NCBI GenBank assembly: GCA_015179025.1
Contig: WHUX01000014.1
Location: 124,001 to 188,000, forward strand
Source of the DNA: Terfezia claveryi
Taxonomy: Eukaryota > Ascomycota > Pezizomycetes > Pezizales > Pezizaceae
DNA length: 64,000 nt
Direction: 5' to 3'
The notes beneath the pieces were generated by a model, which saw only the letters and a list, made by a program, of their open reading frames with translations, was not told where the DNA came from and did no database searches. Position numbers and translations under genes: made by a program. Shown here piece after piece: positions 1 to 64,000 of the stretch (position 1 is the stretch's first letter; the number at the start of each line of letters is the position of its first letter).

Positions 1-942
1 TTTACGTCATTTCGTCCGTTTCCCAGAGTACAAGAAAAGTTTGGAAATTCTCAACCGCTTTGTGAACCAGTTTGTCCACCAAGTCGTGAGAATGACTCCT
101 GAGGAATTGGAAAGCAAGGGTAGCCATAATTATAACTTCTTGCACGCTCTCGCTGGGTTTACTAGAGACCCAAAGACTCTGAGGGATCAGTTGGTTGCAG
201 TTCTATTGGCTGGTAGGGTATGTTTATCAATCCATTCATTTGTTCCTTAGCAGCCTGCTGAGATGAGCCCCTTGGAATCTAAAGGACACCACCGCTGGCA
301 CGCTAAGCTGGGCCTTTTACGAGTTGTCACGAAAGCCAGAAGCTGTTCAACGGTTGAGGCAGGAGATCTTGGAGACCGTGGGGCCAACAGAACCACCGAC
401 ATATGAGAACCTGAAGAATATGAAGTACTTGCAACATGTCATAAATGAGACTTTGAGGCTGTATCCTGCCGGTAGGTCCTATTTGGCGCCTTTTTAAACA
501 ACGAAACTATAGTAATCAGTTTCACCATACAGTCCCTTTCAATGTGAGAACTGCCCTAAAAGACACCACATTTCCTGTCGGTGGTGGGCCAGACCGGAAA
601 CAACCGATTGCAATCCTTAAGGGTACTCAAGTAGCATACGGTCCCATTATCATGCAGCGACGGAAGGACTTGTTCGGCCCAGATGCTGATGAATTTAAGC
701 CCGAACGATGGAATAACTGGACACCAAAGGCATGGCAGTATATTCCGTTTAACGGTGGACCAAGAATTTGCATTGGGCAGCAATTCGCCTTGGCGGAGAT
801 GGGATATTGTCTCGTTAGGCTTTTCCAGTCCTTTGAGGAGGTCAATTACATGGGCACTAAGCCCCCACGCATGAGATGTGAGATTACGATATCGGCTGTG
901 GGGGGTGTTGAGGTGGCATTCAGGGAGGCATCTAAGGCTTGA
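1..942 (+). CDS. Cytochrome P450, CYP52-like (3' part, gene enters from left)
   Basis: This is the C-terminal part of a microsomal P450 of the CYP52 type, a family that hydroxylates the terminal carbon of n-alkanes and fatty acids. Three exons are visible: up to 217, 285-471 and 533-942, joined by GT..AG introns at 218-284 and 472-532. The joined reading shows the I-helix oxygen-activating motif AGRDTTAG across the first junction, the K-helix ExxR as ETLRL, and the haem-binding loop FNGGPRICIGQQ with its cysteine ligand. The reading opens at base 2 and the start codon, membrane anchor and substrate-recognition regions lie outside the window. The stop is followed by about 250 bp of ordinary AT-rich flank. 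P450 membership is certain; CYP52 rather than a neighbouring fungal clan is inferred from the motif context. Confidence 0.9.
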
Positions 943-1357
943 TACATATGTATGGAGTTGGTTTGAGGTAAATTGATAATGATTTTCCTTTATTTTGGGT
1001 CCCTGTTTTTTTGAGGGAATTTTTTGGTAACGGCACATCTGGGATTTTGGTTCTTTATAAGCACTACTACAACTGTATGTAGTCTTGACAATATGTCAAG
1101 TTGCATTCATGGGAAACGTGCCAGGGTAGTGCCTAAACCGTGGAGGCTATTGACACGTGTGCGGCTGGGAATTGGTTGTTGAAGCCCTGAAGTTTTATGT
1201 TTTACAGCGATAGTACATATACCTTTCATGCTTTTACTTGTTCATATTTATTGTTATTTGCCAATAGCAAATATAGTACTGATCCTTTCCAACTTCATTG
1301 TTCGCGTAAATATCTAGCCCACGGGATTACGACTGTACCCTACGTAGCATACCTAGC

Positions 1358-1387
1358 TCTTTCGAGGGGCTTGTGCCAACCAGACTA
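1358..1387 (-). repeat. TAGTCTGG micro-element, 30 bp, with 10-bp flanking duplication
   Basis: The 30-bp block ends in GTGCCAACCAGACTA and lies between exact direct repeats CATACCTAGC at 1348-1357 and 1388-1397. It sits in the left arm of foldback copy FB-B1. It matches the copy at 23848 almost base for base, including the start TCT and the core CGAGGGGCTTGTGCCAACC. Confidence 0.75.
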
Positions 1388-2144
1388 CATACCTAGCATA
1401 CCCTTATATACTTTTCTCCCCGAGCTCCTTCATAGATACTTAGCTATATGTATGTATCATTGAATTTAGTCTGTAGGTAGGGTGGATGAATCACACGCTC
1501 CTATAGCTATACCGTACCATAGACTTCAGCTGCGATTCTATATCTAATGTATCATGTATGATTTGCTCTATTGGTCTATACACTGCTTGATGGAGGCATG
1601 CTTTAAATTACGTGCTCCTATACAGTAGCCATACCTTGGTTTGATGCGCTTCCATAGCTAGTAATCCCGGTGTTCCCCATTTCATGTAGCCGCTCCTATT
1701 TATTCTATGTCTAAACTAATGTAGTATATATTTTCGCATAGTTTGTGGGTGTAAAGTATTCGAGTAAACCTATGTACGGTGTTATGAACTTCATAGTGAG
1801 ATCTTACCATGTGTATAAACACCACTAGATGTACAAATTGAGTTAATACCAAAGAGAGAGAGCACGTACGTGATCATTAGCAGATGAAGTACTTTACAAC
1901 GGCCATCTCTAGATATGTTATGATTAGACATCTATATATTTTGGTGCTATGAACGGAGTATATTCTACTAAGGCAATATATCATTGGGAACACAACTACC
2001 TACCGGCAGCGCATGCTTGGTCAGCCAGGCTTGGGCGAAGTATACGCAACTGTAGCTACGGGAGTGCATCAAAACCATCATGTTGGAATTACCCTCGGCC
2101 CATGATCACTAGCTAGAATAGGACAGTTTGAATTCCGCGGTAGG

Positions 2145-2158
2145 TAGTCTAGTTGGCA
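2145..2158 (+). repeat. TAGTCTGG micro-element, 14 bp, with 9-bp flanking duplication
   Basis: TAGTCTAGTTGGCA (one mismatch to the family end) is flanked on both sides by CGCGGTAGG at 2136-2144 and 2159-2167. Confidence 0.65.
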
Positions 2159-2900
2159 CGCGGTAGGAAACAAGGGTAAGAGCAAGGATCCCAAAGAGGC
2201 CGGTCTCAATTAGGGAAAGAAGGATATAACGAGCTGGAAATGTCGAAGGAAAGGAAGAATTTTTCTTTAGAGTACTAGGACCATAAGCAATAAGCCTTAT
2301 AGCGATATCTAGATAGCTCTCTACTTTGAATATACACACGCAATCATCTTCACGATTCTTTCGCTAGTTACATAACCTCGTAATCTTACACATCAAACCC
2401 AGTCAAGCCAGACTAGGTGTGGCTATAGGAGCGCGTGGTTTAAGACATGCCTCCATCTAGCAGTGTATAGAGCAATAGAGCAATCATACATGGTACATTA
2501 GCTATAGAAGCGCATGAAGTCTAGAGTATAGCTATAGGAGCGCGTGAATGAATAGATTTAGCGGAGCATCCCTGGAACCACAAGCCTACTACAAGAGTAT
2601 TGGGAGATATCGTATCGCGTAGAGAAAGAGGATGTGTAGAATATGTCGAGTATACTTATTGCGCGCGATGCGCTGGGTACTTAATCTGAGTAGGTATGTT
2701 GCGTGGGTGTACGGAGTACTGTGCGGGATAATCTTACTTTAAGTATAGATGCTACGCAGTGAGACGGGATAGTGCATGAATGGACGCGTGTATGAACGGT
2801 TTTCCCGCATAAAGAAGGGGCGTATGCACAGAGTCACGCCCAGCAGAGAGTGTGGTACCTAGTGTTGTACCAGTACCTAGTAGTGTTTATACCCCTTGGA

Positions 2901-3557
2901 AGTTCGGACTTACCCTGAACTGCAAAGTACCTGGAATCTAGAAATTGTAGTAATAATGAACCTCCACTCATTGGATTCACTATGCATTCTTCCTCGGGCA
3001 CTAGAAGTAATAAAGGGTACTGGCACCTTACAACTAAGTTAGTCTAGTTAACCTACACTCAAGTTCATTTACTAGCATTATCAATAGACGTTTTTGTTGC
3101 ACGTTAGTTCTAGAATTTAAGTCGGTCTTTCAATTCATACATGTACAATCACTAGCAAGTTTCCGGTTTATTTATAATATGAATATAACAGACAGATCCG
3201 CTCATAATTAAATAACAGGACAGCTCAATAGGAAGGTATTACACTAGTCTAGTTGAGTCTTGCTGCTGAGTAAGTTACCTTGGCGTCATTACACAAAGAG
3301 TTTCGCAGTTTCATTTCTTGACGGTTACTAATTCAGTGAACCTCAGGCTCACTGATCCATCTCTCGCCACTCACATCCATTTACGAGCGTTCGGTTAACA
3401 TAACCAGTACCTGTTCATCACTCTTTACTCCTCACTATCAAGGCCGCCCATCCTCGCAGTTTTCCTCTTCAAAACTCTGTTCTAGGGTCGCTGTCGCGTC
3501 GCGTATTCCGAGACACCGAAGAATTCCGATAGCGTTTTCTCCACCGACATACCAGCA
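2901..3557. other. Intergenic region upstream of the NAB2-like gene
   Basis: No gene or recognisable repeat is seen in this AT-rich stretch. It should hold the promoter and 5' UTR of the gene starting at 3558. Confidence 0.5.
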
Positions 3558-5435
3558 ATGTCGATCACCCTCAACACGCCTCTTGCGGAGGCACTCAACG
3601 CGGCTATTCAGGAGAAACTTGTCGAGATAGGATGGAGTGTTCCTGGGGAAGATACTTCGCCACTGAGCGAGTACATATGTCTCATGCTTGTCAATGGGAA
3701 GAGTCAGGAGCAGATTGCAGAGGAACTAAGTGGAGACCTACTGGGACTGTCAAAAGAGGATGACTCTGCGACAGTGTTCTCGGGGTGGCTGTTTGCAAAG
3801 GTGGAGCAGCTGGGTAAAGAGACTGGGGGAGGACAAGCGCAAGGGGAGGTGGGTGAAGAGAAGAAGGTGGAGGGGGAAGTGATGCGTCTACGGGGGAACA
3901 GGCGGGGCATCTGGATGTGGATATGGGTGGGGATAATGGGCTACCTCCGACCGGACCGAAGGCCATGAGATCAGCTACCGGCCCGAGAAAAGATCGGTTG
4001 TTTAATCAGATCAACAGGGCCATGGATCGATCTATGCCAGATAACCTACGGAGAGTACGGCCGCAACCAGGAGAGAGGATAGAAAAAAGAGAGCCACCAA
4101 AGGGACCACGAGCAGGACCAATTGGACCTAGATTGGCTGGCCTAACACAGCCGGGGCCGATGGGTGCCGGGCGTGGGGGGCCGGTGGGAAGGGGAAATGG
4201 TATAGGTCGGGGAGGGCCAGGATTCGGTGTTGGTCCTGTTCCTCCACATCTCGCTGCGCAGCTGGCAACCATGAATCCCCAACAACAGATGGCATTTTAC
4301 CAGATGATTGAGCAGCAAAACCAGATACTAGCTGGATTCATGGCACAAGGATTTCAGCCAGGAATGATGATGCCACAAGTATCTCAGATGTCAGGATCAA
4401 ATGGCTACCGAGGACCCCCGCACCAACAGTTTCCGAACCAATTTAACCCACATCAGCAGCAAAGGCTACCGCAGGGAGCGTCATTGTTTGAGAGGATAGA
4501 AACCCCGCCACAAGCTGCAACCCCACAGCGCCAGCATCATGCTCAGAATGGAGTTAAGAATGGTGAGGAGAATGTGGCCGAGGAGGTGCGGATGGAGACG
4601 GATGAGCCATTCTTCCAGGATACAGAGGGAGTAAAGCCGGAAGAGGAGGATCCATTCAAGACGGCATGCAAGTTTGCCAACAACTGTACGAAGCCCGATT
4701 GCCCTTTCGCCCATCCTACTCCGGTGGCGATAGGGAGGGTAAGTATTAGTTTCGTGGAGGGGAAGTGCCCATTTGGTGTGAGTTGCAAGAACCGTAAGGT
4801 AAGGGGTCTCGCCCCTCTTTAGAATCTGTCATGTGAGTTACAACAGCTAACGTGGTTTGGGCATATAGTGTATCGGAGCACATCCATCACCGGCCTCAGG
4901 TGCACCCCGGCCGCCTAAAATTCAAGCTGACTGCAAGTTCTTCCCGAACTGCACGAACCCGGTTTGCCCTTTCAGGCAGTAAGTACCAGCTCTACTTGTT
5001 TTCGTGATATTTTCTGGCCTGAATTTATGCTGACATGTAATTGTTAGCCCTGATATGCCCCTCTGCCGCAACGGCACAAACTGTACTCGCCCTGATTGCC
5101 ACTTCACTCATGCTGAAGTTCCTGCGTGTAAATTCAACCCCTGCCTGAACCCAACATGTGTATTCACCCACACTGAGGGCCAACAGCAAGGTGCATTCGA
5201 CCACAAGGTGTGGACTGCAGGAGGACCAAAGAAGGAGCATGTCAGTGAGAGGAAGTTTACCGTGGATGAAGGCGAGGAAGAGTTGATCATTCCGGGCCAA
5301 GAGCCAAGGAAGAGAAAAGTGGGTGAGACGGAGCAGGAGGAGCAGAAGCCCCCGGGAAGTGCGGCAAGCACCGATTCCAGCCACACTATGCATGCGGATA
5401 TGGAGACAGCGAGGGAGGACGAGTTAGCGGCATAA
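3558..5435 (+). CDS. NAB2-like nuclear poly(A) RNA-binding CCCH zinc-finger protein
   Basis: Nab2-type proteins bind mRNA poly(A) tails in the nucleus and couple polyadenylation to export. The N-terminus carries the Nab2 helical domain, with MLVNGKSQEQIAEELSGDL at about residues 36-54. A Gly/Pro/Gln-rich middle follows. Five CCCH fingers come next, beginning CKFANNC, CPFGVSC, CKFFPNC, CRNGTNC and CKFNPC, then a basic PRKRKV stretch that could be a nuclear localisation signal. Clear introns are 4799-4868 and 4979-5047; both joins fall inside the finger region and restore fingers 2 and 3-4. Between about 3813 and 3880 the frame changes. Either a 47-nt intron (3814-3860) lies there, or one base is missing near the GGGGG at 3872-3876; the second reads more naturally into the segment ending in DVDMGGDNG. 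Stop at 5433-5435. Confidence 0.85.
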
Positions 5436-6397
5436 GAGAGAGGGGTAGTAGATGTGAAGAAGTGGAGATGGAGTGTAGGTGGTGCGTTGCGGTGGCAGAC
5501 AGCATTTGTCACGATTAAGACTGCCTACAGGTTTTTGGGAAGGGGAAGGGCACAGTTTTTAACATATATATGTCTCTGATTTCTCTTGCTATTGTCTAGT
5601 GCTGTTGCGGTTATCTGGGTTTTCTACATTTCCTTGGGCTTGTTTGTTGTTTATGGTCTTAGTCTCATGTTGCAAGACTGGCCTCTACATGATCGTGTTG
5701 GCAGGATATGGACGAGAGAGTTGGAATTGCAGTGTGATCACGATGGACATGATGGAATATGGTTGGCAAGTGGGTGTGGCAAAAAAGGATAAGATACGTT
5801 CATGACTTGCGGCGTTTCTGGGGACTTATTTACCTTTTCGTTTTCACTTTGAGCTGATATTTCTGGTAATGATGTTGCCTGGATATGGGGAAGTCTTATA
5901 TACTACTTTTAGATATAATGAGGCAATGAAGACTGAGAGGAGCGTAGGGAAGGCGATTGATCTAGGCCACGGTTTCTTCTCTTGCTGGAACGTAAATGAG
6001 AGGTGGTCACTGGGAGAACTTGGCTATCAGGTAGAAAGCATGGCTCCTCTTACTTCTGCGAATCGGGAAATTGTTTTCGGCGTCGGAGCCATTGGGCACG
6101 CTGGCCAATCTGATAAGGCGGCCACCGTTATCTGTTCGCCTGATGTGGCGCGTGATGAATGTCTCGGGTGTGCATATGCAATGCAGACATATCGGCCTGT
6201 TGCCTTCATGCCCAACCCGTTGTGAAAATTTTAAGTATGAATGACATTCTGCTTTCCTATTCTATCACCTTGCCACCGCCTCTATATAAGCTGTTGATAT
6301 TTGCTTATGATTGAGATCTACTTGATATCCGGACAGTCACATACCGACCGAAGTATAGAAATACTGATCTATCACTACGTCACTATATAGAGGCAGT
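5436..6397. other. Intergenic region between NAB2-like and RTG2-like genes
   Basis: Contains the 3' flank of the NAB2-like gene and the promoter of the next gene. A 118-codon open frame at 5869-6225 shows no recognisable domain and is probably chance. No repeat is seen. Confidence 0.4.
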
Positions 6398-8405
6398 ATG
6401 GAGGAATTGCAAGTTAATGTGCATTATCGTGGTTTGGTGGATATTGGGAGGTAAGGCTACTAATCCGCCCTCCTCCTCGTCCAACTATTCCTCATCTCAG
6501 AAACCCAACGTAGTTTCTATCCTGTTCATGAACTATGACCTTACTGACCTCCCCCACAGCAATGGCGTCCGCTTCTCTATCACAAACCTCGCTCCAACCT
6601 CCGCCCGCATCATGCCTACTGTTTTCCAAGATCGCGCCCCCATCTCCCTCTATGACGCCCAATTCTCTGGCACAACCAAATCCCCCATCTCCAACTCGGT
6701 AATTGAACAGCTCGTCACCTGCATGCTCCGCTTCAAAATTATCTGTTCCGAATTCGGCGTCCCCCACAAAAACGTCCGTGTCGTCGCCACCGAAGCTACC
6801 CGAGAAGCACAAAACTCTGCAGAATTTCGAGGGGCGCTTGAGGAAGCTACAGGGTGGAAAGTTGAGTTGCTGAGTAAAGAGGATGAAGGACGGATTGGTG
6901 CGGAGGGCGTTGCGAGCTCTTTTGCTGAGGTGAGAGGGCTGGTGATGGATTTAGGTGGGGGGAGTACGCAGATTATCTGGATGTTGAGTAAAGATGGGGT
7001 AACGAAAATGGCGAAGAAGGCTGTCAGTTTTCCATATGGAGCGGCGGCAGTTACAAAGAAGCTGGAGACAGCAATCAATGAGGATGCAAGGAGTGCTTTG
7101 CATAATCAGATGGTGGTAAACTTCAAGGCGGCTATTGCCTCGCTAGATATTCCGGATGAGTTGAGTGATGATGTTGATAATGGTGGATGTGTGGATAATA
7201 TTAGTCACCACTCAGGGGGCTTGAGAAAGGAAGCAAGCTACAACCTGTACCTCTCTGGGGGAGGGTTCCGTGGCTTTGGGTATTTGTTGATGGCGAAACA
7301 TGAGCTGAAGCCGTACCCTATCCCAATCATCAACGGATTCACTGCGCCGGCTTCACATTTTGCCCATGTTGCTGCCCTACATAAAGATGTGAATCTCACG
7401 GCATCAATAGCGCCAGAAATGGAACAAATGTTTGGTATTTCTGCCCGTCGTGCACGACAAGTTCCCGCCGTCGCGTTCGTCATTGAAGCTCTCACCGAGG
7501 CTCTGCATGGGGCCTTATCAAGCGTTATATTCTGTCAGGGCGGAGTCAGAGAAGGCGCTATCTACGAAAAACTCTCTCCTACGATCCGTGCCGAGAACCC
7601 AGTCGTGGTGGCTACCCGACCTTATGCCCCCCCTTCGCAAGCCAAGTTATTGGAACTGCTGAATAACGCTTGCCCGAGGAGTACACCTTATCATATCCGT
7701 GGGGGCTTACTCCCGCCGTTGGCGAATTTGATGTACTACCATAGCAATGTTCCAAAGGAGGGGCAGGCAAGCGTGGCATTATATGCGACTACGACGGGGG
7801 TGTTAGCGAATACACATGGTTTGAGTCATGGGTTGAGAGCATTACTGGGGATTGCGCTTTGTGATAGATGGGGAGGAGGGGTGCATGCTAGTGCAGGGGT
7901 ATTGAGGGAGGGATTTGTACGGTTGGTGGGAGGAGAGGATGCATGGTGGGCTAGGTATGTTGGCTCTGTGGCGGCGTTGATTGGGGAGGTTTTTCCGAGT
8001 GGGAGAATGCGGGGGGAAGAAGAGCAGATTCGGTTCTTTGCGCAGGATGATGAGAGGAAGAAGAAGAAGAAGAAGGAGGGGAAGGGAGAAAAGAGCTTTT
8101 CAGACGGAGTGGTGCTGCCGCGGGTGGTTAGTGAGGGGCATGTGGAGAATGCGACGGTGTTGAGTGGGGATGGGACTGATGGGGAGAGGAGCCACCACGT
8201 TTGTGGGGGTGGGCAGCCGAGAATTTGGTTGAAAGTTACGGTTAGGCATGGGGATCCGATGACTAGTACGCTGATGTTTGGTAAGGCGGTGGGGGGATTG
8301 AGAAAGTGGGGAAGAAGAGGAAGATGGAAGGGGGATGGAGGAGGAAGGTTGTGGTTAATTTCTCTTTCATTGAGTGAGTCAGCAGGGTCTGGTTTTATAG
8401 GTTGA
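6398..8405 (+). CDS. RTG2-like Ppx/GppA phosphatase-family protein
   Basis: Rtg2 family proteins share the actin-like ATPase fold of exopolyphosphatase/GppA enzymes and act in the cytoplasm in mitochondria-to-nucleus retrograde signalling. The start is ATG 6398: a 53-nt first exon is joined over intron 6451-6559 and rebuilds the phosphate-1 motif DIGSNGVRF. Starting instead at 6417 would translate the intron and lose that motif. Phosphate-2 is DLGGGSTQIIW at roughly residue 150. The frame continues to a stop at 8405, but the last ~40 residues look wrong. After GGGGGG (8291-8296) the other frame gives a lysine-rich tail IEKVGKKRKM and a stop at 8377, which fits the family better. Either the run lacks one G or a terminal intron is missed. 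A basic KKKKKK stretch interrupts the middle of the C-terminal domain. Confidence 0.85.
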
Positions 8406-9474
8406 GGCTACCTAGGGAGGGCTGATACTGAGAGGTCTGAGGATGCCAGAGCGACAACCTTTGCTTACAGCTGTTGGAGCTGTTACGATGACTTTCATCT
8501 GTGTAAATGCAATTATAGTTTTACGAAGCGCATAGCTAAGTCTAATATTTATGGATGTTTCAGGATTGCATGACCGCTTTTTATTTTTTACATGTAAAAA
8601 GTAAAAAAGGTCACTCTAGTGCCCGTTACGAGGGCGCAAAATCGAGAACGCTGATCTGATATGGAGTTACCTGACCTATACCAGTCTCGCGAAGACCGAC
8701 TCTCCCCAGAAAATTCCCACAGCAGTTGACGTCCCGTGAAATAATTGCACAGCCCCTCGTAGGACGAAGGTTAGGGATGTGCATGCTGAACTAAAACATG
8801 TGGGAACTCTTATTTGGGGCCCCGGGGGTGTGTATTCGAAGATAGATACTTGGTAAAAAGAAAAATAAAAGAATGGTGTAGTGTTTTTTACGTACATCTC
8901 TTAACTTTCATTACTTGCTAATGCATAGACACGTACTAACAGCGGTTTCCTCCCGGTTTGAGAGGTTAAGAGTATAACTCACAAGCGGCTCCTAAGAGTG
9001 ATAATGGGGGGAGAGCGGATTGAGAGCTGTTACCCTGATCTTGTGGTAACGTTACCCTCACTACATTTGCCGTGGTAGATATAAATTGAAGCCTGTCTTT
9101 TGGCTGATAAATGTAAAAAATTTTCTGCAGATATCTAATTCATCTACCACAGCATTAAGTAGTTCTATAGTCAACCTCTATTGCAACAGTGATAACGTAT
9201 GGATGGGGTTGCGAGGCGGATGGGGTTTGCGAGGCGCTTTGACCTACGTACTGCGCCAACGTAAACTCAACCACGAGTTATCAGATAACCTAACATTCAG
9301 ATAAGCTACTTTCCTTTCCATAATCGCGTTGTCGCGTGTCGTGTCTTGAGGCCAAAGCGCCTCGCAACCCCATCATTTGAGTTTCAGTGATACTATCACA
9401 TGCACTGCATACGTGATAAGCACCACACGTCTTAACTACCAACTCCGACTCAACGCCGCGCAATACAATTCCCA
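8406..9474. other. Intergenic region with a 24-bp inverted repeat pair
   Basis: No gene is seen. An A/T-rich hairpin lies at about 8571-8613 just after RTG2. ATGGGGTTTGCGAGGCGCTT at 9219-9238 is repeated inverted at 9351-9373 with one base difference, and a partial direct copy precedes it at 9203. The 155-bp unit could be a small MITE or a structured promoter element of TGS1. Confidence 0.45.
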
Positions 9475-10956
9475 ATGAAGCGAGCACGTGAAGAATCAGA
9501 TAACAGCTCAGATATTGGTGAGAGTATACGAAAGCATTTAAAGAAAGAACCAGCTGCGAAAGTAGTACCTGGGAAAGTAGATAAATCGTCGCCTCCGTCC
9601 TCGCCATCAGTCTCGGAATCGGAAGAGAGTGAAGAGAGTGAAGAGAGTAGGAATGAATTAAGAGGAAGGGTGTCTAGAGGGGCTGGGAAGAAGGAGGGCG
9701 GCTCAGACGACTCAGATGATTCAGTGTATTATGATGATGGGTCTGAAGAGGGGGAGGAGGAAGGGGAGAGGGGTTTGGATTTGGACCCTGATTCAGTTTG
9801 GGGAAATAGGCCGAATTCAGATTCAGATCCATCAGGCTCAGATCCATCAGGTTCAGGCTCGGATTCCTCCTCCTCATCCTCCGACTCCAGCTCTGACGCT
9901 GACTCGGATTCCGACAAGCCCGACGAACTCTCTGCCAGCACCTCCACAACCACCACCACCACCTCTTCCTCCTACCCAATGTCCTTGCCAATAAACCTCA
10001 ACGACACCCCACGTGGCGTAACCCTCTACTCCTCCACCACCTCGCCCTACACCATCCCCCCCACCTTGCACTCTTACTATGCCCAGCGCCACCGCCTCTT
10101 CTCCAAGTTCGACTCTGGAATCTACATGACGCCATCCTCCTGGTACGAAGTTACTCCCGAAGCTATCGCCGCACAAATCGGAAAGAAAATGCTCGCCCCC
10201 TTCCAAGCAGGCGAAGCCGTGGTGTTGGATGCATTCTGCGGTATTGGCGGAAACACAATCCAATTCGCCTTACATCCAGGGTGTAAACGCGTTATTGCAC
10301 TAGATACAGATCCGAATGCGATTTGGTGCGCTAGGAGGAATTGTCAGAGATATGGGGTGGGGGGGAAGGTGGTTTTTTTGGAGATGTCATTTTTTGAGTG
10401 GGTAGAAAGGGAGGTAGGGGTGGCTATGAAGAGTGAGAAGGAAGTAGGGGTGGGAACTGGGGGGAGAGAAGAGGTGGATGTAGTGTTTTGCTCTCCGCCA
10501 TGGGGTGGGCCCGAGTATAGGAGTTTGAAGGTATTTGATGTTGAGAAGATGAAGCCGTATGGGTTTAGAGTGGTTTGGGAGGGGGCGATGAAGGCTCTCA
10601 GATCTCCTCGTATCTCAACCACCTATACGAACCTTCTGACGCCGATTACGAATATAGCTAAAGCCGCATTTTTTATGCCTAGAACGAGCGATCTAAACCA
10701 GTTCGCTGGATATATTGATAAACTAAACCCTGCTGCGGGTTCAGGTTCGAAAGGGAAGGGGAAGGCAAAAGAGCTAGGGGCAACGGTAACGGCAGAAGCA
10801 ATCCATTATACACTCTCGGGGAAGAGTAAGGCTGTTTGCTTATATGTTGATATTCCAATTACGGCCCCCGTGGTGGGAGATAATGAGGATACGGATGATG
10901 CAGATAAAGTTGATTTGGGGGGTGTTGATGTAGATGTCCGTATGTCCGATGAATAG
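9475..10956 (+). CDS. TGS1: Trimethylguanosine synthase (snRNA/snoRNA cap hypermethylase)
   Basis: TGS1 uses S-adenosylmethionine to methylate the N2 of the m7G cap on snRNAs and snoRNAs, in the nucleolus and Cajal-body-like compartments. The single 493-codon exon starts at ATG 9475. Residues 1-165 are acidic, Ser/Asp-rich and disordered. The catalytic domain begins near residue 180 (HRLFSKFDSGIYMTPSSWY), with SAM-binding motif I as LDAFCGIGGNTIQFA and the following LDTDPNAI. The catalytic SPPWGGPEY supplies the tryptophan that stacks on m7G. PRTSDLNQ in the C-terminal part is also family-typical. Two short insertions (about 380-400 and 425-440) extend it beyond yeast homologues. It converges on the OCT1 fragment downstream. 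Confidence 0.93.
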   Translation: MKRAREESDNSSDIGESIRKHLKKEPAAKVVPGKVDKSSPPSSPSVSESEESEESEESRNELRGRVSRGAGKKEGGSDDSDDSVYYDDGSEEGEEEGERGLDLDPDSVWGNRPNSDSDPSGSDPSGSGSDSSSSSSDSSSDADSDSDKPDELSASTSTTTTTTSSSYPMSLPINLNDTPRGVTLYSSTTSPYTIPPTLHSYYAQRHRLFSKFDSGIYMTPSSWYEVTPEAIAAQIGKKMLAPFQAGEAVVLDAFCGIGGNTIQFALHPGCKRVIALDTDPNAIWCARRNCQRYGVGGKVVFLEMSFFEWVEREVGVAMKSEKEVGVGTGGREEVDVVFCSPPWGGPEYRSLKVFDVEKMKPYGFRVVWEGAMKALRSPRISTTYTNLLTPITNIAKAAFFMPRTSDLNQFAGYIDKLNPAAGSGSKGKGKAKELGATVTAEAIHYTLSGKSKAVCLYVDIPITAPVVGDNEDTDDADKVDLGGVDVDVRMSDE

Positions 10957-11610
10957 CCCCAACCCGAAGTAGATTAGAATTAGATACAGATACTAAAGCT
11001 ACAGGAGGGTATTGGTATTTTCAAAGAGGGAAATAAGCGTAATGCAATAAAGAAAAGGAGGTATAGTGATGTATATCATTTGAATACAGATACCCGTTCT
11101 AGTTTTGGGAATGTAGGGGGGGGGAATAAGGGTGCATGGTTGGGTTGATGGGGTTGTTGTGGTTAATGGTTGGTGAGGTAATTGCCGGCGGGAAATGTGT
11201 TTGGCGGGCGCTCTATACGCGGTGATGGTTTATGATACAGATTACTGCGTGAAGACAAGGCAAAACACACACACACACACACAGAGAGAGAGAGCGTTAT
11301 TTCCATAATAGCATGTATGGTACAGTATTGTTAGCTATACCAATCCGTCTAGCCGAACATCATTGTTGAACTAGTCTGGTTGGCACAAGCCCCTCGTAGC
11401 TTGTGCCAACCAGACTATTGTTGAACCTGTACTATATTTATGCCATATTTTCACCCCGCTTCATGCTTGAGTATACCAGGAAGTAAGTTCAGGGTAATGA
11501 GTTGTATCGGTTACAATTGAGCTGACATAAAAAAAGGGGGGCTATATTCAATTCACGAAATCAAACCCAACACCTCATAAGCTTTTTCTACAGAAACTAT
11601 AGCTAGATCT
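10957..11610. other. Intergenic region with AC/AG microsatellite
   Basis: Contains the 3' flank of TGS1, an (AC)n(AG)n microsatellite at about 11262-11294, and the complete micro-element at 11372-11417. The OCT1 breakpoint lies just to the right. No further coding exons of OCT1 are present here. Confidence 0.6.
11372..11417. repeat. Complete TAGTCTGG micro-element: 46-bp hairpin with 9-bp flanking duplication
   Basis: The left arm TAGTCTGGTTGGCACAAG and right arm CTTGTGCCAACCAGACTA are perfect reverse complements of 18 bp, separated by the 10-base loop CCCCTCGTAG. TTGTTGAAC occurs immediately on both sides (11363-11371, 11418-11426). This is the clearest two-ended member of the family and the best model for its full structure. 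Confidence 0.85.
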
Positions 11611-12307
11611 CTAACCTAGGGGTAAACAACCAACTACTAATACCCAACGGCAACAAAATACAACTTCTCCATCTATGAACCAAAATAATGATGCTACTAC
11701 GTCCTTGTTTTGTATGGCCTTCTTGAGGGCGAGGTATAGCCCGTCGGTGGTGTTGAGGACATTCATGTACTCGTACATGATCCCGTAGGCGTCGTTTACA
11801 GCTTGCACAATCTCGGGTTTGGGGTGGGTCGCCCGGACAAAGTCCGCCATGTCAATGACTCGGCATAGCAGGTCGGAAAGACGGTCGAAATCTCGGACGA
11901 TTCGGCGGAGCTGTTCGGGAGTGTCGGCGGAGATTATCTTGGACACGAGACGCTGGGCCTTTGCGAGGGTTTTCTGGGCGTAGATGGAGAAGCCGGTGGG
12001 GGAGGTGAGGTGTTTGTTTTTGAAGAGCCCGGCGCGGGCGGTGTGGAGTTTAGTCTTGGGTGAGTACTGGACCCAGATTTGGGGGGAGTCACTGTGGTGG
12101 GGGACAGTAGCCATGGGAGACTTGGATTCTTGAATGGCTCTCGTACAATACATCTCGGAGAGTCTTGTCATCTTGTGCAATTGCCCCTGTGGTATGAGTG
12201 GATGGGTGGAAAGCTACAGAATACTTTGCAGCTATAGACTGCGCATCTGTCCCCACGACTGCGGTAGCGAGGGTCCGCCGTACCTGGCACCTCCTACGGC
12301 ATTGCAT
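11611..12307 (-). pseudogene. OCT1: Truncated mitochondrial intermediate peptidase (OCT1/MIP) N-terminal copy
   Basis: Intact OCT1 is a matrix thimet-family metalloprotease that removes an octapeptide after MPP cleavage. Here only the N-terminal ~200 residues exist. A mitochondrial presequence rich in arginine (MQCRRRCQVRRTLATA) is followed by the helical region RLSDLLCRVIDMADFVR and EYMNVLNTT. A GT..AG intron at 12092-12146 joins LRDV to FDSPQIWVQY in the expected way, so the fragment once came from a spliced gene. After about 11715 the similarity ends and the frame closes at 11611. The HExxH catalytic domain is absent and only 650 bp remain before TGS1. The true start could lie further upstream, since related residues (ARKAWPKNIC) precede the chosen ATG. 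Confidence 0.75.
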
Positions 12308-12889
12308 GCAGATGTTTTTTGGCCAGGCTTTACGGGCAAGGAGCCTGAATGTGATTTCGATTGCTGCGAGGAGGATGAGGGGCGCAGCGCAGTCTCGAAC
12401 CGTACAGAGCGGCGGGAGCTGGCTTTGTGGCCGCTGTGGCGTATGGTAGGTTACATATATGGTGAATATACGTACAATGTATAGTGGTGCAGTGTATAGC
12501 GGTAGAGTGTATAGTGGTACAGTGGTATCAGGGATGGTGGACGGTGGACGGTGGACAGTTGGGTGTTTCAATGTTTCAATCAAGCGAACGATCTGATAAT
12601 GGAACGCCTATGTCACGTGATTGCGCGCAGAGATTTATCAGATCCTGCCGCCGGCCAGCAGCCAAGGGCGTCATTGCAAAGTAATAACCTTCGGAGTATC
12701 ACAACCACCACTTATCACTACAAACCTCCACTATCATCACTACAACCGCGTAACGACCTAGAATTACGGCCGAATAGATTCATCAGCTTTATCTACGCCC
12801 CATCCCACTCTACTCCGCAGACGAGTCTCTTTGCAGAATTGAGTCATTCCAACAGCCAACGAGCTCGCAGTTCACTACAGCTCACCGCC
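12308..12889. promoter_or_regulatory. Shared upstream region between OCT1 fragment and TLS1
   Basis: Divergent starts at 12307 (minus) and 12890 (plus) leave a compact upstream interval, so a shared regulatory region is inferred from layout only. It contains short GT-rich tandem words around 12480-12560 (GTGTATAGTGGTACAGTGG, and a triple GGTGGAC). Confidence 0.35.
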
Positions 12890-14179
12890 ATGGCCGAGCC
12901 CACTGCAATGGAGCTCGACTCCACTCCCATCCCCACCCAGACCCTGTTCCGCCCAAACAAAAAGCGCAACTATATCCGCCGCGCGCGCGCAACCTCCACC
13001 TCCCCTGACCCCCCATCATCGCCGCCTCCAAAGCCACTATCAATACCTCCACAACCTACATCCCCTGCACCACCACCACTACTGCCACTTCCACCACCTC
13101 ACTTCCCCCCATCCAATCTACATCTGACTCAGAGTCCTCAGCCCACTTCAACCTCGCCTCCATCCTCGCTCTCCGCAAAAAACAATCCCGCCCAAAACGC
13201 GGCCTTGACATTGCAGAGCTCGTCCCCAAGGTTTCCTCTACCGATTCAGCCAGCGGGACTCCGTACCCAGAAGATGAGGAGGCGAGGGATACGGCGGAGC
13301 AGGAGTTGGCGGCGGTGGTGAATAGGTTTACGCATCAGACGGGGCAAGTGCTGGATGTTGATAAGCATATGTATGCATCCCCCCCTCACAAAGAAGTACT
13401 CTCCCATTTCACCATTCCAGGAACCGTGGTTTCATGATATTCAATTGGCATGAGGTTTCTGTGACTAACTGACCTAGGGTCGCCTACATAGAGTCGCAAA
13501 TGGAAAAACGCAGACTCGCATCTACTACTACTACTACCACCACAGACCTTTCTACCGCCACCAACCTAACGGCATCCCCATCCACTGTTCACCCCTCTAC
13601 AACCATTAACAACTCCGCCTTCTGGCAACCCACTCGCCCCATCGACCGCGGCGCCACCCTCGGCAAACTCCACGAAGTCGACCTCGGTGAGGAGAATAAA
13701 CTAAAAAACATCCACCGCACGGCCGAAGCCACCCGACGTCTCGAAGATACCACCCCTACCACCACAGACGACCCTCAATCCTCATCTAAATCCCGGAAAC
13801 GCAGACGACGTAATAGCCAAGATATTCATCGCGACAAATTAGTTGAGGAGGTGTTGAAGGAGAGTAAACGTACGCTTTTAACCTTTTACCCTAATTGTTT
13901 ATCTATACCCCTTCCCCTTTTTTTTAGGAATATCGTGCTGACATCACCCGAGTGCAAGTCGACCTCTACGACGATGCGCCCTCCCCCTCCCCGCACCCCT
14001 CCGACGAAGAAGGCGCCGCTGACGACCGGATCGCTGAGAAATTCCGGCGAGAGTTCTTAGACGCCCTCATGAGCCGCAGGAGAAGGAGGGGGAATTACCA
14101 AAAGACAAAGAAGAAGGATGATGCTAAGAAGCCGAGGGGCCGAAGTTGGGCGGGAGTAGAAGCGCGAGGGCGGCGATGA
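12890..14179 (+). CDS. TLS1: TLS1 / C9orf78 (HCA59) family splicing-associated protein
   Basis: This family (fission yeast Tls1, human C9orf78) binds the spliceosomal helicase Brr2. Recognisable blocks in order are FRPNKKRNYIRRRAR-like basic N-terminus, LASILALRKKQSRPKRGLDI, NRFTHQTGQVLDVDKHM, YIESQMEKRR, GKLHEVDLGEENKLKNI and the C-terminal IAEKFRREFLDALMSRR. The start ATG 12890 opens the N-terminal block. Between that block and LASILALRKK the frame changes, most simply at CCCCCC 13009-13014, where one extra C would restore a single frame. The intron from about 13370 to 13480 joins KHM to VAYIESQ. A second intron lies near 13864-13927, but its exact donor is unresolved because both good donors give the wrong phase for the clear final exon starting EYRADITRVQVD. 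Confidence 0.8.
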
Positions 14180-14404
14180 GGGAGAGTCAGAGTCAGCTTG
14201 CTCAGGGGAGCGGAGGTGGGGCGGGAGTTGGGAGTGGGAGTGGGAGTGGGGTGAGGAGGTAGTGGTGTTTTTGTTCGGGAAAGAGGGGAAGGAGAAGAGA
14301 TGGAAGGAGGGTTGGTTGTGTGCTCTGTTTCATTTTCAATGCTGCATATTGTTTGGGGTAAATAATTGGGAATTGGGATTCTCCTTGTGCTTTTTCTATT
14401 AATC

Positions 14405-14435
<31 letters not shown>

Positions 14436-15796
14436 GGCTTATTCACAAGGTAAATTATGGATGGAAGATTTGTTTATGCTCCCCTAGAGTTATAGCTTTG
14501 GGTATCGAGTTTACCCTCATTTAGCTTCTAGAGATGGGTAGTAAATCAAGTACGAGTATTCGTTGGTATTCCATTGTTGATGTTAGGAGTAAGTAAGTTT
14601 GTAGTTTTTCTCGAGGAATATTATTTACTCGTTTAAATCTTCTTGATTGGGGGGTTTTTCAAATACATAAAATTTACATAAACAACTTTCTCCAGCTTGC
14701 TCTAAAGCAGACTAGTTAATAAGTGTACGCCACAAGTTTGAAATACCCGTTAAGTACTTGCCAAAACGTTTTTAACTTGAAACATGAACCGATTAGCCCT
14801 GTTCGTTAACCCCTGGCGCACCCTGCAATGCGAGAGATTGGCGTACCCAGCCAGGGGGGGATTTGGGGGGGGGGGTACCGTAGGTAGGGACCTAGGTATA
14901 TAGTCAGTACCTGCGTCTTCCACACAAGGAAGGGCACCCACCCGTTAGAGGAGGAAGAATATGGTGATGAAAATATGGGGAAGGAGAAAGAACAGTCATA
15001 TTATTACTGCGTAAACACAAGTGAGTATAAAACAAAGTACTAAGTGTAAAAATATTTGATACGTAACCTAAAATTACCCTCTAAATATTTATGTCCAGAT
15101 CGTCCGTATGAGTGAGTTATGAGCGCGCTACTTGCTAACGGCTTGGGGATCTGATCCTCTAACTTTCATTCCCTCTTCTCTTCTCTTCTCTTCTCTTCCC
15201 TTTCCCTCATTTCTACTCCACTCCCCCTCCTTTGCCTATGGCAATGAACCAGTAGAAGACAACGGCACACTCCTTTACTTTGTCTACTTACTCCAGATCC
15301 ACACTCCTTTTCGAATTCCAATTATCTGGGCCACTTCAAATTTCATTCATTTTTGCTGTCGCTGTTTGACCTCTGGGAGGTCTGGAAGAAATATAGAAAG
15401 AACTCAATTAAAAAGAAAGGTAATTAAACGGAGAAGTAGGAGAAGTAGGGAAGCTAAATAAGGGAGACATCATTGGAAACAAAGGAGTTTCCAAGAATAA
15501 CTACTACCGCCGGACAGCGCTCGTCGTCTCATCTCATCTCTTAGTCGCCACGGCGGAGACCTATTGGACCTCTAAGAAGGAACCGGAATCAGGGGATAAA
15601 GGTCAGAACATTCACTTTGCTCTATTGAGCTTTGTTCGGAATCGGAAGACAATAATTGCGCAAAAGGAAAAAGAGAAAGGACAAAAAGCCTACTTGAAAG
15701 AAAGGGTGGAAATTCAACTCAAGAGATATTATCGCTAGACCCGAGAAATAACTTCAGGAGTTGGTGTAAAATTACAAGAACTGCACAAAATAAATT
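14180..15796. other. Intergenic region with poly-T tract, G-runs and pyrimidine repeat
   Basis: No convincing gene. Notable simple sequence: a long T tract at about 14410-14435, paired G runs at 14855-14874, and a (TCTCT)n-like pyrimidine tract at 15172-15210. The right half probably carries the promoter and 5' UTR of the next gene; a 109-codon open frame at 15132-15461 has no recognisable feature. Confidence 0.5.
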
Positions 15797-16983
15797 ATGC
15801 CGATAATTTGGTACAAAATGCTGCGGTCTCGAGACCTGCAAACCGACATTCAAACACTCCCAGACACTCTCTCCAGCTGGGACAAATGTTAGTTCCCACT
15901 GACTTCATACTCAAGCTATCATGCTAACCTCCCTCCCCCCCACCCAAAACAGGCATGGCCAAAAATTTCTGCAAATACCCCGTCATTGCTGGCTGCATCA
16001 TCGGCGGCCTCATGTTCATTTCCCTCCTCTGGTGCCTAATCCGCTGCATCATGTGCGGCTACGCCTGCTGCTCCTGCTGCTGCGGCGGTTGCGGCGGCAG
16101 CCGGCGCTCCCAAAAACACAAACACCAAGTTGAATTCGTCCCAGTCCAGCCACCGCCTATATACCAGCCCCCTGCGTACCACAAGGAACCTCAATTCGCC
16201 TACACCACCGACCGAAGTGGGAATGTCTCTGGAGACTCATTACCAGCGATGCCGACGTGGGAAAGTACGAAGGTGGAGATTAAGGAGGAAGTGGAGATGG
16301 AGTATGTGAATAATGAGGGATACAAGAAAAGAACACCATCGCCTAGCCATGGGGGATATGTAGCTTCTCCGCCAATGGTTGCTCTGCAGCAAAGGGGCTT
16401 GACTCCCGCTCCTACGGAAATGAATGCATACACACAACGGCAACATCACTCACAGACTCCCTCCCCTCCCGCCCAGAGAGTCCTGAGCCCAGGCCCCATG
16501 CCCGCCCCAATCCCAATAAACCCATCAGGTCAAAAAACAGGGTTCAACCCTCGCGGTCCGACCCCGGGGCCACAGCACCAATATGACTACGAAGACCGAG
16601 ATCCGATCCAGGGTAACTATGGGTACCAAAACCCTCAACAGCAGGGCTCACGGTGGGGAAACCAGCCTCCTCCCCACCAGAGACAACCTTATGACCTTCC
16701 ATATGATAATGATGCACCGGAGGTTGTCCTACCGCCACAACTGCAGCCTGTGCAAAGTAGACAGCAGTATGGTGGTGGTGGTAATCCGGATTATTATAAT
16801 TCCTATTCACCGCCAGAGGTCGTACCGCAGCAGCAGGGTGCGGGTGGATTTGCGGCATATCAACCACCCCGTGCGCTTAGGCATCCACCGCAGAATGGAC
16901 AGAATATGTACCCAGTTGACAATAGGGGGTATGGTTATGATGACCCCCATAGGAGGAAGCAGGACCCTTGGTCTGCACTATAA
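15797..16983 (+). CDS. Fibroin-3-related single-pass membrane protein
   Basis: Exon 1 (15797-15887) joins exon 2 at 15953 over a 65-nt intron and yields SWDKCMAKNFCKYPVIAG at the junction; a start at 15955 would lose the conserved leader. One hydrophobic segment follows (VIAGCIIGGLMFISLLWCLI, about residues 39-58), then a cysteine cluster CCSCCCGGCGG likely to be palmitoylated or packed at the membrane. A roughly 270-residue tail rich in Pro, Gln and Tyr (QPPPIYQPP, PPHQRQPYD) is disordered. The architecture matches a widespread Pezizomycotina family annotated as fibroin-3-related; its role is not known. The Pro-Tyr motifs could recruit WW-domain ligases, by inference. Confidence 0.85.
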
Positions 16984-18012
16984 TTTCAGATGCACATTGT
17001 AAATGTTCCTTAAGGCGTTCTTTCTGATCCACGCCGCCTATGATTGACGTTGTGTTGATTTGGCTACGGTCTATTCCCTACGGTTAGTGCTATTTATGCT
17101 CCTACCATTTCTTCCTTTTTTTCAATTTTTTTCTCTTGGGATGAGAGGGTTGGCCTAGTCCTTTTTATTTCCCTGATTTGTTTTGCTTGTCTGTCGATAT
17201 ATGTGTGATCTTTTCCGGAAAAAGGGTTTCTTCATCAATGAATTTGTCTTACTACAACCCCTTTCTTTCTCTCTTTCTTATCTTATTCCCCTTCATTTCT
17301 CTCGTCACTACTCAATGCCCGTTGGACAGATGGATACGTAGAGTATATGTCTGCAGTATAGCCTCTTGTATCTATCCAGCACCATGTGTATTATACTCTA
17401 TCATAGATGAAGAAATTGGTGTTTGGAGTCGGGAAATTTGCTTTGCGAACGCTCATGACGCAAGCTACCTACATCATCTTCGGCTGGCGCCTACAAGTAC
17501 CTCCTTTTGGCACCTGCTGCCGTAATGGGTACTGTTCATGAATCCCTGTAAATTCAAAAACCATGATCAACAGGTATGACGTCGTGTATGTATATGTATC
17601 CAAGATTTCCTGCGATAGCCCGAATATTGACCTGGAGAAATCAGATTGATTTGATGGAGCGGGCAATTCATGATGCATGCCCAAGGGTAGGAGTAGAGTA
17701 ATGCAGGCCAGTTAATGCATTGATGAACGATACCAATCTTGCTTTTTGAGACTTGGATGGGGTGATAAATAAATGTAGAAGAACTATGATCGTCCTAGAC
17801 CTAATAACTGTGAACTGGTATAAGAGTTCCCCACTCGGAACAGTCCTGCGCTTGTCAATTGCCGCGGCTGGGTTCTGGATTGCTACAGTATTGGGTATAC
17901 ACATCAGAAAAGGGTATCGAAAGAAAAAAGAAAACGATCCAAACTCCTCAGCCTCTTTTACCTACAGCTAGTCAGCCAATCCTCCTCCATCCAAACAACA
18001 GTCCTACAAACA
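16984..18012. other. Intergenic region, no feature recognised
   Basis: T-rich 3' flank of the preceding gene (17110-17300) followed by AT-rich DNA. A 115-codon open frame at 17178-17525 shows no domain or bias and is not called. Confidence 0.4.
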
Positions 18013-18531
18013 ATGTGTCTCATCACCACCCCCAGGAATAGCGAAGAATACGTTAAAGAAACGTACATCGTCCCCCGGCCCGCAAGCACTCACTCCCGGC
18101 GCTCCCACTCCCAAGTCTACGCCTACCGAGACGGGACCTTTGCCCGGGAATATAGGACTCCCGTCATACCCGTTGTTCGCCCGGAGTACGCTCGTTCCGA
18201 ATATGCCCCCTCCATCCGCTCTCATCGATCCCACAGACCAACTTCCTCCTACCGGTCCAGCCAGGCATATATAACCGGAGCCCCAGCTAGCCCAACCAGA
18301 GTGAGCTCGAGACAAATTCAGTATCCGACGGAAGTGGTCCCCGTAGCGAGGACAGAGACGGTGTATGTTACTGAGGAGGTGGAGCCAACGAGAATTGAGG
18401 TACAGCCGGCACGAATTGAGTATTCGAGTCCGAGGAGGGAGAAGATTGAGAATGTTTATACGACAGGGAGGGTTTCTCCGGCGGTGGTGGTACCAGTGGA
18501 GGAGAGGAGGAGAAGTAGGGTGTATTACTAA
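18013..18531 (+). CDS. Small basic Arg/Ser/Tyr-rich conserved fungal protein, function unknown
   Basis: A 172-codon single-exon frame with ATG 18013 and stop 18529-18531. The N-terminus reads MCLITTPRNSEEYVKETYIV. The rest is rich in Arg, Ser, Tyr and Val, with repeated RSH pairs (HSRRSHS, IRSHRSHR) and valine/glutamate blocks such as ETVYVTEEVEP. There is no transmembrane segment. Composition and unbroken frame argue for a real gene; such short RSHS-bearing proteins recur in filamentous ascomycetes, but I cannot name a function. It lies between two genes for small membrane proteins with proline-rich tails. Confidence 0.6.
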   Translation: MCLITTPRNSEEYVKETYIVPRPASTHSRRSHSQVYAYRDGTFAREYRTPVIPVVRPEYARSEYAPSIRSHRSHRPTSSYRSSQAYITGAPASPTRVSSRQIQYPTEVVPVARTETVYVTEEVEPTRIEVQPARIEYSSPRREKIENVYTTGRVSPAVVVPVEERRRSRVYY

Positions 18532-19325
18532 CCGGTATTCCGGTAGTTCTGGTTCTTCATAGGAAGGAGGGCAGCAACCAAACTAAGCATAGGCATTTTG
18601 GTATATTTCTTTTCCCTTCATATGCCGGTATATGTTGGATACCTATAGGGTGGGTGACCATGTATCTTGAAGTAACGAAGGAAATGGCGTTTTGTAAGGG
18701 AATAGTAGTGTAATGTGTTTATAATGGGCTTTTTGGGGGAGATTCCCGCTCTCTGCTGTCATGAATCTGTTTGTTGCGAGTTTGCATGTAACTTTATCAG
18801 CTATTCGGATTTTATCGTGTAGAAATCTCCCTATTCCTTGTTCTCATTTCATATGGAACGTTTACCAAAACTTTCTAAATATATAATTAATGGGTCATTG
18901 AGCTGGGCAGCCAAGAGATCCGGGCTTCCACTAGTCTGGTTGGCACCATATGAATAAGAGTTCGGTAGGAACGTGGGAAAATTAAGCTCTGCACATGGGC
19001 AATAAATAGCACAAAGAACATAAGCACAAGGATCTACGAGAAACATTCATTACTGGTCCATAGTATGTAATTTCTCTTTGTTGCCGTCAATACATGTACA
19101 GTTGTACTCACAAGCAAAATTAGACAGCAAACCATTACGCCCAAACCTCCAGCCAGCCAAAGCCAAAAAATACTAAACTGCCCGGTTAGGTGAAATGACT
19201 CCATTAATAGCAACACTCTGTCTGTGGTAGACGGGTGGATAAGCCCGCCCACCACAACCCCCATTTCTCCATTCCCATTTTCTTCCAATTACATCCAGAT
19301 CCTGATTGCTCATTCCCATCATTCC
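18532..19325. other. Intergenic region with one micro-element end
   Basis: 3' flanks of two converging genes. TAGTCTGGTTGGCAC at 18932-18946 is a one-ended member of the micro-element family; no duplication of the flanks is evident. No gene seen. Confidence 0.5.
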
Positions 19326-19853
19326 TTAAGCCTTACCTCCGTCCTGAAAATGTGCGGGGGGCGGACTACTCGGCGGCGGCGGGAAATACGTCCCCGTTTC
19401 CTGATGCCCCGGTGGCGGGCTATGCTGCACAGTCGTCGGCCCACCATAAAAGTAAGGGCTCTGCATCTCATACTGCTGCGGTGGTGGCCCAGGTGGTGGG
19501 GCATAGTAATTCCCCGGTGGAGAATATACTGGTGGAGGGTTTGGGTCCCCAGGTTGGTGAGTACTGGCATTAGGATCGTATTGCCATTGGTTTGGTTTGA
19601 TTGAGTTATTGTTTAGGCTGGGGTTGGTACCTGGGATCCAGGCAGTGCCCCAGATGGGGTATTGACCATGGGCACGGCGGCGGCGGGCGGAAGTTAGACT
19701 ATAGGATGGTGAAGGGTTAGTTCATTTAATAGGGATAGGAAGCTGGGGCAATCAAGGGAGGGCATATGCTGAGACTCACGCGCAGAAGAAGAAGAATATG
19801 AAGGCCGCTATAAGAAGAAAGACTAAAGCGATCCATCTTCCCCAACTATTCAT
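19326..19853 (-). CDS. RCR-family protein (chitin synthesis regulation / Congo red resistance)
   Basis: RCR proteins are small single-pass membrane proteins; yeast Rcr1/Rcr2 influence chitin deposition and endosome-vacuole traffic of plasma-membrane proteins. Reading the minus strand, exon 1 (19853-19780) encodes MNSWGRWIALVFLL and one hydrophobic helix ending FIFFFFCA. An 81-nt intron (19779-19699) joins it to LTSARRRRAHGQYPIWGTAW, the basic stop-transfer and conserved tryptophan segment. The rest (about 115 residues) is rich in Pro, Tyr, Gln and Gly (PPVYSPPGNYY, PPPGPPPQQYE), with PPxY-type motifs used by Rsp5-like ligases in yeast homologues. The short first exon would be missed without the intron. 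Confidence 0.85.
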
Positions 19854-21523
19854 CTTCAGCTAAATCCCAGCTCAATACACCTCAGAGTGAATCGAACCTT
19901 GACCACGAAGTCTCCTTACAATTCCCATACCTATCACAATCGTAGCTATATCCAATGCACTTCGTCAGTACCACAGAAATACCTACACCACATAGTCTGA
20001 ACAAATAAAACTATCTCAAAACTCACTACTGTCTCTTCTGAAGTTCATAAGCGCCCCCGCCCAGATCTCTTTCACTCAGTGTGTACATTTGCGGCTGCAA
20101 GTCGTGATAGCTCCGGCTATAGCTGTGTGATGATGTAATCGTACGTCCGATCCTATCGATAAGGTAGCGTACTACGGACTTGCTTTTTTCTTGAAGTATC
20201 GAAATTTAGACCAGACTAGACCAAACCGTGAAAGGAGGTAGTCTTGCTTGTCAAAGGAGGATGACTGAAGAATCTTATATAGTCCGGCTGATGCAAGACT
20301 GAGGGTGGAAACAGGTCTAGGCTTGTGTGAACAATCAATGACGCTACCGACAGAGGTGGGCCTTGGCGAAGTCTTATACCTCCTCCGGAGAGGAGCAATT
20401 ACGTGTGTTAGGGAATTTATCAAGGGTTTGGAGCTCGTAATAATGCCAAATTATAGTTTTAGGGGTCCTAACACATACAGTACACGTAATAGTCTGAAAT
20501 TCTCGTGAGACGCCTATAAACTCGGGCTCCGCGTGCGAGTACGGCGGCCTGAACGAGCATACAAGACTTAGATGTGGGTGCCCCGCCACCCCTTTGCCGG
20601 CCTTGTAGGAAGTGGTCTCGGTCACTATTGGCGTTTGAATTGACACTGCACTTCCGTGGATGCTATCAGAGTATTCATGAATAATCCCTTCCACCAATCA
20701 TAACTGCATATTTGTACGTCTCAGCAAAATAGGTAAAGATAAATAAATTCAAATCAGTAAGTGATGAAATCCGTCCACTCTAAACCAGAGGCCCGATGTG
20801 AATAAAAGGAACTACAATCATATAAAATCTTCGTACACGACAAAAATATGAGAGAAGGGTAATCATTCTGCAAAAAGTGTGAAAGCCATTCACACCACGT
20901 CTCATGATTCCAAAAGGCACTGGCAATTGCGGAGAAGACGCTCAACATCTGATCCGAAGGCCATGCCTCACATAATAACGAAACTGAAATGAAAAGGACG
21001 CTTCCACAACCCTGTCGTCGTCGTTGCATGATTCAGCTAACAACTTTGCATGTCTAATCATCATTAATGCCGTTAATTTTCAAAATATGGCCTGCTAATC
21101 GAGATTTCTGCCGTGAAGGGCGCTGAGGGATGTACCCAGGCGAAAGTGAGAATCTTCTGGACTAATGTGACTCTTAAGACCGATTTTGATAGAGTTGAAG
21201 GAGAAATGGTCAAACATCTCTCAACTATTAAGAGGATATCTGAGTAGTAGAACCGTGTAACGGCATCATTTGGTCGTTCATTCGTCGATGGCGTGTCGAA
21301 AGCTGGAGGCTGATGGTAGGTGTGTATTAAGAAGGAGCAGCGCTTGAGAGCCATTTGCAATTGGTGAAATAATGCAATTCCAACGCATAAAGTGGTAGAA
21401 AAACGAAGATACTCGGTAATAACGCCGTTCCAGCAGACACAAGCACAAGAAAACCAGCCAATCTTAGCAATTCACAATCGTTCGCCCTTCTCCCTTTTGG
21501 TATTTGGTGAAGCCCACACGCCC
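19854..21523. other. Intergenic region, no feature recognised
   Basis: AT-rich DNA between two minus-strand genes. The left part should be the RCR promoter and the right part the ARL8 3' flank. Several open frames of 60-107 codons overlap each other and show no domain. Confidence 0.4.
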
Positions 21524-22427
21524 TTAATTCTTTGCCCTGGCAATGAGCCACTGTAAGACAGCATCCAAATTTGTTTCCTCCTTTGCTGAGATCGCATAAC
21601 ACGCCACCTCTCGAGTGGTTATGCCCTTCAGGTCTAACTCTTCAATCAATTCATCAACCCCTATGCTATCTGAGAGGTCGGATTTATTGCCTAACACAAG
21701 TAGTGGGATTCCGTCGAGTATGGGCTTTTGCACCAATGCGTGGAGTTCATCCTTTGCAACTGCGAAAGAAGGTTGATCGGCAGAATCCACGATGAACCTT
21801 CACCCCGGATTAGTTCTTCATTAGTGAAAGTTCGGGATAGGTAACTAACACAATAGCGCTAACTCCTCGGCAATAGCGTTCCCACATAGATCTAAACCGT
21901 GGTTGTCCACCAAGATCCCAGCTGCTCTACGTTAGAGACGGGAATCCAGCGAATCAAAGCCAGAGAAATTATACCATTTTAAGGTAACGTGACCCTTCTG
22001 CACTTTTTTCATGTTGAAGCCAACAGTGGGAATAGAGCTATTATAGAACTGAAGTCAGTGGTTCGTTTTGCGCAGTTGCAATGGTGATTACCGCCATACT
22101 CAATCGTGAACTCGCCTCCCTATAGATAGGTTAGCAAAACAAGGATAATGGAAAACCTTGCGATGTAGGAAACATACGGCTAAAACTCTCAATAACGAAG
22201 TTTTACCCGCATTTTGTAGACCTATCATCGTAACATCAAGCTCGGTTGCCCTACAGAGATTGTTAGCAAGTGTTCTCGGAATAATCCTTAGCCATGCGAG
22301 AGTTTAGAGATGCATGAGACGTGTAATACGGCCCTTGCATCGATGCAGAAAGAATATAGGCAGAGAGGCTCGCATACCAAAACAGGCGTAGGAGCCAATC
22401 ATAGATGCGGCGGAAAAAACCAGACAT
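21524..22427 (-). CDS. ARL8: Arf-like small GTPase ARL8
   Basis: ARL8 GTPases sit on lysosome/vacuole membranes and control their positioning and fusion. Six exons on the minus strand give 183 residues, close to the usual 186: 22427-22378, 22250-22178, 22119-22100, 22037-21975, 21921-21850 and 21797-21524. The joined product shows [17 protein letters not shown] (amphipathic N-terminus), P-loop [11 protein letters not shown], switch [12 protein letters not shown], switch [15 protein letters not shown], the base-binding GNKSDL and [15 protein letters not shown]. There is no glycine at position 2, as expected for ARL8, which is acetylated rather than myristoylated. Exon 3 is only 20 nt; its donor inside ATTGA|GTATGG is fixed by the resulting FTIDSIPT. 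Intron ends are all GT..AG. Confidence 0.95.
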
Positions 22428-22871
22428 CGTTTCGTTTGATACTGGTGGTCCGCTTCGCTAGATGCCTCGGTGTTGACGAGGCTGTTGCGGGTGTTGATGC
22501 TGACCACTTGGTCAAAGCAATGACTGCCTGGGGGCAAAGAACTGGTTCGACTCTAAATAGCAGTGTCTTGGGATGGTTGGCTGAGAAGCGCTTTCGCGAG
22601 GTTGCGGGATTATGAGAGGGGTAGAGGAGGGTGTGAGGAACTAAGTACTTAGGATGGAAGCAGGCCTGGGAGGGGACAGGGAATGGAGGGGTGAGTGTGA
22701 GTGTAGAAACGGCAACACAAGGTGGGGAGCAGATAAGTACTGAAGAAAATGAAAGCTGCAGGTGAGATAGCGGTCCTTACAGCTTTCGATGCGTTCCTTC
22801 CGCTGTGCAGAATATGCGATGCAACGTAATATGGAAAAAAAATGGGATGAGATGAGATGAGAGATGAGGAC

Positions 22872-22904
22872 GGGGGGGTGCGTACGGGGGTCGGGGTCGG
22901 GGGG
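22872..22904 (+). other. G-quadruplex-forming motif upstream of ARL8
   Basis: Four G runs of 7, 5, 4 and 6 bases are separated by loops of 7, 2 and 2 bases. They lie on the strand opposite to ARL8, about 450 bp upstream of its start codon. A regulatory role is inference. Confidence 0.5.
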
Positions 22905-23847
22905 CCGGTTGGAAATATGATGCGATATGGCAGTGTTGGATAGACGCTGTGTACTGTACACGAGAATAGCGTGTGACGGGTTGTACTCTCTCTTATACTC
23001 AGGCTGTTTCTCGACTCTGGATCTTATTTCTGGCGTATTCAAGTAATTATTGTTGGAATGAGTGACGATCGACGACAGGACCTGCGGATCAATAACCAAG
23101 CGGATCAATAACCAACAATACCCAGGGAATTCTGGGCAGTGTTATTTCGCCTGAGAAAGACGTTGAAGCAGGCGGAGTTATGTCCGGGTTTCCTCTGCTT
23201 TTCTGTTGTTGAAGGCGTTTGGTGTGGGTAATATTGCTCGAGGTGGTGTCGTAGAAGCGGCACTCTACAAGGACAAGCTGGTAAGTCCCCCCTAGTTCTT
23301 GTGAATAAGTAATGCTAGCTAGAGGTAATCAGCCATTGCCAGACTGGAAAACGATGCTTTTCTATGAATATAATGTAAGTATTGGAGATTCTCAAGTTGA
23401 GATCAAATATCATGGCTGATATTCAGCCACCTAAGGGTCTGTGCACTAGTATGCACATATGCATGTTGATCAGCACCAGTTTTGTTCTGGAACCGGTGCA
23501 TAAAGATCACGTATACAAAGGGACAACAGACGGACAACATAACCGTTATAACGTCCATCATATGCCTGGTCCCCGTGTGGCTGTCCTAGGTACATACAAA
23601 TTAGTCTCGAGTTCGGATTGAAGGTTATGGTGTACATGACGAGGCATCACGGGGTGGGGTAGTGCAACAACCTTAGGAGAAAACCTAGATCCGCCGAACC
23701 CAGCAGCCGATTTTAGTCTGGTAGCCGACACTGTTGCGTACTCGTCTAGTCTGGCTTGCACTAGCCTCTCACCCAGACTATCGTCCGACCAGATCTCGCT
23801 TATCCACAATGCCTGCGTTGGGACAAACTTATAGATGATCTCATGCC

Positions 23848-23876
23848 TCTACGAGGGGCTTGTGCCAACCAGACTA
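23848..23876 (-). repeat. TAGTCTGG micro-element, 29 bp, with 11-bp flanking duplication
   Basis: TCTACGAGGGGCTTGTGCC plus AACCAGACTA lies between exact repeats GATCTCATGCC at 23837-23847 and 23877-23887. Confidence 0.75.
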
Positions 23877-24713
23877 GATCTCATGCCATTTATAGAGCGA
23901 TTTCAACGACCATGAGTTGTGATCATTCAAATTGTCCTCTTTCGAAGGGTACTGTGCCAACCAGACTACCAAATCTCATATCTACCAACTATAATGTAAT
24001 TCGACCTAGACCCAAAAATGGCCCCTTTTTAGAACCATGAAAAACAAATGAAAAACAAATGAAAAACAAACTATCAATAGTGTTAACTTATCTAGCAAAC
24101 ATAACCGAGTGCGAGTAAGGATGACGTTGAGCAATTAGCTCTCAAAAATGACTTAGGGCCCCAGTGAGACATGAGTGATATGTACAGTATCTATCACAAT
24201 AGATTGAGCGCTGTTCTAATCCGAACTAAGCACAACAATAGAGATATCGATATATTGGCCGGGGAATTGGGCCAACCAATCGATATACATTGCCTGACTA
24301 TGCTATGTACAAGATAGAAAACTCATCAATATTTGGTGTACCAACCCTCATAGCAGGCTTGTGGGAATCTCTTTCTCGTGCTTCTTCCAAACATTCAGCT
24401 ATTCTCTTTTTAAGGCACGATACTACTTTTTAACAGCCTGTGGTCCACCGGGAAAAGAAGCAAGGATAGGAAACTTCTGGTGCAAACTTTAAGATCTGGA
24501 GTGCAGATGTATGTGCTGCTGTTAACTTAAGCCTCGGTTTAGGAATCCACTTTGATATCTTTACCCTTTAGATATCGACTTAAAGTATGGGGATGGACTT
24601 CCACCAGCTTCCACTATCTTCTGATATAGAGCGGGCTTTTATAATGAGCGATCTCTTTAATGATCTCGATAATCTTACTTCCCCTTGCTTCTGTAATTTT
24701 AGGGGGTCGACCC

Positions 24714-24723
24714 AACCAGACTA
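24714..24723 (-). repeat. TAGTCTGG micro-element, 10 bp, with 9-bp flanking duplication
   Basis: AACCAGACTA is flanked on both sides by GGTCGACCC (24705-24713, 24724-24732). It is the shortest member with a full duplication. Confidence 0.6.
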
Positions 24724-26017
24724 GGTCGACCCCAGCGTGGAGCATTATCTGCATAACCCGAGTTCTTCATGTAAATTCATAGGCCTACCGTCGACTTATT
24801 CCGCCCAGCCGATGCCCAATCGCTTTTAATACTCCACTCAATGTGCCATGGTCGTAGTCTTATTTACCACTCCTGTATGCTAGCTGCATGGTGGCACTGC
24901 ATATTATGCATGGAGGGGTCGCGGATTTTTTTGGTATGCAAATCAATGGCCATGAGCTCGCCGAAGTGAGTCTCTGACGTTCCCACCAACGTCTATGCTA
25001 AAGAAAAGGGCAAGCAGAGGCCCAGCCGGATTTCTACATTGTCCCGTATCTTAGCGGGACCATAACGAGTCCCGCCCCAGAGGGACTTGAAGCTTTCTTG
25101 ACGGAGAGACAAGGAGACGGGATACAAGTATATCGATTGGGGCCTAATTTTGAGAAATTTTTGGCAAGAAATTCAAATACTCGTTCAAGATGAATACCCA
25201 AAAACGCTCGAACGTATTAAGTAGCTTTGTGGAGAAGGCAGGGGGAAGCAACCAGGAAAAGCTATCTCCCTACCTATACTATGTTCTTGATCTTCAACGG
25301 CCAGGTACCGTCAGATTAAGATGCCACTCATGGATGGACTGAGCAAATTGCGATATCACGGCGTACAGTCTAGCGGGGGGTTGTGCCAAAAAGAACTAAG
25401 GGACAATTAAGACTCTGCGAGGGGTAGTGCAACCAGACTAGGGTAGGAGGCGAGCAACAGTAAAGGCAAAACCCATTTTGAGTCGAATAATGCCAATCTG
25501 TATGCGATGCATAGGCATTGCATATGCAAGATTCCCAAACCGGAAGGAGGAAAAGACTTGGTGTGCCTCTCTATAATCTATGTTGTGCCAACCAGACTAG
25601 CTAATAATATGCTTCAGCTAGATAGCGGCATTAGGTATTTGTTACTACAACAAAGCGCCATGACTTGGAGAAAGGAAGGATTCTTGCCTTAGCTCAAATT
25701 GCGAAAGCAGTTGGCAGGCCATGGCAAACAGTTAGAGACGTTCTAGTGGGGTGTGAAACTTCCTCTTTTGTCGGTGTGGCCATTTCCACTTTCAGCACTC
25801 TTGCCTCTGCAGCCTGGAATTTGTCCGCAAACAGCACACGTGAAACAGCAATGTTGCTTTGCACTGGGGCCAGAACACGTTTAGTGCAATTAGCAATGAC
25901 ACAGCAAACAACAGAAGGATTTGCTCTATTATGGCAAACAACTCGATGTCGATGTACATTTTCGGCCTGGGGCAGAAAATCCGATAGGACTGGTCGCTGA
26001 TAAAGATTGAAATAGCT

Positions 26018-26870
26018 CATCCCAATCGGTTTCCTTAATAAATGGGGGCCAGATGGTGGAACGCCTCTGGTGGCTAATTCTTGTACTGGTAAGAACTATT
26101 TAGAAGGATATTTTTGATTAATCCATGCTAATAATATGCGTGTAGGATGGCAGATGTTCGTTGGAACAGATCTGTTGTATTGCCCAACAATTAGGTAGGT
26201 TGCGAGTCTCAGAATTGTGGAACACTCACTAACAATGCATAGGCAAGACATCATTACATGCCAGAAAAACCTATAATAAGCAAATCCTCATCTCTTTTTG
26301 GTGGAGTCGCCAACGGGACTGATGCAAAGCTGTTCGCCGAGAAAGTGTGGGCAATCTTCGGAAACCAATGGCACTACTTCCGCCCCTTTGGTGAAGCCAT
26401 CGTTGATGGATTTGACCGCGACTTCGAGAATGGTCCAGCAGCCGGCTATGAACATTGCCTACCGCCTCCGCCAACTCATGAACGACGACAAAGCAAATAC
26501 CGGGAAGGAATGGATTCTCACGGGGGCCCCACAATGTCCTCAGCCAGATTCCATGCTCGATGTTGCCTTGAGAAAATTTTGTCTTCGATGCGATCTTCGT
26601 CCAATTTTATGACAACCCCTCTTGTCAAGCCTCCAATTGGGTACTCGGAAAGGATCAAACTACCAATGTAGGATTCAACTTCGCTATGTGGGACGTTTAT
26701 GCCAAAATATCAAAAGAATCCGAAGATGAAAGTCTTCCTGGCCCTTCCCCTGGCTGGACAGATAGCGACTGGTTATGTGAGCAGAAGCATCGCGGCAAGC
26801 ATCTCAAGAGATATAGCAACTTCGGAGGTTTCGCAGATGGGATGCATTCCTTACGGAGCTAAATAGTGGC
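26018..26870 (+). pseudogene. Decayed class III chitinase (glycoside hydrolase family 18)
   Basis: Pieces of one secreted endochitinase appear in order but in different frames: IPIGFLNKWGPDGGTP (26018), FVGTDLLYCPTI, QDIITCQK, GGVANGTDAKLFAEKVW, RPFGEAIVDGFDRDFENG, EWILTGAPQCPQPD, FVQFYDNPSCQ, FNFAMWDVYAKIS, MKVFLALPLAGQIATGYVS and SNFGGFADGM. The catalytic pattern DGxDxDxE is still readable as DGFDRDFE, with Arg replacing the usual Phe. Two possible introns start at 26084 (GTAAGA) and near 26194. At least three frame changes and several stops break the coding region, and no N-terminal signal peptide is recognisable. The surroundings are repeat-rich, which fits decay after the locus entered a repeat compartment. 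Confidence 0.8.
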
Positions 26871-29170
26871 TACGTTTCTTACTTGAAGAAAGCCTTGAAG
26901 TCACAACCTATTCCAGTGCTCCCCAAAGTCATTTAAGCGGAAAGCGGATTTTGCCATCCATGGTCATAGCCACCACCAAAAGCATCTTTGAGGACAGCTC
27001 ACAACAGTGAGGCAGGCTAGGCATGTACATAATAAGGAGTTAAAGGGAGTGTCGGAAAGGAGAGTTGACAGAAGGGGCTTTGAGGACTTATCATAATGCA
27101 AATTAGCGAACCTCATGACCCGAGATACCTCAATGTCAACGTAGTTACACCATGAATAGTAGTAATTATCTTGATTCTTCAATATATTGACTTTGTAACC
27201 ACAGGGGGCAAATTGAGGGTTCTACCTCCTGATATACTCTTAATACCCGCCACGGAAAAATCTAGTTAGACATCTGTGGAGAAAAGTCAGAAGGCGAGAA
27301 AAACATACTCTGGATCCTATAATATCGTACATGGAGAATTTCCCTTTGGGGGATATTGACTCTCACCAGGCTTTGCACAAGAGCACCACTGGTCCTTTGG
27401 GATTGGGTCCATAACCGAGGGGACGTGAAGCCCACACCCAAACCAAGTCTTACCAGCTAGAATCATTAACTAGATTAGCATCTGTATCCTTTTGTTTATA
27501 TTAGAAGAGTGTACGTACAGCAGGTACCACACTTAGCAGGCCTGCACATGTTTTTTTTCTATGGGTACTTTGCGTTTGAATTGTGGGTCGAAGTTCGTTC
27601 CTCTTTACGTGCGGAGATCGCTTCTCTTCTGTACAAATGATAAGGTGAGTCAAACATTACTTAGCACCACCCCGCAGGCCTCCTGACCACTATAACCACT
27701 TAAACAGCTAGCTATAGAGGACATACAAGTAGATTATGACGTATCTCGAATTTTACCGTGAAGGAGCTTGGGTAGTGAAGTTTGGGAAGCATTGATTGTT
27801 CCTTTGCCGTTCGCAAAACACTGCCAAGCGACCCATACTATCCAGTGCATGGAATGTGACCACCTCACCGAGGGGCTTGTGCCAACCAGACTATGAATAG
27901 GAATATGATAAAGCCTAGACCTCATCTACCTGTAACTACAGCTGTGGCTCAACCTTCATCCCGATTGCACATCTACAACTTTGACGACAGATGTCTCAAG
28001 AACCACAACCTCTCATAACCTATCCAAGGTACCTGCATCAGGGTTTCGCTCCTTAGGCTGCTAAACCAATACCCTTTATTTGTTTCTATAGACTAGCGAA
28101 AAGGCAAAAATATCTGGAGAGGGTCCAGGTTCAAGCTTGGCATTAACAGGTAGAATCGTTCTGGTGTAAAAAAAAGTGATGATTGAAGTTAAGCAAAGAT
28201 TTCTACTTGTTTATCATGAAGCTGGTTGCACTACCCCTCGCTAGACTAGAAGTCTAGCAATTCCACCGCAATCCAACTTCAAAGCTAGACTAGGTCTAAT
28301 ACCCTATTGGGATATGCAAGCCGTGCAAGTAGCATACATAGACCTGTTCTAGCACCTTGAATATTCCTTCACCCTTTATAGGATGTGGAATTTCCAACAC
28401 TACCAATTGGTAGGCGCTGAACATCCTGTTGTGTAAACCGGGAAGTAGGTTCTCCATGCCTCATCAGATAGTTCATCTTCTGGCCCTTTCACTAAATTGA
28501 CTTCTACTATATTTCCACTTGTGCCTTTAGTATCCAGTGCTGAATTCTCAACCGCTAGACTCAATGGTATGTTTGTTCATTCTAATCGCGCCTTACCAAG
28601 AGTTTGAGCTACAATTCTAGATGCGAAAGGTCTTGCATGCTGAGGCTACTCCCCTGGCACCCCCTCGGTCACCTTCACTTGCCACATCTACAAAAATTGT
28701 GCGAAAGGCCTCTATATTGAACGTTAGAAATCCAGGAATCTGGAAAAGCAATAGTATAATTGTATATTTATTGCCCTACATATACTCCGTAGACATAGAG
28801 TTTTGTATGCCTTGCAGCTGTAGTCTGTGTCTGTGACATTTGCACTAGAGATGGATGGTACATCATGTCCTCAGCATGCACGTGATGCGTGATGGAATGG
28901 AGCACGAAAAGAACCCTGCGAGGAGTATGGAGTAGTAGTAGTATCCGTAGAACCAGATTTAGAAAGAACCAGACTATCCAAAAAGATGCGCAAAGCATAA
29001 GCGTGTACCTATAGTAAAAATTTTCTTAATTTCGAATGTGGGCCGGGGGTCTGCATAACGGTAGTACCTATACTGTCAACTCTTTAATCGCTTCATGGTT
29101 AGATTACGCCCTGGTCCAGTACCCAAACCTCTTGATCCTAATCTCAATATGACCATAGCAGTTCCTTTCT
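26871..29170. other. Gene-poor stretch, no gene recognised
   Basis: AT-rich DNA with micro-element ends at 27886 and 28969 and a variant around 28225-28250 (GCTGGTTGCACTACCCCTCG). Short open frames have no recognisable domain. Confidence 0.45.
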
Positions 29171-29540
29171 TACCGCATCTACTGGTGTATAACGATCCTT
29201 GTCAGTTTAAAGACATAGGTCGAGCTTATGCAGTAAAGGTGATAAAATAGGTGGATGGTAACAAGCTCACTGAGGTATAATGGTCCCTGTCAGTTAAACT
29301 GACAAGGATCGTTGTTCGCCAGTGGATGCGGTATTCGCGATCCATACCCCAAGCAAATCAGTTCGGAGCATTTTGCCTGCCTTATTCGAATGAAGCCATA
29401 ACCAGGCAGCTGCCACTGGATGTGTAATTGCAATTCGGCGATGTCCAATGCTAGTATCTTCTCATATTTGCCAATGTTTCCTCCAGAATATCGCCGATTT
29501 TATAATAACAAACTGACAGGGACCGTTATACCTCAGTGTG
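29171..29540. mobile_element. Two interlocked MITE-like inverted-repeat units
   Basis: Unit 1: TACCGCATCTACTGG and AACGATCCTTGTCAGTTTAA at 29171-29210 recur inverted at 29294-29331. Unit 2: CTGAGGTATAATGGTCCCTG at about 29266-29285 recurs inverted at about 29512-29537. The units overlap by about 60 bp. The inner motif GTAAACTGACAAGGATCGTT also appears at about 42936 and a shorter form at about 34904. Confidence 0.55.
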
Positions 29541-29554
29541 CGTGGTATGTTAAG

Positions 29555-29578
29555 GAGGGGCTAGTGCAAGCCAGACTA
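29555..29578 (-). repeat. TAGTCTGG micro-element, 24 bp, split from its right flank by foldback FB-A
   Basis: GAGGGGCTAGTGCAAGCC plus AGACTA. On its left is ATGTTAAG (29547-29554). Its right flank is now foldback element FB-A, but directly after that element stands ATGTTTAAG (31390-31398). Without FB-A the two would bracket the micro-element as a near-perfect duplication. Confidence 0.6.
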
Positions 29579-31386
29579 CCCTTGCAAGCCTACTAGTGAG
29601 CAGCCACCGTCTAGTGCACACCCCTGCAAAAACCCCTGCAACAGCGTCTCCAGCCACAACTCGTGAGATATCATGAGCATAGTGATTCTGACTAAATACA
29701 TATCTATGAAAATGAGTACGCTCTATAACATGGTTACGCTCACATCCCACCAAGATCAACTGAAAACCCAATATTCCCCTTTCCAACATGACCTTCCCAA
29801 AGACCCACCCCCACCCTCTCAACCACTCGTATAGGCCAAGTACCTAGCGGGTGAGCCTATGACGACTAGAAGGTCATTTTCTGGTATCTATATTCATGTC
29901 ATAACAGCCTCTAGGGCAGCAGCCGCCAATATGACCAAAATTTATACAATCTACAACAGCGCTCCAAAATAAACTATTTTCAGAATTAACTAACTTACTT
30001 TATATATGCTAGTCTGAACTCTCCACCTTCCCCTTCTGCAACCTGCCCCTCTACAGCATTCTCAATCACTACGGAGAGGTCCCCAATTGCTCTAAAAGCT
30101 CCAATAGCTCCAATACTGCCTCCCTTCAAGAACTATCCTCCTAACAGCTACTCCCTCTACCTATACACCAAATATTGCACAAATAGGCCTATAACAACTA
30201 GGAGACCTATGCCTAGCATCTACCTCCAGCACTGAAGGTGGAGTGTGCAAAATGGTAACAATGGAAGGCCTCAATTCGGGGTACTAATCTCCCAAATAAG
30301 CAATTCCGAGAGCTATTATCCAATTAACCAAATACACCTTATTTATGCCCTCCTAGATCTGCCTGATCCGAACTCTCCTCCAGAGCTTTAGCACCCTCGT
30401 AGGGGTCTCTAATACTAGTAGCTCTGGAACTCCAATACCCCCCCCCCTAATTCTGGGCTCCAATAGCCGCTTTTATCACCTTTCTCGAGGCATTTTTGCA
30501 ACCCACCCAAGCATTACCAATACCAACGCAGAACAGTTGGTAGAGCACTGAGTTAAATACCCGGTTGAGTGCTATATAGGTTGGCACTAGGCTGGACACT
30601 AGGTTGGACGCTAGATTGGGCGCTGCCTATATAGTCCGGTTGGAACAAGAACGCTATAGTGGATACTAGCTAGATAGTAGGTCAGGCACACCAGGCTGAC
30701 GTTAGACTAATGCTCGATTAATCAGACTATGCTCGCCTACTGGCGGGTACTTAGATATTGGGAAATATCGATGATGGGGAACAAATGGTTGAAATGAGGG
30801 GGTTGCAACAACCTCAGAAACCCCCCAATTACAAGCGACCCATGAAGGCTAAAGAGGGGGTATTGGAGCTTTTAGAGCTATTGGAGGCCTCTCCGTAGTA
30901 ATTGAGAATGCTGCGAAGTGGTGGTTATAGAAGGGGGAAAGGCTAGGGTCCAGGATAGCATAGATAGAGCAAATTTAGTAAATTCTTAAAATAGCTCGTT
31001 TTGGGTTTTTTTTGATTGCATACCATTCTATCATATTCAAGGCTGCTGCCCTAGAGGCTATTTTGACATGAATATAGATACCAGGAAATGACCTTCTAGT
31101 CGTCATTGGCTCACCGGCTGAGTACCTGGCCTATACGGGTGGTTGAGGGGGTGGGGGTGGGTCTTCGGGGAGGCCATATTGGAAGGGGGGGATATTGGTT
31201 TTCACTTGATGTTGGTGGGATGTGAGCATAACCATATTGTAGAGCGAACTCGTTTCTATAGATATGCATTTAGCCAGAATCACTAGGCTCCTGATATATC
31301 ATGAGTTGTGGCTGGAGACGCTGTTGCAGGGGTTTTTGCAGGGGTGTGCACTAGACGGTGGCTGCTCACTAGTAGGCTTGCAAGGG
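29579..31386. mobile_element. Long-inverted-repeat (foldback) element FB-A with TA target duplication
   Basis: Terminal CCCTTGCAAGCC (29579) and GGCTTGCAAGGG (ending 31386) are reverse complements, and TA flanks both ends (29577-29578, 31387-31388). The inverted arms run about 545 bp each (to about 30120 and from about 30845) with moderate divergence. The 0.7-kb centre has no transposase frame and contains loose repeats of CTAGGTTGGAC type near 30560-30640. TA duplication and size suggest a non-autonomous Tc1/mariner-type element. Confidence 0.75.
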
Positions 31387-31553
31387 TACATGTTTAAGAT
31401 ACAACACTATACCACTCTTCTACTAGACACACACCTCGCTACTTGGCATGACTCTATGCAAAGGCCCCTTTTTTATGCCAGACTAACAACCCTACCAGCA
31501 TACCCAGCATACCCAGCAACCGTGCCAAACTACCAGCAACCCAGATAGCCAGC

Positions 31554-31568
31554 TAGTCTGGTTGCAAT
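31554..31568 (+). repeat. TAGTCTGG micro-element, 15 bp, with 9-bp flanking duplication
   Basis: TAGTCTGGTTGCAAT lies between ATAGCCAGC at 31545-31553 and 31569-31577. The neighbourhood is rich in CAGCATACC words, so part of the flank match could be local repetition. Confidence 0.55.
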
Positions 31569-31897
31569 ATAGCCAGCATAGTCTCGGCACCCGACCCTCG
31601 AGTTTGGCATATAGCCAGCATAACCTGTATAACCCTCTTAACGAGGGGCTAGCTACTGTATAACCGGCACCAGCATACCCGCCCCTAACTGATGATACCC
31701 TTATTACCAGCTACGGTAATAAGCTGATTAGTCATGTACGGACTAGGCAGAGCATGTAGTTTAGACAGTGATGCTCTCAGAGGAGCATCACAGAGACATA
31801 CACGAGATGAGCACATTCCGACATTCCTGAGTTCCATCAGGTTATGAAGCCCTCTTATTGTTGCTAGAAAAGACAGACCACACCCCTTTACTACATC

Positions 31898-32863
31898 ATG
31901 GATGAGCTTCCTACAAAGTTCGATCGGGGCTCTGCCACTGTCCCACTATTAGATGGAAGCAACTATCCATCATGGAAGAAAACGATGAGGATTCTGCTGA
32001 TGAAAGTTGGCGTATTATCATTAGTAGACGAACCACGACCTGCTCATGCTACTGGACGTTGGGAAAAGTGTGATAGATGGACTTTCTCAGAGATTTTCTT
32101 CAGCTGCGGACCAGAACAACAATTATGCATCGAAGAAGACATGTCAGCTAAGGAAGCATGGGATACCCTGGCAGACCTTTACCAATCGGCGTCACTGGGG
32201 AACATATTCAGACTCACATCTGAATTCAATATGAAAAAACAATTGCCCAACCAGCAAGCCATCCAATTTATTACCTCCGTATGCACGGCAGCTGCAGAAC
32301 TTAGATACCTGGGTGAAGACCTAAGCGATCAAAAAATAAAATGGCAGATTCTGGGCAATCTACTACCAGAATATGATGCATTCATTGGTCACCACCTTAT
32401 CCAACATCGATGTCCCAACAAAGCCTATGACGGTAGCGGCCATAAAAGAAGCTATCCTGAGAGAAGAACGGCAAATCTTACTCAAAAAGGACACCAAACA
32501 ACCACTTACACCTATTCCTCCGAATATTATTCCTCCCAATATAGGTACGTCAACATCATTCGTTACTCAACATAATAACGACAAATGCTCTACCTGTGGT
32601 CGAAAGGTCGTTGCACAATCTCTTACGTGCCGACACGAGAAATGGTTGCCGATGCACTAACAAAGGCACTGCCTCGAGAACGTCATGAGAAGCTGACAAG
32701 GCAAATGAGCCTGCAATTTGGAACGGAAGAAGCGAAAAGATGCAATCAATGCCTCCAAGCCTTTACCACACGAAATGCCTTATACCGACACTTAAGTGTT
32801 GAGAAACACTATTGTGATGAGAACACACCTTCTATATCAATAATAAGCCTCGCTAATGAATAA
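31898..32863 (+). pseudogene. copia gag fused by deletion to an RNase H tail with C2H2 finger
   Basis: From ATG 31898 a copia-type gag is readable (YPSWKKTMRILLMKVG, then AKEAWDTLADLYQS). It shifts frame near 32400 and reaches the first half of a zinc knuckle, CSTCGRK, at about 32585-32608. Immediately afterwards the reading becomes the end of RNase H (ISYVPTREMVADALTKALPR). The roughly 3-kb core of pol is therefore deleted at about 32605. The tail continues into a classical C2H2 finger, CNQCLQAFTTRNALYRH followed by a second histidine, and stops at 32863. The element could move only with proteins supplied in trans. Confidence 0.75.
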
Positions 32864-32877
32864 ACTCGGTAGGCATA

Positions 32878-33212
32878 CACCCACTCATTGTGGTATACAA
32901 ATCCACTCATTGTGGTTATCCACTCATTGTGGCATACATAATAATGACTCACGAATTAGATCATTTCTATTTCTCCTATGAGTACATATATCCACTCATT
33001 GTGGTATACAGCGGATTAGATCATTTCTGATCCTGAGGGTACATATATCCACTCATTGTGGTATACATGATAACAACCCACGCTGACATCCTAATATTGG
33101 GACCAGACATCCTGGCAGCGAAGTACATATATACACCCACTCATTGTGGTATACAAATCCACTCATTGTGGTTATCCACTCATTGTGGTATACAAATCCA
33201 CTCATTGTGGTA
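32878..33212 (+). repeat. Dispersed tandem of CCACTCATTGTGG (nine copies)
   Basis: The 13-mer CCACTCATTGTGG, itself a small hairpin (CCAC/GTGG), occurs nine times between the copia stop codon and the 3' LTR. Most copies are followed by TATACA or TTAT. It is not seen elsewhere in the window. Confidence 0.8.
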
Positions 33213-33347
33213 GCATACATGATAATGGCTTATGCTGACATCTCTATAGAACATTCTTATCCTACAACGACGTACATCGGAGATGGAGAGTTAATAGATA
33301 TTGATTTTCACGAGATGAGCACATTCCGACATTCCTGAGTTCCATCA

Positions 33348-33417
33348 CTAACCAGACTAACCCGCCCCCTTGCGCCAACCAGACTAACCCGCCCCCTAGT
33401 CTGGCTTGCACTAGCCC
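33348..33417. repeat. Cluster of three TAGTCTGG micro-elements with ACCCGCCCC duplications
   Basis: From left: the remainder of a micro-element (TAACCAGACTA once the copia element is removed), ACCCGCCCCC (33360-33369), TTGCGCCAACCAGACTA (33370-33386), ACCCGCCCCC again (33387-33396), then TAGTCTGGCTTGCACTAGCCC (33397-33417; head given here in 20-mer TAGTCTGGCTTGCACTAGCC plus C). ACCCGCCCC also stands left of the copia element at 31677-31685. Confidence 0.65.
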
Positions 33418-34788
33418 AGGAGCATACCCGCGCCCATCCCAGCACACTACGCAGCATACTCAAATTATCGCGCGCATAGCATAGCATACGCAGCATACCC
33501 AGCATATCCTACCCGGCATACTCTACACACTCCTTTTCCTCTACGCGATGTGATATCTCTCAGTGCTCCTGTAGTAGACTTGTGCTTCAGGGGTCCGCTA
33601 AATCTGTTCACGCTCCTATGCTTTACATTACGCGCTCCTATAGCTATACCAGTACCTAGACTTCATGCGCTTCCCTAGACCTGTTCCTATAGCTAATATA
33701 CCATGTATAATTGCTCCCTTACTCTATCCACTCCTATGCCTAGGGAGGCATGCTTTAATTTACATGCTGCTATAGTTATCCGTTGGTTTGATACGCTTTA
33801 TAGTTACAATCCTGGTTCAGGGTAACTGGTGTTTCCCTATTTCATGCGGCTGCTCCTATGGCATTTGGTATCTTTAATTATGATGTCTAAACTACTGTAA
33901 TTTATTATTTTCGTATAGTTTGTGGGTGCAAGGTGTCAGATTAAACCTATGCACAGTGTTGAATGAACTTCATAGTGAGATATTACCATAATACCATACT
34001 CCGCGAATAAAAATCACTAGAAGTACAAGTTGTGTTAATACTAACACAGAGAGCACATACATGATAATTAGCCGAAAGAGAAAGTATTTAGAAGAATCAT
34101 CTCTAGAAGAGGGTTAGTGCAACCAGACTAGTACAGAGTATATTCTACTATAATAGGCAATCTATCGCGGGGAACACAACTACCTACCGGCAGCGCATGC
34201 CTGGTCATAAGCCAAGAGCCACAGACCTGAGCGAAGATTACCCTGAAGCGCGATTGTAGCTACGGAACCGCATCAAACCAACGGATAGCTATAGCAGCAC
34301 GTAATTTAAAGCATGCCTCCCTAGGTATAGGAGTGTATAGAGTAAGAGAACAATCATACATGGTATATTAGCTATAGAAACAGGTCTAGGGAAGCGCATG
34401 AAGTCTAGGTACTGGTATAGCTATAGGAGTGCGTAATGTAAAGCATAGGAACGTGAACAGATGTAGCGGACCCCCCCCGAAGCACCAGTCTACAGGAGCA
34501 CTGAGAGATATCACATCGCGTAGAGAAAAAGGGGCGTGTAGGGTAGGGTATGCCGGGTATGCTGCGTATGCTATGCGCGCGATGTGCTGGGTAATTTGAT
34601 TATGCTGTGTAGTGTGCTGGGGCGGGTATGCTGGTGCCGGTTATACAGGTTATGCTGGCTATCAGGGTTGCTGGGTATGCTGTAGGGTATGTTGGACGCA
34701 TGTTAGTCTGGCATAAAAAAGGAGCTTTTGCATATAGTCATGCCAAGCAGCGAGGGTGTTGGGTCTAGTAGAAGAGTGGAACTCTGTA

Positions 34789-34804
34789 TCGTCTGGTTGC
34801 ACTA
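34789..34804 (+). repeat. TAGTCTGG micro-element, 16 bp, with 9-bp flanking duplication
   Basis: TCGTCTGGTTGCACTA lies between AACTCTGTA at 34780-34788 and 34805-34813, within the right arm of FB-B copy 2. Confidence 0.65.
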
Positions 34805-34971
34805 AACTCTGTACGGAGTATAGTGTTGTATCTTAAATATGTTCCAAAGGGCATTTTGCTGTAGTCCGTGTTACCCGGAGGGCATTATTAAAGGTTTTCT
34901 CGTCTGTAAACTGACAAGGCTCCTTGCACTAGCCCTTACGAAAGTAGTTTTAGACCTACCGGTAAGTTCCG

Positions 34972-34986
34972 AGTGCAACCAGGCTT
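34972..34986 (-). repeat. Diverged TAGTCTGG micro-element, 15 bp, with 7-bp flanking repeat
   Basis: AGTGCAACCAGGCTT lies between AGTTCCG at 34965-34971 and 34987-34993. The family end is mutated (CCAGGCTT), consistent with an older copy. Confidence 0.45.
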
Positions 34987-36093
34987 AGTTCCGGCAACGG
35001 TTGGCCGCGGGAGGCAGGACTAGCGTAAGGTACTAGAGGGATTTAGCTAGCTTATCTTGTTATTGTTAGGTCTATCGTTACTAAGCAAATATATACCGCG
35101 GGAAAAGGTAGCGAAGAGGTTTACTGTAGCACCATCGAACCTTCATTGCCCTATGGCGGCAACCACAGCGACAGCAGCAGCGGTGCTTCGCCCATTTTGA
35201 TACGCAATACATTTAAGATATCTGCGCGAAAGGCAGACAAGCTTGACTTTGTCTTCATGTGAAAGTATGTTCGGATGCTTGATATCGATGATTGTAAAGT
35301 GGTAATTTGGGCTTGTTCGACAGTACTAGCTGTAACGGTGTAAGGAAGATTTTGATCAAAAGAAGCCATATCTCAAAATTTAATGTATTGTGATAACTAT
35401 ACAAGGCTGGGGAGTGAGTGGAAGATGGTAGTCTTGAGGTTTATGTAGACCTCAAGGTTAGGGCTTTTTTTTTAATTTACTAACAAATGGTTGCTATGGT
35501 AACCTCGGAAGTTGTCGGCTTACATGGCAACTTAGACTTCGACTACGTAGGTACCGGTACTTGTAACAGGCGTGCTTGCTACTACCCTGCTCCCAAGACC
35601 TCTGGCAGTGCAGGATAAAGCCATGTGCTTTCCGGTTTCCCGACCTATCTCACAAAATCTTCTAGGATATGTCTCAGATTCCCTTTCCCGGTCATGCATT
35701 GCGTGTAGTTTTCCTGTTCCACTTTAAGACCTCTCCATACCCCGTTCTACCACCTTCCTGCTCGCCTGTCTCTCCTATTCCATGCTGCTTGACTCTCAAT
35801 GATTTCGCCTTTGTATTCTACACCAAGGAGAGCGCCGACATGGAATAAAAAAGCCTTTGGGTTAAAATCCGTGAACTCTTAAAGATGAGATTGGGAAAAT
35901 ATTGTACTAGTGCTATTGCTACAAGTACTACCTACATTCCACGTGCTACATTCTTAGCCCGCTATAGCTAATGTTGCTGTCGCTGCCAATGATGTCGCAC
36001 TTAACATAACAATTAGAACTTGCAGCAGATAGTTTGCGAAATCCCTCTAAAAATACTTTGTAGCTGCATTATGTCGAGCCGCTACCCTGTCCC

Positions 36094-36109
36094 TGTGCCA
36101 ACCAGACTA
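36094..36109 (-). repeat. TAGTCTGG micro-element, 16 bp, with 8-bp flanking duplication
   Basis: TGTGCCAACCAGACTA lies between CCTGTCCC at 36086-36093 and 36110-36117. Confidence 0.65.
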
Positions 36110-36755
36110 CCTGTCCCCAGCAATCTCTCCATCCCAGACGGTCGCTACCACTGCAAACCATCCCCCGCCTACTCCTCCCATCTCTAGCTTACTGCCATCG
36201 GTGTAGAAAAACGGGCAACCATATTGATTCTCAATATCATCAATCCTCTTTTGACGATTTCTCATCCAACCGGAGGGTCAACGACTGGGGTTTCTAATAA
36301 GTCCTGACGGCATCGTCCCCCTAGACTGAGCTCACCCTGCCTCTGCCTCAAAATATCTCCTCCGTATTTGGTACAACCTCCCCCTCTTGGTATTATTGTC
36401 TCCGAGGAGGGTCTCCCCAATCGCCAATGGATCCCTCATCATCTTGATCGGCAGCCTCGCTTGTGCGGCTTCAATAGCTAGGCGTGGTGGTTCCACTCCT
36501 GCAATCTGGCTGACCAACTCCCTTCTCGCTCCTCTTGTCGCTCCGGTGCATTTTCGCAGAGCCTGGTATTATTGTTGAACGAATGGATATCCGGTGGTGT
36601 CACAGGCCCTGTCATTGGTCAGGCACAACTTCAATTGTCCAGGGTGATTGTCTCACAAGACCTACGTCGTTGTTTTATGAGCGAAACTAAATATAATTAC
36701 CCGTATCTTTAGTAATTGAACGACCCAAGTCATGCAAGGTACGATACCGATATGC

Positions 36756-36896
36756 CTACTCGTTACCACGATGAATTGTTTGCACGCTGCATGCAAGCTG
36801 CACACCTGGCTGGATTGGGGTATGGAGTTCAAGTGGCCTATGGGATTTAGTAATTCAATTCATCAGCGTGCAACAATTCATCGTGGTAACGAGTAG
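36756..36896. mobile_element. MITE-like hairpin element, 141 bp
   Basis: CTACTCGTTACCACGATGAA at 36756 and its continuation TTGTTTGCACGCTG are matched inverted at about 36864-36896, with one T inserted. The inverted repeats are about 33 bp. A flanking duplication is not clear. Confidence 0.65.
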
Positions 36897-37567
36897 CTAA
36901 CAATTATTGCACATATGAATACAGAATGCAAGGCCCTCAAAGAGCAACAGCCTGTTTGCGTTGGAAAGCGGCTGCACTGGGGCAATGAGATCATGGCCAG
37001 CGTCGGCCCGCTGTGCATCACTTGGCTCCTACCCGTTGGGAATTGAACTGTCGCTTTGAGCCAACGCTGGCTTATCCGGCAACTTGAATCGACTTACTGT
37101 ACAGAGCTCTCCAAGGCATAAGTAGCCAGTAGTGGCTAGGAGGTATCTATCCGTGAGGTGGTGTGGCCTGACTTCTTAATTTCTACCCCCTTTTGACAGA
37201 GGATCAGGAAAATTTTCAGTACCGGTATCTCCAGTAATTTTATTTGCACAGCTCAGTTCAGCCTGACTACTCTCGCAAAGGAAATTTGCAGACAAAATCA
37301 TATGCTTCTACGCGATTGACTCGGTCTGTTAGTACGGATTAGCGTTGTACGGACCCGGATTCCTTCAATTGCTAGGCTCGTGTGCAGCCTATCGTGGTGC
37401 TGTAACTGTATGCCTTCATGACCTCGCTTTTTTATAACTAGCCCAGATACCCAGTTGCGCTGTGACTTAGGAGTATCAAACATTGTCCAAAATTCGATGC
37501 ACCGAAGTCCATTGCTCATTCATAATTGAGTTTGCCAGTTGATTCTTTCTTGTTTTCAGGTTCCATA

Positions 37568-39049
37568 ATGCCATATCTTATTCACCAGGCCGTCCAGGAG
37601 AGCCGGGAGTATGCACTTAAAGGCAATGTTGGAAGCTCCCAAATGGCAGTTGGTAAGTCTCAGGCTCGAGACTCTAGGATTTGACTTAACGCTTACGCTT
37701 ACTTGTACAAAGACGTTGAAGCACAGCATAGATTATTCTTGTCCAGCCAAGGGAAAGATGGGATAGGTTCTATAACGCCGTTGGTGGGGTTCTTCTCATC
37801 GAGCCAGCTCGAGGAGGGCCTCATGCATGCTGCCCCAGCACATGAGGATTGCCTTGAACTGCCATCAGAGAGAGTATCCGATTGTGATAACCAGGTTGAG
37901 GGATCATTAGCAAATATAAGCTTGGCGGATATGCCAACGTTTTTACCACCGGAAATTCAGTTTCAAATCATCAACCACTTCTTCGAGGCCCCTAAAAATA
38001 CCAGATGCGGTTTCTGTCGTTTATTCGCACTCTCTACAGCCTGCAAGGTCAGCAGGTTATGGTTTCACTACACTGTGGAGAAGCTGTACTCTACCATACA
38101 TCTTGATATATCGACACCATGCCAGAAGCATTACCAATTGTCGTCAAAGCATGTCCAGATGGCAAAGAGGATTCCACAACTTGTCCGTACTCTTGAGTCT
38201 CAGCCCAGGTTGGCAGGCTTAGTTAAACGGATTCAATTCCCGAGTGGATTTGTGTGTGGTGCTCCTGGGGCACTGTCCCATTGGGTTACATGCGAGTTGG
38301 AGAAGAGGTTGTTACCTGCATTGGTCAGGGCGTGCGGAAAGCTTGAAGCTGTAGAAGGTCTCGAGGATATCCTTAGCCAACTGTTCAATGGAGAGCATTA
38401 TTGTTACATCGATGGTGATGGTGAGGAGGAACATGGATACTTGGCACAGGCTCTATTTGAAAAAAGGACCATGAAGGAATGGACATGGGGGCGTGGATTT
38501 ATTCGAAAACTTGGTAATAGAGTTTCCGGGAAGTTTCAAACCTTCGCCGACTGCCACAAGAATTGGAGCAACCTCGAATACTTGAGAATTATCGGACTTT
38601 CTGGCATGACACCACCTCTTATAATTAGTGCCTGTGAGCAACTACCAGCTCTCAAAAAGCTAGCCATTGGATTCGGAAATACTCTACCAGGGGAGGCTTC
38701 TCGGAACCAATTCACATCAACTTTGCTCAATAACCTTCCGGGGAGACTCAAGAAGGTAACCTTTGTGGATAAGACTACAAATGTGTCTATGGAAACGATC
38801 ATGGATTGGGTGGACGGCATAATTAGTATCAGGGTCTCTGGGGACTACGAGTGTGTACGTGAAATCGGAGACACATTAACAGAGCAATCATCAACTCAAC
38901 GTTCTTCAGCAATGGAGGTGTCTTTCGAGACCGATGTGGTCAGTTACGACAATTTTTGGGAAATGTACTCCCGTCGACCGCATTCACGGTATTCCTGCGT
39001 ACAAGTCGACAACTCAGCTACAATTATGAGAATCAATATCTGCTTCTGA
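37568..39049 (+). CDS. F-box-like fungal protein, function unknown
   Basis: Exon 1 (37568-37652, MPYLIHQAVQESREYALKGN) joins exon 2 at 37713 over a 60-nt intron with a CTTAAC branch-like site; the product is about 473 residues. Residues 100-150 (FLPPEIQFQIINHFFEAP, then CRLFALSTACKVSRLWFHY) fit a degenerate F-box, which would bind Skp1 in an SCF ubiquitin ligase. The remaining ~320 residues have leucine-spaced helices without clear repeats (LRIIGLSGMTPPLIISACEQ). The frame is intact, although the gene stands alone in the repeat-rich compartment. Substrate unknown. A poly-T run follows the stop. Confidence 0.7.
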
Positions 39050-39483
39050 ATTAAAACAATTTTTTTTTTTTTCGTTTCCCATTTTTTTCCCCTTTATATG
39101 GCTTAGGGATTGATCATATGGGCTTTGGAAGGTTGGCGCTTGCTCGGTTTAAGGCAGATTTCCGGATTTTCAGCATTGTTTGCATTCGTCCTTTCCTCGG
39201 TGATAGATACCCTACTAGCGAGTTGCTATTTGCTATATTTGCTGTATTTGCTATCAAGTTTACTGGCAACGTACAGCGGATTTACAGGTTTCTCTCAATG
39301 TTAAATTAGAGTGGAGGACTTCTTGATAGGGAGGGGTTGGTTTGGTACGAGGCTAGATATTGATTAGATTTTTGGGGGGGAAATCACGTGCTCAGGAATG
39401 TCATATTAATAATTATAAATCTGGCATGAGACTACAAGATTAGAAATAATTGATTGAAACTACATATAGGTAGTACATTCAAA

Positions 39484-40011
39484 CCTTGCTATAGTATACC
39501 GGACGACCAAAATCCATTTTTGTCCGATATAAAATAATACAAGGGTACGTGGCACAAGACAAAAGTTACTAAAGAAGGAAAATTGTTCAACTTCGGTGTG
39601 TTTGAACATTTAGCTCAAGATTCATCAGCCAACATGTTGAGTGCAGGAAGACAAAATCATCGAGCTCTCACCATATTAGAGAAGCACCAGATCTGTAAGA
39701 AGCGACAAGATCCCAAGCATGCGAAGGAGAAATTGAGTGAATTTGGAAAACATTTCTTAGACTCCATCTATGTTGGTAAAGATACTAATATATCCAACGT
39801 TGTCACAGTGATAGTATGAAATGGCTTGAAGTTGATCTTACAGCAGGTGATTTATGGAAGAAAAAGCAGTGAACATTTCAATACCCTGGTTCTAGAGCAG
39901 TATCTACTAAGGATTCCGTTATAGCAAGGGCAAAATATATGTAGATAGATAGTAACTTCTCTGCATTCCGCTGTCCGGTCCGGTATAAGCAAAATTTCGT
40001 TATAGCAAGGT
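39484..40011 (+). mobile_element. Truncated pogo/Fot-like DNA element with CENP-B-type HTH fragment
   Basis: ACCTTGCTATA at the left is matched by TATAGCAAGGT at the right, with nearby TATACCGGAC / GTCCGGTATA blocks in inverted order. Inside, a 78-codon frame at 39583-39819 contains RALTILEKHQICKKRQ, resembling the N-terminal helix-turn-helix of pogo/Tigger transposases. The DDE domain is absent. Similar GGTATAGCAAGG remnants occur near 42495. Confidence 0.55.
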
Positions 40012-40139
40012 GATTTAGGTGAAAAGTGCTTAGTTTGGTGGCAGGGCTCAAGAGTAGGTACGGTGAATAAAGGCGGTTTCTAATTGCAGAGTGCACTAAC
40101 GCTAATTATATGTAAATCCGGTGATTGAACAGGGATCTC

Positions 40140-40440
40140 CGCATGGTATCTTCCATACTGTCCGCTATTGTATATTCAACCTCTTCATCAGAATCCAACG
40201 TATCTTCCATTTGCCATGGCCCAACTGTTACATCTGGTAAGCCACGAATATAAAGCTTTCCATCTTCAGTCCCATCAGGAGATATTGAGATACCTGCCTA
40301 CTTGAAAGACTTAATAATACTTTCTTTCTTTTCTGTATGTAACCAAAGCCATGCTTTTCCAACTACATTTGTTGTAAGAATACAATAACCAACACTTCAG
40401 CAGTTTCTTCTAACTTTTCTTCCAGGGCTTGTAGCTGTAG
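40140..40440 (-). pseudogene. Possible transposase C-terminal remnant
   Basis: Minus-strand pieces read ISISPDGTEDGKLYIRGLPD and an acidic DTLDSDEEVEYTIADSMEDT, with stops and frame changes between helices containing QALEEKLEE. It resembles C-terminal tails of fungal DDE transposases and lies beside the pogo fragment, but the match is by eye only. Confidence 0.3.
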
Positions 40441-40709
40441 ATGCCAACATTATTATTGTTGAAGGATTGAACATTAATCCTATCAAGTACATACCTACCA
40501 GTATCTTTTTCCCCTATCTACATACAGGTATCATATCGGAAGGGTCTCAAGCAGAACACGCTAATAATTTTACTATCTTATAAAGGAAAAGCAGCAGCAT
40601 AGATATCTAGCTGTTTTAGAATGCAGAAAAGGGGCTCGTCATGACGAGGCATACCATATCACCGCTATACAATATCACCGCTATACAATATCACCGTCAA
40701 CAAATCAAA

Positions 40710-41153
40710 ATGTCTACTGAAGCCATGATGCCAATCTCTGCTGATGCTCTCCACTACCGCACTATATTGTTCGAGCTCAGCAAACCAGTTACAATACCCC
40801 CCCAAATATTTGACGAGATATGGCCAAGAGCTGCTGCAAGCTTATGGTACAGTACGTGTTCAGAAATATGAGTACAGACTTCGAAAAAGCAAGAAGTCAA
40901 GCGTAGCTCAAGTTGCGGATACCGATGGTAAGGTTATTAAACGCCGGCAAAGCAGTATTCGAAATGCCAACCTTTGCAATGTCCGAATTAAGGTCTTGCA
41001 TCTAGTTGATGGCACAGCTGTTACCATTGAGCGCTTAGATGAACATACCCATACTCATGATATTGAGGAGAGCTTCCAGATAAAAAAACCAAGTATATTA
41101 GTAGGATATATCAAGTCTGAAGCAGCCAAAAATTACTCTGCTTCTCAGATTTA
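40710..41153 (+). pseudogene. MULE transposase N-terminal fragment, copy 1
   Basis: Begins MSTEAMMPISADALHYRTIL. It needs a frame change near 40800-40850 to reach YEYRLRKSKKSS, IKRRQSSIRNANLCNVRIKV and the HTHDIEESFQIKK block typical of the FAR1/WRKY-GCM1 DNA-binding N-terminus of Mutator-like transposases. It ends where the inverted segment begins. No DDE catalytic domain. Confidence 0.6.
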
Positions 41154-41650
41154 GGAAGGGTCTCAAGCAGAACACGCTAATAATTTTACTATCTTATAAA
41201 GGAAAAGCAGCAGCATAGATATCTAGCTGTTTTAGAATGCAGAAAAGGGGCTCGTCATGACGAGGCATACCATATCACCGCTATACAATATCACTGCTAT
41301 ACAATATCACCGTCAACAAATCAAAATGTCATATCTTTTCTATATAACGAATTCATTAGCTATATTATACCTCATTAATGAAGAGTCATACAAACGTTTT
41401 CAAAGATGAGCCACCAAGCTCTTTCAGCCGCTCAGCGCCTTCATGTGTACCAGCACTATGGATAGCATGGTAAATCTGGGAAGGGTCTCAAGCAGAACAC
41501 GCTAATAATTTTACTATCTTATAAAGGAAAAGCAGCAGCATAGATATCTAGCTGTTTTAGAATGCAGAAAAGGGGCTCGTCATGACGAGGCATACCATAT
41601 CACCGCTATACAATATCACCGCTATACAATATCACCGTCAACAAATCAAA

Positions 41651-42179
41651 ATGTCTACTGAAGCCATGATGCCAATCTCTGCTGATGCTCTCCACTACCG
41701 CACTATATTGTTCGAGCTCAGCAAACCAGTTACAATACCCCCCCAAATATTTGACGAGATATGGCCAAGAGCTGCTGCAAGCTTATGGTACAGTACGTGT
41801 TCAGAAATATGAGTGCAGACTTCGAAAAAGCAAGAAGTCAAGCGTAGCTCAAGTTGCGGATACCGATGGTAAGGTTATTAAACGCCGGCAAAGCAGTATT
41901 CGAAATGCCAACCTTTGCAATGTCCGAATTAAGGTCTTGCATCTAGTTGATGGCACAGCTGTTACCATTGAGCGCTTAGATGAACATACCCATACTCATG
42001 ATATTGAGGAGAGCTTCCAGATAAAAAAACCAAGTATATTAGTAGGATATATCAAGTCTGAAGCAGCCAAAAATTACTCTGCTTCTCAGATTTACCATGC
42101 TATCCATAGTGCTGGTACACATGAAGGCGCTGAGCGGCTGAAAGAGCTTGGTGGCTCATCTTTGAAAACGTTTGTATGA
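41651..42179 (+). pseudogene. MULE transposase N-terminal fragment, copy 2
   Basis: Same sequence as copy 1 with rare differences (for example TATGAGTAC versus TATGAGTGC, giving Y to C). It runs on about 25 residues further (YHAIHSAGTHEGAERLKELG) to a stop at 42179. The catalytic core is missing, so the element is non-autonomous. Confidence 0.6.
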
Positions 42180-44091
42180 CTCTTCATTAATGAGGTATAA
42201 TATAGCTAATGAATTCGTTATATAGAAAAGATATGACATTTTGATTTGTTGACGGTGATATTGTATAGCGGTGATATTGTATAGCGGTGATATGGTATGC
42301 CTCGTCATGACGAGCCCCTTTTCTGCATTCTAAAACAGCTAGATATCTATGCTGCTGCTTTTCCTTTATAAGATAGTAAAATTATTAGCGTGTTCTGCTT
42401 GAGACCCTTCCATCATATCGACGTTGTTGCCACAAGTTGTGCATGTGGCTGCAGATGTCTTAGAAACCGACATGGGCCTTTATTCACCAGTTTTCCCGGT
42501 ATTCTGGTATAGCAAGGATTCCGATACAACGATAGCATGTATTAAAACCAGACTAAGGTAGTACAGGGCATACTTGATACCGTAGACTCTCGCGAATTGC
42601 AACAATACCGTAGAGACTCGGGTTATTCAGTATACAGTACGTATGCAATGTGAACGACATATGCGGGTTTCAGGATCTCACGAGACATGCCCGTGCTCAC
42701 TGTTATGTGAACATCTGAGGTTAAAATGTACTGTAATTATCCATACCTAATGCTATCAAGGAAACATCTACAAGTGCTGTTCGGAAATATAGCTGCAAAT
42801 GCCCAGGTGGTTTCTGGAGGCAGACGTCCAAAACTACAACTCGGTATGGGCATAAACCAAAGCCACTAACTCAGAGAGTGTTCCAAGTATCATTGTGCTC
42901 AGATATCAACTTTACTGCATAAGCTTGACCTATGTCTGTAAACTGACAAGGATCGTTATACACAACCAGACTAGCGGTACTTAGTATCACTTACTGCGTA
43001 ACGATCAACAACCACGTGACGATCGACACGGGCTCCCCTGCCACATGCAGTAACATTCTAATATCTCCATCAATATATCCAATATGAATGTAGTAAGAAC
43101 AATGATTATAGGATAAAAACACTCGAAAAACCCAAATTTAACATCTCCAACCCGCTCCAATCTACCCTGAACCTTCTATAGCACCTAAACCCTTAATAGG
43201 CCCTATGACCACCCCTCTAGCATAACCACCCACCCCACACCCCCCACGCCACCCACAACAGCTACTCTAGCAGCCATAGGTTCTCCAGAGGTCTACTCTG
43301 TAAGCCATATTAGTATAGACTCAAGCTGCTCACTGTATATAGAACTAGACGCACTGCAAACTGTATTCTCTATATAACCTATATAACTTTTGCAAGCTAG
43401 CCTCCTCGGTATCGAATTTCAGCTTTTTTGAGCGATTCAATCAAGCTATATTTATGGTACTGCAATCTTAATATCTTAGGGTGTCCTTCTATGCAGTTTC
43501 TTAAGCCCAGTATGTTCTGTAGCCCCTGTATTATGCAAATCTTTGACCAAGCTCCATATATCTCAGTATGCAATCTACTCGGCCTCAAGGGTTATAGCAA
43601 TCATAATACTAAGTCGCTCGCATTCAATACAGGCTTAGTCGAGACTTTTAAAGGCCCTTGATCTGCTTCTATGACTGGGGCTTCACCTTTATGCCATTGT
43701 TAAGTATTTTGAGGGTTTGGGTACATTTTACAACCTCCGCCAGATAGCTTAATATTTTAGAGGAACTTGTGATCTGTGTGGGATTGCTTGTGAATAGGAG
43801 GACGCAGGAGTATTCACAACAACTTGAAGGAAGGCTAAGAGGTCTTAACCTAGTTGAGAGAAGTTAAGGGTAACTGAGATGCGTTGGGTGGAGGGGGGTC
43901 TGAGTACTACTATAGCCTGAAGTACCAGTACTACAGACTTGCACCAGCAGCGCAGCAGGGCCAGTACTGAATACAAGAATGTGGTGAAGGCGTCTACCTT
44001 GCGCTTTGGTGAATATAGTGCAATTGAAGCTCGAAATTGATAAGCTTCAATCCTAGAGCTGGTATAATGTACATCAGAAAGATTTTAGCTT

Positions 44092-44120
44092 GCGTTGTGT
44101 GCACGCCGTGCACACAACGC
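44092..44120. repeat. 29-bp near-perfect palindrome inside FB-C
   Basis: GCGTTGTGTGCACG, a single C, then CGTGCACACAACGC: 14-bp arms without mismatch. It lies just before a run of short open DNA in the element's centre. Confidence 0.9.
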
Positions 44121-44534
44121 CAATTTGCAAAACTCCGCGTTACAACAAGATCTCTCTCACATAACGCACTTCCTACAACGCTGATACTTACAATTCAATC
44201 TCGTCTCGCTCGCACTCTCACAATATGCAATCGGACGTTGTGTGCCCCATTCCTAACGTCTTCCTCTTCACACATCCGCTTCTAACACTCTTTCACCCAA
44301 CTCAACATTATGATTGCGAGCCTATTACTTGTGACCTTCAGAAGGCAGACTAGTCCCTCCTCACGTTGTGATTGCAAGCTCATTACCTGTAACCATCTGA
44401 AGGCACAATACCCCCTCCTCCCTGTTGTCATGGACACTGCACTTTTTTACTCTCGCACCTGCATTTTATGCATTTCCAAAAAGGTCTTGATTCTCATGAT
44501 AATATCTAAATCTAGCTAAATAAACAACTATGAT

Positions 44535-45225
44535 CGCACCCCTAAAATCACCGTGCAAATAGCCCATATATCCGACCGTGCAAATAGCCCTAGAAATCAG
44601 CGTGCAAATAGCTCATATATCTGCGTGCAAATAGCTCATATATCTGCGTGCAAATAGCCCTGGAAGTCAGCGTCCAAATAGCCTAGAAGTCAGCGTCCAA
44701 ATAGCCCTAGAAATCAGCGTGCAAATAGCCCATGTATCCGACCGTGCAAATCAGCCTGGAATCCACCGTGCAAATAGCCCATGTATCCGACCGTGCAAAT
44801 CAGCCTGGAATCCACCGTCCAAATCAGCCTGGAATCCACCGTCCTAATCAGCCTGGAATCCACCGCCCAAATCAGCCTAGAATCGAGCGAGCAAATCAGC
44901 CTAGAATCGAGCAAGCAAATCAGCCTAGAATTGAGCGAGCAAATCAGCCTAGAATTGAGCGAGCAAATCAACCTGGAATCGAGCAAGCAAATCAGCCTAG
45001 CATTGAGCGAGCAAATCAGCCTGGAATCGAGCGAGCAAATCAGCCTAGAATCGACCGACCAAATCAGCCTGGAATCGAGCGAGCAAATCAGCCTAGAATT
45101 GAGCGAGCAAATCAACCTGGAATCGAGCAAGCAAATCAGCCTAGAATTGAGCGACCAAATCAGCCTAGAATCGAGCGACCAAATCAGCCTAGAATTCAGC
45201 GCGCAAATGAGCAAGAAAATGAGCG
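44535..45225. repeat. 24-bp minisatellite inside FB-C
   Basis: Units of the form CAAATCAGCCTAGAATCGAG+CGAG repeat about 18 times from about 44800. They are preceded by related but shorter GTGCAAATAGCC(C)-type units from 44535. Because 24 is divisible by three, frames stay open on both strands (plus 44732-45313 reading NQPRIERA repeats; minus 44714-45385 reading SRLICSLD repeats). I regard these as repeat artefacts rather than genes, though a repetitive element protein cannot be excluded. Confidence 0.85.
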
Positions 45226-45379
45226 AGCACACAACCTCCGTACAATGGTGCAAATAAGCATAGAAATCAGTGTATACCGGTATTCTGAAGCAATGACAGG
45301 AAAAAAACTCTAAGTCCCAGGCGGCCACACTTTTGAAGTAGGGTACCCCCGCGCCCCCTATTCTCACGAGCCCCCTAAT

Positions 45380-45720
45380 GTCCAATCCAGTTCCTGCGGT
45401 CTCAGAACCAGTTGCTGCGGTCTCAGAACCAGTTCCTGCTGTCTCAAAACCAGTTCCCGCTGTCTGAGGACCAGCCCCCGCTGTCTAACAATCAGCTAAT
45501 AGCTGGTGTTGGAATTATCCCTGTGGCGTCGGGTTTGAGCTCCTCCAGGTATTGGCACCACCTAGTACGGTGGAGGAAATAGCTGCATGTGGTAAACATG
45601 AACATCGACTGGATTGTGTCAGTAAATAGACTGGATCCGGTCGGTAATAGACTGGATTGTAGTGGTCCGATAGTATTGTAGTGGTCCGATAGGATTGTAG
45701 TTGTCCGATAGAATTGTAGG
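45380..45720. repeat. Two further short tandem arrays inside FB-C
   Basis: First array: CCAGTTCCTGCGGTCTCAGA-type units of about 24 bp, five copies at 45385-45490. Second array: AGTGGTCCGATAGTATTGT-type units of about 21 bp, three to four copies at about 45655-45718, preceded by ACTGGATTGT repeats. Confidence 0.7.
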
Positions 45721-46796
45721 TCTGGTAGAGAAAGTATTAGTAGTGTTTAGCTAAAGGGTCAGGAATACTTAAGATATAGACAATGGACATGATGTGTAGA
45801 GAGAGCTTGTTAGGAACAAATTGGAAGAAAATATGGCATTGGGAACGACGTTGAGCAAACTCATAAAGAAAAATGAGAATGTGCACGCAATGTAGTTGGT
45901 AACGCATATAAGGAGGAACTGCACTACAGAGCATTGGCAATGCAGACAACGTCAAAAAGACAAATTGCCGTTGTAATGCTTGCGGGCGCGCTGCAACGTA
46001 AGAAAATTTTTGCTGATGTATACATACTCCTAAACCCTCAAAATACTTAACAATGGCATAGAGGTGAAGCCCCAGTTGTAGAAGCAGATCAAGGGCCTTC
46101 AAAAGTCTCAGCTAAGCCTGTATTGAATGCGAGCGGCTTAGTATTATGATTGCTACGACCCTTGAGGCCGAGTAGGTTGCATATCGAGATATATGGAGTT
46201 TAGGTCAGAGATTTGCATGATGCAAAGGCTATGGAATATGCTGGACTTAAAATCCTGTATAGAGGGGCACCCTGAGATATTAAGATTGCAGTGCCGCAAA
46301 TATAGCTTGATTGAGTCGTCCAAAATAGCTGAAATCCGATACCGAGGAGTCTAGCTTGCAAACGTTCTATAGAGTAATACAGTTTACAGTGCGTGTAGTT
46401 CTATATACAGTGAGCAGCTTGAGTCTATACTAATATGGCTTACAGAGTGGACCTCTGGGGAACCTATGGCTGCTAGTAGTAGTTGTTGTGGGCAGCATGG
46501 GGGGTGGGGTGGGTGGTTATGCTAGAGGGGTGGTCATAGGGGGTATTAAGGGTTTAGGTGCTATAGAAGGTTCAGGGTAGATCGGAGTGGGTTGGAGATG
46601 TTAAATTGGGTTTTTCGAGTGTTTTTAGCCTATATTCATTGTTCTTACTGCATTGATATTGCATATATTGATGGATAAATTGCAATGTTACTGCATGTGG
46701 AAGGGGAGCCATGTCAATCGTCACGTGGTTATCGATCGTTACGCAATAAGTGATACTAGAGTGCAAGGAGTGGTTTAAGTAGGCAAGGATTAGCTA

Positions 46797-47397
46797 CAGG
46801 CAAACCTGGCTATAACGAATGCCAAGATTCCGACCCCTTTCCTTCGTTATAGCCAGGTTTCGTTATAAGAAGATGTCACGTGCCAACGAGGGGTAAGGAG
46901 ATTTGTGGAGAAAAAAGATAGAATGTAGTCAATTTGTGTTCTTTCTGCTTCTGCTCGATAATATTGCTCAATTTACGCTCGACAATTGGCTGCAACCATA
47001 CTCTGACCTATCACTTTCTTAGTTTTTTATTAGAAGCTCTGCCTTTCTTTCTTGTCACTCTCATATTGTATTACATCTCGTATGTTCACTCTATTTTCCC
47101 TCTAGTTCCCTATTTTTGTCTATATATGTAGTTCCCTATTCCTGTATATCTGTCTAGTGTAGTGTCGTCAAGTAAGCCCTTCCATTTATTTTGTTAGCAC
47201 ACTACTAGTTTTACTATAGCCAATAAAATTTTGCTATGTTTTAATTTATTAGCCACGGAATTCTCTTCACTATCGTTATACCGATTAATTTCACTATAGC
47301 CAGGGTACTTTAGCTGCGTGCAAGAATGGTCTAACAAATCCCTTCGGTACAGCCAGTTTTTCAGTACGTCGAGTTTCACTATAGCCAGGTTTGCCTG
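46797..47397. mobile_element. Non-autonomous pogo/Fot-like element, 601 bp
   Basis: Perfect 18-bp terminal inverted repeats CAGGCAAACCTGGCTATA / TATAGCCAGGTTTGCCTG are flanked by the dinucleotide TA on both sides (46795-46796, 47398-47399), the target duplication of Tc1/mariner-pogo elements. CGTTATAGCCAGGTTTCG near 46845 is an internal third copy of the end. No transposase frame. Confidence 0.85.
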
Positions 47398-47532
47398 TAT
47401 AAGCTTCAATTCGATTAATTATTACACTGTCACGGCTACAAGGTCATATACCCATACCGTCAGTTGCTTTGCATCTGAAGCGGTGAATTTACGCCCCTTT
47501 AGCCCTGCCGCGCAACGCAACAAAAGGGAGCA

Positions 47533-48932
47533 ATGACTTTAACTCCATCGAAGAGGTCAGCCTTTCTGCCTCGTGAAGGTCAGTTAGTTCTTCTGATCAA
47601 CTCAATCCAACCCTCAAGCTCGCCTCGCCCCACCCCCTGTTATGATTCCATCCCCTACTTCACATAGATCAGACACTAAAACACTATAATAGGCATCACA
47701 CTAGACCCGATTCTCCTGTTTCTACGCCGCTTTACCCACCCCGTCCTCCTCCTTCCCCTCCTCGCTGTTATTCACCCACGTACATCTCCATATCTCACCC
47801 CTCTTCTTCCTCAATCGCTCCCACTCCCAACCTTATCCCCTGCCTGGATCAAGCGGCTAAGATTTCTGGCCTACCTCGGCCTCTTCCATCGCCTTAATGC
47901 ATTCCTCTCCAAAGGCTCACTGAATAACTGGGCCAAAGACGAGACATGGAACTGGGATAAAGAGGTCATTGTAGTCACTGGAGGTAGCGCGGGAATTGGG
48001 AAAGAGGTGGTGTTGTGGTTGAGCAGGGTGTTACTAGAGAGAGGCAAGAAGGGGAAAATAATAGTGTTTGATATTATGGAATTGGGGTATGAGGCTCGTA
48101 CGTAGCGTCTTCCCATGCTTTTTATATTCAAAGCATCATGCTGACAATTAAAACCTTGATAGCTGGGAATGTGTCTCATGTTAAGGTTGATTTGAGTTCC
48201 TATGAGAGTATTAAGTCTGCCGCGGAGTCTATCCGCTCCTCCCACGGGGCCCCAACAGTCCTCATCTCCAATGCCGGTATCTGCCTCGGCACACACATTC
48301 TCAATGCCTCCCCAGCCGGTCTTTCACTCCTCTTCAACGTCAATACCCTCGCCCAGTGGTATTTAGCTCAAGAATTCCTTCCCTCCATGATCGTCAGCAA
48401 TCATGGACACATAGTTACTGTTGCATCCGTTGGTGCATACGTCCAAGCTCCAAAAATGGTAGATTATAATGCGAGTAAAGCCGCCGCGATGAGCTTTCAT
48501 GAGGGACTGGGGATAGAGTTGAGGACGGTGTATAAGGCAGAAAAGGTGAGGACTACATTGGTCACGCCGGGTTATGTGAAGACTCCACTTTTTGAGGGGT
48601 ATAATAATACATCTAAATTTCTATTACCGGCGATGGAGCCGGAAACAGTGGGGGAAGAAATTGGGAAGGCGGTGTTGAGTGGGATGGGTGGGCATATTAT
48701 TTTACCGAGAGGCTATCATGCGATGACGGGGATTGTAAGTTGCTCATGAGCCCTGACCGGCGGTCTTATGAATTAACGTCTGGGGGTAATTGCTAACATG
48801 GGGTTGTGCGATTTACAGAGGGGCTGGTTCTCGTGGATTCAACTGAGGGTGCTGGCTGGAGCCAATAGAGTTATGGATGGGTGGAGGGGAAGGAGGGTGA
48901 TAGATCCGGATACCCACGAGAGGAAGGACTAA
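47533..48932 (+). CDS. Short-chain dehydrogenase/reductase (SDR), membrane-anchored
   Basis: An NAD(P)-dependent oxidoreductase of the classical SDR fold, resembling fungal members of the retinol/17-beta-hydroxysteroid dehydrogenase type. Four exons: 47533-47578, 47693-48097, 48163-48734 and 48819-48932. The N-terminus MTLTPSKRSAFLPREG continues across intron 1 into ITLDPILLFLRRF and a hydrophobic helix PVLLLPLLAVI, a likely ER or lipid-droplet anchor. The Rossmann motif is VVTGGSAGIGK, the NAG motif ISNAG, and the active site YNASKAAAMSF supplies Tyr and Lys with a preceding serine in VASVGAY. The last exon gives GWFSWIQLRVLAG and a basic tail ending HERKD. The fungal leader LPREG.TLD supports the 47533 start. 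Substrate cannot be told from sequence. Confidence 0.88.
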
Positions 48933-49702
48933 TAATTAAGACTCTCTCTTTCATGATCTCGAAGGAAAGGTAAGAATGGTACATCATGAGGGAACCAGCC
49001 ATGGACATGGGTTTTTTTTATATTTATATATATATATTTCGCGTAAACTTCTTTTGATTTGGGTTCTGCTTTTTGGATACCGTGATATGCTTGGATGTTT
49101 GTTTATATACGTATGAAAGGGTATGTAATACATTTGTATGTATTTTGTGTTGGAGAATTTTTTTTTTCTTCTTTTTTAATACAAACTCAGTACAATCTGC
49201 TACATTTGTTCCAAAGAAAACTGTTTTTCATGCCAACTGGCAGTAGGGGTACCCCGCTCCAATATTCCCCATCTCCTAAATTGGCCTATCTAGCTATTCC
49301 CGGCTAGCGAAGTGATGTGGTAGCCATGTGGGCAAGCCGGTAGGTCAGATTTGCCTATGCGGCATAACAAGTAGCTGCGTTGTGCGTGAGTCCTACGGAG
49401 CATGATATAGCATGAATTATACAGCTTCAAGGTCAGTCTGGTTGCACTACCGTACCCCTCTGTGATTAACCAGACGACTTCTGCGATCATAGGAGGGTGT
49501 TGTGCCAACCAGACTACCTCTGCGACTGTACTTCAAGGTACGGAGTAGGGTATAGTTATGTGGTATGCAAGTGGAAAGAGCTGGCATATGCAATATCTGC
49601 ATCGGCTGAAACAGCCACAAGCTTTTTCTTTTGCTGAGCCCGACCACTGACGTCTTACCTGACGACTGCAAAAAGAGCTTCACTTCACCTCACTGCCAAA
49701 CA
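48933..49702. other. Intergenic region with a nested micro-element pair
   Basis: 3' flank of the SDR gene, an AT-rich tract (49015-49045), the nested micro-elements at 49434-49530, and the MICOS gene promoter. No gene seen. Confidence 0.5.
49434..49530. repeat. Nested TAGTCTGG micro-elements, 97 bp outer and 30 bp inner
   Basis: The outer unit starts CAGTCTGGTTGCACTACCG and lies between CTTCAAGGT at 49425-49433 and 49531-49539. Inside, 49487-49516 ends GTGCCAACCAGACTA and lies between CTTCTGCGA (49478-49486) and CCTCTGCGA (49517-49525), which differ by one base. The inner 30 bp has the same length as the copy at 1358. Confidence 0.6.
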
Positions 49703-50542
49703 ATGGCGTTTCCACTCCGCCGGGTATTTTTTTTTCTCAATTCCCATCGATTGCGGGCTCGATTTAATCCCTCAGGTTTTGTGCTAATTGATTCGATGAA
49801 TTCAGAGGCAATTGCTCCCCATCGCCGCCAGCGCAGCTATCCTTTTGATCCTCAGGCCTCAGACTGTCTATGCTGAGGAGCTACCAATACCGGTATGACA
49901 ATTCACCCCTTCCGCCATATCTATCCCCGGACAAGCATGTAAACTAACCCTTCCCAGCGCAAGAGATCCATCTACGATGATATGCCTGTTCAGGCCCCTC
50001 CAGCCCCCAGCAAATCCGAGTCAGTCCAACCCACCCCTACTGACCGCCTTGCCTCCCAAATCTGCACTGCCCGCCTATACATCAACGAAAACTACTCCCA
50101 CCTCCAGCAATCCCTCAACCTCTCTCTCAACCACTACCTCCACCTCGAGCACTCCGTCACCGACACCCTTGCATCTCTCAAGCCGCCCCGAGAATCCGGA
50201 GAGCAGGTTCTCCCAGGACTGGTGTACTCCGCTGTCGCGGCTATGTCGGGTTCGATTCTTACCCGCCGCAGGGCGTGGCCGATTAGGATTTTGACTCCGG
50301 TTGTGGTGGCTACGGGCGCGGCGTGGTGGTTTATTCCGATCACAATGAGGAATATTAGTGGGTTGGCGTGGGAGTGGGAGAAGAAGGTGCCGGCGGTGGC
50401 AGAAAAGCATTTGGAGGTTAGGGGGAAGGTGGAGGAGGGGATTATGGAGGTGAGGAATGCTGTGGAGGTCTCGAGGAAGAAGGTGGATGAGGGTGTTAGG
50501 GAGGCGAGGGAGGTGGTGGAGGGGTGGGTGAAGAAGCAGTAA
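49703..50542 (+). CDS. MICOS complex subunit, MIC26/MIC27 (apolipoprotein O) family
   Basis: MICOS holds mitochondrial crista junctions together; MIC26/27 subunits sit in the inner membrane. Exons are 49703-49723 (MAFPLRR), 49806-49892 and 49958-50542, joined over introns 49724-49805 and 49893-49957. The second exon gives RQLLPIAASAAILLILRPQT and a VYAEELPIP processing-like region, and the third begins KRSIYDDMPVQAPP, a hallmark of fungal family members. A second hydrophobic segment lies at RILTPVVVATGAAWWFIPIT. The C-terminus is a charged amphipathic helix with repeated VEEGI/VDEGV motifs. The 7-codon first exon is supported by the uninterrupted phase of both joins. MIC26 and MIC27 are not separated here. 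Confidence 0.88.
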
Positions 50543-52314
50543 ACGGTAAACTTGATTGATAGCTATTGATGGGAGAAATGGGAGTTAAATTGTAGATGAA
50601 GCAGATATGAGATTGCAGATGGGGCTGCGGGCTGTGGTCAGATATCAATTGGGGTTCATTAGGCTCTTTCTTACGTATCTTGAAAATTAATAGATTTTCC
50701 TTGAAATCGAACTGGAAATATGTCACGTGAGAAGGGTTAACTTCCTATAATATGCATAAGTATCGCTGCATCGCACGAACACGTTACCTGATCTTCTGGT
50801 GTACTGCTGCCTTAAATACCCAATTTGCGAATTTCAAGGTAAGCATTTTCCCATTGTGCAAGTATCTCAAGATATGCACAGAGTGAAGAGTTCTAATGAA
50901 CCTTTCATACCATTTCGAACGACTCAACTAGGAGTATGCAGGCAGTTTTTCTGCAGCCAATGCGGAATGCATTAATCGCGCAGGAGTCTGTGAGGTGTCC
51001 AGCAATATTCAGGTTTTGGTTCGATAGTAATGCCCCATGGAACCAGGGGCTGTGCTGCTGCTGCTCAAGTAATTCTCGCTGCTCCCAGCCGTTCATGTCG
51101 ACATTGGACTTACGCACCTGTATGAGGCATCACAGTACCGCAGGGAAATAGCATTGGGAAGTATATATTACATTGGTTTTTATATTGTGTGAGGTGAGGT
51201 GGAAAAATATGTATATTCTAGAAGAGATCTTCCCCCGCGTCTCGTCTCAAATTGCCCCTGCACTGTTACACCATGATCAGGGCTCTGCTGGTGTCAGCTT
51301 CGAGTGCGTGGATATGCGTGATACGTGATAGCCATGGTCTTGGGCCTGGAACAAGCTTTCAATCTTAAGCTCACCTCCCCATCGCCATCGATCAGCCTAT
51401 ACTGCTGTGTTTTTGCTTCTGCGATATCCCTCGTGTCGCCCCCGTACACGGTTTCTTTTTGCGGTGTGGCTCAAAACGTTCGAACGAACTTACCCAGTCG
51501 ACGGCACTTTTGCCATTTTCCCAGCACTGTGCCGGCACGCACCTGCAGGCAGGCAGACTGAGGAGCAGTGGACCCTCGGGAGGCTGCTACGGTACGCTAA
51601 TCCCCCCAAATCCCAGCAGCCACGATCAAGCTTGACTTCATTCACCCAGTCTTCCTTCGCTCTACATATAATATTATTCCCGCCACATCAGATTCGTGAA
51701 TTCAAGAATTTCCTTAGGGAAAAACACGACTGACTTTGGCCCGATAACAATAGTTCAGTCTCGGCTGCCGCGCGACACCACTACTACCGGAGGGGTCATT
51801 TACGTCCGGCCGCGCTGCCGGTCATACCTCCAAGTATCGAGACGACGGGGGTGTGAGTGAGTGTTCACGCACGCAGGCAGCCACTACAATATACACTTTT
51901 CACCCCACGACTTACCCATCCCATCCCACCGCTACACCCTTACTACTATAGCAACAATCACCTTCCATTGCATCTTCATATCTCAAGGCTTGCTTGCCGA
52001 TCGGGCCTTTTTTGCACCGGAGATTTCAGACGTTGTATTCAGTTACAAAAATCCGCCAACGAAGCTTCCCTACCACGCTGCCGCTGTGTAGGGAGAGGAT
52101 CCCACCATCTTGACCTGTTGGCACCCTGCCCGCCATCGCTCAGCCTTGACTCTAGCCTGCGTCTCGCTCTCACTGTGGCTAATGTTATAGGGGGAATCAA
52201 CGCGATCAAAGGACATCTTTGAACTCTCTTTGTCCGGCGCATCGAAATCCTTGCTTTCATTGAATAGACTCGGATTACACTCACATTACTGTGTCGAAAA
52301 GTACTTAGGTGGGA
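50543..52314. other. Long upstream region of MED14, no gene recognised
   Basis: Contains several overlapping open frames of 70-121 codons on both strands without domain signals. The right part (51720-52300) is C/T-rich and probably forms the MED14 promoter and 5' UTR. Confidence 0.4.
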
Positions 52315-55300
52315 ATGCCTAAAGCAATGACGCCTGGAGTTATGTCGGAACATGCGCTGTCTACCAACACAGCCAAAGCAAGTAGCGAACCAGTAACGAA
52401 CAATGTCAACAATAATGAATCAGCACAGGACTGGGCAGTGTTGGTTGGAAATGGAAATGGGGGTGGTCTGGGTGGTGGAAAGGGACGGGATGAAAATGGT
52501 GGTGATGATGACGAGGATCAAATATTGGATATGAGTATTCTGGCACCGGCTCTACCCAAAATTAAGCAAGGATTTTACCCGCTGTCAATGCTCATTGGCC
52601 GAATGGTCCAGGACTCCAAAAATCAGTTGGATGAACTCATCAGGCGCCTACAGGATGCTAGGGAAATGGATCGTAGACAGCAGCTTATGGCCCACGTGAC
52701 TGAGCGACGGCAGCAGTTCATTAAGTTGCTGGTGCTTACCACTTGGGCGAGGAAGGCTGATGAGGTTAGCCAGGTTATTGATGTAAAGGCTTGGTTCGAT
52801 AGCATTGAGGGGCATTTCCAGCATGCAATGTGGGAAAGCTTTTCAATGAGGAGAGATCTAACCAATGCAAAGTATGACCCTCTTCCCCAAGGTAGATCTA
52901 ATCTCATATGGCCGGAGTACTGAGCCCGCTTTAAATAGAGTTCCAAACCCTGATCTGAAGACTGCTGTTGAAGTTTTGACGACTGGGAGAGCACATAGTA
53001 TACCTTCGGTAAGATAATCCATGGGGAAGATTGATATTAGGTGTCGAATAGCTCACTAGCATGGGAACAGTATAATTATATTCCACCAACCCCTCTGACA
53101 CCTGCTGAAACGCTTAAAGCATTCCGAAATATAAACACCGTATTATCGATACGGCTGAATCTCCATGAGGCGTTACCCCCACACTTCCGGGAGTATCGAA
53201 TACAAGATGGCAGGGCAACTTTCTCAGTTAAGGATGAGTTTGAAGTGGACTTAAGTATAGGGAACGAGGATCCGGAATCTCAGCTCTATATTATCGACTT
53301 CCGGTTAACATTCCAGCCCACACTTGAGTCTTTACCGCCCGGTCGATTTAGGAATGAAATTGAATACAGATGCAATGAACTCCTAAGGACGCAAGGATTG
53401 ATTGGATTATATGAGTTTTTACACGATTTCGTTATGACCCATAAAATAACTATACTGAAAAAACAGGCTGAGCGTTTGAAGAAAGGAAGGTGGACTGATG
53501 CGCTGCATTTCCATATGCATAAACGATCACTGTTCATATATTATTGGACTGGAAGGCCGGAGGTCAGAAATTGGATAGAAATTGGGATCCTTCGCCCTAG
53601 GGATAAAGAGCCTTCCAGACTGGGAGCTCGGTGGCATAGAGATGGCAAGGAAGTAAAGGACGTAACAGTGCCTATTGTAAGACAGAATGTTGTGGGTTAT
53701 AATCCATACGATTTACTGATTTGTCACAGAACACCAAAAACGTCTCAGCTGAAGACTTAATCAAGACTGTCACCGCATTACATGCAAAGTACAACTTGAA
53801 AACCATTAAGGATATGCTCACTCCGTTACCGATTTTACCACCAGAGGCACTCACCCTCGTGACCTCTGATACAGATAGCTTTCAGTCGCATCTCACAGTC
53901 CGAATAACCCCTACACGGTTAGTGAAAATACAAATAGAGCCGATTACGGGCAGATTTGCTTTGTCTAAGCCCAACGCGACTATAGCTACGGCGGAGCACG
54001 CAATGAACCATGCGAAGCCCGAAGACTGGGGCGTTATGGTTCAGCAAATCGTTAGGGCACGATTTGCGGTCTTACAACACGAGATTATGGATAGGGCTAG
54101 AAGCCTTGGATGGGAAATTATCAAAATTTTCAACATGGACCCACAGAGCGTCAAGCAGCAATTGGGCAGTTCAGTCCGATATTTGACATATATGCGGAGA
54201 AAGGGCTGGAATAAGAACTGTATGGTGGTGGTAGCTTTCTCGGATTCAGGCGAGTCTTGGTGGGTGACAGAAGTGCAAGAAATGCCCAAAGGATACACCT
54301 TGACGCATGCCGAACGTATTCCAGTTTCCGGAAACCCAGATGTTACTTATCAATTTCTAGATAACCTTGAGCTAATGGCGTGTGCGATAATATCATACTA
54401 CTCCATCTCTCGATCGCTGCTAGCAAAAGGTGTTCAACACTCTTTGCGTGAGGGTAGTGGCCACGATCCAGCGCTCCGGATACCAGACCTACTAATCAGA
54501 TTTGATCACCTCATCAAGCACGACTGGGCCGTCAATTTCCTTAAGGTTACCTTTGTTGGACTCTCCACTGATGGCAATGCCAGGATAACGGTTATGGGGC
54601 GGGCAAAAGAGCCTATGACACAGTTACAGTCAGCTAATCTACAAGATGCCGACCCAGACGTACGCTTCCACCCCCAAACAGGATCGTTTGCGTTACGGTT
54701 TGTTGTGCCTGTAGGAGATACTATAGTGGACGAGATTGTTGAACGCCTACACCGGATAGAGCGACTGATACGGTTTGTTAAGGTTATCAGAAAGTATAAC
54801 CTTGCCTGCCACCATGTGTCATTAGGAAGAATTGCATTTTCATACGAAAAGAAAGCTGGGGCAACTGCTGAGATTTCGTTTTCGGGGGATCAAAATATGC
54901 AACTGCACCTACCAGCTGGCTCACCGCATATACGGATCAAGCACTTTTTGGAACAGCAGCTCAACGACAGCGGACTGGAGGTTGTGGTGATGAATTTAGC
55001 AGTAACTGCGGGAATTTTGCTCGCGCTTGAAGAGGTGGAAAAAGATACCCCGGAGGGAGAACTTTTTGTGCTTGCTAGGAGTACCCAATGGTTCCGTATG
55101 GACTATCCTAAGCGGAGCCATGTCATTGATATTCAGCTCAGATGCAAGAAGGGGCAGTTTCAATGGCACGTGAGGGATGCGGCTGTTCAGGGCGGGCCAG
55201 GGATAGTGGGAGCAGCTGGCGGTAAAAGAGTACCTGCTATAGTGTTGCAAAAGCTCTGGAGTGAGCCAGGAATTAGAGGCTATGTACCTCTTAAAACGGG

Positions 55301-55505
55301 GTTGGCGGCCACGATAGGGAATGTGAGACATGCGATATTAAAAATCCATAGCCTGATCTTCCCAACCAGTTTCCTGGCGCAACAGCAGGTGACGGCGCAA
55401 GGGTTGGAACAGGCCACCAGTCAGTTACATGAGTCAACGGCTACGCTGGTATTACCTATGGCGGGTGCTGCGCCAGTGGCAGTTAGGCGAGACTTAGGAG
55501 GCTAG
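52315..55505 (+). CDS. MED14: Mediator complex subunit 14 (Rgr1)
   Basis: MED14 is the backbone that joins head, middle and tail modules of Mediator in RNA polymerase II transcription. Exons are 52315-52891, 52941-53008, 53041-53676 and 53730-55505, giving about 1018 residues. After a Gly/Asp-rich leader come the family-typical FYPLSMLIGRMVQDSKNQL, LVLTTWARKADEVSQVIDVK, VPNPDLKTAVEVLTTGRA, IPPTPLTPAETLKAFRNIN, LSIRLNLHEALP and the EFEVDLSIGNEDPESQLYII block. The long last exon covers the C-terminal half (GWNKNCMVVVAFSDSGESWW). The intron between exons 2 and 3 is only 32 nt (53009-53040); without its removal the frame meets TAA at once. An earlier donor would remove the conserved VLTTG segment. 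An in-frame alternative ATG exists at 52330. Confidence 0.93.
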
Positions 55506-58500
55506 TCAGACGAAGATGGCTAAGAGCGAGGTGGGGCCTTTTGACGAGTCGATCTTTATGGCTATGCTCCTCCCCCACCTTTCTTCAGGCCAAAACCTGA
55601 CCCAGAGTGGGTTTGCATGTCTGTTATACCGGCCGAGGGGGAAATAATAGACATGTTGGGTCAAGTGGTCGTTGCAATGATAACGGTACTCATTAATGAT
55701 GGTGATGGTTGTGGTGGTATGGTCTGAAAGAGCTACACCACTATTTCCATCTACATTATTTTGCTGCGCCTTTGCTCCTACTTGCACCTCCCTTATTGTG
55801 TATTATACAGATCATCATTGCGTCCATGACGTGCATTAGTTACTTTCTGTGCACATTTCTTTTGCATTTCATGACTTGCGTTTTTTCTTCTTCCTTATAA
55901 TTACTTACCGCTGTTTCTTTTCTTTGAGGGGATCTTCTTTCTTCTTTTCCTTTATTATTTTTAGCGGGTGGGCTGTTCTCAAGGCTTCTTCCTTTTTTCA
56001 GGTGTGCGCAGTGCTACTGCTCGATATTTGCGTAGTTGAATGGCCCTTTCTTTCTTCATTTTTTCCTTCTCCATTTTACTGGTTCCTTTTTTTTTTAATG
56101 TCATTGAATGCGTGTTTTGTTTTTCACTTTTACTTTTTCACTTTTCTCTCTTCTCTTGGAAACAAACGGACATTTTCTGGGGGAGTTATTGTGATTGAAC
56201 TTATAATTGACTCTTGTAGGGAATCGAGGTATGGGGTAAGGTTGGGTGTTGGGTATGGGGTAAGGTTGGGTGTTGGGTATGGGGGGTTACATCCGTTGAG
56301 TTTTGGTAACGTAGATAGGAGATTACTTGATGAGCTTGGCTATGGCTGCTATGCTTTAAGCGTGGTGCTATTTGAAATGAAATGATGGGCATACCAGTAC
56401 ATGTAAGAGATAGTGCCTTAGTATTTTAGTTATGGGGGCACCCCCTTACCTGAGCAACTCACACCTACATTCAGGGTAACGAATCGGTTTAGTACTCTGT
56501 AGATCGACAAATATTGTGAAGTTACAATATATCTGTTCTGGTCCGTTCCGGGATGCCATATATATCACATATGTATTATGGTAGGTTGAGTGGAAATCGA
56601 GTCTATTTTTTTTAAACATAAGATATATACATAAGAAAAGCTCCCCAGCTTGTTCAATCCCCTTGCTTGCTCAATCCTTCGCTGGCTCAATCCCCCCACT
56701 TGCTTACTGCGCTGCCAGCGCTTACACTGAATTCGTACATTGGTGCTGCCCTGACCCAGATGGCAGTAGGCAGTACATGAACGTTCCTTCTTTTTTGCAT
56801 TTGCAGCGATGGTCAGCACATTGGTTGCAGCCAACCACAGATCCAGCACTGACAAGACGTGCAACCTCATTGTAACGACTTCAGTTTTTGGCTTTGCCAT
56901 GCTAATGGAATGGACTCAAGGTAGGCTTGTCTAATACTAGAAGGAAGCCGCTCCAATTCACTAGGCAAAGGGGTAGTGATATCATGATCTTCTAAGCTAC
57001 TATTGTTGGAATAATAATTCCGCAGCCGACATACCAAGCCTAAGGGTCAGGCAAATGGTCTACGGGTTATATGGATCGGGTCCCCTAGGGTATAAGATTA
57101 GGTACTTTCATGCGTGTGTGGATAGGGGTTGTGTGAACTGTTATTGACATTGTTTTATTCCATGTTATCTATATAAGGGAACACCGATCTCGAAAACTAC
57201 TAGGTATTGCGTGCGCTACATTTTCTTGTTCTTTGACCTAATGTTTCTACTACATAATAACCTTCATTTCGGGTTTACCTCTATTGAGTATTTTTTTTGG
57301 ATAGGTCATCTATGCGTTCTTTGACCAGATGTGTTCTGCTACAAAATAACCTTAGTTATATAACGTCGCTGTGGCCGCTGTGCGCCATCCGTGGCATTGA
57401 ACAATTTAATCCCGTAGCGGCCTGGTCCGTTCCAGGATCCCGTCCATACTGGTATGGACCAGGCTATATGGATCCCGCACGGACCAGAACATATCTAATA
57501 GATTCCAGACACTGCCAACTAGTTAGTACAACAACAAAACCACACCAAAAATGTCTCTTGTGCAAAAAAAAAATGGTTAGAAGCTGAGTTTGAAGCCACA
57601 TACCGTACATACTTTTTAGAAATAAAAGAAAAAATTAGAAAAAAAAATGTAGATAGTCCCTTCTCAGCTAGATACGTTGCAAAGCTGTAGAATCTCATAG
57701 GTCTTTACAGAGTAAACATAGTCATTCTAAACAGGTACCACGGCGCTCCGGTCCCAGCCTCGCGCCTATTGGTGCCCAGGAGCCGAGGTGCGAAAAACTG
57801 CATAGGATGCGAAGTGAAGCATGATGCAGCCATCACTAGGAAATCCATTACTGGTCACTGCGCAAATCTATCCTTCCTTCCTCTGTTGAAATCATAAGCC
57901 TCAATTGAGAGCCAGGTCCCCTCATCTTCAGGTGACTTTCAATGGCTACTTCCTTGTCAAAAATCACAACAACGGAGTTACCAAATCTCCGGTTACCTCC
58001 CAACAGCCGTGCTCAAATGCCAAATAGTAACCCTGACAAATTATTGTCTGATCGAAGAGTTCGTCAAAATCTGAATATATCAGCTGTGTACGAATATGCG
58101 CGAGACCATGGCCAGCCAGTTCATATTTTTAAGGGAATGACACACGTACAGCGATTCACGTCCCAAACTTGATGATTGGAAAGGCCAGTCACACCCGAAT
58201 TCTGGCAGTGCCTGGAATGTTTCTCTATACCGAAACATACCAGTTATTATAAACATGAACTTATATGTTTTTTAGGGATAGTGAATGGTAAAGAGGGGAT
58301 TACAGTCGACATTGTTATATATAGATCACCAGAGTTCGCATGTCTATCAGGTACTGGAAATTTCAGAGCTTTTTGGGATTGATATTTGGCTTATAGATGC
58401 ACCACCGAAGTGTTTATAGGTGAAGGGTGATAGCCCACGGCACAGACTTTATCTGATTTGGATGATTGCGTATTCCCTATTTTTCCAGTGTCATTCGCAG

Positions 58501-59047
58501 TCCAGTTGAAGGGATGCCAAAGTCCATCCATCTTTTGCTATCACAGACTCTAAGGTGCAAGGGAGAACCTTCAATAAGGTTGCTATATATTCGAAGCTAC
58601 TAATCCAGCAGGTGCTTCAGGGCACTGAGCTTACACAGCGGTTTATATGGCGCTGTCTAGAGCTCGCTCACTGGGAGGTCTATCTTTGCTTCGTGCGTTA
58701 TCCGTTTGCACACCAGATGATGCTTTAAGAGCAGAAATGGCTAGGTTGGAGGGATTGGAGCTTCAAGGAAATGCTACCGATTTTGAAGTACTATTGCAGT
58801 CTCACTAATTGTTTTATAATTTTGTAAATGTAATCAGTATGATCAGAAGAATAATACTTTGCGATTGAGCAAATTCGACGAGTATAGTGTCAGAAGCAGA
58901 AACAATCTTGTCGGTCTTTGTCCGACTAGGTACAGCCAGGTTGGACACTTATCCAAAAGGTTGCTGAGTGCAATTATGCAGTTGTCTACGAAGGGCGCTT
59001 TTGGTGGGTCGGTTTTTTTATTTGCCCACACTTACATACACAGCTTG
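55506..59047. other. Gene-poor stretch before the Gypsy element
   Basis: Strongly T-rich at 55840-56160. A G-rich tandem (unit GGGGTAAGGTTGGGTGTTGG+GTAT, about 2.3 copies) lies at 56231-56286. Inverted CCTGGTCC/GGACCAGG words occur at about 57420-57500 and near 56540. Short open frames at 57942-58172 and 58176-58382 may be relics but no family is recognised. Confidence 0.45.
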
Positions 59048-59236
59048 TGTAAGGCTCCCCTTACACGTGATGGGAAAGAGTGGAAGTGGCCATATGCCGA
59101 CGGTATGCCGAAAGCGGCATACCCCTAAAGGGGAGTGATGAATAGAGGTGGAACATGTATATATAGAGACTGGGAGACCCCTTGAAGAAGGGATCTCTAA
59201 GCAAGAAATAAAGTCGTTGGGTACTATACCCTCACA
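59048..59236 (+). repeat. Putative 5' LTR of the Gypsy element
   Basis: Starts TGTAAGGCTCCCCTTACA and ends CCCTCACA, followed two bases later by TGGTAGCAACACC, a plausible tRNA primer-binding site. A TATA-like GTATATATAGAG lies at about 59156. The 3' LTR is outside the window, so the boundaries cannot be confirmed by comparison. Confidence 0.4.
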
Positions 59237-59501
59237 GTTGGTAGCAACACCTCGTTTCCGCCGAAGGTCTGCTTCTATCGCTCTGATACGATCTCGAGAT
59301 CTCTATTTTCTTTGCTTCCTTATTGCTCCTTCGAGATCACAACAGGATAACTCAGGTGCCCTCAACGAGGCAAGTTCCCCTGAGTCGAACCCAAGGTTAT
59401 GCAAATCCTGATACCCTCTTCCATCTCATACCCATGGTATTCATACTCAAGCTACATCAGCTAAAAACAAACTCTACTATCAAGATCTTACTACATACAA
59501 A

Positions 59502-62234
59502 ATGAGACGAACACCAGTGCAGAAAGTCTCAAGGGGAGAACTTACTAGAGAGGAGGCATCAACGTTCACCAGAGTCCCCAGAACTCCATTTGGGAATACG
59601 AGCCGTCCTCAGGAGGAACCGAAGGAGGATAAAGCAGAAGACAATTCGGATTCGGAATCAGGAACTGACGAGGAAGAAGAACCCCCCTCCCTAGATAATA
59701 CGACAACTGCTCTCTACCCAGAGTTACTACAGGAATCCAGACACACTGAGACATCCAGAACCTCCCCACTAGCCCAAATACATCAAAGACGGAGAAAACC
59801 AGAACGTGACGATAGAAACCAGTTCTCCGACTTCAAGGAAGTACTTCTCCGGATGGAGGAAAATAAGAAGAAGGAGTCAATGACCCTAATAAATATGTTC
59901 CGATAAGAGTTAGGCAAAGTAACAAGGCGGATAGACCGTATGGAAGTGAAACTCTCTCGTTGTGATACCCATGGTAAACCGGAACAACATGAGACACCCA
60001 CTCACCGGAGAAGACCGATATTTGAGACTCTACCCCCTTCAAAAACGATCTTCGACGACCCCAACATACCGTCTGTGTCTATGCGAGGAGGAGCTGCTAT
60101 AGAAGACAAGGATGCTGAAGAGGAAAGAGCAGAAGAAGAGAGTCATAGGCGTTATGACAGAGGTCGAGAGAGAATCAATGAGAGATATGGAGCACCCTTA
60201 CAAGCAAAGGACCTGGTGGATTTCGATGGAGAAAATGTCGACTACTTCATCAAACAACTGGAGGTCTCCACCAGATTCTACGGGGAAAGAGAAGTCATAA
60301 AGACAATACCAAAATGTCTGAAAGGCCCGGCCAAAGACTGGTTCATAACGCTGGATGACTACGATATGAGATACCTCAACTCCCTTATGGGTTGGAAGCA
60401 AGTCTTGCGGGATGCCTTTGGGGAAGATACCAGACGCTTAAAGGAACTCGCAGATGAACGAGTATTTGAACCTTGGAAGGAGTCCTCCAACCAGTACTTC
60501 TACGACAAGCAAAACCTACACAGACGGGCTGAACCCTCAATTTCAGATAAAGACCTCATGTACGAGATTTGGCAGGGACTAGAGAAACATGCACCTGAGG
60601 TAGCGGTGATGTCGTACACTCACGAGCGGTTGGCAGATTTCAGAGAGGAGTTGAGATGTCGTTCTTTGCAAGTGGATAGGCGAAAGAAAGACAAGAAGAG
60701 GGTTACCTGGAACAAATCTGAGAAGATATCAATGAAAAAGTTACCAGACCTAAAACCCAAACCCTCCAACAAAGGCCTAGGCCTATGCTCTATGTGTAGT
60801 GAGGACCACTACAGAAACCAATGTCCAGAAAGAAGAAAACCCGAGGACACTAAAGGGACAGGCAAAGCTAATAAAGGAGAAAAGAAGTCAGACTCTACCA
60901 AGGGTAAGAGTTATAAAACAGCAGCCACTGAGGACTCGGAAACAGATATCTCAGAAGAACCGGAAGACGACGAGTCTACAGACAGTACGACATACTACAA
61001 TATTATCAGGTCAATGATGCTATCTTTCTCTCGAAGTAGGAGAATCCAGTTGAACGATGAGATAGAGATTGTAGAGACAGAACAAGCTACCTCAGTGGGT
61101 GAAGGACTTTCTTGGCTAAATGGAGACCCCTTGCCACTAGAGGTATGGTTGGGCACACCGTCAGACAACCGCCCTACCGTGGTAGGATATGGAGATACTG
61201 GGGGACAATGCCTAATCAAAGAGCAGATCTTAAAGTCAGAGGTTCCGGGGACCAGAGTCAAAAGCCATCCAAGACTAAACCCCAACTTCAAAGGTGTGGG
61301 GGGCGGACGAGAAGAAACCCTTGGATTTATGACGATTCCAGTATATTTACCATCAGCAGCAGTCCTGAGAGGTGAACCCGGGAAGGTAGCGAAGATTTGG
61401 GTCGAATTCCAAGTGGTAAAGGAATTGGACTGCAATTTTTTAATTGGACGGGATGCCTCACGAGCATACAAAATCAACTACATGGAGAGCAAAGGAGTAG
61501 TTAACATATCTGGTGTGGAGATCCCCATTGCTGACCACCTCGAACCCAAGAGAATGGTCACTAGAACCATCAACAACTCGGTAACAGCAGGCAAGAATAT
61601 GGTGATCCCATCCCACTCTGAGGCCTACATCCCCATTCGAATGGGCCATTCCCTTCCCGAAAACAAGTCACTTCTGTTCCAAGCAAAGGCATTCGTGGAT
61701 CCTGGTAAAGAGACAATGGGCAGAATCTCCACAACACTGATATACAAAAATACCCCATTTGTTCTGTTTTCTAACTTGTGTGACTACCCAATGAGAATAT
61801 TAGAAGGTGAGGTTTTGGGAGAGGCACGAGTCGTGAAACCCAATACTAGGATTACATACTTTTCATCCCCTACTAATTGGAGTATGATGTTGACAGAATC
61901 TAGACCAACCCCTCAACCTATCCCTTTACAATTTGACTTACCAACAACAATGTTCATGCTGGCTCAATCCCCATGGACAAATAATAAACAACCCTCCAAC
62001 TTGGATCATATTTGGAATACCCTGGTGGAACCTAAACCGGTGGCACTGGCAGGGGCAATAGCAGCAAGAAGGATGCATGAAAAATGGGTGCCAGACAGTC
62101 GAGATGTGGGAGTAAAGACCATAAGACAAGAGACAAGGAGACAGAGAAGACAAGCAGAACAGGGTAAGTGGGACACAGAAAGAGACGCTGATATGATTAA
62201 GTATTTGAATGGTCATCAAGGAGATAAAGTATGA
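59502..62234 (+). pseudogene. Gypsy gag-protease region with one internal stop
   Basis: ATG 59502 opens a charged leader (REEASTFTRVPRTPFG). A TAA at 59904 breaks it, and the same frame resumes. The capsid-like region (DLVDFDGENVDYFIKQLE, then GWKQVLRDAFGE) is followed by a zinc knuckle CSMCSEDHYRNQC, spaced CX2CX3HX4C instead of the usual CX2CX4HX4C. The aspartic protease has GYGDTGGQ with the DTG triad, and NFLIGRDASR further on. The frame closes at TGA 62232-62234 and continues without shift into pol. Confidence 0.82.
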
Positions 62235-62246
62235 GAGGATCTGGCA

Positions 62247-64000
62247 GTGGAGACAGGCCTCCCCGTACATACCTACAGGGTAAATCGACAGTCAAGACGC
62301 GCACTATCAGCTCTAAAGACCACGATATTAAAGACTAATAAAGTGAGGCCAATTGATCCAATACCAGATCCGGACACCCTTCCAGTGGATCCCTTAGGCC
62401 TACAGGACAGGCTGGATTCAGATGACCAGATGGTGGAACGTGTTAATTTGGAACTAAATGAAGGCATCAGACCAGCTCCCGAATTCAAACACCTATCCAT
62501 ATTCATCGACAAAAACCTGTCAAGAGAAATGAAGGATCAACTCGCAGCACTAATTCGTCAATTCACAGCATGCTTTAGTTTCGAAGGTCGTCGGTTGGGG
62601 GACGTCAATATGCCCCCTATGCAAATAAAACCCACATCTCAACCATCTAGTCGAGGACATGCATACAAAGAATCACCAAGGACATCGAAGAATATAAAAG
62701 AGGCACTGGAAACACTGAAGGAATTGGACATCATTGAACGAGGATCAGGGCCAATAGCTGCCCCGGTGGTAATGATCAAACAAGGCAATAAGGTATGTTT
62801 CTGTATAGACTTTCGAGCAGTAAACGACCTTACTCCACTGGACAAATACCCTATCCCGAGACCAGATACAGTTTTCGCTGCCTTGGCAGGAGCTCAGTTC
62901 TTTTCCACAATGGATGCCAATAAAGGGTATCACCAATTCCATATTGCAAAGGAAGACCGTTAGTTGACGGCTTTTATAACGGAAAAAGAAGGACTCTGGC
63001 AGTACAAAAAGGTTCCATTCGGGCTCCAAAACGCTCCAGCATTCTTCCAACGATCCATGGACTCACTATTAGGTCGATATCGATGGCAGTTTGCACTAGC
63101 ATATATCGACGATGTGATCATATGGTCAAAGACTTGGCCAGACCATTTACGACATATTGAGCAAATCCTCTTGGCATTCCAACGAGTGAATCTAACTCTA
63201 GATGAACGCAAGTGCAATTGGGATTCACCAGTGTTGATCTGCTGGGTCATAAAGTAAACCGTCTGGGACTGCGCACTCTGTCAGCAAAAACAGAGGCGGT
63301 TACAGCACTCCATTCCCAACAACAGTGAAACAGTTACGGCAGATATTAGGTCAATTCTCATACTATCGACAGTTTATCCCTCGATTCGCAACAATAGCAG
63401 AGCCCCTCACATCAGCTCTCAAACATGGTGAGTCAACAAAGCTGAAATCAGACCTCACCGATACAAAGGCAAGAGCAAGGGAAGTAGGCCGAAGACCAGT
63501 GGAAATGACACTAATGAGATTGGCAGCCTTCAACGAGTTGAAGAAGCTACTGAGCAATACTCCTGTACTGCGATACCCTGACTTCTCAAAACCCTTCTTC
63601 TTATACACAGACGCATCAGGCAAGGGAATAGGTGGCACATTACAACAGGAAATAGAAGGCAAACAATACCCAATACTCTTCATATCCAGATGTCTTACCC
63701 CAGCAGAACAAAACTATTCAGCAACAGAACTCGAATGTTTGGGCGTATATTAGTGCTTTTGCAAACTTTCTCATTATATTGATGGCTGCAACACACTTAC
63801 CGTCGTGACTGATCATAATGCACTCCAATGGCTATGGAACGTAAAGCAGACAACAAACTCTAGGATCCATCGCTGGGCAATGCTACTCAACCCTTTCAAA
63901 GCAAAGATCAAGATAATCCATAGACCTGGCCTGGTACACTCCAACGTGGACCCACTATCTCGATTCCCTATCAGCAGAACATTCTCATCCCTATCTTGGC
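62247..64000 (+). pseudogene. Gypsy reverse transcriptase-RNase H region, broken
   Basis: Reverse transcriptase is readable as VCFCIDFRAVNDLTPLDKYP, a TAG at 62961, then VPFGLQNAPAFFQRSMD and the catalytic box YIDDVIIWS (YIDD where Gypsy elements often have Y[LV]DD). A frame change before about 63235 restores LLGHKVNRLG, and another near 63310 leads to VKQLRQILGQFSYYRQFIPR. RNase H follows with FLYTDASGKGIGG and ATELECLGVY, a TAG at 63751, then VVTDHNALQWLW and IHRPGLVHSNVDPLSR at the edge. There are at least two stops and two frame changes. Confidence 0.85.

Follow-up and report, generated by a model that had tools for sequence, protein, structure and literature searches.

Micro-inserts with one fixed end and a frequent 9-bp target duplication look like DNA-transposon scars in Terfezia claveryi

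Scattered through a 64-kb window of the Terfezia claveryi genome (the whole stretch of DNA analysed here) are short blocks that share a terminal octamer, TAGTCTGG, and often sit between direct repeats, raising the question of what process inserted them. We found 28 exact matches to the octamer and its complement in the window, compared to 2.16 expected from 100 dinucleotide shuffles (highest shuffle 6); the strong excess reported in a first-pass annotation thus holds, with its count of 27 against about two by chance corrected to 28. About two of the 28 are at chance level, and many window octamers lack a duplication. Genome-wide (72.6 Mb), the exact 15-mer TAGTCTGGTTGGCAC occurs 2,885 times (reversed control, 0) and the exact 11-mer TAGTCTGGTTG 5,960 times (control, 57), so that the search proposed with the annotation returned an abundant family and the existence of micro-inserts across the genome is confirmed. 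They look like scars of DNA transposons: inserts of ~9-50 bp with one fixed end and often a 9-bp duplication. No full-length parent turned up in the DNA read.

Several subfamilies have the end in common, among them TTGGCACAAGCCCC, TTGGCACAACACCC, TTGCACTACCCC and CTTGCACTAGCCCC. In the commonest, of 21 cases of GTTGGCACAA, 19 come after the exact octamer and 1 after an octamer with one mismatch. The outer end is looser in other subfamilies: GTTGCACTAC has the octamer (0-1 mismatch) before it 6 times out of 13; five of the remaining 7 resemble other repeats, and two (window positions 28225 and 23668) resemble family members that lack the end. RTG2_C, RNA cap guanine-N2 methyltransferase and Med14 domains were also matched in the DNA.

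All ten blocks that the annotation had placed within perfect direct repeats do lie within them (10, 9, 9, 11, 9, 9, 11, 9, 8 and 9 bp), with one length revised, that of the block at 33370, from 10 to 11 bp. The inserts mapped in the window are as follows.

1358..1387, minus strand: one-ended insert of 30 bp, terminating in the mini-hairpin CCTC-GAAA-GA; perfect 10-bp repeats 1348-1357 / 1388-1397
2145..2158, plus strand: one-ended insert of 14 bp, TAGTCTAGTTGGCA; 9-bp repeats 2136-2144 / 2159-2167
11372..11417, no strand assigned: two-ended palindromic insert of 46 bp, read as 28 bp and 18 bp of opposite ends; 9-bp repeats 11363-11371 / 11418-11426
23747..23780, no strand assigned: two-ended insert of 34 bp, CTTGCACTAG subfamily; weak, 5-bp repeats only, 23742-23746 / 23781-23785
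23848..23876, minus strand: one-ended insert of 29 bp, terminating in the mini-hairpin CCTC-GTA-GA; 11-bp repeats 23837-23847 / 23877-23887
24714..24723, minus strand: one-ended insert of 10 bp; 9-bp repeats 24705-24713 / 24724-24732
31554..31568, plus strand: one-ended insert of 15 bp; 9-bp repeats 31545-31553 / 31569-31577
33352..33359, minus strand: octamer of the third end in the 33371..33426 cluster, adjoining the shared repeat; own far repeat not found
33371..33386, minus strand: one-ended insert of 16 bp, one of three ends at nearly one target; 11-bp repeats 33360-33370 / 33387-33397
33397..33426, plus strand: one-ended insert of 30 bp, opposite in orientation to 33371..33386 with which it shares its target; 1-mismatch 9-bp repeats 33388-33396 / 33427-33435
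34789..34804, plus strand: one-ended insert of 16 bp, TCGTCTGG variant; 9-bp repeats 34780-34788 / 34805-34813
36094..36109, minus strand: one-ended insert of 16 bp; 8-bp repeats 36086-36093 / 36110-36117
49434..49530, no strand assigned: 97-bp nest that includes a 30-bp insert (49487-49516) with 1-mismatch 9-bp repeats; outer 9-bp repeats 49425-49433 / 49531-49539

The units had been described as 10-97 bp long. The small inserts stand, and the 97-bp block is composite, a nest and not a single unit, since it encloses another insert with a near-repeat of its own.

We then scored 74 well-matched ends in the 309 kb of DNA read (15 stretches, 13 of them only 3-6 kb) and found that the insert's far edge carries a perfect 9-bp repeat in 27 and an 8-of-9 match in 10, compared to 0.4 and 0.9 expected with swapped flanks. 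The flanking repeats are therefore far commoner than in randomised controls; the other 37 ends fall short of an 8-of-9 duplication, and 1.0% of random positions have an exact 9-bp repeat in equivalent geometry. For the 68 octamers of the window and C1:1-200000, the longest exact run was 9, 10, 11 or 12 bp in 10, 6, 2 and 1 cases (0.12, 0.07, 0.05 and 0.04 expected), and 6, 7 or 8 bp in 3 cases each (1.28, 0.53 and 0.21 expected). Across 28 exact rows, 17, 8, 2 and 1 extend 0, 1, 2 and 3 bases beyond 9 bp; this distribution agrees with the prediction for chance extension, indicating that the duplication, where present, fits a fixed 9-mer lengthened by chance. No target consensus was apparent by eye in 28 duplicates. 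Paralogous empty sites for C1:65902 and C1:152134, without the insert and without one duplicate, indicate true insertion. At the window end 34130, which has no far repeat, a paralog of 74% identity carries ~37 bp of different sequence at that spot, as would be expected if bases had been deleted where a break was joined. Bare tandem 9-mers, tried as a trace of stub-free scars, were weakly raised (21, versus 15 for 8-mers, 8 for 10-mers and 13 for 12-mers) and unconvincing.

These data bear on whether several unrelated short repeats might have the octamer in common through chance or because it serves as a binding site. Some octamers do lie within other repeats, those at window positions 31485 and 34704 within one ~115-bp repeat, and the 37 of 74 ends without a duplication would suit such an account. 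However, counts and duplications far exceed controls, and the duplications together with the empty-site paralogs contradict it as a general account, making it very improbable.

The inner ends fall into two classes. On a 9-bp duplication (28 rows, 0-1 mismatch, unselected window and C1:1-200000), insert lengths were 9-18 or 25-46 bp, with one of 76 bp and none of 19-24 bp. The short class has its mode at 15 bp, and longer inserts (~31 bp, one-ended up to 36) often terminate just beyond a mini-hairpin, bearing out the earlier description of one constant end and another variably truncated, with inner stops clustering at 9-18 and 25-36 bp. Genome-wide, the base two positions past the 15-mer is A in 1,929 of 2,885 cases, which we read as roughly 45% of ends stopping at 15-16 bp.

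Two-ended forms make up a few percent of ends: 46 with arms of at least 15 bp and a total of at most 60 bp, a further 18 with 15-bp arms and a total of up to 90 bp, and 178 when arms of at least 10 bp and a total of at most 50 bp are taken. Joints among the 46 are varied, including an exact 15|15, one that holds 18 bp of filler, and three that cross subfamilies (by eye); like the insertion, its fixed duplication and the constant outer and variable inner ends, these joints are seen directly. Near-perfect palindromes of 50-51 bp occur at C712, C2:632017 and C789, and three palindromes in the DNA read carry 9-bp duplications (two exact, one with 1 mismatch). Among the 100 hairpin places listed of 200, whose copies share descent and are hence non-independent, the loop was GTA in 40 and its complement TAC in 0, TTT in 5 and AAA in 0, and ACA in 13 and TGT in 6.

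Such palindromes could be true micro-MITEs, ~50-bp units (24-25 bp arms, 3-4 base loop) that make a 9-bp duplication as they jump and from which palindrome instability soon removes most of one arm. The palindromes themselves, their duplications and the ACA/TGT loop in both orientations agree with this reading, but pairs are rare (46 versus 2,885 ends) although perfect duplications survive at many stubs; arm loss would therefore have to be near-immediate and to halt at the far duplicate. A symmetric unit also predicts both loop orientations, whereas the commonest loops are one-sided, and we consider micro-MITEs unlikely. Retroposition or single-stranded DNA insertion, in which a ~31-nt hairpin molecule would always retain its 3' end (...GTGCCAACCAGACTA) and be truncated at its 5' end, accounts for the single constant end, one-sided truncation, lengths near 15 and 31 with none at 19-24, and the single orientation of the commonest loop; on paper, the terminal hairpin of the ~31-nt form could even self-prime a full palindrome. 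Yet the duplication keeps to 9 bp instead of varying, and the exact 15|15 palindrome lacks a loop for self-priming; both disfavour this route, as do the missing tail, the filler and the joints that by eye mix subfamilies. When folded as single-stranded DNA, three pieces with hairpin ends and one complement had energies unremarkable compared to shuffles (z -0.6 to -1.3), and an Rfam search of the window gave no match. We regard this explanation as distinctly unlikely.

On balance we lean modestly towards scars of 9-bp-staggered DDE-type transposition, left by excision or abortive insertion, end-joined and mostly with one end remaining; of the two routes, excision is put only slightly ahead of abortive entry. 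A MULE-like DDE transposase with a 9-bp target stagger would act on ends starting with TAGTCTGGTTGGCAC, and an inserted element would be excised again or an insertion aborted, producing a broken chromosome between two 9-bp duplicates with short transposon-end pieces attached. End joining would close the break, mostly retaining one end piece of ~15 bp, or of ~31 bp to just beyond the fold-back hairpin, and some joinings would retain two pieces, add filler or drop the far duplicate. We infer the DDE enzyme, the chromosome break, the end joining and the entry-or-exit timing as parts of this scar model. It is favoured because the duplication is fixed at 9 bp and two-ended forms have varied joints and filler. 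Among the three ideas of the first-pass annotation, the stub is thereby preferred and extended to abortive insertion, retroposition is disfavoured, and the MULE-moved micro-MITE keeps its 9-bp duplication and loses its two-endedness.

Counting against the scar reading are the lack of a parent in the DNA read, the small number of two-ended forms (46 and 18 versus 2,885), the 37 of 74 ends without a duplication, the looser outer end in other subfamilies, the weakly raised tandem 9-mers, and two further points concerning MULEs. The autonomous element with these termini that the annotation had proposed seeking did not appear: facing ends with a 9-bp duplication (0-1 mismatch) more than 46 bp apart were absent from the 309 kb, 13 of whose 15 stretches are only 3-6 kb, and the orientation of facing pairs gave no clear excess past 60 bp among the 100 C1 ends listed. 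MULE-domain matches in the genome number 21, one of them within an open frame of 541 aa that matches SWIM as well. At the one MULE of the 21 matches read in part, on C773 (6.4 kb), TAGTCTGGTTGG lies inside long arms, facing outward, and the element's own ends lie outside the 6.4 kb; this internal octamer is the first point. The second is the precision of Muta1, a MULE with ~90% precise excision in yeast when flanked by duplicates, whose authors suggest cutting outside the terminal repeat (excerpts of PMC5225508); given that precision and that cut position, ordinary MULE excision is not expected to leave 15-bp stubs. PF21787 (P-type transposase) had no match in the genome, and control genomes were likewise silent. 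Considered as relatives, the window's long inverted-repeat elements (29577-31388, 40538-42411 and 42982-46758) have ends that do not begin with TAGTCTGG.

A further reading, which we think quite unlikely, is in vivo tagmentation, where a transposase would load unlinked hairpin-capped end fragments (24-25 bp duplex, 3-4 base loop) and insert pairs of them at a 9-bp spacing, which would break the chromosome. As in V(D)J joining, each hairpin would be cut open close to its loop, and the broken chromosome would be sealed. If true, it would account for ~31-bp ends past the loop, the one-way commonest loop, cross-subfamily joints and the absence of parents.

If the inserts are scars, they amount to thousands of records of transposition events and break repair, left by an element that the DNA read does not show. 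Since the empty site can be predicted from each duplicated one, thousands of natural events would be open to the study of repair after transposition. A literature search gave nothing recognised, by title or abstract start, as this micro-insert family, and no transposon paper, by title, among text matches to TAGTCTGGTTG and CAACCAGACTA. To our knowledge, inserts of ~9-50 bp fall below the size usually reported by repeat finders, so similar families may be overlooked elsewhere.

Known systems resemble the micro-inserts in part. V(D)J hairpin opening yields P nucleotides, short fold-back additions beside a joined end, a likeness that is one of analogy only. The mobile double-hairpin elements of fungal mitochondria are likewise short, hairpin-forming and dispersed, whereas here the genome is nuclear and the target duplication fixed at 9 bp. 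LINEs and SINEs have variable-length duplications and poly-A or simple-repeat tails; here the duplication is fixed and the constant end directly adjoins the duplicate. Helitrons make no target duplication, unlike the 27 of 74 ends with exact 9-bp repeats. Foldback-type elements such as Galileo likewise leave solo terminal repeats, but the terminal repeats of Galileo are long and internally repetitive (PMC3573991), compared to pieces of 9-36 bp here. MULEs and MULE MITEs have the 9-bp duplication in common with the micro-inserts (27 of 74 exact, 10 of 74 at 8 of 9), and MULE transposase domains are present in the genome; the likeness so far lies in duplication and domains. These inserts are 9-50 bp with mainly a single end, and inverted repeats at both ends are rare (46 two-ended versus 2,885 ends). 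Drosophila P element excision footprints consist of duplicated target bases with a few element-end bases between them. Cut-and-paste footprints of mariner/Stowaway elements likewise have duplicated target bases around a few transposon-end bases (excerpts of PMC4561436), whereas the micro-inserts retain mostly one end, of up to 36 bp, in thousands of copies, with no parent found in the DNA read. Both target duplicates together with element-end remains are present at 37 of the 74 ends.

We found that the octamer TAGTCTGG, the constant outer end of a family of micro-inserts, occurs 28 times in the window (C46:124001-188000 of a 72.56 Mb genome in 794 contigs) compared to 2.16 copies expected. Across the genome, the 11-mer TAGTCTGGTTG has 5,960 matches versus 57 for a control, and the 15-mer TAGTCTGGTTGGCAC has 2,885 versus 0 for the reversed pattern. 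Perfect direct repeats bracket all ten blocks for which the first-pass annotation had claimed them (10/10). Protein domains matched were RTG2_C, RNA cap guanine-N2 methyltransferase and Med14, which suggest an ascomycete fungus.

We then assessed target duplication in a sample of 308,829 bases, comprising the window and C1:1-200000, which are unbiased, and 13 further pieces of contig C1 that were chosen for containing TAGTCTGGTTGGCAC and are biased to ends 15 bp or longer; the 6.4 kb around a MULE on contig C773 was left out. Of the 108 octamers in this sample, 74 agree with the consensus of a subfamily for 11 bases or more. With two-ended inserts entered twice and flanks swapped between loci as the control, 27 of these 74 carry an exact 9-bp repeat at the insert's far end (inserts of 9-60 bp, 0.4 expected) and 10 more an 8-of-9 repeat (0.9 expected). 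When all 108 octamers were scored, with inserts of up to 120 bp allowed, 28 repeats were exact and 17 had one mismatch, compared to 1.0% and 3.2% at random positions. Exact matches ran 0, 1, 2 or 3 bases past the ninth in 17, 8, 2 and 1 of the 28, in agreement with a fixed 9-bp duplication plus chance extension.

Testing 45 octamer occurrences gave junction-spanning paralogs for 3 loci. One runs uninterrupted through a single copy of AGCCTCTGT at C1:65902, and another, at C1:152134, lacks 24 bp equal to the insert plus one duplicate (divisible as 15+9 or 12+12), the remaining copy having 1 mismatch; both are clear empty sites. The third paralog, that of C1:152612, is close, but its site is too diverged. 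In a fourth, for C1:5604, the insert is present in mutated form, so insertion there seems to predate duplication of the repeat.

In the 308,829-base sample, 37 of the 74 ends lacked any repeat matching in 8 or more of 9 bases. Repeats matching at 7 of 9 numbered 7 versus 4.6 expected, no clear excess, indicating that slow decay alone is not enough to explain the ends without duplications. At one such stub (window 34130), a 74% identical paralog holds about 37 bp of different sequence, a single case that would fit deletion at a joined break. Another, at window 29578, adjoins a 1.8-kb element, listed here with other repeats of the window and contig C1 (L043 and L046 are fetched pieces of C1):

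Window 29577-31388: 1.8-kb element whose 530-bp inverted repeats share 85% identity and start TACCCTTGCAAGCC
Window 31412-31524 and 34663-34779: inverted pair of ~115-bp repeats containing TAGTCTGGCATAAAAAAGG
Window 40538-42411: inverted and direct repeats of 177-616 bp, >99% identical, with 16-bp tandem arrays
Window 42982-46758: 3.8-kb element, 740-bp inverted repeats, 89% identical, starting at about TAGTATCACTTA
Window 44580-45229: minisatellite with a period of 24-72 bp and more than one frame open
L043 9006-9093, L043 9729-9817 and L046 1419-1506: tRNA-like sequences in a dispersed repeat, anticodon unclear

The 1.8-kb transposon appears to have inserted at the TA of the 29578 stub; once it is removed, the flanks would look like a duplicate interrupted by a one-base gap. 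Inverted repeats related to its own lie at C1:99930-108008, and a related copy of the 3.8-kb element near C1:10006-11663. The octamer in the ~115-bp pair is part of that repeat. The dispersed repeat may be a SINE derived from a tRNA, and one of its copies contains the C1:152612 stub.

The outer end is nearly always present in the commonest subfamily, where, of 21 occurrences of GTTGGCACAA, 19 are preceded by the exact octamer and 1 by an octamer with one mismatch. It is less strict with other inner motifs, where an octamer with 0-1 mismatch stands ahead of GTTGGCAC in 44/51 (a set enriched by the choice of the 13 C1 pieces), of CTTGCACTAG in 4/5 and of GTTGCACTAC in 6/13; among the other 7 GTTGCACTAC, 5 resemble other repeats, and those at window 28225 and 23668 resemble family members that lack the end. 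In the window and C1:1-200000, with the duplication taken as 9 bp, inserts measure 10-18 or 25-46 bp when it is exact and 9-15, 28-34 or 76 bp when it has one mismatch, with none of 19-24 bp. A repeat longer than 9 bp may make an insert be called 1-3 bp shorter. Of the 2,885 genome matches, 1,929 have A two bases past TAGTCTGGTTGGCAC; because the common subfamilies all carry A at that position, we infer that roughly 45% of 15-mer ends stop at 15-16. In all, 1,044 ends extend to CCTC, and in 200 of these (19% versus about 1% by chance, counts that like those of the loops are not independent, as copies share descent) GAGG 3-5 bases beyond closes a 4-bp hairpin. Among 100 of the 200 hairpin places, loops were GTA (40, complement TAC 0), GGTA (10), GAAA (5), TTT (5, AAA 0) and ACA (13, complement TGT 6, one loop in both orientations). 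GNA or GNNA loops closed by C-G form very stable DNA mini-hairpins; computed fold energies of three hairpin-ended pieces and one complement do not stand out.

Genome-wide, 46 two-ended forms, possibly including copies of one another, have arms of 15 bp or longer with up to 30 bases between, and 18 have such arms with 31-60 bases between. Arms of at least 10 bp with 0-30 bases between give 178, at least one of them two separate stubs:

C1:16783-16827: pair of separate stubs, with a 9-bp repeat at one and a 7-bp repeat at the other

Joints vary from exact 15 to 15, through long to 15, to filler (18 bases on contig C35), and by eye three join different subfamilies (C1:725085, C157:168310 and contig C782); near-perfect palindromes of 50-51 bp occur on C712, at C2:632017 and on C789. 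Ends also cluster: in the window and C1:1-200000, two-ended forms included, the next end lay no more than 100 bp away 16 times, compared to 2.0 at random (maximum 7 in 2,000 draws). Window 33352-33435 holds three ends in both orientations at nearly the same target repeat, and window 49434-49530 nested inserts.

No facing end pair with a 9-bp duplication exceeded 46 bp in the 308,829-base sample, and facing pairs beyond 60 bp were in no clear excess among 100 C1 ends of the 5,960 matches. The MULE domain has 21 genome matches; one MULE (C773:253600-260000, 6.4 kb) has an open 541-aa MULE/SWIM transposase frame between inverted arms of ~2 kb or more, its ends lying beyond the fetched stretch. 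Its long arms are made of tandem subrepeats and are foldback-like.

As DDE transposases are known to act, a fixed 9-bp duplication requires two staggered strand transfers, and thus two transposon ends present at the event, though mostly one remains. The simplest account of the mostly one-ended inserts is that the chromosome would have been broken between the 9-bp duplicates, either side keeping some transposon end, and then sealed by end joining; the break could come from excision or from failed insertion.

Excision footprints and lone terminal repeats are already known in kind; in the accessible text of the open-licence papers searched, we found no match for thousands of mostly one-ended 9-36 bp scars that have a 9-bp duplication and lack a visible parent. 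A MULE tested in yeast excised precisely in ~90% of cases when duplicates were present, and its authors suggest that it cuts outside the terminal repeat (PMC5225508). Ordinary MULE exit would thus not be expected to leave 15 bp behind. In contrast, the P element cuts 17 bases inside its end, and a cut of this kind, about 15 bases inside, would leave 15-bp stubs here.
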